Source of the DNA: a virus
Virus record (IMG/VR): IMGVR_UViG_3300031603_000002
Span: 1 to 64,000 of that record
Reading direction: 5' to 3' (one strand)
DNA length: 64,000 bases
A program made the position numbers and the translations under genes. Of this stretch, positions 1 to 64,000 are shown in pieces (position 1 is the stretch's first letter; every line of letters starts with the position of its first letter). The notes below the pieces were generated by a model, which searched no databases, was not told where the DNA came from, and saw only the letters and a list, made by a program, of their open reading frames with translations.

Positions 1-462
1 AAGGCACTCAACCGAAACGGTATCCCATTACAGATTGTTAAGCGAAAACTCCCGGTGATCAACGTTGAGATTGCAAACATCCTTCAGGGGATAACTGGTT
101 TCACCGTTGAGTTGACAGTAGACGAATCTGCCGGTATGGACATCATTCTAAATTACGGCGATTCCAAACGAGTAATTGAGTGTTGCAGTGGTATGGAAAA
201 GATGATGTCTTCACTAGCAATTCGAACAGCGCTGGTCAGGGTTTCAAGTTTACCAAAAGCTGATGTCCTGATTATTGATGAAGGTTTCGGTGCACTTGAC
301 GCAACAAATGTAGAGGCATGTACAACGCTGCTCAGGAGTTTAACAAAGACATTCAGATTGATTTTAATAATATCACACGTCGACACAGTGAAAGACGTCG
401 TTGACAACATCATTGAGATTTCAACAACCAAGGGCCATGATGCTCAGGTCAAATTTTTATAG
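1..462 (+). CDS. 46: Recombination endonuclease subunit gp46 (SbcC/Rad50-like ATPase), C-terminal part
   Basis: The frame is open from the first base, so this is the 3' end of a gene that starts outside the window (about 153 residues visible). It ends with the C-terminal half of an SMC/Rad50-type ABC ATPase: signature motif C-S-G-M-E-K, Walker B V-L-I-I-D-E-G-F-G-A-L-D and the H-loop I-S-H-V-D. In T4, gp46 works with nuclease gp47 to resect double-strand ends for recombination-dependent replication. A cytoplasmic role is expected. The next gene starts 6 bases after the stop, suggesting co-transcription. Family assignment is strong; the choice of gp46 over a generic SbcC rests on the T4-like context. 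Confidence 0.88.
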   Translation, partial: KALNRNGIPLQIVKRKLPVINVEIANILQGITGFTVELTVDESAGMDIILNYGDSKRVIECCSGMEKMMSSLAIRTALVRVSSLPKADVLIIDEGFGALDATNVEACTTLLRSLTKTFRLILIISHVDTVKDVVDNIIEISTTKGHDAQVKFL

Positions 463-468
463 GAAAAA

Positions 469-1311
469 ATGCAGCAAAATCTAACAAACAAAAAAGAAGC
501 AATTACCAGTATCCTTACAGCACCGCTCGAGTTTGATGAAGGGGTTGCATTCTACAACGCCGGTTTGATGAAGCACAGCGTCGCAAAACGACAAGCAGAT
601 CAGGAAGGAATCTATGACGGACTGTTTGGGGCATTCGAGCGTACCTGGGGAGCGCTACACAGTTTCAACGCTATGGAAGATCATAAGAACGACGTAATTC
701 TTGAAATGGGTTGTGCAGAAATACCGATTTACAATGCATACAAAATGCAGCGAACATATCCAAACTACATCGGGGTTGATATCCGTCGCGACTATCTCAT
801 CTCATCGAAGTTCAAGAACAGAAAAAATGTGTTGGCATTATGCGCTGACATTACCAAGCCACTTCCAATTAAGCCCGGAACGATTTCTGCGGTTGTGCTA
901 AGCGAGACAGTGGAGCATCTTTCATACGAACAAAACCTGTTGTTCTTCAAAGAGGCATTTCGTTTGTTGAAACCAGGCGGGAAGGTTCTGATCTCATCAC
1001 CCATGAATACCGAAGATCGTGAATTCCACAACGTTGAGAAGGAAAAGAATCTCGGGCATGTTTTCTTCTGGGCAGCAGAAAAATTTGAAGAAGAGATGCT
1101 AAAAATCGGGTTCAATGACGTAGACAAACAATGGGGTTACTCGATTTCGACAAAAATAAGAGTGGCAGAAATTAAGAAAGCCCTTCCTCCTGCAGTCGGG
1201 AAGTTCATTGAGGATATTAGTAGGATGTACGGTTCTAGGGTTGCCAGAGCCGTGGCGTTGTCTGCTCCCGGTGTTACAAACGGTGGGTGTCGTTTTACAC
1301 TTACAAAATGA
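469..1311 (+). CDS. Class I SAM-dependent methyltransferase
   Basis: A 280-residue protein whose ATG follows an AGGA box. It has the Rossmann methyltransferase pattern: motif I-like V-I-L-E-M-G-C-A-E (about residues 76-84), an acidic strand end G-V-D-I for the ribose, and later L-L-K-P-G-G-K-V-L-I-S-S-P, typical of the Methyltransf_11/UbiE type. The substrate cannot be told from sequence; there is no DPPY motif, so it is unlikely to be an N6-adenine or N4-cytosine DNA methylase. It sits between gp46 and the terminase operon, and its stop overlaps the next ATG (ATGA), so it is translationally coupled. A small-molecule, protein or nucleotide target are all possible. Confidence 0.75.
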   Translation: MQQNLTNKKEAITSILTAPLEFDEGVAFYNAGLMKHSVAKRQADQEGIYDGLFGAFERTWGALHSFNAMEDHKNDVILEMGCAEIPIYNAYKMQRTYPNYIGVDIRRDYLISSKFKNRKNVLALCADITKPLPIKPGTISAVVLSETVEHLSYEQNLLFFKEAFRLLKPGGKVLISSPMNTEDREFHNVEKEKNLGHVFFWAAEKFEEEMLKIGFNDVDKQWGYSISTKIRVAEIKKALPPAVGKFIEDISRMYGSRVARAVALSAPGVTNGGCRFTLTK

Positions 1312-1541
1312 AAAAGCAGGGTACGTTCAGTGGTAGTTATCGTTTAGTCCTACCAGACATCGTTAGAGTTTATGTTTGTCCCGTTTGTGAGCACCTACTC
1401 CGGGATGATAAAGATTTCGAATCATATCATGATAAAGACGCATGTACCAATTGCGTAGATACTTATTACTACATAAATGCTAAACGGTGGAAAACCGGAT
1501 GGCGTCCATGCAGAAATGAGGTAAGAAAAAATGAACTTTGA
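1308..1541 (+). CDS. Small zinc-ribbon-like protein, unknown function
   Basis: A 77-residue protein. I chose the ATG that overlaps the preceding TGA (ATGA) rather than the GTG 21 bases upstream. Two CxxC pairs (C-P-V-C and C-T-N-C, separated by about 22 residues) suggest a four-cysteine zinc site. No catalytic motif is visible. It overlaps the next gene by 11 bases, as in a tightly packed operon. It could be a nucleic-acid-binding accessory or a modulator of a host enzyme; no function is assigned. Confidence 0.65.
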   Translation: MKKQGTFSGSYRLVLPDIVRVYVCPVCEHLLRDDKDFESYHDKDACTNCVDTYYYINAKRWKTGWRPCRNEVRKNEL

Positions 1542-1905
1542 AGAAGTGAATGCCCTTGGCAATCTGATTGATACGACGTTTGGGAAGTCATCTTCGCGAG
1601 ATGGTTCGTATTCGATCAAGTGCAAGCTGGCCGGTGAGAGCCTAGTATTGAATTATACAATGATTGTGCACTTTGCAACCGAGCATGCTCTTCGTGAGCA
1701 GGTCATTCGGTGCACTGATGAGGCAACACAAAGGCTCACCGAGTACCTGAGCTTGCTAAAAAAAGATTTCAAAGCGGAAACCGGCAGTGTGCTGAACACG
1801 ACGAAAGAATCGACAGCTGACAACGTTGAGCTAATTTCAGCGACATCAAATTCACCCAGAAAAATTGCGTATTACAGAATGAACTGGGTACTGAAGGTCA
1901 CGTAG
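1531..1905 (+). CDS. Conserved terminase-adjacent phage protein, unknown function
   Basis: A 124-residue protein with start ATG behind GAGGTAAG. It is predicted mixed alpha/beta: an N-terminal hydrophilic part, a strand-rich segment, a central helix (A-L-R-E-Q-V-I-R-C-T-D-E-A), and the C-terminal pattern A-Y-Y-R-M-N-W-V. It lies directly upstream of the large terminase, whose GTG begins on the base after its stop. That is where a small terminase subunit (gp16) sits in T4, but I see no gp16 motif and do not assign it. I have the impression that similar proteins precede terminases in other marine T4-like phages, which would need a profile search. Confidence 0.7.
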   Translation: MNFEEVNALGNLIDTTFGKSSSRDGSYSIKCKLAGESLVLNYTMIVHFATEHALREQVIRCTDEATQRLTEYLSLLKKDFKAETGSVLNTTKESTADNVELISATSNSPRKIAYYRMNWVLKVT

Positions 1906-3504
1906 GTGGCCCGGGCGACAGCAACCCATGCGAAGGAGATTGTTCGGTGTGGGCAAGATCCTGTTCATTTCATAAACAAATATGCAATGATCCAGACGCC
2001 TATGAAAGGCACGATCAAGTTCGACACGTACGAATTCCAGGATGAATGTGTTCAATCATTTATTGAGCATCGTTTCAATATCATTGTCAAGGCTCGTCAG
2101 CTTGGCCTTTCAACTGTCACAGCGATCTACGCAGTATGGTTGGCTATCTTCTATCGTGACAAGAACATTCTTGTCATTGCTACGAAGCTGGCGACAGCCC
2201 AGAACTTTATCAAGAAGGTGAAGGTTGCATTGGCAGCTTTGCCGAAATGGTTGGTGCTGCCATCTATAACTGAAAAAACAAAACAGATGGTCGCGTTTAG
2301 CAACGGATCACAAATTAAGGCGATTCCAACGTCAGAAGATGCGGGCCGTTCTGAAGCTTTGTCGTTGCTAATCGTTGACGAAGCTGCGTTCATCCGCGAT
2401 TTTGATACGCTGTGGACCGGCCTGTACTTTACGTTGGCGGAAGGTGGGCGTGCTATTATTATTAGCACTCCGAATGGTACGGGCGGAATGTATCATAAGC
2501 TCGTCGAAGATGCTGAAGCGGGTACAAGCGAATTCAACCTCACGAAGCTAATGTGGCACGCTCACCCGAAAAGAGACGATGCATGGTTAGAAAAAGAAGT
2601 CAAGAACATGACCCCACATGCAATTGCACAGGAATTGATGTGTGACTTTGCAGGTTCAGGAAATACGTTCGTCACTGCCGACATCATTGAGAAGCTTCGC
2701 CTACAGGTTGAACAGCCTATTGAAAGATCTGGCGTTAAAAATGAGATCTGGTGGTGGGCATATCCACAACCGGGGGAAGAGTTTGTGATCTCGGCAGACG
2801 TCTCCCGTGGTGATGCAGCAGATTATTCGTCATTCCAGATTCTAAACAAACATACAGCGGAACAGGTTTGTGAATACCGTGGGAAAATAAGACCAGATCA
2901 ATTCGGTATTTTACTTGCTGAGTACGGCAAGAGGTTCAACAACGCACTAATTTGCCCTGAAAATAACACGTTTGGACAAGGAACAATCCTAAAATTAGTT
3001 GAGCTCGGATATAAAAATCTACATTTCAAATCCCTAAAAGACAAGTTTGATTTGATGTATGGCGACCCAACAACAGCTAGTTTAGGAAAAGTTGGATTCG
3101 TAACAAGCGTAAAAACAAGAGGCCCAATCCTTAGACTGCTTGAGGAACGACTGAGAAATAATACACTGAAGGTTCGTTCGTCGCGGTTCGTCGATGAGCT
3201 AAAAACTTTCGTTATGAAGGGTGATAAGCCCAAAGCGAAAAAGGGTGCATTTGATGATGTCCTGATGGCCATGGCCATTGGAAACTCGCTGATTGAGGCC
3301 GGATCAGAACATGCTGTAACGAAGCATGACACATCGAAAGGTATGCTGGCCGGCTTTGGTGTGAACAAAAGACACAAAGACACGCAGCATGAAGTAACTA
3401 ACGTAAACAATGTCAATCCATATATGAATATGCCGAATGGTGCGTATGGAAGCAGGGGACGACCCGAACACATTCCAAAAGAGTTTTCGTGGGTGCTCGG
3501 ATAA
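1906..3504 (+). CDS. 17: Terminase large subunit gp17 (packaging ATPase and nuclease)
   Basis: A 532-residue motor protein that pumps DNA into the prohead and cuts the concatemer. The ATPase domain has the deviant phage Walker A K-A-R-Q-L-G-L-S-T (about 62-70), Walker B L-L-I-V-D-E-A (about 154-160) and coupling motif S-T-P-N-G (about 187-191). The RNase-H-fold nuclease follows, with acidic residues in S-A-D-V-S-R-G-D (about 296-303), P-E-N-N (about 351-354) and the late F-D-D-V-L-M-A. The start is a GTG immediately after the previous TAG; an ATG lies at codon 28 but would delete conserved N-terminal sequence. Length is close to T4 gp17 and similar cyanophage proteins. Confidence 0.95.
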   Translation: MARATATHAKEIVRCGQDPVHFINKYAMIQTPMKGTIKFDTYEFQDECVQSFIEHRFNIIVKARQLGLSTVTAIYAVWLAIFYRDKNILVIATKLATAQNFIKKVKVALAALPKWLVLPSITEKTKQMVAFSNGSQIKAIPTSEDAGRSEALSLLIVDEAAFIRDFDTLWTGLYFTLAEGGRAIIISTPNGTGGMYHKLVEDAEAGTSEFNLTKLMWHAHPKRDDAWLEKEVKNMTPHAIAQELMCDFAGSGNTFVTADIIEKLRLQVEQPIERSGVKNEIWWWAYPQPGEEFVISADVSRGDAADYSSFQILNKHTAEQVCEYRGKIRPDQFGILLAEYGKRFNNALICPENNTFGQGTILKLVELGYKNLHFKSLKDKFDLMYGDPTTASLGKVGFVTSVKTRGPILRLLEERLRNNTLKVRSSRFVDELKTFVMKGDKPKAKKGAFDDVLMAMAIGNSLIEAGSEHAVTKHDTSKGMLAGFGVNKRHKDTQHEVTNVNNVNPYMNMPNGAYGSRGRPEHIPKEFSWVLG

Positions 3505-3527
3505 CAAAATCGAGCTTTGTCATATTA

Positions 3528-3533
3528 TATAAT
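3528..3533 (+). promoter_or_regulatory. Possible -10 element upstream of portal gene
   Basis: TATAAT lies in an AT-rich stretch 23 bases upstream of the portal ATG. There is no convincing -35 hexamer 16-18 bases further upstream. It differs from the ATAYTTA late motif found before other head genes. Confidence 0.3.
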
Positions 3534-3556
3534 GATATTCATAAGAATGGAGAAAA

Positions 3557-6500
3557 ATGAGTGAAATCAAAGGGTCGTTATTCACCCGCCTAACAAAATT
3601 GTTCAGATCAGGCCCTGTCGTCCGACGCCGCGTCAAGAACGTCTCAGGTCCAAGTGCATCTACCTCGCTCGAAACTTTCCGCAAAGTTCATAGCAACGTT
3701 TATAATAGCACATTGTCTGCATACGGTTCGTATGATAGAATGTCACGCTATTCGGACTTTTCGGAGATGGAGGCTTGTATAGCAGGAGATACACTTATCG
3801 CTACACCAACCGGGTTCGTCGAAATAAAAGAGCTGGCCAAAATGTATGGGGCTGATGAAACATTTATTGTTTATTCATATGACCATGAGAAGAAACAAAT
3901 CGTTCCTGCATTGGCGAAACAAGCTCGTAAAACAGTGACGGACATGTCGTATAAAGTCACATTCGACTCTGGAAAAGAGTTGATTGCAACCCCAGACCAT
4001 CGTGTAATGCGAAGAGACGGGACATATTGCGAAGTGCAAGCCTTAAAGCCGGGCGATTCGATGATGCCTTTCTATAAAAAAGCGCTTTTTGAAAAAGATA
4101 AAAAGAGCAGCAACGGGTACCAATGGATTTATACGATGGACAAGCCAGGCTCATCGATGAACAACGGGTGGATATCTGAGCACCGTGTTATTGCCGCTTG
4201 GGCAGCCGGCCGAAAAATAAATGAAGGTGAGCACGTTCATCACAAGAATTTTGTGAAAAGCGACAACAGACCAGAAAACTTAGTGATAATGGATGCCAAG
4301 GAACATTTGGCGTATCATGCTATAATCTTGAACGGCAAAAAGTGGGATTACGAGAAGAATGGTGATTGGATTGAAGGGTTCAAAAAGCAACATTCAAGAT
4401 TCATGAAAGAAAATAATCCGGCGCAACGAAAAGACATAACTTTTGCGACAATTCTTCAAGTTTGTGATGCGACGGGATATAATTGGTCACAATTGCAAAG
4501 AACGTTAGACTGCTCTGCTAGCGTAATTAACAATCGTCTTCGAGACAACGGTTTCAATAACTTTACATCTTTTGCTAGAGCGTATGGCCCGACGTGGAAA
4601 AATAACGGCTGGGACAACGCAGGTAGCAAAAATCCAAGATATGACGAATCGTTAACCTTTCAAAATGTTTGTGATGCTTATCATCCAGGAATAAAAAACA
4701 AAGAGTGGGAAACGAACCTAAAAACAACGTCAATGAAGATTCTTGGTCGAGTAAAATCAAACGGGTATGACAGCTTGGCTGATTTCCGCGAAAACTTCAA
4801 CAATCATAAAGTCGTAAGCATAGAACCATACGAAGTGATTGACCTTTATGATATGACGGTCGACGGGTACAAAAACTATGCGACGGACAGCATCATCGTT
4901 CACAACACTCCGGAAATTGGTTCCGCGCTAGACATTTACGCTGAAGAAACCGCGAGCTGCGACGATAAAGGAAAGATTCTCCACATTTACTCCGAGAACA
5001 ATCGAATCCAGGAAATCCTTGGAGAATTATTCTACGACATTCTAAACGTTGACTTCAACTTGACAATGTGGGTACGTAACCTTTGTAAGTACGGAGACTT
5101 CTTTATCTTCAACGACATTTCTCCAGAGTTCGGAATCGTGAATGCATATCCTATCGCGATCAGTGAAATCGAAAGAGAGGAGGGGTTTGATCCTGAAGAT
5201 CCAAGCGCCGTCAGGTTCCGCTGGATTACGCAAGGAAATCAAATCCTTGAAAAATGGCAGGTCTCCCATTTCAGACTATTAGGTAATGACGCATTCTTGC
5301 CATATGGTTCATCGGTTCTAGAATCTGCTCGACGAATTTGGCGCCAACTGATTCTTATGGAAGACGCAATGCTTGTCTACAGGATCATCCGTGCACCCGA
5401 GCGCCGAGTTTTCTACATCGATGTGGGTAACATTCCACCGAACGAAATTGAGAATTTCATGGAAGGTGCCGTCTCGAGCCTAAAACGCCAGCCTGCAATC
5501 GACAAGAACAACGGCAAGATGGATTATCGCTACAACCCATACAGCGTTGACGAGGATTATTTCCTTCCAGTTCGAGGCCAAGAATCAGGAACAAGGATCG
5601 ACACGCTTGCTGGTGGTTCCAACGCCGCCGCAATTGAGGATGTCGAGTACATCCAAAAGAAACTGTTCGCAGCACTAAAAATCCCGAGAGCATATCTTGG
5701 ATACGATGAGGACGTAGGTTCCAAGGCAACGTTGGCGATGGAAGACATCAGGTTCTCTCGCACGATTGCAAAAATTCAGAAGACAATCATCGCGGAGTTC
5801 AATACACTGGCAATGATTCACCTTTATTGTCATGGGTTTGCTGAAGAAGATTTGGCTGATTTCGATTTGAAATTGACAAACCCAAGTTCTGTCGCTCAGC
5901 AACAGAAGCTTGAACTGATTCGAACAAGGTTTGATATTGCTAACAGCGCACCTGAGGGTGTTGTTGATAGAAATTACGTCCGCCGCGATGTTTTTGGTTT
6001 AACACCAACACAAATTGAACAAATCAAAGCAGGTCGTATCGCGGATAAGTTGGAAGACATGGAAGTCGAAGCTGCCGGTGAACCAGCTGACGATGCACCT
6101 GCCGGCGGCGATGATGATATGATGGACGACGGTCCTGCCGACAGCGCCGACGACCTATTCGCAGGTGACCACCCAGGTGGGTCTTTGTTAACTGCTCTTC
6201 CAGGAACGGGAAATGAGTTTGAACTTGAGAGTGATGAAGACGATGACATGTTGAATTTGTCAATTGATGATATTGATGCACCTGAAAAAGCTGCAAAGAA
6301 AATCACGAATGTTTTCGGTGGTCCGATCAAGGCAAATAGAAAAGTCAAAGGTGGCGCTGAACAAACGCATATGCCAGACTTTGGAAAGATGGTGAGTGTA
6401 GGCAAGGCTGGTCGTTCACAGGATTCGCTAAACAAACCATTCGATGCGGAATCACTATTTAACCTAGGCGAGTCTGAAGGGCGAACTTCAATTATGGCGC

Positions 6501-6619
6501 CAAAAATGACGCGAAGCTTAGAAAGAATGTTCACATCGATGGGAAACTCGATAAGTAGTAATAGGACAGAACTTTTATCTGAAGATCTGTTGAATGAGAA
6601 TTTGAACGAAGGGGATTGA
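3557..6619 (+). CDS. 20: Portal vertex protein gp20 interrupted by an in-frame intein
   Basis: The 1020-codon frame encodes a portal precursor. Extein sequence is residues 1-73 and 451-1020 (643 residues after splicing); the rest is an intein annotated separately. The portal signature resumes right after the intein with T-P-E-I-G-S-A-L-D-I-Y-A-E-E, the most conserved segment of T4-like portals. It is followed by the long gp20 core (F-R-W-I-T-Q-G-N, F-R-L-L-G-N-D-A-F-L-P-Y-G-S-S, I-P-R-A-Y-L-G-Y-D-E-D-V-G). The C-terminal 190 residues are an acidic Asp/Ala/Gly-rich extension beyond T4 gp20 (524 residues). The protein forms the dodecameric DNA gateway at one head vertex and nucleates prohead assembly. 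The start has GGAG at a good distance. Confidence 0.95.
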   Translation: MSEIKGSLFTRLTKLFRSGPVVRRRVKNVSGPSASTSLETFRKVHSNVYNSTLSAYGSYDRMSRYSDFSEMEACIAGDTLIATPTGFVEIKELAKMYGADETFIVYSYDHEKKQIVPALAKQARKTVTDMSYKVTFDSGKELIATPDHRVMRRDGTYCEVQALKPGDSMMPFYKKALFEKDKKSSNGYQWIYTMDKPGSSMNNGWISEHRVIAAWAAGRKINEGEHVHHKNFVKSDNRPENLVIMDAKEHLAYHAIILNGKKWDYEKNGDWIEGFKKQHSRFMKENNPAQRKDITFATILQVCDATGYNWSQLQRTLDCSASVINNRLRDNGFNNFTSFARAYGPTWKNNGWDNAGSKNPRYDESLTFQNVCDAYHPGIKNKEWETNLKTTSMKILGRVKSNGYDSLADFRENFNNHKVVSIEPYEVIDLYDMTVDGYKNYATDSIIVHNTPEIGSALDIYAEETASCDDKGKILHIYSENNRIQEILGELFYDILNVDFNLTMWVRNLCKYGDFFIFNDISPEFGIVNAYPIAISEIEREEGFDPEDPSAVRFRWITQGNQILEKWQVSHFRLLGNDAFLPYGSSVLESARRIWRQLILMEDAMLVYRIIRAPERRVFYIDVGNIPPNEIENFMEGAVSSLKRQPAIDKNNGKMDYRYNPYSVDEDYFLPVRGQESGTRIDTLAGGSNAAAIEDVEYIQKKLFAALKIPRAYLGYDEDVGSKATLAMEDIRFSRTIAKIQKTIIAEFNTLAMIHLYCHGFAEEDLADFDLKLTNPSSVAQQQKLELIRTRFDIANSAPEGVVDRNYVRRDVFGLTPTQIEQIKAGRIADKLEDMEVEAAGEPADDAPAGGDDDMMDDGPADSADDLFAGDHPGGSLLTALPGTGNEFELESDEDDDMLNLSIDDIDAPEKAAKKITNVFGGPIKANRKVKGGAEQTHMPDFGKMVSVGKAGRSQDSLNKPFDAESLFNLGESEGRTSIMAPKMTRSLERMFTSMGNSISSNRTELLSEDLLNENLNEGD
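3776..4906 (+). other. Intein with HNH endonuclease domain in the portal gene
   Basis: A 377-residue protein-splicing element from Cys74 to Asn450 of the precursor, with Thr451 as the +1 nucleophile. Block A is C-I-A-G-D-T-L-I-A-T-P; block B has A-T-P-D-H-R-V with the expected Thr and His; the C-terminal blocks end Y-A-T-D-S-I-I-V-H-N. The middle has an HNH homing domain (G-E-H-V-H-H-K-N, then N-R-P-E-N-L and K-E-H-L-A-Y-H). Two related roughly 48-residue repeats follow (starting I-T-F-A-T-I and L-T-F-Q-N-V, each ending near F-x-x-F), probably for DNA recognition. All splicing residues are intact, so it should be active. The insertion point is inside the most conserved portal motif, as expected for homing. 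Confidence 0.93.
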
Positions 6620-6624
6620 TCATA

Positions 6625-7458
6625 ATGACAAAGCACAACAAAAAACGCAATGTCGGTCTAATACACGAACAACTGATTAGATACGTTGCCAGCTCACTAA
6701 TCGCACGTGACAAGAAATCAGCAGAGAAAGCAATCGCGATTATCACGAAGCACTTCAAGCAAGACTCGGAGCTCTTCCGTGAGTTTCGACTTTTCAATGC
6801 ATTGGTAAATCTGCCGGTTGGTTCACGCCCGTTGGCCGAGCGGATTTTGTTGGAGAGCAAAAAGTCTGCGACAACACACAGCTCTCAGAAACTCCGAAAA
6901 GAGAAGTCAAGTCTAATCAAGGACATCAATCTTGGTCTATCGCAGTCCGCACGGTTTTATGACATCAAAATTGAAAGCTATAGGTTGTACGCAACCGTCC
7001 AGACAATGCTAAATGAGTGGCGCGGTGTAGATTCACTCTCCTTGACGAACAAGGCAAAGTACGAAGAGAAAATTGTGGAATGGTTGGCTCGTCCAACTAC
7101 ACAAGTTTTGAAAGAGACATTTGAGGCCGATCCGCTGGTCCGTAAGTTGATGTTTCAAAAGTTCGAAGAGAAATATAAAGAGCACCTGAGCGAACAACAA
7201 CAGACCGTTTTGGAAGCAGCAATCCTTGGTGACGAAACAAATTTTAGCAATATCATTTGTGAGATCAAGGAGAAGGCGCTTCTCACGGTTGCCGAATTCA
7301 AAAAAACATGCGACAACGATGTACTCCTTGAAAAAATCGATGGCGTGAAGAACAGAATTGAAAGATTGTCAGAAGCAAAATCTGACGACACGGTAGCCAA
7401 GACTTTACACTTGGTGCATTTACTCGATGAAATGGAGACCAAAAATGAGCAAAAGTAG
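6625..7458 (+). CDS. Conserved head-module protein, unknown function
   Basis: A 277-residue protein. I start it at the ATG five bases after the portal stop; an in-frame TTG overlaps that stop but would add only three residues. It is predicted almost entirely helical, Lys/Glu rich, with no Cys motif or catalytic signature. It sits between the portal and the prohead protease, where T4 encodes the small core proteins gp67 and gp68, but it is much longer and shows no convincing similarity to them. It overlaps the protease gene by 14 bases, so production with the prohead machinery is likely. Role in prohead core or portal assembly is inferred from context only. Confidence 0.75.
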   Translation: MTKHNKKRNVGLIHEQLIRYVASSLIARDKKSAEKAIAIITKHFKQDSELFREFRLFNALVNLPVGSRPLAERILLESKKSATTHSSQKLRKEKSSLIKDINLGLSQSARFYDIKIESYRLYATVQTMLNEWRGVDSLSLTNKAKYEEKIVEWLARPTTQVLKETFEADPLVRKLMFQKFEEKYKEHLSEQQQTVLEAAILGDETNFSNIICEIKEKALLTVAEFKKTCDNDVLLEKIDGVKNRIERLSEAKSDDTVAKTLHLVHLLDEMETKNEQK

Positions 7459-8050
7459 AACGTTACTGACCGAGTGGCTGAAGTTTGATTACACGCCCGA
7501 TCAGATCAAAGAAAGCCGTGAACAACACGGCGGCAAAATTGTGATGAAGGGTATCCTGCAAAAGGCAGATACATTGAATCAAAACGGCCGTTTGTATCCA
7601 GAGTCAATTCTCTCCCGCGAGGTAAGAAATTACCAAAAGTTTATTACTGAAAATCGCGCACTCGGAGAATGTGATCATCCAGATTCATCTGTCGTTGAGC
7701 TAAAAAACTCGTCGCACATCATTCGTAAAGCGTGGATGGATGGGAAAACATGCTATGGTCTTGTTGAACTGTTAGACACGCCCATGGGAAAGATCCTGCA
7801 GAGTCTCGTTGAGTCAGGAGTCACGCTAGGCATCTCTTCACGAGGTGTCGGATCAACAAGCAGAGAAGGCGATTACGATGTTGTCCAGGACGATTTTCAA
7901 CTGATTTGTTGGGACTTCGTTAGCGAGCCATCTACACCGGGCGCTTTCATGATGAAAGAAGGCCGCGATTTCACCCGGGCGGATTTGAACCGTCACTTTA
8001 CGAAATCAGATCGTATTGATAGGGTTTTCAATGACATTTTGGAGTGGTAA
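7445..8050 (+). CDS. 21: Prohead core protease gp21
   Basis: A 201-residue serine protease of the T4 gp21 family (herpes-assemblin-like fold). The diagnostic blocks are present in order: N-Q-N-G-R-L-Y-P (about 45-52), G-E-C-D-H-P with the catalytic His (about 74-79), G-I-S-S-R-G with the nucleophilic Ser (about 129-134), and D-F-V-S-E-P-S-T. In T4 it sits in the prohead core and cleaves scaffold, capsid and internal proteins after (I/L)-x-E, then digests itself. The ATG at 7445 overlaps the previous gene. Its N-terminus contains L-L-T-E, a plausible autoprocessing site. It is the enzyme expected to act on the recurrent N-terminal leaders described in the findings. Confidence 0.95.
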   Translation: MSKSRTLLTEWLKFDYTPDQIKESREQHGGKIVMKGILQKADTLNQNGRLYPESILSREVRNYQKFITENRALGECDHPDSSVVELKNSSHIIRKAWMDGKTCYGLVELLDTPMGKILQSLVESGVTLGISSRGVGSTSREGDYDVVQDDFQLICWDFVSEPSTPGAFMMKEGRDFTRADLNRHFTKSDRIDRVFNDILEW

Positions 8051-8455
8051 ATGAGTCAACACTACGCACCGCCTGGCCACGGAATGGTCAGCGAATATCA
8101 GGCATCCGGCGTGCCGTTTGTCAGTTCATCAGCATCTATGGTAAACACAACAGTCGAAAAGTTCACGTTTCCATACGTGTCAAGGCATATAACCATTTTC
8201 AATTCTGGTTCGACGCCAGTTCGAGTCGGTTTTACTGAAAACGGTGTAAACGCCAATCCGGAAAACTCTAACTATTTTTTGGTCTTGGGAATGAGCAACA
8301 CCCCTAGGTTCGAATTAAAATGCGACGAAATCTTCGTAAGAAAGGACGCCGGAACTGATCCGAACATTGTGTCGGTCATCGCCGGTATGACAAACGTGCC
8401 CAGGAAGAATTTCTTCGTAATGTCTGGTTCGAACGGTGTTGTAGGAGTAGGATAA
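8051..8455 (+). CDS. Putative virion protein between gp21 and gp22
   Basis: A 134-residue protein beginning directly after the gp21 stop, with GGAG upstream. It is predicted beta-rich (F-T-F-P-Y-V-S-R-H-I-T-I-F-N, then P-V-R-V-G-F-T, F-E-L-K-C-D-E-I-F-V), Gly/Ser/Asn rich and almost free of Lys, as in small decoration or fibre-like capsid proteins. No known domain is recognised. The stop overlaps the next ATG by one base. A head-decoration or beta-sandwich head protein is a guess from composition and position. Confidence 0.65.
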   Translation: MSQHYAPPGHGMVSEYQASGVPFVSSSASMVNTTVEKFTFPYVSRHITIFNSGSTPVRVGFTENGVNANPENSNYFLVLGMSNTPRFELKCDEIFVRKDAGTDPNIVSVIAGMTNVPRKNFFVMSGSNGVVGVG

Positions 8456-9006
8456 TGGCGAAAATGACAAAGGCATCATTAAAAGGTCTCATCAAAGAAT
8501 GTCTCGTTGAGCTTCTAAGCGAAGGACTTGGTGTTCCCCCCATGAGTTTAACAGAGGGGCACCAACGGCGTGCACCAGCCCAAGCGAGACAACGCAAACC
8601 ACAACGTCAACAGAAAAAGGCATCAATTTTTGATCAAATGGATGCGTCGTTTCAGCAGCCTGCCGATACACCCAATCCCGCATCAAATTTGGCATCAATG
8701 GCAACTGATGATGTAATGCTTCAAGGCATCTTGAGTGAGACAGCAAGCACGACGTACATCGATCGAATGAAACATGAAACAAGCGTACCCTCAGTTCCAT
8801 ACATGTCAGCGCCGTCGCTCCCCGGCGCACGAGACGAATATGGAATGGGCCAACAAACAATATCAGAGGCAGCGCATACAAGGCAGCCTCAAGCACCAAC
8901 ACCACATCATGAGGCTGCGGGTCTAGACATTAATGCATTGTTTGGCGATGCTGCTGCAAATTGGGGAGAAGTTTTAGAGCGTTCAACGACCAAAAAACTT
9001 CCATAA
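8455..9006 (+). CDS. Pro/Gln-rich protein with gp21-type N-terminal leader, putative head-core protein
   Basis: A 183-residue, low-complexity, Pro/Gln/Ala-rich protein. Its first 15 residues form a basic amphipathic segment ending L-I-K-E, followed by Cys. This resembles the MKIT leaders found elsewhere in the window and fits the (I/L)-x-E consensus of gp21. A second candidate site, L-S-E, follows closely. The rest looks disordered, with several hydrophobic patches and further candidate sites. It lies in the head operon between gp21 and the core/scaffold genes, consistent with a prohead core or internal protein processed during maturation. Function beyond that is unknown. Confidence 0.65.
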   Translation: MAKMTKASLKGLIKECLVELLSEGLGVPPMSLTEGHQRRAPAQARQRKPQRQQKKASIFDQMDASFQQPADTPNPASNLASMATDDVMLQGILSETASTTYIDRMKHETSVPSVPYMSAPSLPGARDEYGMGQQTISEAAHTRQPQAPTPHHEAAGLDINALFGDAAANWGEVLERSTTKKLP

Positions 9007-9008
9007 GC

Positions 9009-9016
9009 ATATTTAG
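9009..9016 (+). promoter_or_regulatory. Putative late promoter motif ATATTTAG
   Basis: ATATTTAG lies 30 bases upstream of the small core gene at 9047, in sense orientation, in the intergenic gap. It is one of about fifteen copies of ATAYTTA(G/T) in front of virion-type genes. Confidence 0.5.
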
Positions 9017-9046
9017 ACAAGAGCCCACAAGGCGAAGGAGAATTTT

Positions 9047-9325
9047 ATGGCAAAGAAAGTACGACGAATCACCCCTGGCTTCCTGAAGAAGATTATCATT
9101 CAAGAGGCTAGGAAACTAAAACTAGAAACGATTGAGCAAGGTAAGAAGGCAGCTGAGGACGTCAACGCTGACGAAGTTGATGCTGATGCGCTCGCCGGTA
9201 CGCTTGAGCAGGATCTTGATTTTATCAAGGCTCTGAAGATTAAGGAAGCGAAGATGGTTCGCGGTCTCAAGAGGTTGCGTGAGCAGAAATCAAAGTTGCG
9301 TCGCCGAGTCGCTCGCCGAATCTAA
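9047..9325 (+). CDS. Small basic prohead-core-like protein
   Basis: A 92-residue, strongly basic, helical protein with a good AAGGAG ribosome site. The N-terminal 20 residues (K-K-V-R-R-I-T-P-G-F-L-K-K-I-I-I-Q-E) end in I-Q-E followed by Ala, a gp21-type site. The C-terminus is a coiled-coil-like stretch with Arg/Lys clusters (L-R-R-R-V-A-R-R-I). T4 has two small core proteins, gp67 and gp68, in this neighbourhood; size and position fit that role, though I cannot show homology. It is preceded by its own late motif. Confidence 0.7.
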   Translation: MAKKVRRITPGFLKKIIIQEARKLKLETIEQGKKAAEDVNADEVDADALAGTLEQDLDFIKALKIKEAKMVRGLKRLREQKSKLRRRVARRI

Positions 9326-9354
9326 AACTTTGTTCATGCTAGAAGGAGAACATC

Positions 9355-9930
9355 ATGGCAATTGAAGTCATTAAAAAATCAGAACAGGTCACCATCGAGC
9401 CCGACAAGAAGTTGGGGTACCGAGGTAATCTAAACACAGAAGGTGCAATGGGCAAAGCCAACGCAACCGCTCTAACATCTATTTTTAAGGGCTCACCACT
9501 TCCAGGCTATTCTCCAACGAATATCAAAGTCGGCGGCGAGAAGGATGATATTGATACTTCGGACGCCGCGGCATATCGAAAGTGGTTCATGAGCAACGTT
9601 GTGAAAGGAAAGATCAGTGACGAGGCTTATGGTCTCGGACAATTCCATCTCGACTACAATGATGAGGCAACAAACCTTCCTGACATGAATGGCGTAAAGA
9701 CAGGAGCTGCCGGGCTTCCTGCAACTCCTTTCGTTCCCAATCCTGTTTCTCCTGGGGAAGGAAGTGTCAACCCGTCTACAATGGCTGCGGCACCAGAAGG
9801 GTTTGTTAATAAGCAGACACCGAGCGCGCCGTTCTCAGGAGCCAGCGTTTCGCTGCCATCTGACGGAACGAAAGCAGAGCCCGCCAGAAACCCAACCAAC
9901 ACAGCAAAGCAGATAAAAGACAGACTGTAA
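9355..9930 (+). CDS. Head-module protein, unknown function
   Basis: A 191-residue protein behind a strong GGAGA ribosome site. It is Ala/Pro/Gly/Ser rich with a more ordered middle (A-A-Y-R-K-W-F-M-S-N-V-V-K-G-K-I) and a disordered C-terminal half full of Pro, Ser and Gly. There is no catalytic motif, signal peptide or membrane segment. It lies between the small core protein and the scaffold gene, so a virion or assembly role is the default inference. I do not recognise the family. Confidence 0.65.
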   Translation: MAIEVIKKSEQVTIEPDKKLGYRGNLNTEGAMGKANATALTSIFKGSPLPGYSPTNIKVGGEKDDIDTSDAAAYRKWFMSNVVKGKISDEAYGLGQFHLDYNDEATNLPDMNGVKTGAAGLPATPFVPNPVSPGEGSVNPSTMAAAPEGFVNKQTPSAPFSGASVSLPSDGTKAEPARNPTNTAKQIKDRL

Positions 9931-9948
9931 GTCACCGGAATAGTTGAT

Positions 9949-10458
9949 ATGCTTATTAACAAACTCCACGAGGCTATGTCGAAACCTGACGCCAGAACCG
10001 GTTTAGGTTTCGGCATAATGGAACCACAGTTCCATGGTGAGAAAGAGGCTGGCGGATCATTTCCATATACCGAAGACGACCCGTATAAAAATGCTCCGGA
10101 CGCTGACGAAGAAGATGTGGATGCAGTTATAAACAAGGGCGCAGGGTTTATCCCGTCAGACAGTTTCCACATCAGTTCCCGCCCGAATCCGTATTATTTT
10201 TCGGAAGGCTCAGGTAGCTTGTGTACGTTCTTCTGGGACTGTGAACAGGTTATCCTTGAAATGGCAAACTATGATGCTGGTGTGAGTGCTAGTGGTGGTG
10301 TAGCCGGTTCTAATTACAAACGGACAGGTTCATTGAGGGGATGGGCATCAGCTCCACCGGAATCATTTCCTGAAGCAGAAGAAAATTCTGATGACTTTGA
10401 AAATGAAGAGCATATTTATTCAGTGCAAGATTTGGTAAAAAATGAAGACGAAAGTTAG
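9949..10458 (+). CDS. Acidic head-module protein, unknown function
   Basis: A 169-residue acidic protein with a charged C-terminal tail (about ten Asp/Glu within the last 30 residues) and a central aromatic segment (F-F-W-D-C-E-Q-V-I-L-E-M). The N-terminus M-L-I-N-K-L-H-E-A contains L-H-E/A, compatible with gp21 processing. It is located directly before the scaffold gene. Nothing ties it to a known family. The gap downstream holds a late promoter motif, so this gene may end a transcription unit. Confidence 0.6.
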   Translation: MLINKLHEAMSKPDARTGLGFGIMEPQFHGEKEAGGSFPYTEDDPYKNAPDADEEDVDAVINKGAGFIPSDSFHISSRPNPYYFSEGSGSLCTFFWDCEQVILEMANYDAGVSASGGVAGSNYKRTGSLRGWASAPPESFPEAEENSDDFENEEHIYSVQDLVKNEDES

Positions 10459-10475
10459 TTTTCCAAAGTTACCGA

Positions 10476-10483
10476 ATACTTAG
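10476..10483 (+). promoter_or_regulatory. Putative late promoter motif ATACTTAG
   Basis: ATACTTAG lies 16 bases upstream of the scaffold start in a 41-base gap, in sense orientation. It is a member of the recurrent octamer set. Confidence 0.5.
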
Positions 10484-10499
10484 TTGCAAGAGGTTATGG

Positions 10500-12251
10500 A
10501 TGTCAACAGTATATGACGAAGCATTGCTAGACGCGCAAAAAATTCGAGATGCAGCCGAACAAGCTGCACAGGCTCGAATTATGGAAACGATAACTCCACA
10601 AATCAGGGAAATGATCAACAACAGAATTTTGTTCGAACAAGACGAAACTGATGAAGACGAAACTGATGAAGATGATGAAGGCACGATGGGTGACATGGAA
10701 GACGATTACGATCTTGAATCCATGCTCAACGGAATGCCTGATGTCGGAGTTGATTTCGAAGATGCCGCATCGCAAGAGGCAGTTACACAGGCAGGTTCTG
10801 TTTCAGTTCATGCTGCAGGCGACGTGAACATTAACGTATCGGAGTCACACGACGAAATGATGCTAGGTGAAGCCGGCGCAAACGTTCTTGCGTCCCTTAT
10901 TAATAAGGACTTCGTCGCACCGCGTCGTCTCGAAGAGAAAATCGACGACCTATCGAAGCGAGTCAAGAAACTCGGCGATGTGGTGAGCGTACTTCGAGAG
11001 AGCAAATTATCAAACGTTAAAAGAAAACGATTAGAACTAGGTTTTATGTCATGTGTTAAGGACGCGGTGTCCTTGCAGAATGAAGTAAAATCGAGTGGAA
11101 CAGGTCATCGGCGCCTTCATGCAAAGCTGAATTCTACCATTAAGGAGATGAGAGAAATGTCAAGTAAATACAAAAAGAACATTTTCGACTTTCTTTTCGA
11201 GGGCGATGACGCTGAATCGAAGAAGAAAGATGCGAACGACGCCGTGAACGAGCAGGAAGAAACTGGAGAGGACGTTGAAGTTCTTGATGGTGGTCTTGAG
11301 GATTCAGGCGAAGAATTGGATTTGGATGTCGAAGAAGAAGGCGTTCCAACAGGCGACGTTGATGTCGACGCTGCAACCTCCGCACTCCAGAGCCTCGGTT
11401 CTGCTCTTGGTCTCGACCTTGAGATTGTCGGTGAGGAAGGCGGCGGCGAAGAAGACTTCGGTGGCGAAATGGATTATGAGGAAGGTGGCGAAGAAGGATT
11501 CGACGATGTTGAAGACCTGGACGTTGACCTGGAAGAATCAGCATGGTCCGGCCTGAAAGAGTCTGATGACTTGGACGAAGTCTACGAAATCGATGAGTCG
11601 GTTCTTCGTAATGAGCTTTCACGCATGCGTCGTGGTAAGCGAGCACCAGTTCGTGAGTCCGCTGCACGTAAGAAATTGCGTCGAATGGTTCGCGAAGCTG
11701 CTGAAGATGAAGCTGACCAGTTTGGTGACGGTAAGATTCTCGGTGACGTGATTGAAATCGACGAAGACACACTGATCAACGTCCTAGCGGATGAGCTCGG
11801 TACAGTCGCTGAGGGTCGCCGACCAGCGCGTCGTCAACGACGCGCACCTCGAGGTCGCCGACCAGCACCTCGTGCTCACGCACGTGCTATGAAAGAAGCA
11901 AAGACATACAAAACTGCGGCAACCAAGTTGAAGAAACAACTGGTTGAAATGAACATGTTCAACGCGAAGCTCTTGTTTGCTAACAAGTTGCTCCAGAACA
12001 AGGGACTAACCGTAAAACAACAGCGAGCAATTGTTGAGGCGATCGATAATGCCAAGACGCTCCGTGAGGCAAAACTGCTTTACAAATCACTCTCCGAGTC
12101 ACTCACTCGTAGGGGCCAAGGTGGCGAAACACTGAGTGAAGGAAAAAGGACTCTCGGGTCGTCTTCCAGATCAACCCGGTCAGGGCAACCTGCCAAAAGT
12201 GGTGTTGATGCAGGTCGATGGGCAGTCCTAGCAGGTCTTCCCGGCAAATAA
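10500..12251 (+). CDS. 22: Prohead scaffold/core protein (gp22-like), unusually long, with a nested in-frame start
   Basis: A 583-residue, highly charged, helical protein in the position of T4 gp22, the main core scaffold that gp21 degrades before packaging. T4 gp22 is about half this size. It has an acidic low-complexity stretch near residues 45-75 (repeated D-E-T-D-E), a coiled-coil middle, a second long acidic region (about 230-360) and a very basic Arg/Ala/Pro segment (about 437-465). Many potential cleavage sites are present, such as M-V-R-E/A and T-V-A-E/G. Codon 220 is an ATG with its own ribosome site, see the separate entry. The ATG at 10500 is preceded by AGAGG. Assignment rests on position and composition. 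Confidence 0.8.
   Translation: MSTVYDEALLDAQKIRDAAEQAAQARIMETITPQIREMINNRILFEQDETDEDETDEDDEGTMGDMEDDYDLESMLNGMPDVGVDFEDAASQEAVTQAGSVSVHAAGDVNINVSESHDEMMLGEAGANVLASLINKDFVAPRRLEEKIDDLSKRVKKLGDVVSVLRESKLSNVKRKRLELGFMSCVKDAVSLQNEVKSSGTGHRRLHAKLNSTIKEMREMSSKYKKNIFDFLFEGDDAESKKKDANDAVNEQEETGEDVEVLDGGLEDSGEELDLDVEEEGVPTGDVDVDAATSALQSLGSALGLDLEIVGEEGGGEEDFGGEMDYEEGGEEGFDDVEDLDVDLEESAWSGLKESDDLDEVYEIDESVLRNELSRMRRGKRAPVRESAARKKLRRMVREAAEDEADQFGDGKILGDVIEIDEDTLINVLADELGTVAEGRRPARRQRRAPRGRRPAPRAHARAMKEAKTYKTAATKLKKQLVEMNMFNAKLLFANKLLQNKGLTVKQQRAIVEAIDNAKTLREAKLLYKSLSESLTRRGQGGETLSEGKRTLGSSSRSTRSGQPAKSGVDAGRWAVLAGLPGK
11142..11159 (+). promoter_or_regulatory. Internal ribosome site and in-frame start within the scaffold gene
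   Basis: AAGGAG (11142-11147) is followed nine bases later by an in-frame ATG (11157). It would give a 364-residue C-terminal form starting M-S-S-K-Y-K-K-N-I-F-D-F-L-F-E-G. That N-terminus ends in L-F-E/G at residue 15, the same shape as the gp21-type leader of the ParB-like protein at 18813. The nested form may therefore be the real gp22 homologue. Confidence 0.5.
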
Positions 12252-12275
12252 TTTTGCCGAAGTCCATAGACAACA

Positions 12276-12283
12276 ATACTTAA
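12276..12283 (+). promoter_or_regulatory. Putative late promoter motif ATACTTAA
   Basis: ATACTTAA lies 19 bases upstream of the major capsid ATG, in the 51-base gap, in sense orientation. The last base departs from the usual G/T. Confidence 0.5.
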
Positions 12284-12302
12284 GTTCAAAGGAGAACATA
12301 TA

Positions 12303-14189
12303 ATGTCTACATTTAATCTAGAAATGCTAACCGAGGGGATTCAAAAACGTCACGTCGGAGCACAAAACAAACTACTCATCGAGAAGTGGAACCGTACTGG
12401 TCTTCTTCGCGGGCTTGGCGGCACGAAACGAGAGAACATGGCACGCTTGCTCGAAAGTCAGGCTGGCCAGGTAATCAGGGAGGCATCGTCAATTTCGACT
12501 GGCGGCGCAAACGGAACTTCGTCAGGTGACCTTCGTGGTTTTACAAACATCGCATTCCCATTGGTTCGCCGAGTCTTCGGTGGATTGATTGCGAACGACC
12601 TTGTTTCGATTCAGCCAATGAGCCTTCCTTCCGGACTGCTCTTCTACATGGACTACACTTACGGTGGAGACATGGCGGGTAACGTCGGAGCTGCGGTGCC
12701 TTACGCATCAGGTTCGTCAATCTACAACAGCCCAACCGGCAAAGGCATTCAGTCTGGTTCGCAGGGTGTCGGTGGTCAGTACGACCTAGCCGGTTCAGGT
12801 TTCTCACGTGTGTACGGTGTAACAGCCGCAACAACGTTGCTAACCTCGGGCGCTTTCGGCAGCGGAAACACATTTGTTGTTTCCAAGGCCCTGGCTGCAA
12901 CCGGTTCCGACGGTAAACTGCTACAGTACGATCCGCAGATCACAAACGCAATTGAGAACAACGCCGCTGGACCAGGCGAGAAGGTTGGTAACGGTGTATA
13001 CTCGGCGGTCGTGGTTTCGTTGGCTTCAGGCGGCACACTCTTTGGTGATGCTGACCTTACGTTGTCTAAGGACTTCTCGATGGGGCCAACCAACCCATAC
13101 AAGATTGTTGGTAACGACACCAATGGTAACGCAATCCAGGGTGGTAGCACAGCTAACATTCGTCGATTGAACCAGATGGGTGTGTGGGATGGTAACACAT
13201 TCACGCCTAACGGGCTCGTAAGAGCTGGTGAAGCTGGCGCTGCACTCTTGATGATCGTTTCTGGTGCAAACGTGGCTACTGTCGCGGCGGCATCTGTTAT
13301 ACTTGCTAAGCCATTGGCTGCAGCACTTGATTCGGCAGCGAACACAGGCGACACCTTGGTGATTCCTTCGTTCGAGTCTGATTTCGGAGTCAACCCTTCA
13401 CCGGCAATCCCTGAAATCGACATCAAGATCGAGTCAATCGCTGTTGTTGCTGAAACTCGTAAGTTGCGTGCACGCTGGTCGCCAGAAATGGCACAGGACC
13501 TGAATGCTTACCACAGCCTTGACGCTGAGGTTGAGTTGACACACATCCTGTCCGAGCAGATCGCAATGGAGCTTGACCGAGAAATCTTGAATGACTTGCT
13601 GACACAGGCTGGAGCCGCGCGCTTCTACTGGTCACGTAGTCCAGGCAAGTTCCTCAACAAGCAGACTGGTCAAGAGGTCAACCGTACAAACTCACTGACT
13701 CCTGGTCCGGCATTCACCGGTACAGTACGAGAGTGGTACGAGACTCTTATCGAGACCATCATCGATGTTGCTAACGAGATCCATCGTAAGACACTTCGTG
13801 GTTCGGCTAACTTCATCGTTGTCGGCCCGGATGTTGCAACAATCTTCGAGTCTTCAATCCTGTACAAGCCAAGCTTCTCGCTTGACGCTGACGGACAGGT
13901 TGGCCCGATGGTTATCGGTGCTGAGAAGGTTGGTACCCTGTCGAATCGCTTCTCGGTTTACAAGGACCCTTACTTCCCACGCAACCAGATTCTGGTTGGA
14001 TACAAGGGCGGAAGCTACCTGGAGACAGGATACGTCTACGCTCCTTACGTCCCGTTGATCGTGACTCCTACCATCTTCGCACCCGAAGACTTCACACCTC
14101 GAAAGGGCGTGATGACTCGGTACGGTAAGAAAATGGTGAGAAATGACTTTTATGGCACGGTAACTTGCCTTGACATGAATGTGATATAG
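12303..14189 (+). CDS. 23: Major capsid protein gp23
   Basis: A 628-residue HK97-fold capsomer protein. Characteristic gp23 blocks include F-P-L-V-R-R-V-F-G-G-L (about 84-94), the strand L-L-F-Y-M-D-Y-T-Y-G-G, then R-K-L-R-A-R-W-S-P-E-M-A-Q-D-L, L-S-E-Q-I-A-M-E-L-D-R-E-I-L and the terminal F-Y-G-T-V-T-C-L-D. It is about 100 residues longer than T4 gp23, mostly through an Ala/Gly/Thr-rich insertion between about residues 165 and 365. The N-terminal propeptide probably ends at Glu60 (G-Q-V-I-R-E/A), matching the gp21 consensus. It has a strong GGAG ribosome site, a late motif upstream and a terminator downstream, as expected for the most abundant late product. Confidence 0.97.
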   Translation: MSTFNLEMLTEGIQKRHVGAQNKLLIEKWNRTGLLRGLGGTKRENMARLLESQAGQVIREASSISTGGANGTSSGDLRGFTNIAFPLVRRVFGGLIANDLVSIQPMSLPSGLLFYMDYTYGGDMAGNVGAAVPYASGSSIYNSPTGKGIQSGSQGVGGQYDLAGSGFSRVYGVTAATTLLTSGAFGSGNTFVVSKALAATGSDGKLLQYDPQITNAIENNAAGPGEKVGNGVYSAVVVSLASGGTLFGDADLTLSKDFSMGPTNPYKIVGNDTNGNAIQGGSTANIRRLNQMGVWDGNTFTPNGLVRAGEAGAALLMIVSGANVATVAAASVILAKPLAAALDSAANTGDTLVIPSFESDFGVNPSPAIPEIDIKIESIAVVAETRKLRARWSPEMAQDLNAYHSLDAEVELTHILSEQIAMELDREILNDLLTQAGAARFYWSRSPGKFLNKQTGQEVNRTNSLTPGPAFTGTVREWYETLIETIIDVANEIHRKTLRGSANFIVVGPDVATIFESSILYKPSFSLDADGQVGPMVIGAEKVGTLSNRFSVYKDPYFPRNQILVGYKGGSYLETGYVYAPYVPLIVTPTIFAPEDFTPRKGVMTRYGKKMVRNDFYGTVTCLDMNVI

Positions 14190-14200
14190 TTGAATGTCAT

Positions 14201-14214
14201 CTAACTTCGGTTAG
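14201..14214 (+). other. UUCG hairpin just behind gp23
   Basis: CTAAC-TTCG-GTTAG forms a short stem with the extra-stable UUCG tetraloop, extendable by two weaker pairs. It has no T-tract. It lies 12 bases after the gp23 stop and 19 bases before the terminator, so it may protect the 3' end of the capsid mRNA. Confidence 0.55.
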
Positions 14215-14232
14215 GTAAGTTCTTGAAGGGGT

Positions 14233-14258
14233 CCCCGGAGCAATCCGGGGGCCTTTTC
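14233..14258 (+). terminator. Rho-independent terminator after gp23
   Basis: A seven-pair GC-rich stem CCCCGGA/TCCGGGG with a GCAA tetraloop, followed by GCCTTTTCT. It closes the packaging/head transcription unit before the accessory region. Confidence 0.9.
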
Positions 14259-14299
14259 TATTTAAGTCACATTCAAATGTACATTAGAGCACGTTCAAC

Positions 14300-14305
14300 T
14301 ATAAT
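14300..14305 (+). promoter_or_regulatory. Possible promoter for the homing endonuclease
   Basis: TATAAT lies 18 bases before the endonuclease ATG and downstream of the gp23 terminator, with TGTACA 16 bases upstream as a weak -35. The gene needs its own promoter because of the terminator. Confidence 0.4.
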
Positions 14306-14323
14306 TAGATTTGGAGGTACATA

Positions 14324-15109
14324 ATGAGATCTTGCAAAATATGTGGAAAGGAATTTACTAGACTAGCTGCTCATGTCAATCGTTCACATAATGTTGGCTA
14401 TGAAGGATATATGTTGGAATTTGAATATAACGGAATCAATCCAAAATGCAAATGTGGTTGTGGCAACAACACTCCGTTTACACGCTCACATGGGATGGGA
14501 TTTTTAAGCTATATTCATGGGCACTCTGCCAGAATTGAAGGGCGACTGACTGCAGAATCTAAGCGCAAAATCGGCGAAAAGAACAGAAAAAATATGAAAC
14601 GGTATATGACGGAAAATCCTGAGCATGCAAAGAAAAAAGCAAAACAAATGTACTCGGCAATCATACCAGAGGTCCGTAAACGATCTGCGAAAACAAACGC
14701 GGAAAATTGGCAGAAACCGCATATGGCAGAGAAGCGAAAGGAAGCGACAATCCGTGCAATCGAACTCAGCGAGCAAGGCATCATCGGGCCGCAGGCGCCA
14801 TTCAAGACCGAGTGGAAGTTCAACCCGTTCACACAACAAAATGAGTATATGCATTCCGGCTGGGAGTCGCGGTTTCTAGACGAGTGTATCGAACAGGATG
14901 AATCAGTCACTAAAAAGCACGAAATCCGCATCCCATACAATGACCCAAACGGTGTCGAGAGAACCTACGTACCAGACTTCCTGTCAATCTCAGGCTCAAC
15001 ACTCTACGAAGTCAAGGGCCAGGAAAATGACACCGACCCGCTAAAATACCAAGCCGCCATAAGCTGGTGCTCCCAGAACGACAAGAAATTCTGCGTCATC
15101 CGGTTCTAA
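14324..15109 (+). CDS. Free-standing homing endonuclease, PD-(D/E)xK type
   Basis: A 261-residue protein with GGAGGT before the ATG. The N-terminus has a C2H2-like finger (C4, C7, H17, H22) and a C-K-C-G-C-G knuckle (about 42-47) followed by G-H-S-A-R. The middle is a basic Lys-rich linker resembling NUMOD/intron-endonuclease DNA-binding repeats. The C-terminal domain has W-E-S-R-F, then Y-V-P-D-F (Asp218) and L-Y-E-V-K-G (Glu229, Lys231), the PD-(D/E)xK triad of Vsr/TnsA-like nucleases. It lies outside the head operon, behind the terminator, as selfish endonucleases often do. The last codons are repeated 650 bases downstream (see repeats). Cutting a gp23-type allele in competing phages is inference. 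Confidence 0.8.
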   Translation: MRSCKICGKEFTRLAAHVNRSHNVGYEGYMLEFEYNGINPKCKCGCGNNTPFTRSHGMGFLSYIHGHSARIEGRLTAESKRKIGEKNRKNMKRYMTENPEHAKKKAKQMYSAIIPEVRKRSAKTNAENWQKPHMAEKRKEATIRAIELSEQGIIGPQAPFKTEWKFNPFTQQNEYMHSGWESRFLDECIEQDESVTKKHEIRIPYNDPNGVERTYVPDFLSISGSTLYEVKGQENDTDPLKYQAAISWCSQNDKKFCVIRF

Positions 15110-15115
15110 CAGATA
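15088..15115 (+). repeat. 28-bp direct repeat, copy 1
   Basis: It covers the last codons and stop of the homing endonuclease plus CAGATA. It is identical to 15762-15789, and together the copies flank the ADP-ribosyltransferase-like gene. Confidence 0.9.
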
Positions 15116-15120
15116 CCTAG
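15113..15120 (+). promoter_or_regulatory. Variant late motif ATACCTAG
   Basis: One mismatch from ATAYTTAG, 24 bases upstream of the ART-like gene. The corresponding place after repeat copy 2 has a perfect ATATTTAG. Confidence 0.35.
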
Positions 15121-15144
15121 TCTATACAAAGGACTGATAACAGA

Positions 15145-15762
15145 ATGAAAAACAGCCAAACATTGACACGATTCATCAACGAAACCCTTGAATCAGACGA
15201 TTATCGTGGAAGTCACCAGGCAGCAGACAGGGAAGGTGGCTGTCCGATGACAGACGTCACTAAAAATGACATTTATCCAGATGATTTCTACACATCAGTC
15301 GGCTCAACATATTACGGTGATGGCCGACGCACAGACTATCAAGTCTGGGCAATGATAAAACGTGTGCACAACAAAAAATGGGCGCAAGTCAAAGTTTATC
15401 GAGCTGTCCCGCATAAGCCGACAAATGATGAAAGAATTTCACAAATAGAAAAAGAGCAAGCAGAAATGCTAAAAACAGGCAAGCTTCCAATGCTTGCTGT
15501 AACTCCACTAAGTCAAAGCCAGTATTACAACAAAAACTACAATGAGTTAGAAACCCTGTTGAAGCAAGATGCTGATGAACCACCCCGCCCGAAACTAAAA
15601 ATAAATCCAGGCGATTGGGTCACGATTTTTAGGCCGTACGCATCAGAACACGGTCGTGCTTCGCTAAACAACGAATACAAAATATTGAGCAAGACAGTTT
15701 TTGCCCGGGACCTGTATACAGAAGGCAACAGCATGTACGAATGGGGCTGGGACCCGGATTGA
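15145..15762 (+). CDS. Putative ADP-ribosyltransferase-like protein with gp21-type leader
   Basis: A 205-residue protein. The N-terminus M-K-N-S-Q-T-L-T-R-F-I-N-E/T ends in I-N-E, a gp21 consensus site. The rest has the order expected of small phage ART-like domains: V-Y-R-A-V-P (Arg86), I-N-P-G-D-W-V-T with Y-A-S-E-H-G, and near the C-terminus N-S-M-Y-E-W-G (Glu199). I recognise this as a widespread phage module likely to have the R-S/T-E ART fold, but the catalytic role is inferred. T4 packages the ART Alt in its head and trims it with gp21, so leader plus ART fits an injected host-modifying enzyme. The gene is bracketed by 28-bp direct repeats, and the second begins at the last base of its stop codon. 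Confidence 0.6.
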   Translation: MKNSQTLTRFINETLESDDYRGSHQAADREGGCPMTDVTKNDIYPDDFYTSVGSTYYGDGRRTDYQVWAMIKRVHNKKWAQVKVYRAVPHKPTNDERISQIEKEQAEMLKTGKLPMLAVTPLSQSQYYNKNYNELETLLKQDADEPPRPKLKINPGDWVTIFRPYASEHGRASLNNEYKILSKTVFARDLYTEGNSMYEWGWDPD

Positions 15763-15789
15763 TTCTGCGTCATCCGGTTCTAACAGATA
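15762..15789 (+). repeat. 28-bp direct repeat, copy 2
   Basis: Identical to 15088-15115 but non-coding here. It starts on the last base of the ART-like stop and runs into the late motif before the next gene. It looks like a recombination scar or duplication end point. Confidence 0.9.
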
Positions 15790-15794
15790 TTTAG
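15787..15794 (+). promoter_or_regulatory. Putative late promoter motif ATATTTAG
   Basis: ATATTTAG lies 20 bases upstream of the MKIT gene at 15815, in sense orientation. Confidence 0.5.
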
Positions 15795-15814
15795 GAACAT
15801 AAGAGGCCAGTCAC

Positions 15815-16057
15815 ATGAAAATCACAAAAACACAACTCAGAAAATTGATCCGCGAACAAACTGAAGATAAGACCGATCGGGCAGAACAACTATTCAATCA
15901 ACTGGGCAAAGATGCACAAAAAGCGATAGAAAGTTTGCTGGGAAAGAAAGAGTTTTGCCAGGCAGTTGCGAAAGAGATTGAGCTCCACGGCGACCAAGCC
16001 GCGAAGCTGTCTGTAATTAGGGCAATTGCTTTGACACTAATAGGAAGGGCGCAATGA
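15815..16057 (+). CDS. Small MKIT-leader protein, putative head-internal protein
   Basis: An 80-residue protein starting M-K-I-T-K-T-Q-L-R-K-L-I-R-E/Q, with the predicted gp21 cleavage after Glu14. The remaining 66 residues are helical and charged, without a recognisable domain. GAGG precedes the ATG. The stop overlaps the next MKIT gene (ATGA), so the two are coupled. Role as injected or head-core protein is inferred from the leader. Confidence 0.7.
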   Translation: MKITKTQLRKLIREQTEDKTDRAEQLFNQLGKDAQKAIESLLGKKEFCQAVAKEIELHGDQAAKLSVIRAIALTLIGRAQ

Positions 16058-16176
16058 AAATCACAGAATCACAACTTAGAAATATGGTCAAAGAACAGTC
16101 ACGACGCCCTCGCGTTGAAGTGAAACCCCAGCTTAACGACTACGATGAGCCTCTTCGTGGGTTACAAGCCGCATAA
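16054..16176 (+). CDS. Tiny MKIT-leader protein (40 residues)
   Basis: A 40-codon ORF starting inside the previous stop, with GGAAGG as ribosome site. It begins M-K-I-T-E-S-Q-L-R-N-M-V-K-E/Q, the same leader as its neighbour, with Glu at residue 14. After predicted cleavage only 26 residues, basic then acidic, would remain. It could be a genuine peptide, or the front half of a longer protein continuing in the +1 frame at 16145 if a frameshift or sequence error lies near 16140-16170. The leader makes translation of its start very likely. Confidence 0.6.
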   Translation: MKITESQLRNMVKEQSRRPRVEVKPQLNDYDEPLRGLQAA

Positions 16177-16378
16177 GTCGTATGTAAGGGTTTCACCGCC
16201 AGCACGTTTCCCATCAGAAGATTATGCAGCAGAAAGTTTGACGAATAGCGACTTCACCGTAGGCGGCACCCCGGGAACTCGTGAAGAATTCATCCAGTTC
16301 ATGGCGGCAAATGCTGGTAAGGGAATGCTAAACAAACGAGCTCCCAGGAAATACACCAACTTAGATTTCGTAACATAA
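16145..16378 (+). CDS. Small protein overlapping the preceding MKIT ORF
   Basis: A 77-residue ORF in the +1 frame relative to the 40-codon MKIT gene, overlapping it by 32 bases. There is no ribosome site at its ATG. Composition is ordinary (G-Y-K-P-H-K-S-Y-V-R-V at the start, E-E-F-I-Q-F-M-A-A-N-A in the middle), so it is plausibly coding, but independent initiation is doubtful. Reading on from the MKIT frame would give a leader-bearing protein of ordinary size. No function is assigned. Confidence 0.45.
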   Translation: MSLFVGYKPHKSYVRVSPPARFPSEDYAAESLTNSDFTVGGTPGTREEFIQFMAANAGKGMLNKRAPRKYTNLDFVT

Positions 16379-16398
16379 TACATCTGGCTCATTCATCG

Positions 16399-16404
16399 TA
16401 TAAT
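16399..16404 (+). promoter_or_regulatory. Possible -10 element
   Basis: TATAAT lies 18 bases upstream of the gene at 16423, with no good -35 partner. Confidence 0.3.
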
Positions 16405-16422
16405 CTCTAAACGGAGGTTGTG

Positions 16423-17124
16423 ATGAGCAAACCCATGTTTTTGTTGACGCTTCGCGTTGTAGGTACGGACATTGCGTACTCAACGAAGTTGCGCCCAGTG
16501 ATTAGCAATGTCAAAGCAATCGCTGAAGAAATCCGCAATATTGATTTGGAAAGATTCGTTCAAGGTGCATTGGACCACGGCGGTGGTGCCGATGAATGCG
16601 TCAAAGAATGGAACGCACAATACGCAAAAGTTTTCGGTGGCAACAATCACTGGCCAGTGGGCCATTCCTGGCCGTCACCAGATCGCGGTGATGTTGCTCA
16701 GCAGCGCGCAGAAATGTATGCTAACGAACTGACATACAAGTATGCAAAAGTATCAGGTGCTGAGAATTGGTTCGTCGTATCGACGTATATCGAGCCGTAT
16801 GCGCTGAATCCGGACTGGACAAGACGTGACTTATATGAATATGGCCACATTTTAGGTTGCGGATACAAAACTCGTGATGAAGCCTGGGAAGCCATGAAGT
16901 ATGGTAAACTCGGTGCCCCCGGTACAATCATAGAAAGAAAGGACTTGAAAGCATACACGGAATGCAAAACGCAACAAGAGTACCATAACCTGTTATGCAC
17001 GAAATTTGAAATCCCAGCGATTCCAATTGAAGAGGGTGCAGACGAGCTCATCGACAACATGATGAAGCGCCTCGGGATGAACAAGATAGAATACATAGAC
17101 GAAGACGTAGAGGAAGAAAAATGA
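16423..17124 (+). CDS. Unknown protein
   Basis: A 233-residue soluble protein with a strong GGAGG ribosome site five bases before the ATG; an in-frame GTG sits three bases earlier. Mixed alpha/beta, with aromatic-rich middle segments (N-W-F-V-V-S-T-Y, R-D-L-Y-E-Y-G-H) and an acidic C-terminal tail. There is no metal, nucleotide or membrane motif I can name. Its stop overlaps the next ATG (ATGA). It starts a short operon that runs into a gp23-like gene, probably outside the late class because a TATAAT rather than the late octamer precedes it. Confidence 0.6.
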   Translation: MSKPMFLLTLRVVGTDIAYSTKLRPVISNVKAIAEEIRNIDLERFVQGALDHGGGADECVKEWNAQYAKVFGGNNHWPVGHSWPSPDRGDVAQQRAEMYANELTYKYAKVSGAENWFVVSTYIEPYALNPDWTRRDLYEYGHILGCGYKTRDEAWEAMKYGKLGAPGTIIERKDLKAYTECKTQQEYHNLLCTKFEIPAIPIEEGADELIDNMMKRLGMNKIEYIDEDVEEEK

Positions 17125-17510
17125 CACCACGAGATTTTGCATACTGGCTACAAGGCTTCTTTGAGGTTGCCGACACAGACGATGTCAAGCCTGAACAGAT
17201 AAGAATGATAAAGGAACATCTATCATTGGTGCTTACAAAAGTAACGCCGACGATGGAGGAACTCAAAGAAGAACCCAAGGTTGATTATCCGCCATTTAGG
17301 ATTTCACAGGATCCGTTTGAGGGCAACCGCTTGATTTGCTCTGCAGTCGCCGACGTAAAATCGACAACAGGACTTCCCACGGAATGGGTTGCTGCATTTC
17401 CATGGGTGAAGACAGATTCTGGCGGAAATGTGGTGAGCAACATGCAACCCTCTTCGCCAATCGGGAAATACGCCGTCGACACAGGAATAAAATGTCAACT
17501 AACATGCTAA
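17121..17510 (+). CDS. Conserved phage protein with FAYWLQGFFE N-terminus, unknown function
   Basis: A 129-residue protein with GAGGAAG before the ATG. The first 45 residues (F-A-Y-W-L-Q-G-F-F-E-V-A, then Q-I-R-M-I-K-E-H-L) match a small helical domain that I know as common in phage hypothetical proteins. The C-terminal part has Pro/Ser/Thr-rich sequence and two Cys near the end. It overlaps the downstream gp23-like gene by 19 bases. No biochemical role is known to me. Confidence 0.65.
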   Translation: MTPRDFAYWLQGFFEVADTDDVKPEQIRMIKEHLSLVLTKVTPTMEELKEEPKVDYPPFRISQDPFEGNRLICSAVADVKSTTGLPTEWVAAFPWVKTDSGGNVVSNMQPSSPIGKYAVDTGIKCQLTC

Positions 17511-18181
17511 ATGAAGATAACAAGGATGATGTTACGGTGACGCAAGAGGTGTTAAGTAAGAAACATCAGCACCTAATCAGCAAATGGAGCCGCACGCAAA
17601 TCCTGGATAATTTGTCCCAGGAAAAAGCCCTCAATTACGCAATCCTTTTTGAGAACCAATCGAATCTTATTATGGGACAGGTTGCTGACATGCACTCGAG
17701 GCATCGATCCTGCCCACGCTGGTGGACACAGGAAGCGTTTGATTTGGCACAACAGAATGTTTTCCAATTGATTAGACGAGTTTTTGACGGTGTCGATTTT
17801 GAATGGAAAGCAATGGAGACTCCGTATAATGAAGCTGCCGGTTGCGCCGAGACATCAAAACTAAGGACGAGGTTCTCTGTGTACGATTATGAACTCGCGG
17901 TGGCAAACGAAAAATTCAGTCGTATGGACGGTCACTTGATTTGGTTTATAAACATGGCTGATCAGTTCGTCGAAGAATTCAATCACATTGTACTTCAGGA
18001 TAAAACGACGCTCGCGACCTATAAGAACTACGACGGCCCAGTAATAAGGCATATTCATACACCATTTCAGGCCGGAAGCATTTCTTATTCGGATTTCTTC
18101 CCACCGGAAAAACGAAACAAAATCTACGGCACCATGTGGCGAGGAATCACAGCTCCTGCAAAAAAAGTTGAGCTCGTGTAA
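17492..18181 (+). CDS. gp23-related protein resembling the capsid N-terminal part
   Basis: A 229-residue protein; I use the ATG at 17492 (weak AGGA) and not upstream codons that run antisense-like through the previous gene. Residues 20-60 match the gp23 N-terminus by eye: both start M-S-T, and K-H-x-x-L-I-x-K-W-x-R-T-x-x-L, then N-Y-A-I-L-F-E-N-Q against N-M-A-R-L-L-E-S-Q. The block F-Q-L-I-R-R-V-F-D-G matches P-L-V-R-R-V-F-G-G. The gp21 site is missing (G-Q-V-A-D-M-H in place of G-Q-V-I-R-E-A). It lacks the rest of the capsid fold. Possible roles are a minor head protein, a relic or a capsid-interfering factor. Confidence 0.6.
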   Translation: MSTNMLNEDNKDDVTVTQEVLSKKHQHLISKWSRTQILDNLSQEKALNYAILFENQSNLIMGQVADMHSRHRSCPRWWTQEAFDLAQQNVFQLIRRVFDGVDFEWKAMETPYNEAAGCAETSKLRTRFSVYDYELAVANEKFSRMDGHLIWFINMADQFVEEFNHIVLQDKTTLATYKNYDGPVIRHIHTPFQAGSISYSDFFPPEKRNKIYGTMWRGITAPAKKVELV

Positions 18182-18330
18182 GTTTCGTGCTGGTATGATA
18201 AAATATACTCATAAAGCACCCGTCATGATATTTATGATCACGGCAGGTTGGTCACGCGACAATATCTTGTGCTCTGCTTAGGTAACCTACCAACGACGTG
18301 TTTAGAGCGTACAGAAGAGGACACAGGTAC
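18182..18330 (+). other. 149-base intergenic leader with late motif and inverted repeats
   Basis: No ORF is seen. It holds ATATTTAT (18228-18235), which also sits inside a small TCAT/ATGA dyad, and an inverted repeat GTTGGT (18247-18252) with ACCAAC (18289-18294) enclosing a smaller ACAA/TTGT stem. It is the largest gene-free stretch in this part of the window, so a structured 5' leader is possible. Confidence 0.4.
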
Positions 18331-18813
18331 ATGAAAATCACAAAAAGAAGCCTAGCGAGGCTTGTTACAGAAGCCAAACGCTTAAATGAAACATCTGATG
18401 GTTCAGAATACCGATATTGGATGTCATCAAAGGTTTGGGGGCTCGATACACTAAAAGAACTTCCAAGTCGACAGGCATCACGAGCCCGCGAAACATTTCC
18501 GGAATATTCCGCGTGGGATCTTTATGATAATGAGAATATACCCGACGATCTTGTAACAAATTTCACAGGCCGGCAACCTTTACCGAGTGTATTCATTATT
18601 TCCGGGAGGAACATTGATATTCTTGTTGACACATCAGGATTTGATTACGCTCGATATTCAGCGAAGATTGGTGATGGCTCCCTGGCAGATGACGATGTGA
18701 CTGATTCAGATGAATATATAACAGGTCGTGAAGATGCCCAGTATGGCGAGCCCCGCGATACATATGCAGGCCCGAGATACCAGTTAGCGTACGACACGTA
18801 CGAGGGCAAATAA
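18331..18813 (+). CDS. MKIT-leader protein, unknown payload
   Basis: A 160-residue protein; the ATG at 18331 was chosen because it restores the leader M-K-I-T-K-R-S-L-A-R-L-V-T-E/A, with Glu at residue 14 (V-T-E, gp21-like). The payload is mixed alpha/beta and acidic (S-V-F-I-I-S-G-R-N-I-D-I-L-V-D as a beta core), Asp/Tyr rich toward the C-terminus. No known domain is recognised. TAATG overlap couples it to the ParB-like gene downstream, which also bears a leader. Confidence 0.65.
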   Translation: MKITKRSLARLVTEAKRLNETSDGSEYRYWMSSKVWGLDTLKELPSRQASRARETFPEYSAWDLYDNENIPDDLVTNFTGRQPLPSVFIISGRNIDILVDTSGFDYARYSAKIGDGSLADDDVTDSDEYITGREDAQYGEPRDTYAGPRYQLAYDTYEGK

Positions 18814-19784
18814 TGAAACGACGTTATCCGAAACTTGTCGATATTCTTTTTGAGGATGTGACTGATGATATTGCCAAGGCGGCCAAAGGTGGCCCTGGTG
18901 CTGTTCGTTCATTCGTAGACAATTATCCGGATCCTGATGAGCTGAAGGCAGCCCTTGCTGGCACCCATGATAATGTCAAAACTGACGACACGACGAACGT
19001 ATCAGAACCTACAATGAGAAAAATCAGTGATTTCAAGCCAACCCAGAAAGAAATCGATATGATGAAGTCTGCGGCGTTCCCATTGGGAAGTGCAAAGGCT
19101 CTTGCGAAAGCAATTACATCGAACACGACAGATGCACCCGGCTCAATTACAGTCTCAGGCGATGATGTGATCGATGGGCATCACAGATGGTCAGGTGTTT
19201 GGGCAATTAGCGGACAAAGTGGTATGATCGGCGCTGAGGATTTGGATCTCCCCGGAGATACAACTCAGAAACTCGCCGCCGCGCAACTTGCCATCGCAGC
19301 GCATAAGGACGTAAACCAGGACATGCCAACAGCATCTGGCAAGATCGAAAATAACATTCTAGGCAAATCATCAGGCGAAATTGAAAAGATGATGGTGGCA
19401 AACATAGGCCGCCAGGTAGATCGAAGGGCCCCTGGGCCAATGTTAAATGACGAAATGGTTGCAAACTCATCGAAGGATAAGGTTATTGCCAAGTGGGCTG
19501 GATTCAAGCTCGGTGCTGATGCCAATGAAATAAAGGCAAAAATTATCAAGAAGATTTCGGCGAACCTGGCAACTGTGCCAGGTAACCCAAAGGCACCAGC
19601 CCGAGAGGATATGCCTCAACTAGACCACAAATCGATTGGTGGGAAGGCTGCAAAAGCTGCAATTTATGACAAATTGCAAAACGCTGAAATCAATATCAAA
19701 AACCCGCTGAGCCCGCAGAAAGAATCCGCAGAGCAGGATGGAAACCTATTGACAGAGCGCTGGTGCCGATTGGCTAGCTGCTAA
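18813..19784 (+). CDS. ParB/Srx-like domain protein with gp21-type leader
   Basis: A 323-residue protein. The start M-K-R-R-Y-P-K-L-V-D-I-L-F-E/D has L-F-E with Glu at residue 14. Residues 100-130 carry the ParB/sulfiredoxin-fold signature V-I-D-G-H-H-R-W (DGHHRW at 121-126), used for nucleotide or phosphoryl chemistry in ParB CTPases and related nucleases. The C-terminal half is helical, Ala/Lys rich. If packaged in the head it could act on incoming DNA or host targets, but that is inference. Its stop shares the tetranucleotide CTAA with the stop of the convergent minus-strand gene. Confidence 0.65.
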   Translation: MKRRYPKLVDILFEDVTDDIAKAAKGGPGAVRSFVDNYPDPDELKAALAGTHDNVKTDDTTNVSEPTMRKISDFKPTQKEIDMMKSAAFPLGSAKALAKAITSNTTDAPGSITVSGDDVIDGHHRWSGVWAISGQSGMIGAEDLDLPGDTTQKLAAAQLAIAAHKDVNQDMPTASGKIENNILGKSSGEIEKMMVANIGRQVDRRAPGPMLNDEMVANSSKDKVIAKWAGFKLGADANEIKAKIIKKISANLATVPGNPKAPAREDMPQLDHKSIGGKAAKAAIYDKLQNAEINIKNPLSPQKESAEQDGNLLTERWCRLASC

Positions 19785-20149
19785 GATATATATTTCTGGA
19801 CCTTTTTATATCGATAGCATTTACTCGGATCAGGGACCGGCGAGTTCCTGGCGTTAAATGTAGCACTTGGCATCCTATTTTTATACACGACGTAAAAATC
19901 GTCATCCTTTGCCATCTCAACAAGCTCATCAAGTGACAACATTCCATCTGTGTGCGATGAAACACTGACTGCGATTGCCTGAAGCGGAGCGTCCTCGGCA
20001 TCGTAAAAAACGAGGCATGACGGCAGCATTGATTGCATGACATTCGGTGTTATCATAGTTGTTTTGCCTAGATACATTTCCATATCAACATAAACAGGTT
20101 CTCCTTTGTAGTTCGGAAGTTCAGCCGGCGTGATTATTTTGTATTTCAT
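19781..20149 (-). CDS. Unknown protein on the minus strand
   Basis: A 122-residue protein. I start it at the ATG 20147-20149, which has AGAGGA upstream, rather than a longer reading that crosses the divergent promoter region. The start M-K-Y-K-I-I-T-P-A-E-L-P is basic but has no gp21-type site. It appears to be a mixed alpha/beta domain (P-V-Y-V-D-M-E-M-Y, C-L-V-F-Y-D-A-E-D-A-P-L-Q-A-I-A-V, D-F-Y-V-V-Y-K). No family is recognised. Confidence 0.6.
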   Translation of the reverse strand: MKYKIITPAELPNYKGEPVYVDMEMYLGKTTMITPNVMQSMLPSCLVFYDAEDAPLQAIAVSVSSHTDGMLSLDELVEMAKDDDFYVVYKNRMPSATFNARNSPVPDPSKCYRYKKVQKYIS

Positions 20150-20174
20150 GGTTTTATTTCCTCTTGAATCATAG

Positions 20175-20180
20175 TATAAT
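20175..20180 (+). promoter_or_regulatory. Possible -10 element in a divergent gap
   Basis: TATAAT is in the 55-base region between divergent starts at 20149 (minus) and 20205 (plus). A -35 is not evident. The AT-rich run reads TATAC/TATTAT on the other strand too, so it may serve both. Confidence 0.3.
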
Positions 20181-20204
20181 ATTTTCATACAGAGGTAAAA
20201 GAAA

Positions 20205-20711
20205 ATGATAAAACCATATCCAGCTCCAGAACCCACAGTCATGAGGAAAATTCTTGATGGGAACCGACCGGCTGATTATGTCACATATTGGCATCGAATG
20301 CCGGGAAGGTATGTTTTGAAAGAGACAGGCGAGGATTGCGGAGATGAGGAAACACGCCCGCTATTTTATGGCACGGTGACAGAGTGGTATTCGCTTTTAG
20401 GCGAGGCAGTCTACGATGCTTGGTCGAAAATAACAGATAAGGGCCTTACAGGGATGACGTCAGGAATCATCGTGTCCAAGGATATTCAAACAGTCCTTGA
20501 GACAACGCATTGGTACCGCGGAATATATCATTACTGTAGTTGTTGCACAGCCAAAACTGAGTGGCCAGTGATTGGAGTGATTGACGGGATCCCCGTCTAC
20601 GCCAGCGATGAAGTAGGAAAAAAGGTCGTTGTGTTCATGACGGGTTGCGAGAAGTGTGATCTTGAAGCCATCGCCGAGGTAAGAATTAAGGGAATGAGTA
20701 GGATCAGCTAA
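20205..20711 (+). CDS. gp23-related protein resembling the capsid C-terminal part
   Basis: A 168-residue protein, AGAGGT upstream. It aligns by eye with the C-terminal third of gp23: P-G-R-Y-V-L-K-E-T-G against P-G-K-F-L-N-K-Q-T-G; Y-G-T-V-T-E-W-Y-S-L-L against T-G-T-V-R-E-W-Y-E-T-L; then I-I-V-S-K-D-I-Q-T-V-L-E against I-V-V-G-P-D-V-A-T-I-F-E; and I-P-V-Y-A-S then V-V-V-F-M-T-G against F-S-V-Y-K-D then Q-I-L-V-G-Y-K-G. It has a Cys cluster (C-S-C-C and C-E-K-C) absent in gp23. It lacks the N-terminal arm and insertion. Function is unknown. Confidence 0.6.
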   Translation: MIKPYPAPEPTVMRKILDGNRPADYVTYWHRMPGRYVLKETGEDCGDEETRPLFYGTVTEWYSLLGEAVYDAWSKITDKGLTGMTSGIIVSKDIQTVLETTHWYRGIYHYCSCCTAKTEWPVIGVIDGIPVYASDEVGKKVVVFMTGCEKCDLEAIAEVRIKGMSRIS

Positions 20712-21427
20712 GAGTCGGCGGCAATCGAGCGACCAAATAGCTGACGCAACGTTTTCCACGCAGGCAATTCCATTTGGCTGATGAACTGGTGATTAGTTTT
20801 TATCGCAGTGTCAACGATTGAAAAACGATGTTTTCTGTCACGTAATGATAACATGTTGATCCCTAGCAAAGAGTGTTCAGGGTTTTCGTGAGCTGATTTT
20901 GCAGCGCCCGACATACGGCGCAGCTCCACATCAAGCTTCATTCCAGGAAATTTGTTTAACCTTCTTCTGAAATCATCTTGTTCCCTTCTTTCCCATGCAG
21001 AACCGTCGCTGTACCAGGCGTCTCTATCGAGTTCATCAACCGACATTGATTTGCCCAGAAATTTGAGTTCACCATTCTGTTTGATTTTCTCCCACACATC
21101 GTTTTTGATAAGAACCTCAGTCCCCCAATCATATCGATGTAATCCACCGCTGGCTGAAATTGCCCACTCAGGTACCTGGTATGCATAGACGTTCCCACGA
21201 ATGCCATGATTGGCACGAATACCACGTGGGTTCGTTGACATAAAGATTCCGCCGTCTTCGTTCTTCGGCAGCCAATCCCGATCCCACCCTTTCCCACGCC
21301 TCTCAGGACGAGGCTGCACAGGTCGCTTGTCAATACGATAAAGCGTTCGACTGTTTTTTCTCGCGCCCCGTATCTCTTTGAGGATCGCCCTAACGAATGT
21401 TTCAAGTTGAAGATTATCGTGCGTCAT
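20708..21427 (-). CDS. Putative second ART-like protein with gp21-type leader (minus strand)
   Basis: A 239-residue basic protein. The N-terminus M-T-H-D-N-L-Q-L-E-T-F-V-R-A-I-L-K-E/I ends in L-K-E at residue 18. The next 90 residues show an order compatible with R-S-E ADP-ribosyltransferases: T-L-Y-R-I (Arg31), I-F-M-S-T-N-P (64-66), then Y-A-Y-Q-V-P and G-T-E-V-L-I (Glu104). The C-terminal part is helical and charged. The ART assignment is a hypothesis; the leader is clearer. A late motif on the minus strand lies only four bases before the ATG, suggesting a leaderless mRNA or a later start. It converges with the gp23-like gene, sharing CTAA. Confidence 0.5.
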   Translation of the reverse strand: MTHDNLQLETFVRAILKEIRGARKNSRTLYRIDKRPVQPRPERRGKGWDRDWLPKNEDGGIFMSTNPRGIRANHGIRGNVYAYQVPEWAISASGGLHRYDWGTEVLIKNDVWEKIKQNGELKFLGKSMSVDELDRDAWYSDGSAWERREQDDFRRRLNKFPGMKLDVELRRMSGAAKSAHENPEHSLLGINMLSLRDRKHRFSIVDTAIKTNHQFISQMELPAWKTLRQLFGRSIAADS

Positions 21428-21431
21428 GCTT

Positions 21432-21439
21432 ATAAATAT
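21432..21439 (-). promoter_or_regulatory. Putative late promoter motif (minus strand)
   Basis: It reads ATATTTAT on the minus strand, sense to the ART-like gene, ending four bases before its ATG. The site is nearly palindromic, so direction is not certain. Confidence 0.4.
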
Positions 21440-21468
21440 TTGATATGTTACATTTCGCTCGCAGTAAG

Positions 21469-21476
21469 ATATTTAT
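21469..21476 (+). promoter_or_regulatory. Putative late promoter motif ATATTTAT
   Basis: ATATTTAT lies 25 bases upstream of the gene at 21502, in sense orientation, in a divergent gap that also carries a minus-strand copy. Confidence 0.45.
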
Positions 21477-21501
21477 TTTTGAACTTCAATGGAGAAGAAA
21501 C

Positions 21502-21906
21502 ATGCCTAAAGATACTAAAGCAAAGAACACACCAAAAAAGACAGAATCGAAAGCGACACCAAAAACTGCCACTCCGGTACATACAGCTCCGAAGCCTTCT
21601 GCTCCGAAGTCGGAAACACCAAAAGTTGCTACCGTAGCAAAACCTGTTGTCCCGAAGGCAGTGGCACCGGCGGCACCAGATCCGAAAGTCCGTAACAAGA
21701 AAATTCATGAGGTATGCAAAGATATTATGGACAACGAGTTTTGGGCTCTTTCGCACGCGGAAGCTCACCCAATCGCTATAAAGATGGTTGATGAGAGTGC
21801 AGAGCATATTCGAACCGTTGTGAAATATTTCTCATTCCATGAACGAGAAAAACTGTGCAATGAGTTGGCACAAAAGCATAATCTTACTCGTTCAAAATGG
21901 GTGTAA
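21502..21906 (+). CDS. Protein with histone-H1-like Lys/Ala/Pro-rich N-terminal tail
   Basis: A 134-residue protein; the start has GGAGAAG upstream and follows the late motif. The first 60 residues consist almost wholly of Lys, Pro, Ala, Thr, Ser and Val (A-P-K-P-S-A-P-K-S-E-T-P-K), like the C-terminal tails of linker histones or bacterial H1-like proteins. The last 70 residues form a helical acidic/basic domain (H-E-V-C-K-D-I-M-D-N-E-F-W-A-L and S-F-H-E-R-E-K-L-C-N-E-L-A). It may bind packaged or host DNA, or be a flexible linker. No leader of the gp21 type is seen. Function is inferred from composition only. Confidence 0.65.
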   Translation: MPKDTKAKNTPKKTESKATPKTATPVHTAPKPSAPKSETPKVATVAKPVVPKAVAPAAPDPKVRNKKIHEVCKDIMDNEFWALSHAEAHPIAIKMVDESAEHIRTVVKYFSFHEREKLCNELAQKHNLTRSKWV

Positions 21907-21944
21907 ACGATTGATGTGGTTTCTGTTGTTTTACGAACCACTCA

Positions 21945-21952
21945 ATACTTAT
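21945..21952 (+). promoter_or_regulatory. Putative late promoter motif ATACTTAT
   Basis: ATACTTAT ends seven bases before the ATG at 21960, in sense orientation. This spacing would give a nearly leaderless transcript. Confidence 0.4.
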
Positions 21953-21959
21953 AATAGAA

Positions 21960-22208
21960 ATGCTTAAAGAAAAAACCAGAGCTGATTCAATGCAAGAAAG
22001 CACCGCTAAGAAACCCCGCGAATTCAAAACAACGAGGCAGTTTACCCAGCTTCGAAAGATGATCGAAACGATCACTGATTTTGAAAACCAACAACTTCAA
22101 AAAGCGAAGTTATACGATAAGATCGTAGAAATCTTGGGGTGTGCAGAATCAACCGCCGAAAAAGTTAAGCGAATTGAGCAAGTTATAACAATACAACAGG
22201 CGGCATGA
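21960..22208 (+). CDS. Small helical protein, unknown function
   Basis: An 82-residue Lys/Glu-rich helical protein with no clear Shine-Dalgarno; a second in-frame ATG at 21990 is possible. The C-terminal half (Q-K-A-K-L-Y-D-K-I-V-E-I-L-G) suggests a coiled coil. It is followed one base after its stop by the coiled-coil membrane protein, so they are likely co-expressed. No family is recognised. Confidence 0.5.
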   Translation: MLKEKTRADSMQESTAKKPREFKTTRQFTQLRKMIETITDFENQQLQKAKLYDKIVEILGCAESTAEKVKRIEQVITIQQAA

Positions 22209-22209
22209 T

Positions 22210-22539
22210 ATGGCTGATGGAAAAGACCAAAGCAACTGGAATGAATATTCGAAACTGGTACTAAAGGAATTAGAAACCTTAGCCTCAGGAATTGATGCCC
22301 TTTCGGAAGAAATGAAAGATCTAAAGGTTAGCTTCGCGACGCTGTCCGCCCGCGAGTCAAAGATTGATGAACTCAAGATCTGGAAAGAGAAGGTTGACGA
22401 AGTTGTGTCGCCTGCTCAGCTCAAGATACTCGTCACTAAAGTAGACAAGCATGAAATATTCATGGTTCGCGCGGTGACCGCTTTCACTGTTATCCAAATT
22501 ATAATGGCAGCAGCCATGGCAGCACTCAAGCTTTTATAG
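22210..22539 (+). CDS. Coiled-coil protein with C-terminal membrane segment (XhlA/holin-associated-like)
   Basis: A 109-residue protein: about 80 residues of charged coiled coil (E-E-M-K-D-L-K-V-S-F-A-T-L, W-K-E-K-V-D-E-V-V-S-P) followed by one hydrophobic segment near the C-terminus (V-T-A-F-T-V-I-Q-I-I-M-A-A-A-M-A). No signal peptide. The plan resembles XhlA-type lysis accessories and similar small phage membrane proteins. A role in lysis or membrane anchoring is plausible but not shown; no lysin is visible nearby. Confidence 0.55.
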   Translation: MADGKDQSNWNEYSKLVLKELETLASGIDALSEEMKDLKVSFATLSARESKIDELKIWKEKVDEVVSPAQLKILVTKVDKHEIFMVRAVTAFTVIQIIMAAAMAALKLL

Positions 22540-22559
22540 CTCGTCGTTTGCCTACGCTG

Positions 22560-22567
22560 ATATTTAT
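22560..22567 (+). promoter_or_regulatory. Putative late promoter motif ATATTTAT
   Basis: ATATTTAT lies 15 bases before the gp13 start, in sense orientation, in a 43-base gap. Confidence 0.5.
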
Positions 22568-22582
22568 AGGTGAGGTCGAATC

Positions 22583-23752
22583 ATGGCGAGTTTCCTAAAT
22601 ACACTAAACCCAACACCGTACGGCATCTTCGATGCTGACTTAGCATTTCAAAGTGAAGCTGACAGCCTCATTCTGTTTGTTAAGCGAAAGCTCGGTGATG
22701 ATGTCCTTAGCGTTGAACTAACGAAAAAAATGATTTGGATGTGCCTGGAAGAGTCACTCTTCGAGTACGGAAAAATTGTAAATGAGTATCAAGCCAAAAG
22801 TCAATTGACAAACTTCTTGGGTATTTCTACGGGTTCGCTGGAAGGTGAGGAACAGAAATACTCCCGCGAAACCTTGGAATTCTTTCTCAGGAAAGCAGAG
22901 CCGTACGCAATGCAGGCTGGTTTGGGTGGTTCATATAACGCAGCATCCGGCTCAATCACATTAGTGAAAGGCCAGCAAGACTACAATATCTATGAGACAC
23001 TCAACGACGCTGCTGGTGATCCACTCGTCGATTCCAGCCTCAATAAGACTGGCGGCAAAATGAAAATCATGGAAGTGTTTCATTTCAACCCACATGCAGC
23101 GTATCGTTTTTTCAACCAGTCATCTGCAACAAATTACCTGGCCAATGAGTTCTCGTTCGAATCTTTCACCCCGGAGACCGTTTTTTACGTGTTGCCTGTA
23201 TTTGAGGACATTTTACGAGGCGGAATGCTTGATTTGTCGAACAGGGTTAGACGATCAAACTACACGTACAAAATTGTAGGCCAAAACATTCGAATATTTC
23301 CTGTACCGTCATCATATGATCCACAGAAGTTGTGGATGAGGGTGATGTTTGAACCTGATCCGACGGATCCAGATATCAATGATCCGTCGATTTATGGCGT
23401 TTCAAACCTATCAAACATTCCGTTTGGCAACATTCAATTCTCTAAAATCAATTCGATTGGTCGTCAATGGGTCCGTCAATATGCCATGGCACTTGCAATG
23501 GAGCTGTTGGGGTGGATTCGTACAAAATTCGCGTCGGTCCCGATTCCTGGCGGCGATCTTAGTCTCAACGGCCAGGAGTTGCTAACACACGGCAGGGAAG
23601 ACCAAGAGAAACTGCAAACATCATTACGAGAAATGCTAGAGTCAACGACATACGAAAAGCTTGTAGAGGTTGAAGCAGCAGCTGTCGAGAGTCTACAAAA
23701 AATATTACGAAGCATCCCAACTCCAAATGGGCGCGCGATTTTCATAGGGTAG
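22583..23752 (+). CDS. 13: Neck protein gp13 (head completion)
   Basis: A 389-residue protein of the T4 gp13 family, which caps the portal after packaging and, with gp14, makes the tail-docking neck. The conserved C-terminal blocks are clear: I-G-R-Q-W-V-R-Q-Y-A-M-A-L-A-M-E-L-L-G, I-R-T-K-F, I-P-G-G-D-L-S-L-N-G-Q-E-L, and the helix E-K-L-Q-T-S-L-R-E-M-L-E. It is longer than T4 gp13 (about 309 residues). GAGG precedes the ATG. It heads the neck/tail operon and is followed four bases later by gp14. Confidence 0.9.
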   Translation: MASFLNTLNPTPYGIFDADLAFQSEADSLILFVKRKLGDDVLSVELTKKMIWMCLEESLFEYGKIVNEYQAKSQLTNFLGISTGSLEGEEQKYSRETLEFFLRKAEPYAMQAGLGGSYNAASGSITLVKGQQDYNIYETLNDAAGDPLVDSSLNKTGGKMKIMEVFHFNPHAAYRFFNQSSATNYLANEFSFESFTPETVFYVLPVFEDILRGGMLDLSNRVRRSNYTYKIVGQNIRIFPVPSSYDPQKLWMRVMFEPDPTDPDINDPSIYGVSNLSNIPFGNIQFSKINSIGRQWVRQYAMALAMELLGWIRTKFASVPIPGGDLSLNGQELLTHGREDQEKLQTSLREMLESTTYEKLVEVEAAAVESLQKILRSIPTPNGRAIFIG

Positions 23753-23756
23753 CATC

Positions 23757-24422
23757 ATGGCAAGGTTATTTTTATCGCCGCGGGAAATAGATTACATCAA
23801 TGATGTGAACAAAGAGCTTATCAAGGACGTTGTAGGGCAGAAGATTTATTACTATCCTGTTCGACCTGACATCATGAAAATTCATGACGTTTACGAAGAA
23901 TCTCCGAGCAAGGTATTCGATCCGCCAATTGAGATTGAAGCCCGTGTTGACTACAAGCCCGACGAGAACAGAATCAATCGCTACGGAATCGAAGAGTTTT
24001 ATACGATTGAGGTGTACTTACATTACAGGGATTTGCTGGATCGTGGGATTGAAACGAAAATCGGCGATTACTTTTCATACGATGTGACGTTCTTTGAGGT
24101 AATACAGCACCAATACGAAAACTCAATTTACGGACAAATTGAGCATGTCATGGGTGTTAAACTGATGGGCCGCCAAGCAAGAAAAGGTCAAATGTCACAG
24201 ACACCACACGGTCCGACGTTCGAAGAATATACTGACGACGGCGCCGTCCAGGATACCTTTGTCCAGCAACGCGGATTTGAAGAGAACAGACTAGGCGAAA
24301 CAGGGGATATCCGTTCGTTGCAGCAGAAAGGCGTGCTAACGGCGCCAATCTCAGGACCAGCCGAGGTTTCATCGAAGGGCGATGAGACAGGTGCCGGTTC
24401 TTCCTTTTACGATGAAAGTTAA
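23757..24422 (+). CDS. 14: Neck protein gp14
   Basis: A 221-residue protein directly behind gp13, as in T4. It starts M-A-R-L-F-L-S-P-R-E-I-D-Y-I-N-D and contains the beta-rich domain Y-Y-Y-P-V-R, E-F-Y-T-I-E-V-Y-L-H-Y-R-D-L-L-D-R-G-I and F-F-E-V-I-Q-H-Q-Y-E-N-S-I-Y-G-Q typical of gp14-like neck proteins in marine T4-like phages. The C-terminal 70 residues are Gly/Thr/Glu rich and probably disordered. Assignment rests on these blocks plus synteny. Confidence 0.82.
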   Translation: MARLFLSPREIDYINDVNKELIKDVVGQKIYYYPVRPDIMKIHDVYEESPSKVFDPPIEIEARVDYKPDENRINRYGIEEFYTIEVYLHYRDLLDRGIETKIGDYFSYDVTFFEVIQHQYENSIYGQIEHVMGVKLMGRQARKGQMSQTPHGPTFEEYTDDGAVQDTFVQQRGFEENRLGETGDIRSLQQKGVLTAPISGPAEVSSKGDETGAGSSFYDES

Positions 24423-24424
24423 TT

Positions 24425-25702
24425 ATGTCAACACGTGAACAACTCGAAGCTAACCGAGGTGGTAATCCACCTTTAGCTGGCGACAATACATCAGGTATCA
24501 ACCTAGAGCTCCCAAGCAGCACGATTGAGGACATCGACCGGGCGCTGTTTGATTTATTTGATAAAGATCTTCCGTTGACATACACATACAAAAAAGAGCC
24601 AAAGAAGATCCCTATCGTGTTTGCCTCAGGTGAACGATTCGCACTAATTGCCAGGAAGAAACCTCTTCGCGACAAAGCCGGAGCCCTCATCTTACCTGTC
24701 ATTTCAATAATGCGAACCAACGTTTCTCAAGATAACGAAATGGGAATGGCATCAAACACAGCCGTCCCTCACATTATCAAAAAACGATTATCGAAAAAAG
24801 ATCCAAGATACCAGCGCTTGCTAAATAAAATGGGCATCAAAAACTCTGATGATTTAGCGACCGGTGAAGCGTTCATAAACGATGGAACGGAAGCTCCGTT
24901 AAAGGATGCAAGACCTGGGCGAATAGCGACACGCAGGGGTGAATATGAGCTGTCAGACAATGTTAGGTCTGGAAACTTACTCACGCCCGAGCTCGACAAT
25001 AACATTTTTGAAGTAATTGAGATGCCTCCTCCTACGTTTATTACTGTGACATATGATATTACGATTTGGGCGCAATACGTGCTACAAATGAATGATATTG
25101 TAATGGCGATCATGACAAACGCACAAAATTATGCGCAGAGGACCTTCCGGATTGAGTCTGCTAAGGGATATTCATATGTTGCCTACATGGACGCATCATT
25201 TGATCCAGCAAACAATTTTGATGATTTCACAGACGACGAACGAATAATTCGAACATCATTTACAATGAAGGTTCCAGGCTTTTTGTTGGGAGAAACATAT
25301 CCAGGAGCCCCTAACCGCCTGCGGTCAATCCTGTCTCAACCTCAAATATCGTTTGAAATGGATATGACATCCGTGCAGATTGTAGATGACGTAGTTGTTG
25401 GTTCACCGAGCGGTGATCCCGGTGACTACGTGCTCGACGATTCACGCCAGCTGTTTGCACCATTGCCTGGTGGGGCGGTTGCCGGCCAAGAGTCAGTGAC
25501 ATATAATAATTCAAAAAATCTGAATGCACGATCTCATGACAGGGACGAATCGGCAATGATCGGAGGCAGCGTGAATGATGTAAATGTACGCACTGTCGAA
25601 TCGATTGTCGACCCATTCACCGGGAAAACGACTCGTCAATACAGCGTTGTCAAAACGAGGACAAATAGAAGCGGCGAAACTATTTATCGCGAGATTTTTT
25701 AG
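24425..25702 (+). CDS. 15: Putative tail terminator / sheath-stabilising protein (gp15 position)
   Basis: A 425-residue protein following gp14 by two bases, the place of T4 gp15, which caps tube and sheath and joins tail to head. The N-terminal domain carries Y-T-Y-K-K-E-P-K-K-I-P-I-V-F-A-S-G-E-R and L-R-D-K-A-G-A-L-I-L-P-V-I-S-I-M-R-T, a pattern I associate with this family in larger T4-like phages. The middle domain (F-I-T-V-T-Y-D-I-T-I-W-A-Q-Y) is beta-rich. It is longer than T4 gp15 (272 residues), with a disordered C-terminal tail. No strong ribosome site, so translational coupling to gp14 is likely. Confidence 0.6.
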   Translation: MSTREQLEANRGGNPPLAGDNTSGINLELPSSTIEDIDRALFDLFDKDLPLTYTYKKEPKKIPIVFASGERFALIARKKPLRDKAGALILPVISIMRTNVSQDNEMGMASNTAVPHIIKKRLSKKDPRYQRLLNKMGIKNSDDLATGEAFINDGTEAPLKDARPGRIATRRGEYELSDNVRSGNLLTPELDNNIFEVIEMPPPTFITVTYDITIWAQYVLQMNDIVMAIMTNAQNYAQRTFRIESAKGYSYVAYMDASFDPANNFDDFTDDERIIRTSFTMKVPGFLLGETYPGAPNRLRSILSQPQISFEMDMTSVQIVDDVVVGSPSGDPGDYVLDDSRQLFAPLPGGAVAGQESVTYNNSKNLNARSHDRDESAMIGGSVNDVNVRTVESIVDPFTGKTTRQYSVVKTRTNRSGETIYREIF

Positions 25703-25735
25703 TTGCATGAAATATTCGATTTTGCATTCTCGAGG

Positions 25736-25743
25736 ATACTTAC
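25736..25743 (+). promoter_or_regulatory. Putative late promoter motif ATACTTAC
   Basis: ATACTTAC lies 39 bases before the first sheath gene, in an 80-base gap, in sense orientation. Confidence 0.45.
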
Positions 25744-25782
25744 AATGGACGCTTCTTGAACATTTGAAGCTAAGGAGAAAAC

Positions 25783-28700
25783 ATGGCTGAGCAAACATTT
25801 CGATCTCCTGGATTTTTCGACCAGGAAATAGACCTATCGGGTCAGCAGGTTGCGCCCTCTGGCGTGCCAGCCGGTGTTGTCGGCACATCTGAGAAGGGAC
25901 CGGCATTCGTTCCGGTCACTGTCGGATCATTCGCTGATTTCGAAACAAAATTTGGGACACTCAACGCAAAACGTTTTGGCCCATACGCTGTTAAGCAATG
26001 GCTTGACAACAGGAACGCACTCACGTACGTAAGATTACTCGGCGCCGGTGCAAATGAGACTGCAACTGATATTTCAAACACCCGAGGGTCAGGAATTGTC
26101 AAGAACGCAGGATTCAGAATCACAGGTAGCGATTCTTTGAACACGGAACTACCGGGTAGCCAAGGGCTTGTCCAGTTTATTGTGGCTCGCCATGATGCGG
26201 TGGCAAACGATGAAACAAACGGCTACCCGATGTTTACTGATAACAGTAGCATCAACAACGCATCATCTATGAATCTCGTTCGTGGAGCAGTTTTGCTCGC
26301 GACGGGCACACGAATGATGGCGTTAGACAACACCGGTACGTATGCAGATCAATCTGCCGCCGGATACAACTCCGCAGTGGTCGGTTCGGTACCATCGAGC
26401 CCACTAACACAAAACAAGTACTTCAAGCTTGTTCTTAGTTCGTCATCTGGAAAAGATTGGTCATATGACGAAGGTTATGATGGCATCAAAATCCTTACGG
26501 CATCACTTGACCCGCACGATGCGAACTACATTGGCAAGATTTTGAACACCGACCCGCTGAAATTTCAAGAGGAGGAGCACCTGCTTTACCTCGATTTTGC
26601 AGTTGAGCATGCACTCGCTCCTGTGATTTCATCTGTTGTACCAACAGTCGCGCTGGTATCAGGTTCTGAAAATAAGAGCACCTCAGCAGGAACCCCTATC
26701 GGGTTTATGCAATTGTACGGGCGGTATGACACACGATACCAGACGCCACGCACAACGAATTTCATCTCGCAGCCATACGGTGATGCGGAGTACGATTTGT
26801 TCAGTTTCGAAACGATTGATGATGGTGTTTACGCCAATGAGAAATTCAAGGTTTCAATCGCTGGTCTTCGTGCGAGCACAAACGAAAAACAGCCACACGG
26901 TCTGTTTGAAGTGCAAATCAGGTCATTCGAGGACAGCGATGGTAATTCGGCAATACTTGAAAGGTACCCGAATTGCTCACTCGATCCCAACTCTGATCGA
27001 TATGTGGCTCGCCTAGTCGGCGATAAAAAGGTTCGATTTGATTGGGACCAGGAATCACCAGATGAGCGTCGCCTCGTTGTGACAGGAAAGTACCCGAACG
27101 TTTCACAGCGTGTTCGAATCGTAATGAACGAGCAAGTTGAACTTGAAAAGGTTCCAAAGACTTCGCTGCCATTCGGTTTCAGGGGGCTTCCTGTTATCAA
27201 GACAACTGACACATTGACAGACGATGCCACGGCACTTCTCGGTCTCAATGGTGAGGTTATTGGTGGTGCAGAAAGGCGCCGCCTCGGTGTTTACCACACG
27301 TCTGGTACATCGGTAATGGCAACCACAGGTTCTATTGTTCCACCACTTCCTTTCCGAGTGAAAGTAACGAAGGGTGCAGTTCAAGGTGTGAGCCCAACAT
27401 TCCTAGGCGATCCAGGTAGCACAGAACGTGTTGATGGTCGATTATACTGGGGTGTGAAGACTGATCCGTTGCCTGTTTCGTCAAGTAACGATTCAACACT
27501 CGGCATCGCTGATGCGGTCCTTCGCTCAAACGAGGGTGCAGGAATCAATCCACTCGTCAGAACATACACGAAGTTCCAAGGCATCACGAAGATGGACAGT
27601 TTGGTCACAGGATCCGGCGCCGACTTCTTTAATGACAACAAATTCACGTTGGCACGAGTTGCTCTATATAATGCTGCAACTCAGCTTTCTGATGTGACAA
27701 CCCAGGTCACCGGTACAGCACGAGAGCACATGCTCCAGGCTGCATACGTAAGAAATGGTCGTCCGAACCCATCCACATACACCGTCACAGACGGCGCAAG
27801 GACAGGAAGAATCACAATGGCGTCGCTGATTGCAACATCATCAGCGCTGTTCAATCGTTTCACTGAGTATCACAAGTTCACTAACGTGTTCTACGGCGGA
27901 TTTGACGGAACAAATATTCTCGACGAAGACCAAGGATACTTCAGGGATAAAGCGTTGTCGTCTGACACCGGTGGTAAAGCCCAGAAATCTCCAGTCGCTT
28001 CTGATCGAATCGGTCTTGCATTGATTGGAACAGACAACCAGGCTGGTGGAGGTCGACTAAACAACAACGTTGCGTCGATTCGAACAGCCGTTGACATCAT
28101 CACGAACCCTGTTTCATCACGAATCAACCTTTTGGCAATTCCTGGTGTCCGTGAGCCATTCGTAACGGATCATGCATCTGACGCTGTAAAGTCATACGGT
28201 CTTGCGCTGTATGTTATGGATGCAGTGGAATTCGATAAGAATTCGAACCGATTGTACGACGATTCTGAAGCTAACTCTGATGTCACCAAGACAATCGACC
28301 AGTTTGAAACACGTGCAATTGATAACAACTACGTCGCGACATACTTCCCAGATGTTACAATCGAAGATAACGTGAACAACCGCGTCGTCCAGGTTCCGCC
28401 GTCTGTTGCTGCAATGGGTGCGCTAGGTTTCAACGACCGTGTCCAACAGGTTTGGTTTGCTCCGGCAGGCTTCAACCGTGGAGCGCTAGGCTTCGTGAAG
28501 AATGTAGAGAATAGGTTGTCGGCAAAGGATAGGGATTCCCTGTACGATGCGAAAATCAACCCAATCGCAACATTCCCGCGAGCTGGCTATGTAATCTTTG
28601 GACAGAAAACACTGCAGGTTGCACAAACGGCACTGAACAGAATCAACACAAGAAGGATGTTGATTGACGTAAAACGAAGGATTCGTTCCATCGCTCAAGG

Positions 28701-28950
28701 TTTGGCATTCGAACAGAATGACGCGACGACTCGAAAGAAGTTCTCCGCTGACTCAATTCGTGAGCTAACATACGTGCAGGCAAGACAGGGAATCGAAGCA
28801 TTCCAGGTTACTTGTGATGAAAGCAATAATACAACTGCGGAGATTAACCAGAACAAGCTTCGTGGTCAAATCAAAGTGAAGCCCACCCGAGCGATTGAGT
28901 TCATCTCGGTTGACTTCATTATTACAAACAATGGCGTAAGTTTTGAATAA
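25783..28950 (+). CDS. 18: Tail sheath protein gp18, copy A
   Basis: A 1055-residue contractile sheath subunit, much longer than T4 gp18 (659). The N-terminal block is classic: I-D-L-S-G-Q-Q-V-A-P-S-G-V-P-A-G-V-V-G-T, G-P-A-F-V-P-V-T-V, F-G-P-Y-A-V-K-Q-W-L, V-R-L-L-G-A-G. The C-terminal core has F-A-P-A-G-F-N-R-G, V-I-F-G-Q-K-T-L-Q and I-N-T-R-R-M-L-I-D-V-K-R-R. The extra length lies in the middle, outward-facing domains (roughly 90-850). Strong AAGGAG start. It is followed 26 bases later by a paralogue of the same architecture. Confidence 0.95.
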   Translation: MAEQTFRSPGFFDQEIDLSGQQVAPSGVPAGVVGTSEKGPAFVPVTVGSFADFETKFGTLNAKRFGPYAVKQWLDNRNALTYVRLLGAGANETATDISNTRGSGIVKNAGFRITGSDSLNTELPGSQGLVQFIVARHDAVANDETNGYPMFTDNSSINNASSMNLVRGAVLLATGTRMMALDNTGTYADQSAAGYNSAVVGSVPSSPLTQNKYFKLVLSSSSGKDWSYDEGYDGIKILTASLDPHDANYIGKILNTDPLKFQEEEHLLYLDFAVEHALAPVISSVVPTVALVSGSENKSTSAGTPIGFMQLYGRYDTRYQTPRTTNFISQPYGDAEYDLFSFETIDDGVYANEKFKVSIAGLRASTNEKQPHGLFEVQIRSFEDSDGNSAILERYPNCSLDPNSDRYVARLVGDKKVRFDWDQESPDERRLVVTGKYPNVSQRVRIVMNEQVELEKVPKTSLPFGFRGLPVIKTTDTLTDDATALLGLNGEVIGGAERRRLGVYHTSGTSVMATTGSIVPPLPFRVKVTKGAVQGVSPTFLGDPGSTERVDGRLYWGVKTDPLPVSSSNDSTLGIADAVLRSNEGAGINPLVRTYTKFQGITKMDSLVTGSGADFFNDNKFTLARVALYNAATQLSDVTTQVTGTAREHMLQAAYVRNGRPNPSTYTVTDGARTGRITMASLIATSSALFNRFTEYHKFTNVFYGGFDGTNILDEDQGYFRDKALSSDTGGKAQKSPVASDRIGLALIGTDNQAGGGRLNNNVASIRTAVDIITNPVSSRINLLAIPGVREPFVTDHASDAVKSYGLALYVMDAVEFDKNSNRLYDDSEANSDVTKTIDQFETRAIDNNYVATYFPDVTIEDNVNNRVVQVPPSVAAMGALGFNDRVQQVWFAPAGFNRGALGFVKNVENRLSAKDRDSLYDAKINPIATFPRAGYVIFGQKTLQVAQTALNRINTRRMLIDVKRRIRSIAQGLAFEQNDATTRKKFSADSIRELTYVQARQGIEAFQVTCDESNNTTAEINQNKLRGQIKVKPTRAIEFISVDFIITNNGVSFE

Positions 28951-28976
28951 GACGATACGTAAAGGTAGGAGATAAA

Positions 28977-31900
28977 ATGGCAGAATTCACTTTTCCAGTT
29001 AGTCCGGGTGTAGTGGCGAATGAAATTGACCTTTCAGGACCCACGCAGGTTTCTCCCTCTGGAATTCCTGCAGGTGTTGTAGGAACATCAGTAAGAGGGC
29101 CTGCATTCGTTCCAGTAACTATGGCAACATTTCAAGACTTTATTTCAACATTTGGAAATAGCGACGGCACAAAATTCGGACCGATCGCCATGCGTGAATG
29201 GCTGAGAAATGCCGGTTCAGGTGTGTTTGTTCGTGTCCTTGGCGCCGGTGACGGTTCTGCAAGGCTCTCGACAGGTAACAATCAGGGTAGGGTAACCAAC
29301 GCAGGATTTGTTGTTGGCGAGCGTCTTGTTCAGCCAAACGGTTTAGTTGGTAACAACTCTAAGACCGGCGCTGAGAACTTGCCAGGCGGTGCGCTCGGGC
29401 GTTCATACATGCTGGCAGCTATTATGTCTGAGTCAAACGGTTCAACATACCTTAGCGACGCCGGCATCCAGAAGAACGTCAATGCAACCCCGGTTCTTCG
29501 TGGTATGCTAATGGCGCCTTCTGGTGTTATCCCAGCATTGAGTCACTCACTTGATCCTGCTGGTAACATGGCACCAGCAGCAAACGAAGCATCATACCCA
29601 ACATTCGGTGCAGCCGGAGTTGGCAACGCTGGAGGAAATATTGGTAGCGTTGATGTTAGTAACTCGAAGCAGGAGTTCGTTCTCCTGTTTAACGGTCACA
29701 AAAACAATGCAACATACAAGAATGTTGTTACGGCATCATTCGACCCAAGCGTCCCGAATTATTTTGTGAACGTGCTCAACACGGACCCACTGAAAATCGA
29801 AGATGCTGGACATTATCTATACACGCATTACGACATCGATCCAGCTCTCGCAGTTGCAACCGGTACAAACGTGATCAACCCAACAGTCTGGTTCACAAAC
29901 CATGAGCCCGTTGCTTTACTTTTAACTTCGACCCTAAATCGGGACGTAGGTTCTGCGACATCAGCAACGACCGTCGGCGTACCCAACTTCGAGAACTTCG
30001 AGGATAGGTTTGAGGCAGCATTCAGTCCATTTGTTGTATCACAGAAATTCGGTGGTGCAAACAAGGACTTGTTCAGGTTAACGACATTGTCTGACGGTAT
30101 CATCGGGGCCGGCGAAGTCAAGGTTACAATTGAAAACATCGCGGCTTCATCGAAGGCAAACAACAAGTACGGCACTTTCGATGTGCTGATTCGACGTTTC
30201 ACAGACAACGATTTGAACCCAGCAATCCTGGAATCATTCAGGGGCTTGAGTCTTGATCTATCGTCTGACAACTACGTTGCAAAACGAATCGGTGACCAGC
30301 GAACATACTTCGACTTCGAAGCTGCGACAGGAAATCAAAAGATTGTTGTTGAAGGTGATTACCCAAGCGTTTCAAACTACGTTAGAGTGACACTGAGCAG
30401 CGACTTGAAGAATGACCGATTGGACCCAACGGCGTTGCCAACAGGATTCCGCGGCCTCCATCACTTGGTGACATCTGGCACAACAATCGCAGGAACAGCA
30501 GGCTCAATCCTAACAGGAAGCTTTGCGACATTGCGAGGTTCGGTATCCGCCAGCATTTCATCTGATGTGCTCAAGCGGGTTGTCCAGCCTCCTGTCCCAA
30601 TGCGTGAGTCGATCTCTACAGGCGCATCCCCAAAGAAAAATGTTCAGCAGTCATTCACGTGGGGAATCCAATTCGAAACGAAAACAAGCGTTTCACTTCC
30701 TAACAAGAATGAAAAACTGGATGCATCATTGCTATCTTTCACGAGGTACTTCCCGAAATTCCACACAAGCTGGCAGAACCCACTAGTCGGTGATAATGCT
30801 GGAGCGGCGGACGTGGGCGGAACGATTTTCGATGCTGACCGTTTCAACAATAACTTCTTCTCTCTTGAGAGGGTACAGGTTATTACTGGATCGAACGACA
30901 GACCAGACCCACAACAGTGGGCAGCAGCTTCGTATCGTCGAAACGGAACGCAGGCTTCGGTATTGGATGACCGTGATGGAACCTCGAAGACCAACGTTCG
31001 ATTCTTGGATTCGACAAAGGACTTTGCACACATTCCAAGCCAGAAATACTTGAAGTTCACATTCCCGCTTCAGGGTGGATATGACGGAACCAATGTATTT
31101 GACTCTGCAAAATCAAAGTTCACCGATACAGCGGTTCGCCGTGAAATGGATGACGCAACCTTACAGGGCGGAAAGAACGGACCAACCGTTGCTGCATTGC
31201 GAAAGGCAGTCGACGTGATGGAAGCAAAACAGGACGTCGACATTCAGTTGCTGGCGATCCCTGGCTTGCGCCACTCATCTATAACTGACTACGCGATTGA
31301 ATCAGTCGAACGACGATTTGATGCGTTGTATGTAATGGATATCGAGGAAAAGGATGAAGTCAATACATTTGTAACATCATCTGCTCAGGTAATCAGTGTG
31401 ACGAATACTGTCAACACTTTCCAGTCGAGAGCTTTGGATTCATCGTTTGCGGCGGCATACTTCCCAGACGTGGTGATTCAGGACGTTGCAACCAAGACGA
31501 ACGTGAAAGCACCGTCTTCGGCTGTTGTTCTTGGTGCAATGGCATTGAATGACGCAATTGGTCATCCTTGGTTCGCACCTGCAGGCTTCTCACGAGGTGC
31601 TTTGCAGAGCGCACTGTACCCAACAGTTGAGCTCCTGCAATCAAATCGAGATGCACTTTACAGTGCTGACGTTAACCCAATCATTGGCGATGTGCAGGCA
31701 AATTCTGGAGTAACCGTATTCGGCCAGAAAACATTGCTTGCAGCACAAAGTGCACTCGACCGTGTGAACGTCCGACGTTTGCTAATCGACATTCGTAGAA
31801 AGGTCCGAGATGTGGCACGAACATTCTTGTTTGAGCCAAACCAGGCATCCACGATCGCATCGTTTGAAGCGAGGGTGCAGCCAATCTTGGCAGCTGTCCA

Positions 31901-32060
31901 GTCACAAGGTGGACTGGATAGGTTTAAGGTTAAGATTGACGCATCTACCACAACACAGGCTGACATCGAGAACAACACCATCCGTGGCAAAATCTTCTTG
32001 CAGCCAACAAAATCAATCGAGTTCGTCTCGCTTGACTTCGTGGTAAGCAACAACATATAG
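28977..32060 (+). CDS. 18: Tail sheath protein gp18, copy B
   Basis: A 1027-residue paralogue of the preceding sheath. The shared termini are obvious (I-D-L-S-G-P-T-Q-V-S-P-S-G-I-P-A-G-V-V-G-T; F-A-P-A-G-F-S-R-G; F-G-Q-K-T-L-L-A-A-Q; R-R-L-L-I-D-I-R-R-K), while the central domains diverge. GTAGGAG precedes the ATG, and a weak late-like ATACGTAA lies in the gap. Both copies keep the intact core, so both can probably assemble; mixed or segmented sheaths, or alternative surface domains, are possible. The four-gene MKIT array begins nine bases downstream. Confidence 0.95.
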   Translation: MAEFTFPVSPGVVANEIDLSGPTQVSPSGIPAGVVGTSVRGPAFVPVTMATFQDFISTFGNSDGTKFGPIAMREWLRNAGSGVFVRVLGAGDGSARLSTGNNQGRVTNAGFVVGERLVQPNGLVGNNSKTGAENLPGGALGRSYMLAAIMSESNGSTYLSDAGIQKNVNATPVLRGMLMAPSGVIPALSHSLDPAGNMAPAANEASYPTFGAAGVGNAGGNIGSVDVSNSKQEFVLLFNGHKNNATYKNVVTASFDPSVPNYFVNVLNTDPLKIEDAGHYLYTHYDIDPALAVATGTNVINPTVWFTNHEPVALLLTSTLNRDVGSATSATTVGVPNFENFEDRFEAAFSPFVVSQKFGGANKDLFRLTTLSDGIIGAGEVKVTIENIAASSKANNKYGTFDVLIRRFTDNDLNPAILESFRGLSLDLSSDNYVAKRIGDQRTYFDFEAATGNQKIVVEGDYPSVSNYVRVTLSSDLKNDRLDPTALPTGFRGLHHLVTSGTTIAGTAGSILTGSFATLRGSVSASISSDVLKRVVQPPVPMRESISTGASPKKNVQQSFTWGIQFETKTSVSLPNKNEKLDASLLSFTRYFPKFHTSWQNPLVGDNAGAADVGGTIFDADRFNNNFFSLERVQVITGSNDRPDPQQWAAASYRRNGTQASVLDDRDGTSKTNVRFLDSTKDFAHIPSQKYLKFTFPLQGGYDGTNVFDSAKSKFTDTAVRREMDDATLQGGKNGPTVAALRKAVDVMEAKQDVDIQLLAIPGLRHSSITDYAIESVERRFDALYVMDIEEKDEVNTFVTSSAQVISVTNTVNTFQSRALDSSFAAAYFPDVVIQDVATKTNVKAPSSAVVLGAMALNDAIGHPWFAPAGFSRGALQSALYPTVELLQSNRDALYSADVNPIIGDVQANSGVTVFGQKTLLAAQSALDRVNVRRLLIDIRRKVRDVARTFLFEPNQASTIASFEARVQPILAAVQSQGGLDRFKVKIDASTTTQADIENNTIRGKIFLQPTKSIEFVSLDFVVSNNI

Positions 32061-32069
32061 GAATAGCAC

Positions 32070-32330
32070 GTGAAAATCACACAGAAACAATTGCGTAGGT
32101 TGATCAAGGAACAAACCGACGACTGGTACGAGCCAGGCGACGGGAAATGGGATGACTACGATGATGATGAAGAATTAGCAAGTGTGATTGACGAAGATCC
32201 TACTGACATGGCCCAAATCCTGTTACGAAACAATCGCAACTGGAAACAGGGTCGAAACGCGGACGAAGTATATATTATGACAGGCGAAGCCGAGGGCATC
32301 ACGGTCAAGGTTATGAGGAGAGGACGATGA
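32070..32330 (+). CDS. MKIT-leader protein, array member 1
   Basis: An 86-residue acidic protein with a GTG start that places M-K-I-T-Q-K-Q-L-R-R-L-I-K-E/Q at its N-terminus (Glu14, I-K-E). The remainder is very acidic in its first third (D-D-Y-D-D-D-E-E) and ends in a small beta segment (E-G-I-T-V-K-V-M-R-R-G-R). It lies nine bases behind sheath copy B and overlaps the next array member through ATGA. Function unknown; head targeting is inferred from the leader. Confidence 0.7.
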   Translation: MKITQKQLRRLIKEQTDDWYEPGDGKWDDYDDDEELASVIDEDPTDMAQILLRNNRNWKQGRNADEVYIMTGEAEGITVKVMRRGR

Positions 32331-32542
32331 AAATCACAAAACGGCAATTACAAAAACTTATTCAAGAACAACACGATCCAGAGCGTCTCGGCATGGAACC
32401 GGGGGAGGAGCTTGAGGAGCAGTTTGCAAATGCGATTGCAGAGGCTGTATCCGAAGGAATGGACCGCTACGATATAAAGCTGGCCTTCGATAATGCATGG
32501 GATTATGTTGAAGCAACACTCACGCACACCCCGGGATACTAA
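32327..32542 (+). CDS. MKIT-leader protein, array member 2
   Basis: A 71-residue acidic protein starting M-K-I-T-K-R-Q-L-Q-K-L-I-Q-E/Q (Glu14, I-Q-E), with AGGAGAGG just upstream. The payload is a single predicted helical domain (E-E-Q-F-A-N-A-I-A-E-A-V-S-E-G-M, F-D-N-A-W-D-Y-V-E-A-T-L). No known family. It is coupled to members 1 and 3 (3-base gap). Confidence 0.7.
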   Translation: MKITKRQLQKLIQEQHDPERLGMEPGEELEEQFANAIAEAVSEGMDRYDIKLAFDNAWDYVEATLTHTPGY

Positions 32543-32545
32543 ACA

Positions 32546-32809
32546 ATGAAAATCACGCAGAAACAATTGCGTCGGCTTATCAAAGAAGAAAGAACACTTC
32601 TTTCCGAAATGAACCCTAACGGAACAATTTCTGATGATGAGGACCAGGCACGAGATGATCTTATGGCAGCTGTCGAAATACAGGTCGATGAGCTTGTACA
32701 ATATATTGAAGAGCAAGCGTGGAAAATCGGCGGAGACTTTAGAGGTCCAGGAATCAGATATCAGGCATTGAAGATTCTCAATAAAAGAGTTCAAAGGAGA
32801 TCACTATGA
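32546..32809 (+). CDS. MKIT-leader protein, array member 3
   Basis: An 87-residue protein with leader M-K-I-T-Q-K-Q-L-R-R-L-I-K-E/E, identical to member 1 through residue 14 and so probably a recent duplication or domain shuffle. The payload is unrelated to members 1 and 2: an acidic helix (A-V-E-I-Q-V-D-E-L-V-Q-Y-I-E-E-Q-A-W) and a basic end (N-K-R-V-Q-R-R-S-L). It overlaps member 4 by four bases. Confidence 0.7.
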   Translation: MKITQKQLRRLIKEERTLLSEMNPNGTISDDEDQARDDLMAAVEIQVDELVQYIEEQAWKIGGDFRGPGIRYQALKILNKRVQRRSL

Positions 32810-33303
32810 AAATCACACGCAGACAAATCAGAAATTTGATTAGCGAGCAGTCAGACAACGGTTTTTCAGTTGGCGACACAGTCGTTGCAACAATTTTCGG
32901 CAAGGCCAAAAAGGGAAAAATCACAGAAATGCATGGCATGGGTGACATGGCAAGCGTAGATTTTGGAAACGGAGACGTTTATGGAATTATGCTGAACAGG
33001 CTAAAACCTTCGAAACGGGTTAACGAGCAGAACTACGGCCGCGGTCAGAACTATGGGTACTCACCCACTGGTCGTCCACCTCGCAAACGCGGATTTAATC
33101 AGGCTAGCTCGGCATCAATGTCAGCGGCAAAATCATTGCGTGCAAAATTCAAACGACGATACCCTGACGCACAGATAAAAATTGATGGCAGAAACGGGTG
33201 GATCATCGTAAATGGAAAGAATGTCGTAAACATGGGTGCCAACGGCGCCAGCAATTATGACGAAATGGCAGAAAAAATGGAAGCTGCGTTATCAGGATTC
33301 TAG
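32806..33303 (+). CDS. MKIT-leader protein, array member 4, with SH3/KOW-like domain
   Basis: A 165-residue basic protein. The leader is M-K-I-T-R-R-Q-I-R-N-L-I-S-E/Q (Glu14, I-S-E). Residues about 18-65 (F-S-V-G-D-T-V-V-A, K-K-G-K-I-T-E-M, A-S-V-D-F-G-N-G-D-V-Y-G) look like a small SH3/Tudor/KOW beta barrel, often used for binding nucleic acid or polymerase. A Gly/Arg/Asn-rich linker follows, then a basic helix (A-A-K-S-L-R-A-K-F-K-R-R-Y) and a strand pair (I-K-I-D-G-R-N-G-W-I-I-V-N-G). Binding host RNA polymerase or ribosomes would be an attractive but untested idea. Confidence 0.7.
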   Translation: MKITRRQIRNLISEQSDNGFSVGDTVVATIFGKAKKGKITEMHGMGDMASVDFGNGDVYGIMLNRLKPSKRVNEQNYGRGQNYGYSPTGRPPRKRGFNQASSASMSAAKSLRAKFKRRYPDAQIKIDGRNGWIIVNGKNVVNMGANGASNYDEMAEKMEAALSGF

Positions 33304-33310
33304 GTTTACC

Positions 33311-33318
33311 ATACTTAG
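33311..33318 (+). promoter_or_regulatory. Putative late promoter motif ATACTTAG
   Basis: ATACTTAG lies 39 bases before the tail tube gene, in sense orientation, in a 54-base gap. Confidence 0.5.
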
Positions 33319-33357
33319 ACTTGCAATATAGCGAAGCCTCAGTCTTAGGAGATTAAA

Positions 33358-33846
33358 ATGGCAGAAACACTATCAGTAACGGACATGCTTCCGAATAAAT
33401 TTGAACCAAAACGCCAGTTTAGGTGGGTCCTTGCTGTTGAGGGTATTGATGCCTTTATCGTAAAGACCGCTTCACGACCAAACATCGCGATTGAAGAGCT
33501 GGAAATCCCGTATATCAATCACAAACGATATGTGGCAGGCAAGGCGACATTCGAAACGCTTTCAATTACATTGCACGACCCAATTGCTCCGTCAGGCGCT
33601 CAGCAGGTTATGGAATGGATTCGAACACACTTCGAGTCGGTCTCAGGTCGAGCAGGCTATGCAGATTTCTACAAGCGCGACATTCAGTTGAAGATGCTTG
33701 ATCCTGTCGGCACAGTCGTTGAACTGTGGGATATCCGTGGTGCATTCTTGACTGCAGCTGATTTCGGTACGCTTGATTACAGTACATCAGACGCTTCAGA
33801 AATCGCATTGACGGTCCGGTATGATAATGCCGTGCTTCAATATTGA
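33358..33846 (+). CDS. 19: Tail tube protein gp19
   Basis: A 162-residue protein, essentially the T4 gp19 length (163). It has the gp19-type tube fold pattern: F-E-P-K-R-Q-F-R-W-V-L-A-V-E-G-I-D, R-P-N-I-A-I-E-E-L-E-I-P, the T-F-E-T-L-S-I-T-L-H-D-P-I strand pair, W-D-I-R-G-A-F and D-F-G-T-L-D-Y. It forms the hexameric inner tube through which DNA and any packaged proteins exit. It has a strong AGGAG site and its own late motif. A perfect 10-base palindrome, GTAACGTTAC, lies at 33848-33857 directly after the stop, with no T-tract to make a convincing terminator. Confidence 0.95.
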   Translation: MAETLSVTDMLPNKFEPKRQFRWVLAVEGIDAFIVKTASRPNIAIEELEIPYINHKRYVAGKATFETLSITLHDPIAPSGAQQVMEWIRTHFESVSGRAGYADFYKRDIQLKMLDPVGTVVELWDIRGAFLTAADFGTLDYSTSDASEIALTVRYDNAVLQY

Positions 33847-33868
33847 TGTAACGTTACGATAACGAGAT

Positions 33869-33897
33869 TTTACATAATCCCTTCCTGTTGGTATACT
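33869..33897 (+). promoter_or_regulatory. Sigma70-like promoter before the HNH endonuclease
   Basis: TTTACA (33869-33874), a 17-base spacer and TATACT (33892-33897), 20 bases before the endonuclease ATG. Good match to a bacterial housekeeping promoter, unlike the late octamers around it. Confidence 0.6.
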
Positions 33898-33917
33898 AAT
33901 ATCATAGGGGAGGGGTT

Positions 33918-34721
33918 ATGTTTTTATGCCCAAATTGTAATTACAAAACTGAAAAAATCAACTCGTTACGTGTTCATGCACAAAAAGTGCATAAACTTTC
34001 AAGCGAATCAATTTATCTGTCAACGGTTATTGGAGGCACACGGCCTACGTGTGCGTGTGGCTGTGAATCAAAGACAAAATTCCACGGCATCACAAAAGGT
34101 TATTCAAAGTTTTGCCCGGGTCATCAAGCAAGGATCAAAAACAATTGGGGACATAATGAAAATGCAAAGAAGAAAAGCCAGCAAATACGAAGAGGAATGT
34201 TGAAATCTGGAGAAATGGTCGTGTGGAATAAAGGCTTGACGAAGAATGATGACGAAAGACTTCTCAAGGCCGGAATATCAGTTGCAAAAACTTGGACTCC
34301 AGAAAAACGAGAAAAGTATAGCAAAATAATGTCAAAAAACAGGTTGGCTGGGATCATTCCATCCTTGACAGGATCAGCACACCCGCAATGGAAAGGTGGG
34401 ACATCAACAATCGGTGCTTTATGTCATTCAAACAATCGATTATACAGCGAATGGAAATATCCAAAACTCGCAGCAGCAAAATTCAAATGCGAAAGATGCT
34501 CAAGCACCACAAAATTGCATGTTCATCATGATAAAGAAAAAATGGCTGCGATCATAAAGGGGCTCCGGAGCGACATTGATGACCTTGTCTTGACACCAAA
34601 GCAAAATCAAGCAATCGTTGAAAAAGTGATTGATTACCACACATCACAAAAAGTGTCCGGAATCGTCCTGTGTAAGGTTTGCCATGGGCATGAACATCCA
34701 TCTTTGAATTTTGACAACTAG
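33918..34721 (+). CDS. Free-standing HNH homing endonuclease
   Basis: A 267-residue protein with GGGGAGGGG before the ATG. The N-terminal module copies that of the PD-(D/E)xK endonuclease at 14324: a C2H2 finger (C4, C7, H20, H25), then C-A-C-G-C and K-F-C-P-G-H-Q-A-R. The middle is a Lys-rich NUMOD-like linker (N-K-G-L-T-K-N, W-K-G-G-T-S). The C-terminal catalytic part is a zinc-stabilised HNH: F-K-C-E-R-C, L-H-V-H-H, then L-C-K-V-C-H-G-H-E. It lies between the tube gene and an accessory gene, under its own sigma70-like promoter. A mobile selfish gene is the natural interpretation. Confidence 0.85.
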   Translation: MFLCPNCNYKTEKINSLRVHAQKVHKLSSESIYLSTVIGGTRPTCACGCESKTKFHGITKGYSKFCPGHQARIKNNWGHNENAKKKSQQIRRGMLKSGEMVVWNKGLTKNDDERLLKAGISVAKTWTPEKREKYSKIMSKNRLAGIIPSLTGSAHPQWKGGTSTIGALCHSNNRLYSEWKYPKLAAAKFKCERCSSTTKLHVHHDKEKMAAIIKGLRSDIDDLVLTPKQNQAIVEKVIDYHTSQKVSGIVLCKVCHGHEHPSLNFDN

Positions 34722-34847
34722 CTCAATCATGTCAATCATCTAACAACCCCAGTCGTCCATCCAGCCACCGGAAACTCATTCAATACATACTACACCACTT
34801 TATTAGTTACGGACGTCCAGAACCCATCATGCGTGATAATTAGTGAT
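34722..34847 (+). other. 126-base gap without a recognised element
   Basis: I see no ORF, late octamer, hairpin terminator or clear ribosome site here. It separates the HNH endonuclease from the leader-bearing gene at 34848, so the insertion boundary of the endonuclease may lie within it. Confidence 0.4.
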
Positions 34848-35636
34848 ATGAACATCTCATCAATAAGAGCATTTGTCCGCACCACTCTCCTACAAGAAAA
34901 AGCTTCAACGGCAGAAATGGCCTCGAATGACAATTTAGCGCTGGCAACATATAAAGACCGTGACGAGTATGGCGACATTTCATATGTCCTTTTCGATAGA
35001 AATTTGTTCATTCATTTTTTCATACAAGAAGTCAAGGCAATTGCGAAAGACGATGGCATATCAATCTCTGACATAATAAGAGACGAGTTTGATGATGTCT
35101 TATCTGACTTATCTGCTAGAATGGCGGAACACGCAGTTTCGTTCGTCCTAGGCACAATTGACATAGAGAAGGCATGGGACGGGCCGAGTAACGACGCCAG
35201 TATGGTACATGCTCCGGCGGCCTCAAAAGGTTATGGCCCGTTGATGTACGATATAGCCATGGCAGACGCCGGCGAGCTCATGCCTGATCGTCAACCCGAT
35301 GTGTCGAAATCTGCACAGAGCGTTTGGAAATATTACAAAAACAAAAGAAGCGACGTCGTATCAACACCCCTAGACAACATTCGTAATCCGCAGACACCAC
35401 AAAAAACAGACGATGCCTCTGTTCATAAAAAAGGCAAAGAGAATTTTGGTAACTTCTTGGATTCATCGTACCATCTTAAGGGTAAGGGTCCTGACGTTGC
35501 TGGAATGACTGCATCATTTAAACAACTCGAGGCGTATGTTGGCAAGAAGCTAAACATAACTCCGTACACCCTCCATGACATTTTGTGGACTTCTGCCGAG
35601 GCTTTTTACGACATCAGGCACGACACAGAAAACTAA
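34848..35636 (+). CDS. Leader-bearing accessory protein, possible acetyltransferase-like payload
   Basis: A 262-residue protein from the ATG at 34848; an in-frame GTG 15 bases upstream is an alternative. The N-terminus M-N-I-S-S-I-R-A-F-V-R-T-T-L-L-Q-E/K ends in L-Q-E, gp21-like. The centre has A-S-K-G-Y-G-P-L-M-Y-D-I-A-M, then L-M-P-D-R, V-S-K-S-A and V-W-K-Y-Y, a conserved phage pattern resembling the acetyl-CoA-binding helix region of GNAT enzymes (G-x-G-P-L-x-Y). I rate GNAT as plausible only. The C-terminal 70 residues are helical. Confidence 0.55.
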   Translation: MNISSIRAFVRTTLLQEKASTAEMASNDNLALATYKDRDEYGDISYVLFDRNLFIHFFIQEVKAIAKDDGISISDIIRDEFDDVLSDLSARMAEHAVSFVLGTIDIEKAWDGPSNDASMVHAPAASKGYGPLMYDIAMADAGELMPDRQPDVSKSAQSVWKYYKNKRSDVVSTPLDNIRNPQTPQKTDDASVHKKGKENFGNFLDSSYHLKGKGPDVAGMTASFKQLEAYVGKKLNITPYTLHDILWTSAEAFYDIRHDTEN

Positions 35637-35658
35637 CTCACGCGACTTTCACACACTT

Positions 35659-35666
35659 ATACTTAT
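35659..35666 (+). promoter_or_regulatory. Putative late promoter motif ATACTTAT
   Basis: ATACTTAT lies 57 bases before the hub-assembly gene, in sense orientation, in an 87-base gap. Confidence 0.4.
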
Positions 35667-35723
35667 GTTTACAAGCGTGCATACAGGGCTACAGTATGTA
35701 TGTGACAATTACAGGAGTAATAC

Positions 35724-36578
35724 GTGAGCAATAAAAGAGAAGGGAACCATGTTTTCGATGCCCAGCGAGCGCAAGCCAGCGGAATGCAGACAAGAAATGT
35801 GATGAGGGAAGATTTTGGAATGGAAATTCCAGTTGATGCCGCACCACTACCATCACAGGGAAAAATCTACCCAGAAGGTTCGGCGGCACACAATTGTGAA
35901 ACGCTTGAAATCAGGGCTATGACGGCAAAGGACGAGGACATTCTAACCAGTCGTGCTCTCCTCAAGAAGGGCACGGTTATCACGGCACTTCTTCGTTCAT
36001 GCCTGGTAAACAAAGCAGTCAGGGTTGATCAGCTCATCTCAGGCGATCGTAATGCGCTAATGGTTGCGGTCAGGATTACAGGATACGGCTCTGATTACGA
36101 GGTCGATATCCCATGTCCAGAGTGTGACCAACACCAAAAGCAAACGTTCAGTCTCGCTGAGCTTCCTATCAAGCGACTAGAAATCGAACCATCAGAACCA
36201 GGCGAGAACAAATTCACCTTCACATTGCCAGTTAGCAAGAAGGTCGTAACGTTCAGGTTCCTAACAGGCGCCGACGAACAGAATATTTCCCTAACGGCAG
36301 AGCGAAAGAGAAAGAAGAAGCTATCGGGTGATCTCGACAGCATGGTGACTAGTCGACTCCAAGCGGCCGTTGTTGCCGTTGATAACATTGAAGACCGTTC
36401 AAAGCTCGCAATGTTTGTGAATAACATGCCGGCTCGAGACAGTCGGGCACTTCGCAAGTTCATGAATGATAATGAGCCGGGTATCGAGATGAAGTGCGTT
36501 ATGACTTGTGAAAGCTGCTATGAGTCTTCGGAGGTAGACCTGCCCATCGGCACTTCGTTTTTTTGGCCTGACGCCTAA
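35724..36578 (+). CDS. 26: Baseplate hub assembly protein, gp26-like
   Basis: A 284-residue protein with a GTG start behind CAGGAG. It has the pattern of the T4 gp26-type baseplate family: L-P-S-Q-G-K-I-Y-P, I-R-A-M-T-A-K-D-E-D-I-L, a run A-L-L-K-K-G-T-V-I-T-A-L-L-R-S-C-L, and Y-G-S-D-Y-E-V-D-I-P-C-P-E-C. Two cysteine pairs (C-P-E-C and C-E-S-C) suggest a zinc site. T4 gp26 helps assemble the central hub. The frame ends just after a run of seven T residues, and the conserved downstream protein continues in the +1 frame without a usable start, so the pair may be joined by a programmed frameshift. Confidence 0.7.
   Translation: MSNKREGNHVFDAQRAQASGMQTRNVMREDFGMEIPVDAAPLPSQGKIYPEGSAAHNCETLEIRAMTAKDEDILTSRALLKKGTVITALLRSCLVNKAVRVDQLISGDRNALMVAVRITGYGSDYEVDIPCPECDQHQKQTFSLAELPIKRLEIEPSEPGENKFTFTLPVSKKVVTFRFLTGADEQNISLTAERKRKKKLSGDLDSMVTSRLQAAVVAVDNIEDRSKLAMFVNNMPARDSRALRKFMNDNEPGIEMKCVMTCESCYESSEVDLPIGTSFFWPDA
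36558..36564 (+). promoter_or_regulatory. Possible frameshift site (T7 run) at the gp26-like 3' end
   Basis: TTTTTTT occupies two Phe codons and the first base of Trp, 12 bases before the zero-frame stop. A +1 (or -2) shift joins the upstream protein to a frame reading G-L-T-P-N-D-K-E-V-Y-L-E-P-I-F-S-L, continuing to 36813. A -1 shift would stop at once. Confidence 0.4.
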
Positions 36579-36615
36579 TGACAAAGAGGTCTACCTCGAG
36601 CCTATATTTTCATTG

Positions 36616-36813
36616 ATGTATTACATGGGCTTTACGTTTTATGATGCCATGAATTTGCCGATTTGGCAGCGTAAATGGTTCGTACAAAGATTCATCACGG
36701 AAATTGAGTCAAGCAACACATCAAAAAGCGTGACCGACAATGCTCCGGACCAAAGAGCGCTAATGGGGCGCCAGAGAGAACAGGTACCGGCAAGATTACG
36801 TAGATTCACCTAA
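36616..36813 (+). CDS. gp51-like hub protein or frameshift extension of the gp26-like protein
   Basis: The first ATG of this frame gives 65 residues: M-Y-Y-M-G-F-T-F-Y-D-A-M-N-L-P-I-W-Q-R-K-W-F, then a hydrophilic tail ending A-R-L-R-R-F-T. Conserved-looking sequence begins about 16 codons upstream (L-T-P-N-D-K-E-V-Y-L-E-P-I-F-S), where no ATG, GTG or TTG exists and no ribosome site is seen, so the true N-terminus probably lies upstream via frameshifting at the T7 run or a rare CTG start at 36568. Position between the hub assembly and tape-measure genes fits a baseplate hub or tail-assembly chaperone. Confidence 0.55.
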   Translation: MYYMGFTFYDAMNLPIWQRKWFVQRFITEIESSNTSKSVTDNAPDQRALMGRQREQVPARLRRFT

Positions 36814-36826
36814 CTTTTTCGAAGTC

Positions 36827-36834
36827 ATATTTAG
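36827..36834 (+). promoter_or_regulatory. Putative late promoter motif ATATTTAG
   Basis: ATATTTAG lies 14 bases before the tape-measure start, in a 35-base gap, in sense orientation. Confidence 0.5.
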
Positions 36835-36848
36835 TATAGAGGTGTGGC

Positions 36849-39800
36849 ATGGCAGAAGAAGGCTCAGTCCAACTACAAATACAGAATCAAATGAACGAAG
36901 CCGTGAAGGCTCGTTCTACTTTGCTTAACACTCAAACTAAGATTTTGTCGACGCAACTTGATTTGGTTGTCAAAATGCGTAATGCTTTGAAAGGTGAAGG
37001 CCTCAAAGAGGCACAGAAGGCAATTGATGATGTAAACAAAGCTTTGGATGCCAACATCATTGCCAGCGAAAAAGCCGCTGAAGGTAACCGTGATCTAGGA
37101 ACCGCAGCCGCAGAAACTGGCCAAAAGCTGGAGAAGACAAAAGAGTCCCTTGTCACCGGCAAAAAGGTTTTCGGTGTGTTTGCTGATGCAATGTCAGCTG
37201 GTATCAGCACAATGACAAATGTTGGGAGTTCAATCCTCAACATCGCCGGCGCTATTGGTAAGTTAGGAATCACAATACTATCGACGCCATTCAAAATATT
37301 TGATGCATTTGTTGAAACAGCACAGACACTTCCAAGAAACACGGCGATTGTTGATGCCCTAGAGGACATCCGCGACGCATTCGGTGATATTGCAACAGGA
37401 CCAGGAAAAGCTGTTGCAAGCCAACTGGGCACGATTAGCAAATCAGCAAGGAATCTGGCTGGGACTGGGTTGAGCGTTACTCGAGTTTTCGGTTTCGGCG
37501 CAGAGGGAATCGCAGGAGCGCTCAAGGCTGTAAACGAATTGGCCCAAGGCACCGGTGAATCGTTCACACGATTGAAAGGGGTTTTCCAAGAGTCCGGCTT
37601 ACAGCTCACGATGATGCAAAAAGGCTTGGGCGTCACGGCCGAGAACATGGGCCAGTTGATGAATATCGCTGAACTCCGTGGTGAAGATGTTGGCAAATCG
37701 CTCGAGGAATTCTCAAAAATAACATTGCAAACGGCTGACGAATTTGGAATGGGCGTTAAAACCATGGCCAAAGGAATGGCAGAACTTAATGTAGAAGTCT
37801 CGACGTTTGGTCACCTGGGCCCGAAAGCATTTGCACCGATGGTTGTGTATGCAAAGAAATTGGGTATCGAGGTGAAGCAACTGTCAGGAACAATGAAGAA
37901 ATTCTCAGGGTTCTCTGACACAGCAAAAGCTGCATCAGAATTGGCTCAAGGTTTCGGTATGAACATCGATGCTATGAAATTGATGGCTGCGCAGAATCCT
38001 GCCAAGAAAATTGATATGTTGAGGAAGTCATTTTTCAACGCAGGCAACGACATTTCGAAGATGAGTTACCAGCAACGACAATACCTCGAGCAAACAACCG
38101 GTCTTGAAGGAACAGCGTTGGAAGCTGCGTTCTCACTGGACAAACAAGGCCTGTCATACGAGAACATTGAAAAACAGGCAAATAAAGCCGGCAAGCGGCA
38201 AATTACACAAAAGAAAGTAATGCAAGATCTCGGTAAGCAAATCAAGAAACTCAATCATTTGATGAACGTCGAAAAATATGCCGGCTTCTTTGATGCGTTC
38301 ATCAAAGGCTTTGGCGTTGGGCTTCTGAAGGCTGGCGGAATGCGCGGCGCCCTGAAAAATATCCAGAAGGTACTTCTGAAGGTGCACGTCGCCGGCCGTC
38401 AAGTTGCAAAAATGTTCGTGAAATATTTCCCCGGTGTACAGACGATGCTGTCGGCGATAGGCGAATTGTTTGATCCTGCAAAGATAGACGGATTCACTGA
38501 CGGCATAAAGCATGCATTCAAAACACTATTCCAATCGAAAAATGGGTGGGGTCAGTTCTTCACTGACATTGAAAATGTATTTGAAGAACGTGCTGGTGTG
38601 GGCGGAAGCATACTAAAAAAGCTAAAATCCGGATTCAACAAGTTCGCAACTTTCATTTTGAAGGGCGTAACCTCAGGTATATCAGCAGCTGTCGGGCAAA
38701 TAGGCGAAAAAGTATTGCCAGCGATACAAAAATTCCTTGATGGTCTGGCATCTGACCTGGCCAAAGAAGAGAATAAAGGAAAAGGTCTGTTATCGGTGTT
38801 GTTCCAGAAAGCATCATCATCAGACATAACTAAAAAGTTTGGGCCGCTGATGGAGCCGGTGCTTGGTGCTTTACAAAAAGCGTTTACGACATTGGCACCT
38901 AAGGTCGGCAAAATACTCGAGACAGCTTGGCCGCTTATTAAGCCCTATGTCATGAAACTCGCCGGCGTCATGGCACTTTCATTCGCCGCAGGATTCGCAA
39001 AAAGCCTCATAGGCGGAATTGCATCCATCGGTATGTCTGTCATCGGCGCGAATATTTGGGGCGGAGCTAAAAAAAGTGTCGAGAAGGCATCTGGAAAAGA
39101 AGGGCTTGTCCTGCAATCAACGATTCGCGACAAGCTGGATCTCCATGTCAACTCAGCAATAAATAAAATCGATAATACTAAAATTGGCAAAAAGCTACTT
39201 GAAAAATTCGATCGTGTAGCGCTGAAATTCGGCCCGAAAATTGCCGCAGTTGGGACAAAATTAATACCGATTGCAGGCTGGGCAATTGCAATAGGCGACG
39301 CCGCGTTGAGCATAAACAGTCAAATGGACAAAATGGAGGGCAGCTTACAAAAAGATTATGGGAAGCTCGAAGGTACAATTGGCGCTGGCTCAGCAGGCAT
39401 GCTCGCTGCATTGACATTGGGATTGCTTCCTGACACGATTTATAAAACGTTCGGCGAAGGTACTGCATCAATCGTAAAGTCTATGCGCGATATGAGCAAA
39501 AAAATTGGTATGGAGAATATATTTGAGACGTACCTGAAGGGCATCCGCGGCCAGATAAAAATATTCCAGGGTCTCGGAGATGTACTCGTCGGCATATTCG
39601 AAGGTGATACAGATCGGATCGGCACTGGATTAATCAGAATGTTTGATGGGCTTATGACAAGCCTCACGCTGTTCCCGAAGATGCTGTTTAGTGCAGTCAT
39701 CGATTTGGGTCCAACGATTATCAAGGGTTTCTACCGCGCGCTGGAATTTATGTTTTTGGACATTCCGATCGGCATATTCGACATTGTTGTGGGCGCAGTA

Positions 39801-40964
39801 AATGGTTTCGTCGCCCTGGTCTCCGGAGACGGCAAGGGGTTCAGTGGCACCGTCGGTGCAATCGGTGATGCACTCGCGAACATGTTTAGCAGTCCTTTGG
39901 GCTTGCTGCAAGCAGCGCTGGAGGAAACTGCGAACAATTTCATGGAGCAGGGCAAAAGGATTTTCCTTAAGATCAAGCTTGTTGTGGCCAAAGGGCTGAA
40001 CGTGATCGGCCAAGTTTCAGATGCAGACGTCAAGGCTGCGAAGATCAATCTCGCCACATTCAATGATGGCGTTAAAGAATCTACAGAAAAAAAGCTTAAA
40101 ATTATTGAAGTTGCAAAAAAAGATAGCGAAAATAAAATTAAGCAAATGGGCAAATATAAAGACACCAGCTGGCTTGATATGATAGGTGCCCCTTTGGATG
40201 CAATGAAAAAAATGGAGGCTGCAAAAATATCAGCAGCTGAAAAGAAGAATTATGAAAAAATGTCTGCAGCACGCAGAATGGTTTCACAGATTGATGACAT
40301 AAAAGATATAGAAAAAAAGCTAGCTGCTGCCACAAAAAAATTAGCAAAAATTAACATCAAGAAACTAAAAAAGGATGTAAAATACTCAGTCGAAAAGCTT
40401 GGGCAGATATTTTCCGAAATCGCGACAGTTTTAGATGCTGGTAAGCTAAACGAAACAGCAAAAATAATCGCCCCGGCGTACGACACTTTTTCTTTGGCCA
40501 TCGACCAGACACTGGTTCCTATTATGAAGCTCAATGATAAATTCATAGCGCTGAAAACAGGTATGTTGGGAATTACAGACAGCACCGGTATAGCCGTAAA
40601 GGCGATGCGTAAAGCACCGTTTACAAGGCTCACAAAAGAGCTACCGCATATGGAGGCAGCAATTCTCGGTATTGACAAGGTGGTCTCGTCTGTCAATACT
40701 GCAGGCGGCAAGCTAACAAACGAAAATATCTCAAAGATGCAACCCGTTCTTGATGCTATAAAGGGTTTCAAAGGCGGTAAGATTGAAGTTTCACATAACC
40801 TGCCCAATACTAAAATAGAGCTTACTGTGAATATAGACAGCAAGAAGCTCGCCGAAGCACTTGTGGCTGTCGACCTAGGCAAAACACCAGCATCAACAAG
40901 CCCTAACGACAGAACGTATTTAAGCACACAAAAAGGCCAAACGAAATTACCTGGAAGTAAATGA
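36849..40964 (+). CDS. Tail tape measure protein
   Basis: A 1371-residue protein, the longest in the window. It begins with coiled coil (residues about 1-120), and several hydrophobic stretches follow (about 105-140, 690-740, 800-830, 930-990), some Gly/Ala rich as in membrane-inserting tape measures. The end is a Lys-rich coiled coil (about 1080-1180). Patterns such as G-E-D-V-G-K-S-L-E-E-F and F-G-M-G-V-K-T-M-A-K-G-M-A-E occur in tape measures of other marine myophages. It occupies the place of T4 gp29 behind hub assembly genes but is more than twice as long, implying a long tail. No lysozyme or peptidase motif is seen. Confidence 0.8.
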   Translation: MAEEGSVQLQIQNQMNEAVKARSTLLNTQTKILSTQLDLVVKMRNALKGEGLKEAQKAIDDVNKALDANIIASEKAAEGNRDLGTAAAETGQKLEKTKESLVTGKKVFGVFADAMSAGISTMTNVGSSILNIAGAIGKLGITILSTPFKIFDAFVETAQTLPRNTAIVDALEDIRDAFGDIATGPGKAVASQLGTISKSARNLAGTGLSVTRVFGFGAEGIAGALKAVNELAQGTGESFTRLKGVFQESGLQLTMMQKGLGVTAENMGQLMNIAELRGEDVGKSLEEFSKITLQTADEFGMGVKTMAKGMAELNVEVSTFGHLGPKAFAPMVVYAKKLGIEVKQLSGTMKKFSGFSDTAKAASELAQGFGMNIDAMKLMAAQNPAKKIDMLRKSFFNAGNDISKMSYQQRQYLEQTTGLEGTALEAAFSLDKQGLSYENIEKQANKAGKRQITQKKVMQDLGKQIKKLNHLMNVEKYAGFFDAFIKGFGVGLLKAGGMRGALKNIQKVLLKVHVAGRQVAKMFVKYFPGVQTMLSAIGELFDPAKIDGFTDGIKHAFKTLFQSKNGWGQFFTDIENVFEERAGVGGSILKKLKSGFNKFATFILKGVTSGISAAVGQIGEKVLPAIQKFLDGLASDLAKEENKGKGLLSVLFQKASSSDITKKFGPLMEPVLGALQKAFTTLAPKVGKILETAWPLIKPYVMKLAGVMALSFAAGFAKSLIGGIASIGMSVIGANIWGGAKKSVEKASGKEGLVLQSTIRDKLDLHVNSAINKIDNTKIGKKLLEKFDRVALKFGPKIAAVGTKLIPIAGWAIAIGDAALSINSQMDKMEGSLQKDYGKLEGTIGAGSAGMLAALTLGLLPDTIYKTFGEGTASIVKSMRDMSKKIGMENIFETYLKGIRGQIKIFQGLGDVLVGIFEGDTDRIGTGLIRMFDGLMTSLTLFPKMLFSAVIDLGPTIIKGFYRALEFMFLDIPIGIFDIVVGAVNGFVALVSGDGKGFSGTVGAIGDALANMFSSPLGLLQAALEETANNFMEQGKRIFLKIKLVVAKGLNVIGQVSDADVKAAKINLATFNDGVKESTEKKLKIIEVAKKDSENKIKQMGKYKDTSWLDMIGAPLDAMKKMEAAKISAAEKKNYEKMSAARRMVSQIDDIKDIEKKLAAATKKLAKINIKKLKKDVKYSVEKLGQIFSEIATVLDAGKLNETAKIIAPAYDTFSLAIDQTLVPIMKLNDKFIALKTGMLGITDSTGIAVKAMRKAPFTRLTKELPHMEAAILGIDKVVSSVNTAGGKLTNENISKMQPVLDAIKGFKGGKIEVSHNLPNTKIELTVNIDSKKLAEALVAVDLGKTPASTSPNDRTYLSTQKGQTKLPGSK

Positions 40965-41158
40965 AAACCGACGATGAAAAAATTGATGCAGTCAAAAAAT
41001 GGCTTGTAACTGAATCCGCAACTGGAAATGAGCTAGCGGCGGTATACTCATCTTTGCTAACATCGGCAAACACAGAAATTACGTCGCACTATTATCTTAT
41101 GCTCCACGATATGTTAGAATCATTCAAGAAAGTTGCGGCATCTTTCAAGGACAAGTAA
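40961..41158 (+). CDS. Small helical tail-module protein
   Basis: A 65-residue helical protein whose ATG overlaps the tape-measure stop (ATGA) and whose stop directly precedes the next ATG. It is acidic at the start (K-T-D-D-E-K-I-D-A-V-K-K-W-L) and carries a helix Y-L-M-L-H-D-M-L-E-S-F-K-K-V. Perhaps a chaperone for the adjacent tape measure or tube-cap protein; no family is recognised. Confidence 0.6.
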   Translation: MKTDDEKIDAVKKWLVTESATGNELAAVYSSLLTSANTEITSHYYLMLHDMLESFKKVAASFKDK

Positions 41159-44100
41159 ATGTCAAAAAACACATTCGAGCAAATCGCAGCACAGCAACTG
41201 ACAGATCCTGCGTATGACCCGCAATCAGATGATAAGAAGAGTCTGGAGGGCGTCCCGGTCACGGAGCCCAATCAGGCAGACCTCAGTTCGTCGGGCATAA
41301 CTGTACTCGGTTCATATCTCAATAGCTATACAACGTCTGGCCGGCGACAAAACGGAACAGGCAACGAATTCTATCCATCATGGGAGGCGTCAGAAGCACC
41401 TTCGCTGAATCGCCCAACAGGAAAAAAAGAGATTCAAAAAGAAGGCAAATCATTCCTGCAACAAGACGATAATGCAAAGATTTCATCCGATGCCTTTTTC
41501 GACACGAAAGATTTAGAAGATCTCCTGAGCAAAGATGGAAGCAAAGAAAGCCCGTCGGGCAATGAGCTACTCCGCTCGGTTGAGGGGAACGACCACCCGT
41601 TAGTTAGGGCTGTCCTGGACAAGCTTACCAAAGATAACGTGTACACCCCTGAAAAGCATACACAGTTCATCAAGGACAACGGAACGACCAACGAAGAAAT
41701 CGCGACACGAGGACTGTTCACAATACAACGCGATCTGGGATCATTTATCCTGGATGGGAAACAAGGAAAAAATGAGTCGTCGGGTCGCCGCGTTCAAGTT
41801 TCAGACATGTCGAAGATGGCACTCGCATTGCTTGCCCAGAGTGTAGGAAACTACACCGCCGCCGGTTCAATCATGGAAAACGGTACGATATCGTTTCTTT
41901 CGAGGAACCTTGCCAACCCTGTTGAGCAATTGGGAATTCAGGGAGTAAGTGTCGATCGCCTAAGACTGTCCGGGCTTTATAGCTCGAACCCAGACATCCG
42001 TAGGCTCATCGATGGTGCCAAAGGCCAGAATGATCTGATAACAACACAGAATCAAACAAATCTCAACAATCGCGGCATATCATCAGATGGTGGAACCGAT
42101 CCAAAGCTCCAGTCATCAGCATATAACAGCGTGTCACATTCACAATTGAACTCATTCATGGCACCATTCGGTGGCCTAGTAGGCAGCGCAGGAATGCTGA
42201 CAATTGCCATCGAGGGTGTTTTAGGATTACTCGCGATCTCACTATTACTTTCAGCATTACCTAAAGGAGAAACAAAGGACTACATCGATCCCGAGAGTCC
42301 ATGGCTGTACGGGTTAGGCTCACATAGGAAAAATGAAACGACAGGAGCAACGACGATACTTTATGATCTGTTGCGAATCACAGACACAGACTACGATTTC
42401 AAAAGTTGCGTCGAGACTGGAATTTTATTGCTGCTGGGTTTCAACCCGTCAGTGGGAAAAACCGGTCTTAAAGCGGCGCTTTCAAACCCGGCAAGCCTGG
42501 GTGTATTTGCAGCCAACCTGGCGCTGACTCCGTCATACTACGCAAACCTATTTCGACAAATCACTCGTGATACGAATGATGTTGTTGCAGGTTTCAGAGA
42601 AATCGGAGGAACATACTCAAGCGGTCTAACATCAATAGCAGCAGCAATAGACAAACTGGTGAACTCAAAAGCATACCAATTTGTGATGATGGCTGCAGGT
42701 GTGGGAGATGCGGCCTTAAAATCGATAAACGGCCAACTCGATATGGGCACTACAAATGTGTTGCTTCAAAACCAAGACATCGTACCGGAACAGCTTGAAG
42801 ATAAATCTTCGAAAAGCTTCAGGGCGCTTGGTGATTGGCGTCGGCATGTCTCTAGGTGGTCAGGAGGCCGGAACCCGTTGTCATTGCATACTTTCCCCGC
42901 CGCGATTGTTCGACAAACTGAAACCGCAGGTAAGCACACCGCGATTAGATCATACAAAAAGCCAAGTCGGGATGAGGTAGAATCGATTGAAAATGATCTG
43001 GATGCTGAGTACATGCCATTCTATTTTCATGATTTGAGAACACACGAAATTATATCATTACCTGCGTTCATCACACAGTTTGATGAAAGCTTTAATGTAA
43101 CATACAACTCAAACATCGGGTATGGACGACAAGATCCTGTTCGAATCTATGATAACACAGAGCGTTCTATGAGCTTCGGTTTCAAACTTGTTGCATTCAA
43201 CAAAGAGGACTTTGATGAGATGTGGTTTATGGTTAACAAATTAGTCGCTATGTGTTATCCGCAGTACTCCAAAGGCCGCGAACGACAGTTTTCAGAAAAT
43301 GAAACAGAATATAAGTTCACACAACCATTTTCACAAGTACCGGCCGCAAGCCCAATGATTCGTTTACGTCTAGGTGATGTACTGAAATCGAATTATAGCC
43401 TAAGCTCGGCAAAGAAACTGTTTGGCGATCTGTCGATTGAGGCAGCCACCGAACGAAATGAATACGAAGTTGCAAAAGCAAACAATATTGAGAAGGCGAG
43501 GAAGAAGTTTGAAGCTGACAAACTCGGCACAATGTTCGAATATGGTAAACTCAAAGATCCTACTAAAACATTCCCATACGCAAGTCTCGGCGGAAGACGG
43601 AAAGCTACATGGCCAGACTATGCAGTTGTCAATTTTGTGCCAGCATCATTCGCCGGCAAGTTTAATTTAGGTTCTATCATTCCAGGCACGAAAGATAATC
43701 AGCGCGACGTAATTGCGAAGTCAACAACAGGATCTGGTAGGTATATCATAAAGGTTACTGCTGCCGACATCGCGTTTGACGTTGCATCTGCAAAAAAAGC
43801 AATATCAGCAGACGTCGAGGCCGCGAAGGCGAAGCTTGATGCAAAACTAAAACTAATACGTGCGCCGACAAATACGCAGCAGTCTGACTTCTTCAGGCCA
43901 GAAAATAATGCAATCATAAGATCATTCAATTCAACACGAGGTAAAGGTCTTGCAGGCGTTATCACATCATTGGCATTCGATTACGGAACGTACCCGTACG
44001 AGATAACCCCAGGAAGTAGGGCACCAAAAATGATCGATGTATCACTTGGCTTTGCGCCAATTCATGACTTGCCACTTGGGTTGGACTATAAGGGCGAATT

Positions 44101-44305
44101 ACGGGCGCCATCACACCCAGTCGGCGGTATCGCCGGCGATTTTGGTGATGTGTACGATGATGTGCCGCCATCAGCTGCAGATTTGGAAAGCGTAAGCTCG
44201 CAAATATCAGATCTGTTCGGCTCCAATACAGTAGCTGGCCAGGAAACAATGGAGCGTTTATCAAAGATCGCAAAAGGCCCGAATGACAAATCGAAGGGGG
44301 CATAA
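41159..44305 (+). CDS. Putative baseplate tube-cap / tube-initiator protein (gp48/gp54 role)
   Basis: A 1048-residue structural protein. The N-terminal third is hydrophilic, Ser/Asn rich, followed by a hydrophobic stretch (about 340-365, G-V-L-G-L-L-A-I-S-L-L-L). The C-terminal 400 residues hold the recognisable part: L-P-A-F-I-T-Q-F-D-E-S-F-N-V-T-Y-N, Y-D-N-T-E-R-S-M-S-F-G-F-K-L-V-A-F, L-R-L-G-D-V-L, and V-S-L-G-F-A-P-I-H-D-L-P-L-G-L-D. That pattern is typical of proteins at the tube-baseplate junction. Direct coupling to the LysM-type gp53 gene supports a role in tube initiation. The precise T4 counterpart is uncertain. Confidence 0.6.
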   Translation: MSKNTFEQIAAQQLTDPAYDPQSDDKKSLEGVPVTEPNQADLSSSGITVLGSYLNSYTTSGRRQNGTGNEFYPSWEASEAPSLNRPTGKKEIQKEGKSFLQQDDNAKISSDAFFDTKDLEDLLSKDGSKESPSGNELLRSVEGNDHPLVRAVLDKLTKDNVYTPEKHTQFIKDNGTTNEEIATRGLFTIQRDLGSFILDGKQGKNESSGRRVQVSDMSKMALALLAQSVGNYTAAGSIMENGTISFLSRNLANPVEQLGIQGVSVDRLRLSGLYSSNPDIRRLIDGAKGQNDLITTQNQTNLNNRGISSDGGTDPKLQSSAYNSVSHSQLNSFMAPFGGLVGSAGMLTIAIEGVLGLLAISLLLSALPKGETKDYIDPESPWLYGLGSHRKNETTGATTILYDLLRITDTDYDFKSCVETGILLLLGFNPSVGKTGLKAALSNPASLGVFAANLALTPSYYANLFRQITRDTNDVVAGFREIGGTYSSGLTSIAAAIDKLVNSKAYQFVMMAAGVGDAALKSINGQLDMGTTNVLLQNQDIVPEQLEDKSSKSFRALGDWRRHVSRWSGGRNPLSLHTFPAAIVRQTETAGKHTAIRSYKKPSRDEVESIENDLDAEYMPFYFHDLRTHEIISLPAFITQFDESFNVTYNSNIGYGRQDPVRIYDNTERSMSFGFKLVAFNKEDFDEMWFMVNKLVAMCYPQYSKGRERQFSENETEYKFTQPFSQVPAASPMIRLRLGDVLKSNYSLSSAKKLFGDLSIEAATERNEYEVAKANNIEKARKKFEADKLGTMFEYGKLKDPTKTFPYASLGGRRKATWPDYAVVNFVPASFAGKFNLGSIIPGTKDNQRDVIAKSTTGSGRYIIKVTAADIAFDVASAKKAISADVEAAKAKLDAKLKLIRAPTNTQQSDFFRPENNAIIRSFNSTRGKGLAGVITSLAFDYGTYPYEITPGSRAPKMIDVSLGFAPIHDLPLGLDYKGELRAPSHPVGGIAGDFGDVYDDVPPSAADLESVSSQISDLFGSNTVAGQETMERLSKIAKGPNDKSKGA

Positions 44306-44602
44306 ATGGCATCAATAAACAGATATGAAAATGACAAGCTGGTGTCAGCCGGCAAGCTTTTAGGGACTAACGCCGCGATAATAAAACTCAGAAATGCGAT
44401 TTCAGCGGGCACAATACAAACGACGGCGACAGTGTTAAGAGGCGCTCAGCGCCTCGACGTAATTGCCCACGATAGTTATGGAGACGGTCGGCTTTGGTGG
44501 GTTATTGCGGCGGCATCAGGTATAGGTTGGTGGCTTCAGGCCCCCGCGGGCACTCGGATCGTAATCCCAAGCGATATCAGCGCGGTTTTAGAGGTAATCT
44601 AA
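44306..44602 (+). CDS. 53: LysM-type baseplate protein gp53-like
   Basis: A 98-residue protein directly behind the tube-cap gene. It carries a LysM-like unit in the form used by contractile injection systems: R-L-D-V-I-A-H-D-S-Y-G-D-G-R-L-W-W-V-I-A-A (about 50-70), then P-A-G-T-R-I-V-I-P. T4 gp53 and the homologous proteins of phage-like particles use this fold to clamp tube and baseplate rather than to bind peptidoglycan. TAATG overlap with the hub gene. Shorter than T4 gp53 (196 residues), so only the LysM core is conserved. Confidence 0.75.
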   Translation: MASINRYENDKLVSAGKLLGTNAAIIKLRNAISAGTIQTTATVLRGAQRLDVIAHDSYGDGRLWWVIAAASGIGWWLQAPAGTRIVIPSDISAVLEVI

Positions 44603-47559
44603 TGGCAGTTCGAACAGCGAGAAAAATATACAATGACTTAGCACGATACTTCGGACTGCGCGAGCAGGATGCATTTCTGTCTGCAATTGAAAGCTCATCG
44701 GCGAAATCAACAAATTCAACACGTCAAACCAGCAAGGACATATTCTTTCAGGAGATTTTTGGTGACGGTGTCGAGTTCATGTCAGACGCTGAAATCTATA
44801 AGCTGCTAAGTAGCTACGGCAAAAATGCAAAAATCGATGTTTGCGTGACGCCAGCAGATGAGCAAGGCAGTATACCAGACGATGTATTGAATTTGCCGGG
44901 TAAAGATCAGGGGTGGGGTAAACCAAAAGAAAAGCATTACGGAATATACACAGATCTTATCCAGACATCGAAAGTGGCTGAGCATTCATCGACTGTTTAC
45001 CAGGTTTTCCCGGCTGCTCGAGGACATGACATTGCAGACACCGAAATCATCACACTGTTTCTGAGCAACTTGACATCACTAGAAATGTCTCGTGCAGTGC
45101 CGTACATCGACATCGCAGTGTCGACGGCTGTAGGGGAAGCCGGCGTTGATAAAGACACCGGAAACTTCGTGCAAGACGCACATTTTTCACTGGGTAGGTT
45201 TTTAGGTGCTGGTAAGTCTGAAAAGGCTCTCCGAGGCAAGTTTTTGGGTGAGGTTGGAACTGCTGACACGTTTGCGTCTAGCAAGCAATCAAATTTGCAA
45301 GCTGTTTCGTCAATGGAGGTTTTTACGTCTCCACAAACAATGGTGAACGCCGATAGAACATATGAGGCAGGTGAATCGAGGCCAATTGATAAGTTCCGGC
45401 CGTTTTTGAGTCTTGATGGGATAGAAATTAGCATTGTACCAACAGCGTTTGGAACTATTTCTCATAAGTCTGCGAAGCTGAATATGAAACTGTTCGACAG
45501 AGGCCGCCTGCAGGATATTGCCCCACTAGTTTCACCACAACGAAAAGGAAACATACAGTTTTATATCACATACGGCTGGTCGCACCCAGACGGCCAGTTT
45601 ATACAAAGGGATGCCGATGCATCACAGGCAAAAATGGGCGACCTGATAAATGCAATGCGTATATCAGAGGCATATATTGTAACAAACAGCTCGTTTGAAT
45701 TTGAAAGTGACGGAACTGTGGCGATCAGCGTTGACTTGGCAATGGTAGGTACAGGCGCTGCGTCGGCAACAGACATCCTAAGTGTTGCCGACAACGAAAG
45801 CGTTGCTAGCGTGATGTCTGTTATGCACGCAATTCAGAAAAAGATGCGAGACATTCAAAAAAGGATGCCGAACGTTAGCATTCCCCAAATCGTCATGGGC
45901 ATAAGCCCAGAGAACGTTCTAAACCTTACGAAGAAGGATAAAAAAGCCCTGCATAAGGCATCCGCGAAGCTCAGAAAATCAGGAACAAGCCTAAAAGACA
46001 TCAGCGCCGAGCTTGTCAAGTTAATCGGTGTCAGATCCCGTGGTAAGCAGTCATTGTTAAGTCGTGCTGAAAAAACAGTGCAAGATAATATCAATGATCA
46101 TATCGACTACCTTCGTTCAACCCCAGATCCATTTCTTCGACCGACTAAGCTCGGCGTTACATCATCGAAACTAAGTGGTAGGCACCTCACCAAGGCCGGC
46201 AAGCTTAACCAAAACAAGAAATCAAAAGCTGGAAAGCAGTCGTATATCTCATTTGGAAAGCTGATGACGCACTTTTTGACGCCAGTGTTCTCATCAGACA
46301 ATAATGATTTGCAGTTGGTTTTTACGCCATTCAACAGTTCAGCCGGGGCGATGTATGATCACAATATTTCGCAGTTCCCAATTGACATTGACGATTTACG
46401 AAAATATCTCGTTGCCGAAGCGAAAAAGAAGACAAAAATCTCAGCGTATGAATTACTGCAGTTTGTAGAGAAGTACTTTTTGTCATTTCAAGGAAATAGC
46501 GCGTATGGTCTATCAGGGATTTACAGGCCTGACAAGCGAGATGATAAAACCCATGCCGCTGTGTATAGAAGGGAGATTGACAGGATACTAAGCAAAAAAG
46601 GAAACAGAAAATCGTTCAACAATAAGCTCCATGAGAATTTGCGAAACATTTATGAAATGAAACGAATCAGGCCAACGTTTAGACCACCACATGTGACAAT
46701 GAATATTGTGACAAGAAAGAGTTCCGACAACTCAGGAAAGAACATCACCCGGGTGACATTTTTTGATGCCGCCGCTGGCCAGGTTATGCCGATCATAGAC
46801 ACATTCAACAAAGCAGCTCGATTAGGTCACTTCGTAAATGATTCGCTTAATGGTCCTGCAAACGAAAGAGGGGCGAGGCACAGCGAAACGTCAGCCGCAA
46901 CATACAAAACTCTCCGTGATAGAAAACTTACGGCTTCACTTGCTGACCATCTCGACGGCGGCACAAAGAAAATTGATGACATCATCGAGGAAATAAAAAG
47001 GATATCGAAGGCTGATAAACTCCCGTTCCCACCAAAGAAAGAAATTGAACTAAGGGAGCGCCTCAACGCAACAGAGGTTTTCAATTTCAAAAAGGCAAAA
47101 AACAACATCAAAGAACTGTTTTTTGAGTTTGCCCCGAGTCTTATATATGGATCAGCAGGATCTGGTATCCTGTCGGCGAATTTGGCATCTCAACAAAATG
47201 ATGCCCTCCTGTCAATCGCGCTAACGAAGGCAATAACTGGAAAAGATGGAGTCGGAGCAAAGGAAGATATGTCACTCCCACTGATGGTTCACCCTACGAC
47301 ACTGAGGCTGGAAACATTTGGATGCCCGTATTTCCGGATGGCGCAGAAGTTTTTTGTTGACATGGGAACGAATACATCTGCTGACAATTTTTATGCAGTA
47401 ACAAGTGTGAGCCACACAATCAACCGAGGCGAGTTCAAAACAAACGTCGATATGATTCAAACTGATGCATACGGATCGTTTGTCCATGTAGACAGCGAAA
47501 TTGAAGATACGATCATCACTGTCGAAATTGCGAATGCATCGCAACGAAAAAAGTCCTGA
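44602..47559 (+). CDS. Baseplate hub protein (gp27-like role)
   Basis: A 985-residue protein. I use the ATG overlapping the gp53-like stop instead of an upstream ATG inside that gene. The central block (F-R-P-F-L-S-L-D-G-I-E-I-S-I, A-K-L-N-M-K-L-F-D-R-G-R-L, Q-F-Y-I-T-Y-G-W-S-H-P-D-G) and the C-terminal block (F-F-V-D-M-G-T-N-T-S-A-D-N-F-Y-A-V, V-S-H-T-I-N-R-G-E-F-K-T-N-V) recall hub proteins of the gp27 / late-control-D superfamily that form the trimeric or hexameric adaptor beneath the tube. The middle 250 residues are helical. No lysozyme domain is seen. Confidence 0.65.
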   Translation: MAVRTARKIYNDLARYFGLREQDAFLSAIESSSAKSTNSTRQTSKDIFFQEIFGDGVEFMSDAEIYKLLSSYGKNAKIDVCVTPADEQGSIPDDVLNLPGKDQGWGKPKEKHYGIYTDLIQTSKVAEHSSTVYQVFPAARGHDIADTEIITLFLSNLTSLEMSRAVPYIDIAVSTAVGEAGVDKDTGNFVQDAHFSLGRFLGAGKSEKALRGKFLGEVGTADTFASSKQSNLQAVSSMEVFTSPQTMVNADRTYEAGESRPIDKFRPFLSLDGIEISIVPTAFGTISHKSAKLNMKLFDRGRLQDIAPLVSPQRKGNIQFYITYGWSHPDGQFIQRDADASQAKMGDLINAMRISEAYIVTNSSFEFESDGTVAISVDLAMVGTGAASATDILSVADNESVASVMSVMHAIQKKMRDIQKRMPNVSIPQIVMGISPENVLNLTKKDKKALHKASAKLRKSGTSLKDISAELVKLIGVRSRGKQSLLSRAEKTVQDNINDHIDYLRSTPDPFLRPTKLGVTSSKLSGRHLTKAGKLNQNKKSKAGKQSYISFGKLMTHFLTPVFSSDNNDLQLVFTPFNSSAGAMYDHNISQFPIDIDDLRKYLVAEAKKKTKISAYELLQFVEKYFLSFQGNSAYGLSGIYRPDKRDDKTHAAVYRREIDRILSKKGNRKSFNNKLHENLRNIYEMKRIRPTFRPPHVTMNIVTRKSSDNSGKNITRVTFFDAAAGQVMPIIDTFNKAARLGHFVNDSLNGPANERGARHSETSAATYKTLRDRKLTASLADHLDGGTKKIDDIIEEIKRISKADKLPFPPKKEIELRERLNATEVFNFKKAKNNIKELFFEFAPSLIYGSAGSGILSANLASQQNDALLSIALTKAITGKDGVGAKEDMSLPLMVHPTTLRLETFGCPYFRMAQKFFVDMGTNTSADNFYAVTSVSHTINRGEFKTNVDMIQTDAYGSFVHVDSEIEDTIITVEIANASQRKKS

Positions 47560-47590
47560 AAATCTGGCATAACTTTGTTAGTATTACTAC

Positions 47591-48706
47591 ATGGATTTAT
47601 GCCTCCAAATCAAAAATGAGCTTCTTAGGGTCGGCAATGTTGCAGAAGATCTTGACGGGATTCTGACGCTTGATATGCTCGAGGAATTTCTATCGATCGT
47701 CGACAATGAAAAGTACCAATTCGTTGGTGACGAAACACTTGCCATGACGAACATCCTCACAAGCGATTCATCATTGTGGCCCGTCATGATTGCAAAAAAG
47801 AAGCGGGATGAGATTGTCGCGGCTGCTCTTCGGGCAATGAAGCAAGCGATGAGTTTCGATGAAAACCAAACGTACTTGTCAACATGGCTGCAGGTTCGGG
47901 GTTTCCTTGACAGTTTGCACAGGATCTACACGGTTCCGAAGCCATGGAGCACAATCCGCCAAGAATCACAAATCATGAAAGGGAATGCATTCAAGGCATC
48001 AATTTTGACCGGAATTCTTCCAAGGGTGAAGTACTCAACGGCGGGTTCTGCAACGGGTCGCCTGACGATTACCAAGGGGCCGAATTTTCTTGTCGCCCCT
48101 GCAAAATCACGAAAAGCTCTCCGGGCGTCAAATGAAGAATCAGACATAGCAATTATTGATTTCACGTCCATGGAGCCACGAGTTGCCCTAATGCTATTGA
48201 AACATGATATCGGAGACATGGATGTGTATGAGCATCTTATGGATGCCTGTGATATTTCGACAAGACCAGTAGCCAAGCTCGCGACGATCTCAGCATTATA
48301 TGGAGCGTCAGCACGTAGCCTCATAGAAACAGTAAAGTCAAAAAGTAAGGCGACATCAGTCGTGGCAAACGTCAAGGCATTTTTTGATGTGTCGAGCCTA
48401 GAGGAAATGCTAGAAGAACAAGCCAGACAAGGATTGGTCAGGAACTTTTTCGGGAGACCGCTCTTCGACGCGACAAAAACGGAAAGAGTAAGGGTTAACC
48501 ACTACATTCAATCAACCGCTGCCGAATTGGCAGTATTACTATTCGCGAAGCTGTGTGACGCGGTACCTTCCTTAAAGCCTCAATTGGTGATTCATGATGC
48601 TTTAGTAGCTGAGGTTCCAAAGCACGACATTGAAAAATTGAAATCCGCTCTGAGGAATCTTCAGTTTGAAAACACAAAGTTTCCATCGACGCTGGCTATT
48701 GTTTGA
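47591..48706 (+). CDS. Compact family-A DNA-polymerase-like protein
   Basis: A 371-residue protein with the polymerase core of DNA polymerase I but no exonuclease domain. It has T-G-R-L-T-x-x-x-G-P-N-F-L (about 155-167), motif A I-I-D-F-T-S-M-E-P-R-V (Asp190), motif B R225-x3-K229-x3-I233-x3-Y237-G238 with exact Pol I spacing but Ile for the usual Phe/Tyr, then N-H-Y-I-Q-S-T-A-A-E-L, and motif C V-I-H-D-A-L-V-A-E-V (Asp336). Both catalytic aspartates remain; the Glu after Asp336 is Ala. It lies at the end of the tail module, away from gp41 and gp32. It could be an active small polymerase (repair, gap filling, primase-polymerase-like) or a specialised derivative. Confidence 0.8.
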   Translation: MDLCLQIKNELLRVGNVAEDLDGILTLDMLEEFLSIVDNEKYQFVGDETLAMTNILTSDSSLWPVMIAKKKRDEIVAAALRAMKQAMSFDENQTYLSTWLQVRGFLDSLHRIYTVPKPWSTIRQESQIMKGNAFKASILTGILPRVKYSTAGSATGRLTITKGPNFLVAPAKSRKALRASNEESDIAIIDFTSMEPRVALMLLKHDIGDMDVYEHLMDACDISTRPVAKLATISALYGASARSLIETVKSKSKATSVVANVKAFFDVSSLEEMLEEQARQGLVRNFFGRPLFDATKTERVRVNHYIQSTAAELAVLLFAKLCDAVPSLKPQLVIHDALVAEVPKHDIEKLKSALRNLQFENTKFPSTLAIV

Positions 48707-48713
48707 TATTTAT
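48706..48713 (+). promoter_or_regulatory. Putative late promoter motif ATATTTAT
   Basis: ATATTTAT starts on the last base of the polymerase stop and ends 19 bases before the leader-bearing gene at 48733. Confidence 0.5.
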
Positions 48714-48732
48714 TATGTGGAAAGGTGATACA

Positions 48733-49230
48733 ATGAACGACAAACTTGATGCGATGCTTTTAGAAGCGGTTAAAGATTTTCTACATGAGGAAAAAGCCAG
48801 TAAGAGTAAGGTGGACTATCGGGGAGCGTATGGCACCGGCGGTGCCTTTAGCAAAGAGATCGCGTTTACTAAAGGCCGGGCTGAAACTGATCCAAAAGGC
48901 CTATTACGCGATCTCGGTATAACTCAAAAAGCAGAAGGAAAGACTGACGCAATCAAAGCGGCATCTATCTTGCAACAAGCAATTCGGGCAAACGAGACCA
49001 TGGCTGAGGCCTTCGGTGACGTCAAAAGAACGATGACGAAGACTTCAAAAGGTAAAGACATTGAAGGTTTTAGCATTTCGTTTGATGACGATTTGAAACA
49101 ACGTGATGCAACGAAATATCTCGTCATCACCTTACGTGCTGCGGAGAATGGTGGCGTGCTGCACCTCGACAAGGGCATCAGTTTTGCTAGTGCTAAATTG
49201 GTTTCAAAACCAACAATTTACTCAAAGTAA
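48733..49230 (+). CDS. Leader-bearing protein, unknown payload
   Basis: A 165-residue basic protein from the ATG at 48733 (AAAGGTG upstream). The N-terminus M-N-D-K-L-D-A-M-L-L-E-A-V-K-D-F-L-H-E/E ends in L-H-E at residue 19, preceded by an amphipathic helix, so it belongs to the gp21-type leader group although it lacks MKIT. The payload is Lys/Ala rich with Gly-rich start (Y-R-G-A-Y-G-T-G-G-A-F-S-K-E), helices, and a beta end (K-Y-L-V-I-T-L-R-A-A-E-N-G-G-V-L-H). Function unknown. Confidence 0.6.
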   Translation: MNDKLDAMLLEAVKDFLHEEKASKSKVDYRGAYGTGGAFSKEIAFTKGRAETDPKGLLRDLGITQKAEGKTDAIKAASILQQAIRANETMAEAFGDVKRTMTKTSKGKDIEGFSISFDDDLKQRDATKYLVITLRAAENGGVLHLDKGISFASAKLVSKPTIYSK

Positions 49231-49259
49231 TTGAAAATATTCCGCTATATGACTATAAT
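49231..49259 (+). promoter_or_regulatory. Sigma70-like promoter before the HD-like gene
   Basis: TTGAAA (49231-49236), exactly 17 bases, then TATAAT (49254-49259): five of six and six of six consensus bases. The ATG at 49266 falls at about the expected +1, so the transcript may be leaderless. Confidence 0.7.
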
Positions 49260-49265
49260 GTTATC

Positions 49266-49838
49266 ATGGAAAATTTTGAAGAACTAAAACAAACGTATAG
49301 CATGTATTTGACACTTCTCGAGAAGTTCTTTCCCGAATCCGTCGATGCAATTAAAGGCATCGAAGCAGATCTTGGAGAACGATTATTTCTTGCGCCGAGA
49401 GACATAACCCCAGATTTGGGCGGGGTTCCAGGGGGATTAATATCGTTTTCACTGAATGTGGCTAAGCGGACGAAGATATTTCATGAAACTGTCAATCATA
49501 GATCGTTGGTGAGGGTTGCCTTACTTCATGAACTGGGTCGTGTCGGTGGTCCTCACGCTGATTTGTTTGTGACGGAAACGTCTGATTGGCACCGAGAAAA
49601 ACTGAATCGCAACTACAAATACAATGAAGCATGTCCAAAAATGTCGTCATCTCATAGAACGCTATTCTACATAGCGAAGTATGGTTTCAAGGTGACGGTG
49701 GACGAGTGGGTTGCCATCTTGACATCGGCCGGGTTTCAATATGACGAGAACCGTTTTTACGCGAATGAGAACCTACCATTGGCCAGCGCGCTACAAATGT
49801 GCCGCACGTTAGAGTTCAATGAAATGAAACAAAAGTGA
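49266..49838 (+). CDS. Degenerate HD-domain-like protein
   Basis: A 190-residue protein of a phage family I associate with HD phosphohydrolases: R-V-A-L-L-H-E-L-G-R-V-G (about 77-88, where active members read H-D-L-G-K), D-W-H-R-E-K-L, a M-S-S-S-H-R-T-L segment, W-V-A-I-L-T-S-A-G-F-Q-Y-D-E-N-R-F-Y, and P-L-A-S-A-L-Q-M-C. The metal-binding Asp of HD is Glu here, so catalysis is uncertain. There is no Shine-Dalgarno; it sits at the start of the replication block under a strong sigma70-like promoter, hence likely early. Nucleotide metabolism or signalling is a guess. Confidence 0.6.
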   Translation: MENFEELKQTYSMYLTLLEKFFPESVDAIKGIEADLGERLFLAPRDITPDLGGVPGGLISFSLNVAKRTKIFHETVNHRSLVRVALLHELGRVGGPHADLFVTETSDWHREKLNRNYKYNEACPKMSSSHRTLFYIAKYGFKVTVDEWVAILTSAGFQYDENRFYANENLPLASALQMCRTLEFNEMKQK

Positions 49839-49868
49839 ATATAATGTTGTCAAAACGAATGCAACAGG

Positions 49869-49876
49869 ATATTTAG
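49869..49876 (+). promoter_or_regulatory. Putative late promoter motif ATATTTAG
   Basis: ATATTTAG ends four bases before the ATG at 49881, in sense orientation; again a leaderless arrangement. Confidence 0.4.
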
Positions 49877-49880
49877 ATAC

Positions 49881-50147
49881 ATGAAGAATAACAAGGAAAA
49901 GAGCCTTTGGGAAGTTGTAAAGTGGATGCATGAAATCTATGATAAGGGTGAGGACGATGATCCATCGACTGAATTGCTCGTAGAACCAGACGCATCGACT
50001 GAAAATGAGGAAGATGCCCAAGAGCAAAGCGTTGCAGCCGGTGTAGCCGGTGTCACGACTCCGCTGGGAACAGACTCAGCATATCCAGACAAGAAGTCCG
50101 CAGTCGCGGCATCCGGTGGCAACGCAAAAGCACCAAACACTAAATAA
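49881..50147 (+). CDS. Small acidic protein, unknown function
   Basis: An 88-residue acidic protein: a short basic start with a helix (L-W-E-V-V-K-W-M-H-E-I-Y), then a disordered Asp/Glu/Ala/Gly-rich tail. W-M-H-E could serve as a weak gp21-type site (Met instead of Ile/Leu), so it may belong to the leader group or resemble an acidic prohead core protein such as gp67. It has no ribosome site and a late motif right in front of the ATG. Confidence 0.5.
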   Translation: MKNNKEKSLWEVVKWMHEIYDKGEDDDPSTELLVEPDASTENEEDAQEQSVAAGVAGVTTPLGTDSAYPDKKSAVAASGGNAKAPNTK

Positions 50148-50244
50148 ATATTTGAACAACAGCAACAAAAACAATAAGATATAACATACAAATTTGACAA
50201 ATTGCAAATTGTGGAAGCCTAATTTATAAACTTGGAGGTTTAAG

Positions 50245-51033
50245 ATGGCAGTTAATTTAGAAGCACTACGTAAGAAGTTGGCCCAATTGAATGGTGAGGG
50301 CTCTCGAAAGAATGCGTTCTGGCGACCTGAGAAGGGTAAGGAGTCCGTTGTACGACTCATCTCTTTTCCAGACAACGACGGACAACCGTTTAAAGAACTT
50401 TGGTTCTACTACAACATCGGAAGCAATCGCGGCCTGTTGTCACCGAACCAGTATGGTAAGCCTGACCCAATTCAGGAGCTAATCAACAAGCTACGTGCCC
50501 AGGACACAAAGGAAGGTTACGAGCTTTGCAAGAAGCTATACCCGAAAATGCGTTCATACGTCCCAGTCATCGTTCGTGGTGAAGAGGACAAGGGCGTTCG
50601 TTTGTGGGGCTTCGGAAAGCAGGTTTACCAGGACTTGATTACCACAATGCTTGATTCTGACTTTGGCGATATTACAGACCCGAAGAACGGATTTGACATC
50701 AAGGTCACCGTGACCCAGCCTGCTGGTCAGCAGTACGCGAAGACGACTCCTCGAGCTCGTCCAGTTCGCTCGCCGTTGAGTGAGGACAAGAAGCAAGCGA
50801 AGGAATGGCTCGACGCCATCCCGAACCTTGATGACCTGTTCACCTTGAAAAGCTACGATGAGTTGGAAAACATCATCAACGCGTGGTTGGAGAACCCAGA
50901 CGACGATGCGCCCTCGGCTCCTCGTCATTCCCCAAAGAAAGCCGACGAGTCAGAGGAAAAAGCAGGTGATGCTGCTAAGCCTTCGACGTTCCAAGAGTTG
51001 GACGACGCTTTCGCTGATTTAGACAAGATGTAA
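50245..51033 (+). CDS. 32: Single-stranded DNA-binding protein gp32
   Basis: A 262-residue gp32-type SSB that coats ssDNA in replication and recombination and recruits UvsX and gp41. The basic N-terminus L-R-K-K-L-A (about 7-12) corresponds to the cooperative-binding region. The OB core follows (F-W-R-P-E-K-G-K-E-S-V-V-R-L-I, F-K-E-L-W-F-Y-Y, R-L-W-G-F-G-K-Q-V-Y). The C-terminus is acidic (F-A-D-L-D-K-M), as needed for protein contacts. The Cys/His zinc ligands of T4 gp32 are absent. TTGGAGG start site. It ends in a strong terminator. Confidence 0.93.
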   Translation: MAVNLEALRKKLAQLNGEGSRKNAFWRPEKGKESVVRLISFPDNDGQPFKELWFYYNIGSNRGLLSPNQYGKPDPIQELINKLRAQDTKEGYELCKKLYPKMRSYVPVIVRGEEDKGVRLWGFGKQVYQDLITTMLDSDFGDITDPKNGFDIKVTVTQPAGQQYAKTTPRARPVRSPLSEDKKQAKEWLDAIPNLDDLFTLKSYDELENIINAWLENPDDDAPSAPRHSPKKADESEEKAGDAAKPSTFQELDDAFADLDKM

Positions 51034-51053
51034 ATGACTGTGTAAGGTCAGCG

Positions 51054-51097
51054 ACAAAGCGGGGACGGCATTTATTGTCATCCCCGCTTTGTTCTTT
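51054..51097 (+). terminator. Terminator after gp32
   Basis: A perfect 12-pair inverted repeat ACAAAGCGGGGA (51054-51065) and TCCCCGCTTTGT (51081-51092), with a 15-base loop, then TCTTT. Strong stem but short T-tract, so some read-through into uvsX is possible. Confidence 0.8.
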
Positions 51098-51136
51098 GGA
51101 GGTAAAAATACTAATATTACATACATGGAGAAAATT

Positions 51137-52390
51137 ATGGTAGTAAAAAAGAAAGTAACGCCAAGAAAGAAACCAGCGCCACGAAAAAAGAAAGTCGCTA
51201 AGAAAGACGAGTTGACCGAGGACTTTACAAAAGACCTGATTGCCTCGCTAAACAAAGAATTTGGTTCAAAGGTTGCGTATAATCTAGGCACCGAAATTTC
51301 TCCTACACATGTAAAGCGGTGGATTCCAACAGGATCACGCCAGATTGATTACATGGTCGCAAACCGCCGCCATGGCGGGCTTCCAGAAGGTCGTATTATC
51401 GAAATTTTCGGTCCGCCTTCGATCGGCAAGTCACACATCGCAACCCAGATTGCAAGGTCAACTCAAGAAATGGGCGGGCTGGCTGTATATATTGACACCG
51501 AGAACGCAACCTCAGTTGAGAATCTGGCAATGCTCGGTATCGATATTTCAAAACGATTCGTTTATGTTGACCAACACTGTACAGAAGACGTCTTGAAAAC
51601 CGCAGAGTCCACGATCTTGAAAGCGAAAGCTATGAAAAAAGACGTGCCGATTACAATAATCTGGGATTCTGTCGCAGCATGTTCCCCAAGGGAAGAACTT
51701 GACGGTGATTACGACAAAAACTCAATTGGACTTCAAGCAAGAGCTATCTCAAAGGGCATGCGCAAAATCACAGGTGTCATTGGAAGCCAAAATGTCCTCC
51801 TTGTTTGCCTGAATCAAACGAGAACGAAAATCGGTGTGATGTTTGGTGACCCAACGACGACTCCAGGTGGTGCCGCGATCCCATTCCATTCGTCAGTAAG
51901 GATCAGGCTCGGTGCCGGTCAACAAATCAAAGCCAAAAATGGAGATGTGATCGGCATCCACGTGTGGGCAAAGACAATCAAAAACAAGGTTGCCATGCCC
52001 TTCCGGAAAGTCAAATTCGAAATCCACTTTGGTAAGGGCATTTTTGAACATGAGCAGATTTTTGATGTGTTGCGGAAACACGGCCCTGAAGATATTGATG
52101 GGAAAACGATATCAGTCAGCGGAGCCGGCGCAAGCAAAGATTTCATTGTCACCGACACAGAAACCGGCGAAGTCCTTATCGAAAAGAAGTTCTACAAATC
52201 GAAATTCAACAAACTCCTAGATAGCGATGAATATGGTCCGTACCTCGCAGATTTGTTCGACAAGGTTTACGTGAAAACAATAGCGAACCCATATGACATG
52301 GAAATCGACGAGAACTCATATGAAGAGGTAAGTGCCTTAGCGGATGAGCTAGGAGCCATCGACGCCGATGTCCTAGAGGAAATTGCATAA
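51137..52390 (+). CDS. uvsX: UvsX/RecA-like recombinase
   Basis: A 417-residue RecA-family strand-exchange protein. I use the ATG at 51137, which has GGAGA eight bases upstream; the first 23 residues are very Lys/Arg rich. Walker A is G-P-P-S-I-G-K-S (about 92-99), Walker B I-T-I-I-W-D-S-V-A-A, and the RecA signature block is G-D-P-T-T-T-P-G-G-A-A-I-P-F. It fits the T4 role of UvsX, with gp32 upstream and RNase H downstream. The C-terminus is acidic. Starts two bases before the next gene. Confidence 0.93.
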   Translation: MVVKKKVTPRKKPAPRKKKVAKKDELTEDFTKDLIASLNKEFGSKVAYNLGTEISPTHVKRWIPTGSRQIDYMVANRRHGGLPEGRIIEIFGPPSIGKSHIATQIARSTQEMGGLAVYIDTENATSVENLAMLGIDISKRFVYVDQHCTEDVLKTAESTILKAKAMKKDVPITIIWDSVAACSPREELDGDYDKNSIGLQARAISKGMRKITGVIGSQNVLLVCLNQTRTKIGVMFGDPTTTPGGAAIPFHSSVRIRLGAGQQIKAKNGDVIGIHVWAKTIKNKVAMPFRKVKFEIHFGKGIFEHEQIFDVLRKHGPEDIDGKTISVSGAGASKDFIVTDTETGEVLIEKKFYKSKFNKLLDSDEYGPYLADLFDKVYVKTIANPYDMEIDENSYEEVSALADELGAIDADVLEEIA

Positions 52391-52391
52391 G

Positions 52392-53357
52392 ATGAATCAG
52401 CCTGCCCACCAAGATCGTCCAGTTTTGATTATCGACTTCATGAACATGTTCATCAGGCATTTCAAAGCCAACCCGTCAATGGCATCCACCGGAGAACCAG
52501 TCGGCGGAGTTATGGGCTTTCTTGGTGGTTTGGGACGGTTGTGCGAAACATACAATCCAAAAAAGGTAATCGTTGTTTTCGAGTCAGGCGGAAGCCAAAG
52601 AAAACGAGCAATTTCAGCGTCGTATAAGAACGGTCGAAAGGCACCGAAAATGAATCGGTACTACGGCGATGACATTCCAACGACACCTGAGAATTTTGCC
52701 ATGCAAGTTCTGTTTATTACCCGTGCATTGAAATGTTTGCCGGTGACACAGGTGTACGTCTCAGGCTGCGAAGCAGACGACGTTATAGGTTACCTAGGCC
52801 GGTACCATTTCAAGACGTCCAGGGTCATTCTGGTGTCTTCAGACAAGGATTTCTATCAGCTCATCGATGAACGAGTGCAACAATGGTCGCCCGGACAGAA
52901 AAAGTTGATTACAGAACAGGCTGTTATAGACAAGTTTGGTGTTTCTCCACAGAATTTTTGTTCAGCGAGGGTGTTCATCGGGGATCCGAGTGACAACGTT
53001 TCTGGTGTGAAAGGTGTAGGCTTCAAGAATATGGCAAAGTGGTTCCCGCAACTGGGTGGATCCGAGTTCATTAGTCATAACGATGTTGTTGATAGCGCCA
53101 TCGAATTGGCGAAAACAAAGGCAGCCAAAACGATTCATCGGATTGCTGAATCTAGAGATTTGGCGCTGAAAAACTGGAGACTGATTTACCTGGATACATC
53201 TCAACTATCAGGAGACCAGATTCAAAAGGTAAATCATCAGATTGAAAATGAGGGTGAGGGAAACAAGATGCAGTTGATGCGTCAGTTAATCCAATCGGGC
53301 ATGCAAAAATTTGATATTGATCGACACTTCGCCGCGATTATGTCAATTCGACGCTAG
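52392..53357 (+). CDS. rnh: RNase H / 5'-3' flap exonuclease (T4 rnh-like)
   Basis: A 321-residue FEN-superfamily nuclease that removes RNA primers and flaps. Metal-binding motifs are in order: L-I-I-D-F-M-N (Asp15), V-V-F-E-S-G-G-S-Q-R-K-R, S-G-C-E-A-D-D-V-I-G, V-S-S-D-K-D-F-Y-Q-L and the helix-hairpin region I-G-D-P-S-D-N-V-S-G-V-K-G-V-G. ATG one base after the uvsX stop; the earlier in-frame TTG is less likely. Its stop overlaps the stop of the convergent minus-strand MKIT gene in the palindrome CTAG. Confidence 0.92.
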   Translation: MNQPAHQDRPVLIIDFMNMFIRHFKANPSMASTGEPVGGVMGFLGGLGRLCETYNPKKVIVVFESGGSQRKRAISASYKNGRKAPKMNRYYGDDIPTTPENFAMQVLFITRALKCLPVTQVYVSGCEADDVIGYLGRYHFKTSRVILVSSDKDFYQLIDERVQQWSPGQKKLITEQAVIDKFGVSPQNFCSARVFIGDPSDNVSGVKGVGFKNMAKWFPQLGGSEFISHNDVVDSAIELAKTKAAKTIHRIAESRDLALKNWRLIYLDTSQLSGDQIQKVNHQIENEGEGNKMQLMRQLIQSGMQKFDIDRHFAAIMSIRR

Positions 53358-53686
53358 CCAGAATATTCTGTGCCCCATTCTTCAACAGCAGCCTGGACCC
53401 GCTGAACAGGGACGCCTTCATCTTCGGCGACTTGTTCAATTGCATACTTCTCAGCGTTATAACCAGGTGCACCGTAAGCAATGTATTCACCAACATATTG
53501 AGCGAGGTTAAAGTCAGAAGCCTTAGGTGGTCGACTCTGTTGTGGTCTCCGGCGTGGCGTTGAAGCCCCGGGAACCATACGTTGTTCACCATTGTGATCT
53601 GTGTACCAATCAAGCGTTGAATCTCGAATATCAGCCAGTCCGGCTTCACGAATGAGTTTTGTTAGTCGTTTTTTTGTAATTTTCAT
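53354..53686 (-). CDS. MKIT-leader protein (minus strand), downstream member
   Basis: A 110-residue protein starting M-K-I-T-K-K-R-L-T-K-L-I-R-E/A (Glu14, I-R-E/A, identical to the predicted gp23 site). The payload has a Pro/Arg-rich stretch (T-P-R-R-R-P-Q-Q-S-R-P-P-K) and a helical end (Y-A-I-E-Q-V-A-E-D-E-G-V, V-Q-A-A-V-E-E-W). Its start overlaps the stop of the upstream minus-strand MKIT gene by four bases. The pair lies inside a plus-strand replication block, suggesting a mobile late cassette. Confidence 0.72.
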   Translation of the reverse strand: MKITKKRLTKLIREAGLADIRDSTLDWYTDHNGEQRMVPGASTPRRRPQQSRPPKASDFNLAQYVGEYIAYGAPGYNAEKYAIEQVAEDEGVPVQRVQAAVEEWGTEYSG

Positions 53687-53985
53687 TCTGTCCCGCTTAT
53701 TAGGTCACGCGTGTTGACTGTAAAGAGTCTGTCTCTACGAAGGTCATACACTTCTGTTCGCGATCCATCATCGCTTGTGCGTCCCACTTCAATTTCAGTT
53801 CCTGCGAGCAGCCACGCTGTTCGTCCTGATGAGCGATTTTGCAGTCCGCCCTGGTTGAGCCATAAAACATCACCGGTCAGGACTTCGCGACTACCAGGCC
53901 CTAGACCGTAATCTTCGAGCTCTGATTGGTGCAAATCAGCATATTCTCGAATGAGCCTTGTCAGGCCATTTTTTGTCATTTTCAT
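53683..53985 (-). CDS. MKIT-like-leader protein (minus strand), upstream member
   Basis: A 100-residue protein beginning M-K-M-T-K-N-G-L-T-R-L-I-R-E/Y (Glu14). The payload is predicted beta-rich (T-G-D-V-L-W-L, T-A-W-L-L-A-G-T-E-I-E-V, T-E-V-Y-D-L, R-L-F-T-V), possibly an SH3-like barrel. AAAGGAT upstream and a minus-strand late motif 23 bases before the ATG. Coupled to the next gene by ATGA overlap. Function unknown. Confidence 0.7.
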   Translation of the reverse strand: MKMTKNGLTRLIREYADLHQSELEDYGLGPGSREVLTGDVLWLNQGGLQNRSSGRTAWLLAGTEIEVGRTSDDGSRTEVYDLRRDRLFTVNTRDLISGTE

Positions 53986-54007
53986 AGGTTATCCTTTTCT
54001 TCTTTCT

Positions 54008-54015
54008 ATAAATAT
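54008..54015 (-). promoter_or_regulatory. Putative late promoter motif (minus strand)
   Basis: It reads ATATTTAT on the minus strand, 22 bases before the MKIT gene at 53985. It shows that the octamer follows gene direction and not genome direction. Confidence 0.5.
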
Positions 54016-54116
54016 CTGCACAACACACCAGCGAAAATAAACATGTAAATACGGGTTTGCTTTCCTATTATTTATGCATACGAACGTGTCGGAGTTAGGC
54101 ACCAAAGAGGCAATAA

Positions 54117-55562
54117 GTGGCGGAATCGAAAAACAACTTCATGCAGAACATCATCGACAACGCAAACAATGTACCATATTTTGCCCAACATGGAAAATCA
54201 TTTCAAGAGAAAATCTTTCAGGGCCTAATTTTTGACATTCCATGGGCATCTCAAATGGTTGAGGTCATGCGCCCGAACTTTTTTGATGTTGAGTATCTCC
54301 AGTTTCTAACTGAAAAATACTTCATGTATCACCAGAAATACAAGTGCTTTCCGACATTGGGTTTACTCGTCAACGTCATCCGCGATGAGTTGTCCGACGG
54401 CGAAGATGACATTCTACGTGACCAAATTATCGAGTTCTTGCTTCGTGTCAAGGCCAACCGCAACCCAGGAGACATCGCTTACGTCAAAGATAAATCGCTA
54501 GACTTCTGTAAGCGACAAGCATTCAAGGCTGCGTTGGAAAAGTCTGTCACGTTGATTGAGGGCGATGGGTTCGAAGAAGTCATGGTGTTGATGAAGGACG
54601 CTATTTCGTTGGGAATGCCTCACACAGTCGGCCATGATTTTTTTGAAGATATCGAAGCGAGGTTTCTGAAAATAAACAGAAACGCTATCCCAACAGGATT
54701 TCCAATCCTAGATGCGAAGGACATACTCAGCGGTGGTCTCGGAAGAGGCGAAATTGGAATTATCGTTGCCAACACAGGCGTGGGAAAATCACATTGGCTT
54801 GTTGCATTGGGCGCAAATGCAATGCGTGCGAAAAAGAATGTACTGCATTATACATTCGAACTGTCAGAAACTAAAGTCGGAATCAGATATGACAGCAATT
54901 TATGCGGAATACCTTCAAATGATGTACAGGACAATATTGAATTAGTCAAGGGTGTATACGACAAAAAGGGTCTCGGACGACTAATCATCAAAGAGTACCC
55001 GACAGGAAGCGCGACAGTTCAAACGTTGCGCAACCACATCGAAAAACTCGCGATGAAAGGCTTCAAACCTGACATCGTCCTCGTAGACTATGCTGACATC
55101 ATGCGGTCAGACAGGAAATCGAGCGAGCTTCGACATGAGCTAAAATTCATTTATGAAGAACTAAGAAACCTTGCCATGGAATTAGACATTCCAGTTTGGA
55201 CAGCATCACAAGCGAACAAAGACAGCGCGCAATCGGACGTCGTAGGCCTCGAAAACATGTCAGAGGCATATGGCAAAGCCATGGTTGCAGACGTTGTCAT
55301 AAGCATATCAAGAAAAGCAGCCGAAAAAGATCTCGGCGTTGGGCGTCTTTTCATTGCAAAAAACAGAGCAGGAAGAGATGGCATACTTTTTCCAATCTCA
55401 ATTGACACAGCAATGTCAATGTTTGAAATACTTGATGACAAGTCTTTAACATTGTCAGAAACAATAAGACAATCAGACAGCAGCGCAAAAGCAACACTAA
55501 TGGATGCGTGGAAAAAAGTAAAAAGTGACGGCGAGCCGTGGAAGACAGAAGGAGTGAATTGA
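54117..55562 (+). CDS. 41: Replicative helicase gp41 (DnaB-like)
   Basis: A 481-residue hexameric helicase with a GTG start. The C-terminal RecA-type domain has Walker A A-N-T-G-V-G-K-S (about 218-225), the H1a-like Y-T-F-E-L-S, Walker B I-V-L-V-D-Y-A-D-I (about 320-328), W-T-A-S-Q-A-N and a final arginine finger region I-A-K-N-R-A-G-R-D-G. The N-terminal 180 residues are the helical primase-interacting part. Drives the fork with gp32 and a primase that must lie outside the window. Confidence 0.93.
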   Translation: MAESKNNFMQNIIDNANNVPYFAQHGKSFQEKIFQGLIFDIPWASQMVEVMRPNFFDVEYLQFLTEKYFMYHQKYKCFPTLGLLVNVIRDELSDGEDDILRDQIIEFLLRVKANRNPGDIAYVKDKSLDFCKRQAFKAALEKSVTLIEGDGFEEVMVLMKDAISLGMPHTVGHDFFEDIEARFLKINRNAIPTGFPILDAKDILSGGLGRGEIGIIVANTGVGKSHWLVALGANAMRAKKNVLHYTFELSETKVGIRYDSNLCGIPSNDVQDNIELVKGVYDKKGLGRLIIKEYPTGSATVQTLRNHIEKLAMKGFKPDIVLVDYADIMRSDRKSSELRHELKFIYEELRNLAMELDIPVWTASQANKDSAQSDVVGLENMSEAYGKAMVADVVISISRKAAEKDLGVGRLFIAKNRAGRDGILFPISIDTAMSMFEILDDKSLTLSETIRQSDSSAKATLMDAWKKVKSDGEPWKTEGVN

Positions 55563-55564
55563 TA

Positions 55565-58030
55565 ATGTATACGAAAGAGGAGGTGTTAGCAGCATCACGA
55601 AAATATTTCAGCGGTGATGAGCTTGCTGCAACGGTCTTTACGACCAAATATGCGCTGACAGACAAATATGGTGCCATCTGGGAAAACACGCCAGATGGTA
55701 TGCATCAACGATTAGCAAAAGAATTCGCAAGAATCGAAAGAAAATATCCCAACCCAATGAATGAATCTGAAATATTCAGGTTGCTTTCATCATGGGAGGT
55801 TGTTCCACAAGGTTCACCGATGTCAGGCATTGGAAACGACCACCAGCTCCAGTCACTTTCAAACTGTTTCGTCATTGGTGCTCCAGAGGATTCATACGCA
55901 GGCATTCTCCACACAGATCAGCAGCAAGTCCAGATAATGAAGCGTCGTGGGGGCGTTGGGTTTGACATTTCAAACCTTCGACCGAAGGGAATGGTTACAT
56001 CCAATGCAGCCAGGACAACGGACGGTCTTGCAATCTTCATGGAACGCTTCTCCAACTCGACAAGAGAAGTTGCTCAAGGAGGGCGGCGTGGTGCACTGAT
56101 GATTTCAATCGATATTCGCCACCCTGAGATCGAAACATTCATCAACATTAAGCGAAACCTCGATAAAGTCACCGGCGCCAATATTTCAATTCGCCTAACA
56201 GATGAGTTCATGCTGGCAGCAGCCAGCAACAAGAATTACACACAACAATGGCCAGTAGACTCAGCTAATCCTGAATGTGCAAAATCTGTCAGCGCCCGAA
56301 AAATCTGGGACATGATTATTGATTCGGCATGGACAATGGCTGAGCCGGGTGTTCTGTTCTGGGACAACGTAATTAAGAGCTCAATTCCAGATTGCTACGC
56401 CGACTTGGGTTTCAAAACAGAATCATGCAACCCGTGTGCGGAGCTGGTTCTTTGTCGAGATGATAGTTGCAGATTGTTGCTCATCAACCTCGCCAAGTTC
56501 ATCAAGGGCGCATTCACCGGTAATGCTCGCTTCGAGTGGGACCGTTTTTCAAAGGTGGTCCAGCAATCGCAACGTCTCATGGACGACCTGATTGATTTGG
56601 AGATTGAAAGCGTTGACAAAATCATCGCCAAAATCAAGGCTGATCCAGAGGATGAAAGTGTCAAGGCTATTGAGTTAGATTTGTGGGAGCGAATCAAGAA
56701 GAAGGCACTCCTGGGACGAAGAACAGGATTGGGTGTCACCGCAGTTGGTGACGCTGTTGCAATGCTGGGCGTGAAATACGGATCCAACAAATCGATCAAG
56801 GTCATCGGGGAAATCTACAAGGCACTTGGTGTTAATGCTCACATCTCATCATGCAAGCTGGCCAAAGAGCGTGGCGCATTTCCGATTTTCGATGCAGCAC
56901 GTGAAACAGATCTTCCGTACTTGGTACGACTATTGGCTTCAAACAAAGAGCTTGCCAGCTTGTACAAGAAATATGGTCGCAGAAATATTGCGTTGACAAC
57001 AACAGCGCCGGCGGGTTCTGTTTCGACAATGACACAGACAACTTCAGGGATCGAGCCGGTCTTCATGCTCAAGTACCGCCGCCGAAGGAAAATCACCCAT
57101 GGGGAGAATCTCAAGGCTGATTTTGTTGATGCGATGGGTGATGAGTGGGTCGAGTACGATGTTTACCATCACATGCTTAAAAAGTGGATGGATGTGACAG
57201 GTGACGACAACATCGAGAACTCACCGTATTGGGGCGCAACGGCTCCTGAGTTGGATTGGGTACAACGTGTGAAAATCCAAGCAGAGGCCCAGAAGTGGGT
57301 TGACCATGGAATTTCGTCGACGTGCAATCTACCAGCAGACGTTTCAAAGGAAACAGTTCGCAAGATTTACGAGGCTGCCTGGAAATCAGGATGTAAGGGT
57401 TTCACTGTTTATCGAGATGGTTGCCGAACGGGTGTGTTGGTTTCTGCAGATGATAAGAACGATAGTGCACACAAGGACGACTTTTTCCCAGCGGTCAGCG
57501 CCCCGAAACGCCCTGACTCGCTTGAATGTGAGATTCGTCACGCATCGATCAAAGGAGAAAAGTGGGTGATTCTTGTTGGGATGTACAAAGGTCGTCCCTA
57601 CGAGTTGATGGCAGGACTTAGTTCCTCAATTGAGATCCCTGGAAAGTATAAGACCGGTCAAATCATCAAGCGCCCACGAAAGACAAAGAACAGCATTTAC
57701 GATTTAAGCTTCGGTGAGGAAGGTTCACAGATTGTTATCAAGGACATTGTGAAAATGTTTGATAATCCGTTGCACGCGGCATTTACTAGAACGATCTCAT
57801 TGGCCCTCAGGCATGGGGCGGATGTTAAATATATTGTTGAACAATTGAATAAATCAGGCGAAATTGATTTCACGAGTTTCAACAAGGTCGTATCAAGAAT
57901 CCTAAAGAAATATATCCAGGACGGCGAGGTCGTGAGCGGTTCAAAGGAGTGCGATGCCTGCGGTGACAATGCTCTGGTGTATCAGGAAGGCTGCGTGACA
58001 TGTTCATCTTGCGGAAACTCAAAATGTTGA
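55565..58030 (+). CDS. nrdJ: Class II (adenosylcobalamin-dependent) ribonucleotide reductase NrdJ
   Basis: An 821-residue reductase producing dNTPs; start ATG with AGGAG upstream, two bases after gp41. Markers of the RNR barrel: the finger loop with E-S-C-N-P-C-A-E (about 283-290), the substrate Ser/Cys region S-L-S-N-C-F-V-I-G, and P-A-G-S-V-S-T-M-T-Q-T-T-S-G-I-E-P. The class II features are an R-R-G-G-V-G-F-D-I-S-N segment, a TSCPD-like domain near 650-720 and a terminal zinc ribbon (C-D-A-C, C-x-x-C-S-S-C-G) in place of an NrdB partner gene, which is absent here. It needs B12 supplied by the host. No intein is present. Confidence 0.92.
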   Translation: MYTKEEVLAASRKYFSGDELAATVFTTKYALTDKYGAIWENTPDGMHQRLAKEFARIERKYPNPMNESEIFRLLSSWEVVPQGSPMSGIGNDHQLQSLSNCFVIGAPEDSYAGILHTDQQQVQIMKRRGGVGFDISNLRPKGMVTSNAARTTDGLAIFMERFSNSTREVAQGGRRGALMISIDIRHPEIETFINIKRNLDKVTGANISIRLTDEFMLAAASNKNYTQQWPVDSANPECAKSVSARKIWDMIIDSAWTMAEPGVLFWDNVIKSSIPDCYADLGFKTESCNPCAELVLCRDDSCRLLLINLAKFIKGAFTGNARFEWDRFSKVVQQSQRLMDDLIDLEIESVDKIIAKIKADPEDESVKAIELDLWERIKKKALLGRRTGLGVTAVGDAVAMLGVKYGSNKSIKVIGEIYKALGVNAHISSCKLAKERGAFPIFDAARETDLPYLVRLLASNKELASLYKKYGRRNIALTTTAPAGSVSTMTQTTSGIEPVFMLKYRRRRKITHGENLKADFVDAMGDEWVEYDVYHHMLKKWMDVTGDDNIENSPYWGATAPELDWVQRVKIQAEAQKWVDHGISSTCNLPADVSKETVRKIYEAAWKSGCKGFTVYRDGCRTGVLVSADDKNDSAHKDDFFPAVSAPKRPDSLECEIRHASIKGEKWVILVGMYKGRPYELMAGLSSSIEIPGKYKTGQIIKRPRKTKNSIYDLSFGEEGSQIVIKDIVKMFDNPLHAAFTRTISLALRHGADVKYIVEQLNKSGEIDFTSFNKVVSRILKKYIQDGEVVSGSKECDACGDNALVYQEGCVTCSSCGNSKC

Positions 58031-58085
58031 GTATATTTTTGTATACATATTGCTAAAGAAACAATGAACGAAGAGAAATCATTGC

Positions 58086-58730
58086 ATGAGAAATAGAAAC
58101 AACGACCCAACGTTCAAAAAAATCCTGAACACGATGCTCAATCATACAGAAGAAGTCGTCCGGAATACAGCGAAATACATTAGAAAACGGGGCACGCCCG
58201 TGTATGTCGTCGGTGAAGATGTCACCCCTGAGATCCCATACATCATTAATGGGATCAAATCCGCATACCAACTAACATACAAAGATTTGATTCCGTTTTC
58301 TGGTGCGACGCTGTGCAATGAAATATTTCTATCTAAAGCGCTGTTTCACCAAAACGACAGCTTCAAAGTGGAAGATTTGAAACATGTGATCTGCGACGAC
58401 GGCTATAAAATAGATCCTGTTATCGAGCTACAAACGATTGCAGTAATCGTCCACGAGGTAAACCACATAATAAACAGACAATATGTCACAGGCTCTCACT
58501 TCACACCAACATTTGAAGATTACGTTGTGTCTTTCGATGCAAAATCAAAATATGAACAGGCTCAACTCAGGGCAAAAGACGAATATCACGCATACTCTTC
58601 AGCACAGGGTGTACTTTACGGGATGTCAGACAACAACATCAAAAAAACAATCCGTCGGGAAGCCCTTTGGGGGTGTGCAATTGATGAATCAAGTTTTGCC
58701 TTTGACTGGAACACAACAAATGAACGATAA
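58086..58730 (+). CDS. Putative zincin-like metalloprotease (HEVNH)
   Basis: A 214-residue protein with the zinc-protease motif V-H-E-V-N-H (123-127) inside a helix, I-A-V-I-V-H-E-V-N-H-I-I-N. A later acidic helix (R-A-K-D-E-Y-H-A-Y) may supply the third ligand. The HExxH match with good hydrophobic surroundings is suggestive but short; it could be structural. It follows NrdJ by 55 bases that contain an AT-rich TATACA stretch. It overlaps the next small gene by 11 bases. Substrate unknown. Confidence 0.55.
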   Translation: MRNRNNDPTFKKILNTMLNHTEEVVRNTAKYIRKRGTPVYVVGEDVTPEIPYIINGIKSAYQLTYKDLIPFSGATLCNEIFLSKALFHQNDSFKVEDLKHVICDDGYKIDPVIELQTIAVIVHEVNHIINRQYVTGSHFTPTFEDYVVSFDAKSKYEQAQLRAKDEYHAYSSAQGVLYGMSDNNIKKTIRREALWGCAIDESSFAFDWNTTNER

Positions 58731-58911
58731 AGAAGTACGAAAAGAGCTCGAGCACATCATGGGCAAAATATCCATAAAAGACCAGCTTCTTGCGTGGCAC
58801 AGAAAAACCCATGATGACTATGAAGGGTTCGACAATTACAACGATTACATCAAGTACGGTGGAATGTTTGTGCCAGTCGAACCACCGAAAAAACAGGAGG
58901 AAACGAAATGA
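58720..58911 (+). CDS. Small protein, unknown function
   Basis: A 63-residue protein from the ATG at 58720, overlapping the zincin-like gene; upstream codons of this frame are a shadow of that gene. Charged helix first (K-E-V-R-K-E-L-E-H-I-M-G), then aromatic/Tyr-rich (Y-E-G-F-D-N-Y-N-D-Y-I-K-Y-G-G), ending P-V-E-P-P-K-K-Q. Its stop overlaps the next ATG. No family is recognised. Confidence 0.55.
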   Translation: MNDKEVRKELEHIMGKISIKDQLLAWHRKTHDDYEGFDNYNDYIKYGGMFVPVEPPKKQEETK

Positions 58912-59459
58912 ACACAGAAGAAGAAAATGAAGCCCTTAGGGTTGAAGAAGCGCGACTAGTCAAAGAGCTCAAAGAGTTTTCAGACTTGGCCGCAGCAGAA
59001 GAGGCGAAAGATAGGGCGGCGTTTGAATCAGGCGATGAGAAGTATAAACTGATCGCAGCATGCGAATATGGCGAGCATTGCCTGGAGATTGTTCCGCCTC
59101 CAAGAACGTCACGCCTTGTATACCTGACAGAAAAAGAGTCTGATGAAGCGATAAAATCAGGTAAGATCTCAGCGTGTACTACGCCAGACGGTAAGTACAT
59201 CGATGCAACTGTAGACGATGACCTGGAAAAGTTTCAACAATTGGTTGATGAACTCTTTGGGCATGTATATTCAATGGGCCGTAACCTTGGAATGGGTAAC
59301 CGTGATCGTAAACTTGAGGCTCACGAACTTATGGCCGCTCTTGACGGCACACGTAACCTAGGTCGCGATCTTGCGGATGACATCATGGAAAAACGCGGAG
59401 ATTTCAGCGAGTTGTGCAGTCGGATTTTAGGTTGGGGTTGGTTTGAAGCCGGAAAGTAA
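58908..59459 (+). CDS. Unknown protein
   Basis: A 183-residue acidic protein with AGGAGG before its ATG, which overlaps the previous stop. The first 40 residues are a charged helix (E-E-E-N-E-A-L-R-V-E-E-A-R-L), then a beta segment around H-C-L-E-I-V-P-P-P, and a helical C-terminal half with G-R-N-L-G-M-G-N-R-D-R. No catalytic signature is recognised. Part of the overlapping early-type gene cluster after nrdJ. Confidence 0.6.
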   Translation: MNTEEENEALRVEEARLVKELKEFSDLAAAEEAKDRAAFESGDEKYKLIAACEYGEHCLEIVPPPRTSRLVYLTEKESDEAIKSGKISACTTPDGKYIDATVDDDLEKFQQLVDELFGHVYSMGRNLGMGNRDRKLEAHELMAALDGTRNLGRDLADDIMEKRGDFSELCSRILGWGWFEAGK

Positions 59460-59482
59460 ATGAACACCTGACGCTCATCCCA

Positions 59483-59488
59483 TATAAT
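59483..59488 (+). promoter_or_regulatory. Possible -10 element
   Basis: TATAAT lies 20 bases before the ATG at 59509, in a 49-base gap. A weak TGAACA lies 16 bases upstream. Confidence 0.35.
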
Positions 59489-59508
59489 GTAAGCAAGAAA
59501 GGGGTGCT

Positions 59509-59721
59509 ATGGTTGCCAGGTATACAACGAAATTTGTGTATATTGTGATGTATACGACATTCACGAAGGATGGATTTCCTGAAACGAAAATCCTCCGCGT
59601 TTGCAAGAATGAAGACGCAGCAATCCGCTTTAGTAAGAAGTGTCAATGGGGTGTACCTGAACACGCCGCGAATTACTCCGTAGACACGCACATGGTATAT
59701 GATGAAACGTATGATGAATAA
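59509..59721 (+). CDS. Small protein, unknown function
   Basis: A 70-residue protein with AAAGGGG upstream. Predicted beta-alpha (Y-T-T-K-F-V-Y-I-V-M-Y-T-T-F, K-I-L-R-V-C-K-N-E-D-A-A-I-R-F), ending in an acidic tail. No family. First gene behind a TATAAT-like element. Confidence 0.6.
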   Translation: MVARYTTKFVYIVMYTTFTKDGFPETKILRVCKNEDAAIRFSKKCQWGVPEHAANYSVDTHMVYDETYDE

Positions 59722-59747
59722 GCGCCGAGTCTACGAAATAGACATCA

Positions 59748-59942
59748 ATGAAATCCCCAGCCGCTACGACATATTATCATACATGGAAGGTGTGTCCCCA
59801 TGCAATGCGCTTGGTGAAAGAAGCCGATGAAGCAGAGCAAAATAAAGAATACGAAGATGCATGCGACCGACTAGATGAACTTTCAAGAAACAGAGGCTGG
59901 AATGATCCAACCGCAAACACACCGGATTACAATGGCGAATAA
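59748..59942 (+). CDS. Small acidic helical protein, tentative
   Basis: A 64-residue ORF without a clear ribosome site, overlapping the dam start by 11 bases. The C-terminal two thirds form a charged helix (L-V-K-E-A-D-E-A-E-Q-N-K-E-Y-E-D-A). Translation might start at the internal ATG 59805 instead. An overlapping 38-codon ORF (59714-59830) competes for the first part. Confidence 0.45.
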   Translation: MKSPAATTYYHTWKVCPHAMRLVKEADEAEQNKEYEDACDRLDELSRNRGWNDPTANTPDYNGE

Positions 59943-60789
59943 GACAATTTTCAAATATGCTGGTAATAAAGCCAAAGTTATGGCCAAGATTTCCCCGTAT
60001 TTCAAGTGGGATGGTGTGACGGCATACTTCGAACCCTTCTGTGGGACATTAGGCTCAGCACTCAACGTCGAAATCCCGGAAGAGGTCACGAATGTGATGC
60101 TCTCAGACGAGAACTGGGAAGTTATCAATGTCCATAAAATGTTCATCAGGCAACCCGGGCTCCTCGAAGAAAAAGTGAACGCCCTTCCGTTTGGCGAAGA
60201 TGCATACTACGAAATCCGGAACAAGGATCGTGAAGAGGTCCACTTCGAGGAAAGAACGAAAGACATCGACCAGGCAGCCAGAACACTTTATCTGAACAAG
60301 AATTGTTTCAATGGCCTGATGCGATACAACCCGAAGAAAGGGTATTTCAATGTTCCATGGAACCATGCCAAAAAGAAAGCCGTTGTCAACCTGACCGGTA
60401 AAGACATGCAATATGCCCGCGATTTCTTGGCATCAGAACGTGTTTGTGTTAAGTGGTTGGGTTTTGAGCAGCATTTCGATGGGTTCGGGAAGGGCGATTT
60501 GGTCTATTGTGACCCGCCGTATATCAGCATCAAAAACCCAAAGCAAGAGTTCGTTGGCTTTGTTGGCAACTTTGATAGGGATAAACAATCTGACCTTGCA
60601 AAGGCGGGAGTTGATGCCCACAAACGTGGCGCTAAGGTTTATATCTCAAATTCTGACTGTCCGGCATCACGCGGCCTTTATGCTTTTTACGGGTATAGGA
60701 TTGTTGAGGTAAAAAATGTCCAAAGAAGCTTGTCGTCCAAGGGCACATCGCGTAAGAAAGTCGGTGAAATCCTCGCAATATTGGACTAA
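59932..60789 (+). CDS. dam: DNA adenine methyltransferase Dam
   Basis: A 285-residue Dam-type N6-adenine methylase. The ATG at 59932 begins M-A-N-K-T-I-F-K-Y-A-G-N-K, the SAM-binding N-terminal motif. Motif I is F-E-P-F-C-G-T-L-G-S-A (about 33-43), L-N-K-N-C-F-N-G-L-M-R-Y-N matches the Dam target-recognition neighbourhood, and motif IV is D-P-P-Y (194-197). It is close to T4 Dam length (259) and may methylate GATC to protect phage DNA or mark it for mismatch repair. No cognate nuclease is next to it. Confidence 0.92.
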   Translation: MANKTIFKYAGNKAKVMAKISPYFKWDGVTAYFEPFCGTLGSALNVEIPEEVTNVMLSDENWEVINVHKMFIRQPGLLEEKVNALPFGEDAYYEIRNKDREEVHFEERTKDIDQAARTLYLNKNCFNGLMRYNPKKGYFNVPWNHAKKKAVVNLTGKDMQYARDFLASERVCVKWLGFEQHFDGFGKGDLVYCDPPYISIKNPKQEFVGFVGNFDRDKQSDLAKAGVDAHKRGAKVYISNSDCPASRGLYAFYGYRIVEVKNVQRSLSSKGTSRKKVGEILAILD

Positions 60790-60792
60790 ACA

Positions 60793-61260
60793 ATGACTAA
60801 CGAAGAAAGATTTGCCAAAGCAAGGGCTCGAATTGGCCCGTCAACTCATCCGGCCCCTCCTAAAGTTTTGCCTCAAATCGGTGAGCCCACCGAGAACATC
60901 AAGTCAGACGACAAAGTGTTGATACGTCCATTTCCATGGAAACTGAAAGCAGATTGGAGTGGAGGCAGGTATGGTTTCAGGCATCAACCATGCCATTATA
61001 TTTGGCTTAAGGGAACTGTTGTCGACCACGAGTCATTTCCAATCTCCAACGGAGTGTTTGTTCAATTCGACAAGAACCAAAACGAATTTGCCGTTGCTGA
61101 AGACTACGAACGCTGGAATAACTGCCCACTGTTTTTCACATGGGAGCAGGTTTCAAAAGGGATCAAGCATTTGTATACACAACATGGGTTCAAGCAAGGT
61201 GATGTTGTAAGACGTAAAAACGCGGATGAAACTGAAATCAAGGAGAAAAGCGAATGCTAG
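60793..61260 (+). CDS. Unknown protein
   Basis: A 155-residue protein three bases after dam. N-terminal helical, Pro-rich linker (P-S-T-H-P-A-P-P-K), then a beta-rich domain (D-D-K-V-L-I-R-P-F-P-W, H-Y-I-W-L-K-G-T-V-V-D-H, G-V-F-V-Q-F-D) that may be SH3-like, and a basic/acidic tail. It overlaps the next zinc-ribbon gene by seven bases. No function assigned. Confidence 0.6.
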   Translation: MTNEERFAKARARIGPSTHPAPPKVLPQIGEPTENIKSDDKVLIRPFPWKLKADWSGGRYGFRHQPCHYIWLKGTVVDHESFPISNGVFVQFDKNQNEFAVAEDYERWNNCPLFFTWEQVSKGIKHLYTQHGFKQGDVVRRKNADETEIKEKSEC

Positions 61261-61466
61261 GACCACCTGTTTGCGATAAATGCGAACTGATTATGCAACC
61301 AACGACTGATCAGACATCCCCTGATATTCATCATTATGTCTGCCCAAAATGCACGACCCAAAACTGTCACACGTTCAGCAATCGACCAATACTAACACGT
61401 CAAAACTATCGTAAGATTGTGGCTGACACGTTCCACTTTCTGGAGAAGCATGCTGAAGGAAAATGA
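61254..61466 (+). CDS. Small zinc-ribbon protein
   Basis: A 70-residue protein with AAGGAG upstream. Four cysteines in two CxxC pairs (V-C-D-K-C-E and V-C-P-K-C-T, about 20 apart) and a third C near H-T-F imply a zinc ribbon. The C-terminal half is a basic helix (R-K-I-V-A-D-T-F-H-F-L). A nucleic-acid or protein adaptor role would be usual; nothing specific is recognised. Confidence 0.65.
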   Translation: MLGPPVCDKCELIMQPTTDQTSPDIHHYVCPKCTTQNCHTFSNRPILTRQNYRKIVADTFHFLEKHAEGK

Positions 61467-61782
61467 GTGCCTCGAGGAAGATGAGTTCAAAACCGGAGAT
61501 TTGATTTGGACGATAGGAATCAATTCACCGTATATGCAGTATACATCGTTTTCGGCCTTACTCATTGATGCTGAAAACAAAATATTACTTTTCGAGTGCA
61601 AGAAAAAGAAATGGAAAAACCGATTCTACAAAACAGAACAGGAAGCAAAAGACGCGGTCGATGCTAAGCGTCGGAGTATGTATATGAGTGCCAAAGACAT
61701 ATGTTCTGTTCAGCCTATGACATTACCCAAGAGTGAAATATTTCACCTCCCATATGAATACAAATACAACGAGGATGACTAA
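61450..61782 (+). CDS. Unknown protein
   Basis: A 110-residue protein starting at an ATG inside the preceding gene, with GGAG five bases upstream. Contains a beta core (G-D-L-I-W-T-I-G-I-N, S-A-L-L-I-D-A-E-N-K-I-L-L-F-E) and Lys-rich loop K-K-K-K-W-K-N-R. It overlaps the next gene by eight bases. No family is recognised. Confidence 0.55.
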   Translation: MLKENECLEEDEFKTGDLIWTIGINSPYMQYTSFSALLIDAENKILLFECKKKKWKNRFYKTEQEAKDAVDAKRRSMYMSAKDICSVQPMTLPKSEIFHLPYEYKYNEDD

Positions 61783-62074
61783 AGTGCAAAAGTTCTATAC
61801 GGTATGGGAAAACACGAATCCTGATGAACTCGAAGACAGCATTATGTCTATCATTTCATATAAAACGCAGACTGAAGTTGCCCAACTGCGAAAACAATCG
61901 CCGAGAGCGGTCAGCAACAGGCATTGTGAAGCCGATTGGTATTTCAGGCCAGTCGCACCAGATGATGAAACAATCGCCGAAATGTTCGGGGATAATTGGA
62001 AATATGAAACAGCTGCCGGCTTTAAGACCGACGAGGCTTTCACAGAGTGGAATAGGGGAAAAGAATGTTTGTAA
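61775..62074 (+). CDS. Unknown protein
   Basis: A 99-residue protein from the ATG that overlaps the previous stop, with GAGG just upstream. It starts M-T-K-V-Q-K-F-Y-T-V-W and is acidic toward the C-terminus; one block (W-Y-F-R-P-V-A-P-D-D-E-T-I-A-E-M-F) suggests a small alpha/beta domain. It overlaps the ClpP-like gene by ten bases. Function unknown. Confidence 0.55.
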   Translation: MTKVQKFYTVWENTNPDELEDSIMSIISYKTQTEVAQLRKQSPRAVSNRHCEADWYFRPVAPDDETIAEMFGDNWKYETAAGFKTDEAFTEWNRGKECL

Positions 62075-62688
62075 AGAAGGTAGTGAGTAACTTGTTGAAG
62101 TCTGAAGCTGCGCTCAAGAACGAGCCAGTGATTGTGTACGTCAACAAGTTTAATGAGGAAGCAGCTAAGAAGTTCTCCGAGGACATGGCAAAAGCCCAGG
62201 GAACCGGTCAACCTGTTATTCCTATCGTTATTGATAGTTATGGTGGCGCTGTATATTCGCTGATGTCCATGGTGTCAGCAATCAAAGCATCAGAAGTTCC
62301 GGTCGCTACAATTGTACTTGGAAAAGCAATGTCGTGTGGTACTGTTTTAGCTTCATGTGGTGCTGAAGGCATGCGATTTTGTTCGCCTGACGCAACATAT
62401 TTGATTCATGATGTTTCGTCATGGGCTGTCGGCAAGGTTGAAGAAATGAAAGTCAGCACCAAAGAATCCGACCGACTAGACAAGAAGTTGTACACCCTGA
62501 TGGCACGTAACTGTGGGCAGAAGGACAATTACTTCAAAAAGCTCAGTCGTAAGAAGAAGGGCGCCGACTGGTTCTTCACACCAAAAGAAGCAAAGAAGCA
62601 CAATATGGCAAACCATATCTGCATTCCAAAAATGACAGTCAGCGTCGATGTCAACTTCAAGTTTCACAACTGCGATGAGGGTGAATAA
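62065..62688 (+). CDS. ClpP-like serine protease
   Basis: A 207-residue protein of the ClpP/crotonase fold. Key blocks are P-I-V-I-D-S-Y-G-G-A-V-Y (oxyanion loop, about 53-64), G-K-A-M-S-C-G-T-V-L with nucleophile Ser90, and Y-L-I-H-D-V-S-S with His115. Similar to host ClpP in length, with no signal peptide, so cytoplasmic. Several T4-like phages carry ClpP-like proteins; T4 itself does not rely on one. It may process phage proteins, replace or interfere with the host Clp system. The catalytic Asp cannot be pinned down by eye. Confidence 0.85.
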   Translation: MFVKKVVSNLLKSEAALKNEPVIVYVNKFNEEAAKKFSEDMAKAQGTGQPVIPIVIDSYGGAVYSLMSMVSAIKASEVPVATIVLGKAMSCGTVLASCGAEGMRFCSPDATYLIHDVSSWAVGKVEEMKVSTKESDRLDKKLYTLMARNCGQKDNYFKKLSRKKKGADWFFTPKEAKKHNMANHICIPKMTVSVDVNFKFHNCDEGE

Positions 62689-62691
62689 GTC

Positions 62692-63108
62692 ATGGATATC
62701 CCCGGGTTTGAAATTAAGGTAAACGTTCCGCCAAAGCCTCGAAAGCTAAGAACGAAATGGGCCAGCGAACCAATCACGGACACACCCGAGGGGCTATCAG
62801 AAACTCTGAAAAAAGATACTATAAGAGATATAATATCTCAACAGATAGCTGACGAAATTGATGCTGAGATTGCAGCTGATTTCGCTGAAAAACTTGGTAC
62901 ACTCCACGTGCGATTTGAGGTCGTCCCGAGAAAGGGTATGATGGTGAATTACTGCCATCCTATGAACGAAGAGAAGATGCCAGGATTGATTCTGCGCGAA
63001 TGGGATCCAAACGTCAAGAACTCTGGACAAATCCTGCTTGGTGGTGGAACCAAATTCGCTTTCGCAAGTGATGACAACGCTGAGCAATGGTTCGAGGAAG
63101 TTAAATGA
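62692..63108 (+). CDS. gp23-related fragment (capsid middle segment) fused to unknown domain
   Basis: A 138-residue protein. Residues about 15-68 resemble the gp23 segment around residues 380-435: R-K-L-R-T-K-W-A-S-E against R-K-L-R-A-R-W-S-P-E, then I-I-S-Q-Q-I-A-D-E-I-D-A-E-I against I-L-S-E-Q-I-A-M-E-L-D-R-E-I. The C-terminal half (L-H-V-R-F-E-V-V-P, M-P-G-L-I-L-R-E-W) has no match in gp23. It lies in the early-type cluster after clpP, far from the head operon. The similarity is short, so chance cannot be excluded. Confidence 0.55.
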   Translation: MDIPGFEIKVNVPPKPRKLRTKWASEPITDTPEGLSETLKKDTIRDIISQQIADEIDAEIAADFAEKLGTLHVRFEVVPRKGMMVNYCHPMNEEKMPGLILREWDPNVKNSGQILLGGGTKFAFASDDNAEQWFEEVK

Positions 63109-63383
63109 ACCCAATGATGCCCAAGAAACCATGGTACAGCGGTCAAGGAATGAGAGTAAACCATGCAAGCGTAAAACTTACGCAGGTCCCGAAAGCAGGC
63201 GATTTGATAAAGTATGTGTTTACGCCTGCAGGTGGGATCGTGAGGTTTGGACTATGTATACAACCACAGATACATGACGGTGTAGGAAGTTTGCTAATAA
63301 ATGGCGAAGTCTGGACATTTTCAGATCACCCGACATGTCAGATTGCCTGGTTTGATGTCGTTAACAACAAGGAGATAATATGA
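63105..63383 (+). CDS. Small protein, unknown function
   Basis: A 92-residue protein overlapping the previous stop through ATGA. Predicted beta-barrel-like (A-S-V-K-L-T-Q-V, G-D-L-I-K-Y-V-F-T-P-A-G, G-S-L-L-I-N-G-E-V-W-T-F). No Cys pairs. It overlaps the next gene by four bases. No family is recognised. Confidence 0.6.
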   Translation: MNPMMPKKPWYSGQGMRVNHASVKLTQVPKAGDLIKYVFTPAGGIVRFGLCIQPQIHDGVGSLLINGEVWTFSDHPTCQIAWFDVVNNKEII

Positions 63384-63613
63384 TTAAGAATGAACAATGC
63401 TATAGGTGCGCTTCACTTCTGGATGAAAAACAAACATGCTCAGGATCTGGATTCACATTGAACTGTGCCTCATGTCATAAATGCCACGGTAAGGGCGGTA
63501 AGCCTATCTGCATCACATGTGGAAAATGCGCGTCGTGCGGAAACTATCGGATTAAGTTTAGGTCGCTCAGCCAAGGCGCTCGCCAACTGAAGATAAAACG
63601 ATGCGAATGTTGA
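63380..63613 (+). CDS. Cysteine-rich zinc-binding protein
   Basis: A 77-residue basic protein with thirteen cysteines in CxxC-like pairs (C-Y-R-C, C-A-S-C-H-K-C-H, C-I-T-C-G-K-C-A-S-C-G, ending C-E-C), likely binding two or more zinc ions, in a DnaJ- or rubredoxin-like knuckle arrangement. AAGGAG upstream. Role unknown; such proteins often bind RNA, DNA or host polymerase. Confidence 0.65.
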   Translation: MIKNEQCYRCASLLDEKQTCSGSGFTLNCASCHKCHGKGGKPICITCGKCASCGNYRIKFRSLSQGARQLKIKRCEC

Positions 63614-63623
63614 TGGCGATATA

Positions 63624-64000
63624 ATGAAATACGGTATGACGGGCTCACGAAAAGGCATGTCACATGAACAATATCAAAAGTTTTTTGCGCTGTTAGAACG
63701 GTACCCGAAGCTTAACCATTTGATTCATGGCGACTGTCATGGTGCTGATACAGAGGCACACATGCTTGCTGTTGAAAAAGGCCATGAAGTTACAATCCGA
63801 CCGTGCGATTTCCCAGGAGCAAGAGCTCACTCGCATGCATCTACAATTCATGAAGAAAAACGCCCGTTAGTAAGGAACCACGACATCGTCGACGAAAGTG
63901 AAATGATGTTTGCGTTCCCAGCTCAGTGGAAAGAACAGTGGCGTGGCTCCGGGACCTGGGCAACAATTCGGTATGCAAAAAAAGCTGGGAAAATGCTCTG
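63624..64000 (+). CDS. SLOG-fold (YspA/DUF2493-like) protein, 3' end missing
   Basis: At least 125 residues, cut by the window edge. The start M-K-Y-G-M-T-G-S-R-K-G-M, then L-I-H-G-D-C-H-G-A-D, R-N-H-D-I-V-D-E-S-E-M-M-F-A-F-P and G-S-G-T-W-A-T-I-R-Y-A-K form the Rossmann-like SLOG pattern (G-D/C-x-x-G-A-D and a Gly-Ser-Gly-Thr-W loop). SLOG proteins bind nucleotides or their derivatives, and relatives occur in DprA, LOG and phage-defence sensors. Its start follows the Cys-rich gene by ten bases. Confidence 0.75.
   Translation, partial: MKYGMTGSRKGMSHEQYQKFFALLERYPKLNHLIHGDCHGADTEAHMLAVEKGHEVTIRPCDFPGARAHSHASTIHEEKRPLVRNHDIVDESEMMFAFPAQWKEQWRGSGTWATIRYAKKAGKML

What the first reader, a model, noticed from the sequence alone, without database searches (positions are those of the whole stretch)
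8455..53985. A recurrent MKIT-type N-terminal leader on at least sixteen proteins: a probable head-loading and gp21-processing signal
Genes at 8455, 9047, 15145, 15815, 16054, 18331, 18813, 32070, 32327, 32546, 32806, 34848 and 48733 (plus strand) and those starting at 21427, 53686 and 53985 (minus strand) encode proteins with unrelated bodies but a shared kind of N-terminus. It is a short basic amphipathic helix ending in (I/L/V/F)-x-E, most often M-K-I-T-x-x-Q-L-x-x-L-I-x-E. In eleven of them the Glu is exactly residue 14, including one K-R-R-Y variant and one MKMT variant. Known: T4 gp21 cuts after (I/L)-x-E, and T4 internal proteins and Alt carry short N-terminal capsid-targeting sequences removed this way. 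Seen: this phage encodes gp21, and its gp23 has V-I-R-E/A at the expected maturation site. Inference: the leader targets cargo to the prohead core, is clipped by gp21, and the mature cargo is injected. I know of no description of this motif as a modular cargo tag.
Basis: partly seen in the sequence, partly recalled or inferred. Interest (0 to 1): 0.93.

Follow-up and report, generated by a model that had tools for sequence, protein, structure and literature searches.

The report
Prohead address tag on phage cargo
Uncultured relatives of phage T4 put one short, probably clipped-off address tag on the front of ten to more than forty otherwise unrelated proteins, most likely to load them into the virus head for delivery into the next host cell, so the tag can be used to list candidate injected proteins that nobody has characterised.

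Summary
The leader is real and far beyond chance. Eight canonical copies lie in the window against 0.02 expected. The set separates cleanly from all other starts by score. In three records selected only on residues 1-8, residue 14 is Glu in 58 of 61. Close relatives carry up to 45 leader-scoring starts per contig, on 306 body clusters. It tracks T4-like phages: large dense contigs carry gp21 and gp23 or are fragments cut in the head module, and 84,980 cellular genomes give 15 hits, all on MAG contigs. Its end, [IL]I[KR]E, matches the conserved gp23 maturation site [VL]L[RK]E. Two genes between gp21 and the gp22-like gene carry it in about 70 relatives. Spacing L8, I11, I12, E14 equals Y4, F7, I8, E10 of the T4 capsid-targeting sequence, the positions mapped there to targeting and processing. 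So this is best read as a longer, massively expanded version of the known T4 capsid-targeting propeptide, not a new principle. Targeting, cleavage and injection remain unproven here.

The parts
7427..8050 (+). gp21 prohead protease (Peptidase_S77), the presumed processing enzyme; its own N-terminus MSKSRTLLTEW has an LxE site like T4 gp21 (MNEPQLLIETW)
   Evidence: Pfam PF03420 5.8e-25, PHROG 207 4.7e-51; T4 gp21 read
8455..9006 (+). leader gene next to gp21, conserved prohead-core candidate: MAKMTKASLKGLIKE/CLVELLSEG
   Evidence: homologues beside gp21 in about 70 relatives, nearly all with the leader; PSSM 21.5
9047..9325 (+). leader variant on second conserved gene between gp21 and the gp22-like gene: RRITPGFLKKIIIQE/A
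   Evidence: homologues in about 70 relatives read LTPxLLRKIVLEE; promoter-like ATATTTAG at 9009
10500..12251 (+). gp22-like acidic scaffold by position, with internal ILFE, FLFE and LRRMVRE/A sites
   Evidence: synteny and site list; no family hit in PHROGs
12303..14189 (+). gp23 major capsid protein; maturation site QVIRE/A
   Evidence: Pfam PF07068 1.5e-77; site conserved as [VL]L[RK]E in 56 distinct sequences
15145..15762 (+). degenerate leader candidate MKNSQTLTRFINE; weakest of the sixteen
   Evidence: PSSM below threshold
15815..16057 (+). canonical leader MKITKTQLRKLIRE/Q
   Evidence: PSSM 40.8; promoter-like ATATTTAG at 15787
16054..16176 (+). canonical leader MKITESQLRNMVKE/Q, 40-aa protein
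18331..18813 (+). canonical leader MKITKRSLARLVTE/A
   Evidence: PSSM 18.2
18813..19784 (+). degenerate leader MKRRYPKLVDILFE/D; homologues carry KITTKELKSIILEE and KIDSRDLRKIILEE
20708..21427 (-). degenerate leader MTHDNLQLETFVRAILKE/I; one homologue has MRFTSVQLRKVIRRILTE plus a NUDIX domain
   Evidence: promoter-like motif at 21439
32070..32330 (+). canonical leader VKITQKQLRRLIKE/Q (GTG start), first gene of a four-gene leader cluster inside the tail module
   Evidence: PSSM 39.5
32327..32542 (+). canonical leader MKITKRQLQKLIQE/Q
   Evidence: PSSM 38.0
32546..32809 (+). canonical leader MKITQKQLRRLIKE/ERTLLSE
   Evidence: PSSM 39.5
32806..33303 (+). canonical leader MKITRRQIRNLISE/Q
   Evidence: PSSM 32.5
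34848..35636 (+). degenerate leader MNISSIRAFVRTTLLQE; a homologue has MKITESQLRSLIRETLLTE
48733..49230 (+). degenerate leader MNDKLDAMLLEAVKDFLHE
   Evidence: homologues with MVIESVIRNYVRGLLLE; motif at 48706
53354..53686 (-). canonical leader MKITKKRLTKLIRE/A
   Evidence: PSSM 31.2
53683..53985 (-). canonical leader MKMTKNGLTRLIRE/Y
   Evidence: PSSM 22.6; promoter-like motif at 54015

Best explanation
The leader is a capsid-targeting propeptide of the T4 kind. During late gene expression the basic amphipathic helix (I3, L8, I11, I12 on one face) docks the protein on the prohead core, which is made of the gp22-like scaffold and the 8455 and 9047 proteins; the gp21 protease then cuts after Glu14 (and often again after a second (hydrophobic)-x-Glu near residue 22), which frees the body inside the maturing head; the body is packaged with the DNA and enters the next host at infection. 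Shown by sequence: the motif, its Glu specificity, its match to the gp23 site, its link to gp21 phages and its presence on core genes. Inferred by analogy with T4: docking, cleavage, packaging. Inferred more weakly: injection and the functions of the cargo.
For: (1) gp21, gp20 and gp23 in the window. (2) In 56 distinct gp23 sequences the maturation site is P4 V/L, P3 L/I, P2 R/K (55 of 56), P1 E (56 of 56); in 453 leaders the same places are I/L, I, K/R (79%), E (E was required for that set). (3) Selected only on residues 1-8 in three records read essentially end to end, residue 14 is Glu in 58 of 61 and Asp in none; several exceptions have a (hydrophobic)-x-Glu site a few residues on. (4) If residue 20 is hydrophobic, residue 22 is Glu in 121 of 193, while Lys, Arg, Gln and Asp together make 23; a mere amphipathic helix would not need Glu. 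(5) The two genes between gp21 and the gp22-like gene carry the leader in about 70 relatives. (6) Leader spacing equals T4 IPII and IPIII MKTYQEFIAE, whose residues 4 and 7 were mapped to targeting and 8 and 10 to processing (PMC9026906). (7) The unsupervised N-terminal test finds T4 IPII, IPIII, Alt, gp24 and gp68 as a positive control, and gives 17 to 22% of genes against about 4% of internal windows in the leader-rich records. (8) 145 cluster representatives share only the leader; M1 and E14 are the only invariant columns, although E14 was part of how that set was selected. (9) ATA[TC]TTA[GT] lies upstream of gp22, tail genes and several leader genes: 16 of 25 sites against 0.9 expected.
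Against: No virion proteomics or cleavage data. P1' in leaders is most often Glu (252 of 453), in gp23 mostly Ala (37 of 56). Three gp21-positive relatives of 106-127 kb have one or no canonical leader, though the contigs may be partial. Closest cultured gp21 phages and T4 lack this exact motif. Cargo families are almost all unknown, so delivery cannot be judged from function.
Confidence: 0.82

Rival explanations
1. The tagged proteins are assembly-core parts only: the leader docks them on the scaffold and gp21 clips them, but the bodies help build or size the head and are digested and expelled, not injected.
For: Leader sits on conserved core genes 8455 and 9047; one tagged protein hits a PHROG named head scaffolding protein; T4 gp67 and gp68 are core proteins of this kind (PMC9026906).
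Against: Most tagged bodies are poorly conserved and differ between phages (306 clusters, 238 singletons), unlike assembly factors; some are enzymes: RelA/SpoT-type hydrolase, NUDIX, M23 peptidase, L,D-transpeptidase, RNase_T.
Confidence: 0.1
2. The leader is a docking tag for something other than the head, for example a phage-made compartment, a shared adaptor or the membrane, and the Glu is part of that interface, not a cleavage site.
For: It is a basic amphipathic helix, and leaders within one genome resemble each other more than between genomes (0.589 against 0.489, largest shuffle 0.515), as expected of a tag with a genome-specific partner.
Against: Strict Glu at two spaced sites, identity with the gp23 maturation site, location on genes beside gp21 and gp22, spacing equal to the T4 CTS.
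Confidence: 0.05
3. The leader is a by-product of gene duplication or recombination: a mobile 5' coding cassette copied onto many genes, without function at the protein level.
For: Identical residues share codons more often than codon usage predicts (0.54 against 0.35 in G024), so some copies are related at the DNA level; leader genes sit in tight head-to-tail arrays (median gap 1 base).
Against: Codons still differ at almost half of identical residues; the pattern persists across clades with different flanking residues; exact length to Glu14 is kept; homologues of degenerate cases keep the chemistry while the sequence drifts.
Confidence: 0.03

Closest known systems
T4 capsid-targeting sequence (CTS) of internal proteins IPI, IPII, IPIII and Alt
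   Same: Short N-terminal basic amphipathic propeptide ending in (L/I)-x-E on unrelated proteins of a gp21 phage; hydrophobic spacing identical to IPII and IPIII (Y4, F7, I8, E10 against L8, I11, I12, E14).
   Different: Fourteen residues against ten, different sequence (MKITKRQLRRIIKE against MKTYQEFIAE), often a second site near residue 22, and ten to more than forty carriers per genome against a handful in T4.
T4 prohead core proteins gp67 and gp68
   Same: Small genes beside gp21 and gp22; T4 gp67 also holds LIKE and LIEG sites.
   Different: Homology not shown; the window genes 8455 and 9047 lie after gp21 rather than before it.
Ejection-protein propeptides of giant phages phiKZ and SPN3US
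   Same: N-terminal propeptides cut after Glu by a diverged gp21 relative, thought to target ejection proteins (PMC9026906, PMC5694885).
   Different: Those of SPN3US are mostly over 100 residues, the phiKZ cleavage motif is S/A-x-E, and no common short tag on many genes is described.
P1 DarB N-terminal packaging signal
   Same: First 30 residues direct a protein into the capsid (PMC9024508).
   Different: No consensus shared among Dar proteins.

Membership tests
T4-type capsid-targeting propeptide (CTS) | short (10-19 residue) N-terminal segment shared by proteins with unrelated bodies | tested here: met
   481 bodies fall into 306 clusters; only the N-terminus aligns in 145 representatives
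T4-type capsid-targeting propeptide (CTS) | ends in a gp21 site, (L/I)-x-E | tested here: met
   I12-x-E14 pattern, Glu14 in 58 of 61 unselected cases; equals the gp23 site of the same phages
T4-type capsid-targeting propeptide (CTS) | phage encodes a gp21-type protease | tested here: met
   PF03420 in the window and in ten of the 26 pattern-found contigs, including all over 135 kb; the leader-rich contigs without it that were examined are mostly fragments of T4-like genomes
T4-type capsid-targeting propeptide (CTS) | hydrophobic residues at the targeting positions upstream of the site | tested here: met
   L8 and I11 in register with Y4 and F7 of IPII and IPIII; function not tested
T4-type capsid-targeting propeptide (CTS) | propeptide is removed in the prohead | not testable with these tools
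   needs virion mass spectrometry
T4-type capsid-targeting propeptide (CTS) | sufficient to package a foreign protein; cargo found in the virion | not testable with these tools
   needs fusion and virion experiments
T4-type capsid-targeting propeptide (CTS) | made in time for head assembly (late expression) | tested here: inconclusive
   motif ATA[TC]TTA[GT] shared upstream of gp22, tail and leader genes, 16 of 25 sites against 0.9 expected; that it is a late promoter is inference
ADP-ribosyltransferase (Alt-like) for gene 20708-21427 | ART fold | tested here: inconclusive
   LYR/FMST/TEVLI pattern by eye only; no Pfam hit; low-confidence model with no PDB match at E 0.001

The most novel reading that the evidence does not exclude
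A whole lineage of large uncultured T4-like phages uses one clipped N-terminal address tag as an open loading system: any gene that captures the tag becomes a head-packaged, injected protein, so that ten to more than forty proteins per phage, in some 300 mostly unknown families that include alarmone hydrolase, NUDIX, peptidase and nuclease domains, form a readable arsenal of takeover and counter-defence effectors.
Probability: 0.6. Interest if true: 0.9.

Novelty: new variant of a known kind. Interest (0 to 1): 0.8.

Why it matters
Proteins injected with phage DNA act first in infection and are hard to find because they share no domains. A 14-residue tag readable from sequence alone would turn metagenomic phage genomes into lists of candidate injected effectors, and would give a second, sequence-distinct capsid-loading signal to set beside the T4 one, with its cognate gp21 and scaffold, to learn how targeting and cleavage specificity evolve. 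It also gives a short peptide to test for protein delivery by phages other than T4 and P1.

Tried and rejected
Structure prediction of 20708-21427 to test an ADP-ribosyltransferase reading: mean pLDDT 70, pTM 0.43, no PDB match at E 0.001; the reading is left open. tblastn with a 23-residue consensus leader in 50,697 phage records found only LR756508.1; that record also holds the top-ranked gp23 match, but the query is too short for the search to count as a census. Two control patterns meant to sample random large viral contigs returned too few loci, so there is no matched set of gp21-negative viral contigs; the cellular scan serves as the negative set. Relatives of 20708-21427 were not found by the viral-contig scan; distant ones came from loci already held. 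Considered and rejected: chance, a generic amphipathic helix, occurrence in non-T4 phages (as far as sampled), a cellular motif.
Full report
WHAT IS THERE. The window is part of a 96,595-base viral record. It holds the T4-like head module in order: terminase gp17 (1906-3504), portal gp20 interrupted by an intein (3557-6619), prohead protease gp21 (7427-8050, Pfam S77 5.8e-25), genes 8455 and 9047, a gp22-like acidic protein (10500-12251) and major capsid protein gp23 (12303-14189, Pfam 1.5e-77). The degenerate DNA pattern of the canonical leader is found 8 times against 0.02 expected, and a leader profile separates the canonical starts from every other start codon in the record (18 to 41 bits against -1 for the next). 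The profile was trained on a leader set that includes the window's own, so the shuffle test is the independent one. Glu is residue 14 in ten of the sixteen. Five genes (15145, 18813, 21427, 34848, 48733) are degenerate; homologues of 18813, 34848 and 21427 carry a clear leader elsewhere, for example MKITESQLRSLIRETLLTEAA for 34848 and MRFTSVQLRKVIRRILTE for 21427, and those of 48733 a degenerate one.

HOW WIDESPREAD. With gp21 as bait, 439 relatives were found in viral contigs and 80 kept. The leader pattern occurs 17 to 25 times in each of six large relatives and never in the reversed-pattern control there; counting all starts scoring above 10 bits gives 45 in G024 and 30 in G036. In 84,980 bacterial and archaeal genomes a similar pattern gave only 15 stretches, all on contigs of metagenome-assembled genomes; the densest of them, NHDW01000006 (305,838 bases), carries gp21 itself and so is a misbinned phage. 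Of 26 pattern-found viral contigs, all over 135 kb carry gp21 and gp23. Of those lacking both, the ones I examined are mostly T4-like fragments: G036 starts inside the tail module and keeps the same gene order from there on, and G040 and G045 keep the baseplate-UvsX order. G057, a 58 kb contig rich in leaders, has none of the marker genes and is unassigned.

PROTEASE-SITE CHARACTER. Taking the records of G000, G024 and G036 and requiring only residues 1-8, residue 12 is Ile in 57 of 61, residue 13 is Lys or Arg in 53, and residue 14 is Glu in 58, never Asp. Among the exceptions seen in these records and in the gp21 loci, several have a (hydrophobic)-x-Glu a few residues later, for example MRITESQLRRIIRQERARLIREG. 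A second (hydrophobic)-x-Glu ends at residue 22 in 121 of 453 leaders against a background of roughly 10 per position beyond residue 25, and when residue 20 is hydrophobic residue 22 is Glu in 121 of 193. The gp23 maturation site in 56 distinct sequences reads V/L, L/I, R/K, E with P1' mostly Ala. That the P2 preference for Lys or Arg is shared by gp23 and the leaders is not something a generic helix predicts.

CORE LINK. The genes between gp21 and the gp22-like gene are conserved as two families in about 70 relatives, and nearly all begin with the leader: MAK(L/I/V)(T/S)(K/R)xxLK(G/S)(I/V/L)(V/I)KECLVEILxEG and (R/K)(K/R)(L/I)TPxxL(R/K)(R/K)(I/M)(V/I)xEE. The gp22-like protein itself holds sites such as RILFE, FDFLFE and LRRMVRE/A.

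T4 COMPARISON. Read from the T4 record, IPII and IPIII begin MKTYQEFIAE/A. Aligned on the Glu, Y4, F7, I8 and E10 fall on L8, I11, I12 and E14. Suppressor mutagenesis of the IPIII signal assigned targeting mainly to residues 4 and 7 and processing to 8 and 10 (PMC9026906). Run blind, the same N-terminal test picks out T4 IPII, IPIII, Alt, gp24 and gp68 among 26 genes, and in the cultured Flavobacterium phage immuto finds MKKSQLRQIIKE and a four-fold MENFDLKKFLVE-type N-terminus. In the leader-rich records 17 to 22% of genes have such an N-terminus against about 4% of internal windows.

CARGO. The 481 bodies make 306 clusters, 238 of them single. Of 145 representatives, a handful hit Pfam: L,D-transpeptidase, RelA/SpoT-type HD, LysM, RNase_T and RelB-like antitoxin. 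Other tagged proteins or their homologues carry M23 peptidase, NUDIX, and PolyA polymerase with DUF192 and PAP2 (the true start of the last was not established). In the HD protein the match to solved RelA enzymes begins at residue 22, just after the leader.

EXPRESSION AND EVOLUTION. The element ATA[TC]TTA[GT] occurs 25 times in the record, 16 of them 8-60 bases upstream of a start on the same strand against 0.9 expected; these starts include gp22, tail genes and seven leader-type genes. I infer a late promoter. Leaders within one genome are more alike than between genomes at the variable positions (0.589 against 0.489, largest of 500 shuffles 0.515), and identical residues share codons more than codon usage predicts (0.54 against 0.35); so the tag spreads partly by copying and is then held at protein level.

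LIMITS. No experiment here shows targeting, cleavage or injection. P1' differs between leaders (Glu) and gp23 (Ala). G005, G008 and G012 have gp21 but one or no canonical leader; they may be incomplete or use variants. There is no matched gp21-negative viral control set. No paper in the held library contains this motif, but subscription papers are not held.

VERDICT. The tag principle is known from T4; this sequence, its length, its second site and its scale appear undescribed. I file it as a new variant of the T4 capsid-targeting propeptide with the two wet features (removal in the prohead, presence in the virion) untested.

Noticed in passing
window 3557-6619: The gp20 portal gene is interrupted by an intein with an HNH endonuclease (Intein_splicing 6.4e-15, HNH_3 3.5e-09).
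   Followed up: no
G000 record 67384(+), 85742(+), 76786(-): Further leader genes outside the window: MKITKNQLRRLVRE, MAKISKTELRKLIKE and MTNTLRQLIRETLLAE.
   Followed up: partly
window, 16 sites in the record, for example 9009, 10476, 15787, 22560, 36827, 54015(-): Upstream element ATA[TC]TTA[GT], a candidate late promoter of this phage group; TATAAATA of T4 is not enriched upstream here.
   Followed up: partly
L266:2837-4294: A leader protein that joins a domain related to window 20708-21427 with a NUDIX domain.
   Followed up: partly
Microcystis phage Mel-JY01, 60276, 60923 and 62056: Three paralogues begin MIKLKSLLKEIISDRVWHLTT or alike, a short leader-like N-terminus on a shared body; no Pfam hit for two of them.
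   Followed up: no
window 62065-62688: Reads by eye like a ClpP-type protease (IDSYGGAVYS...MSCGTVLASCG); not searched.
   Followed up: no
GTDB contig NHDW01000006.1 (Methylococcaceae bacterium TMED69): A 305,838-base contig in a bacterial MAG carries gp21 and over 20 leader genes, so it is a misbinned jumbo T4-like phage.
   Followed up: partly
L007, L026 and L020: Some relatives hold two gp23-like genes, perhaps gp23 and a vertex paralogue.
   Followed up: no
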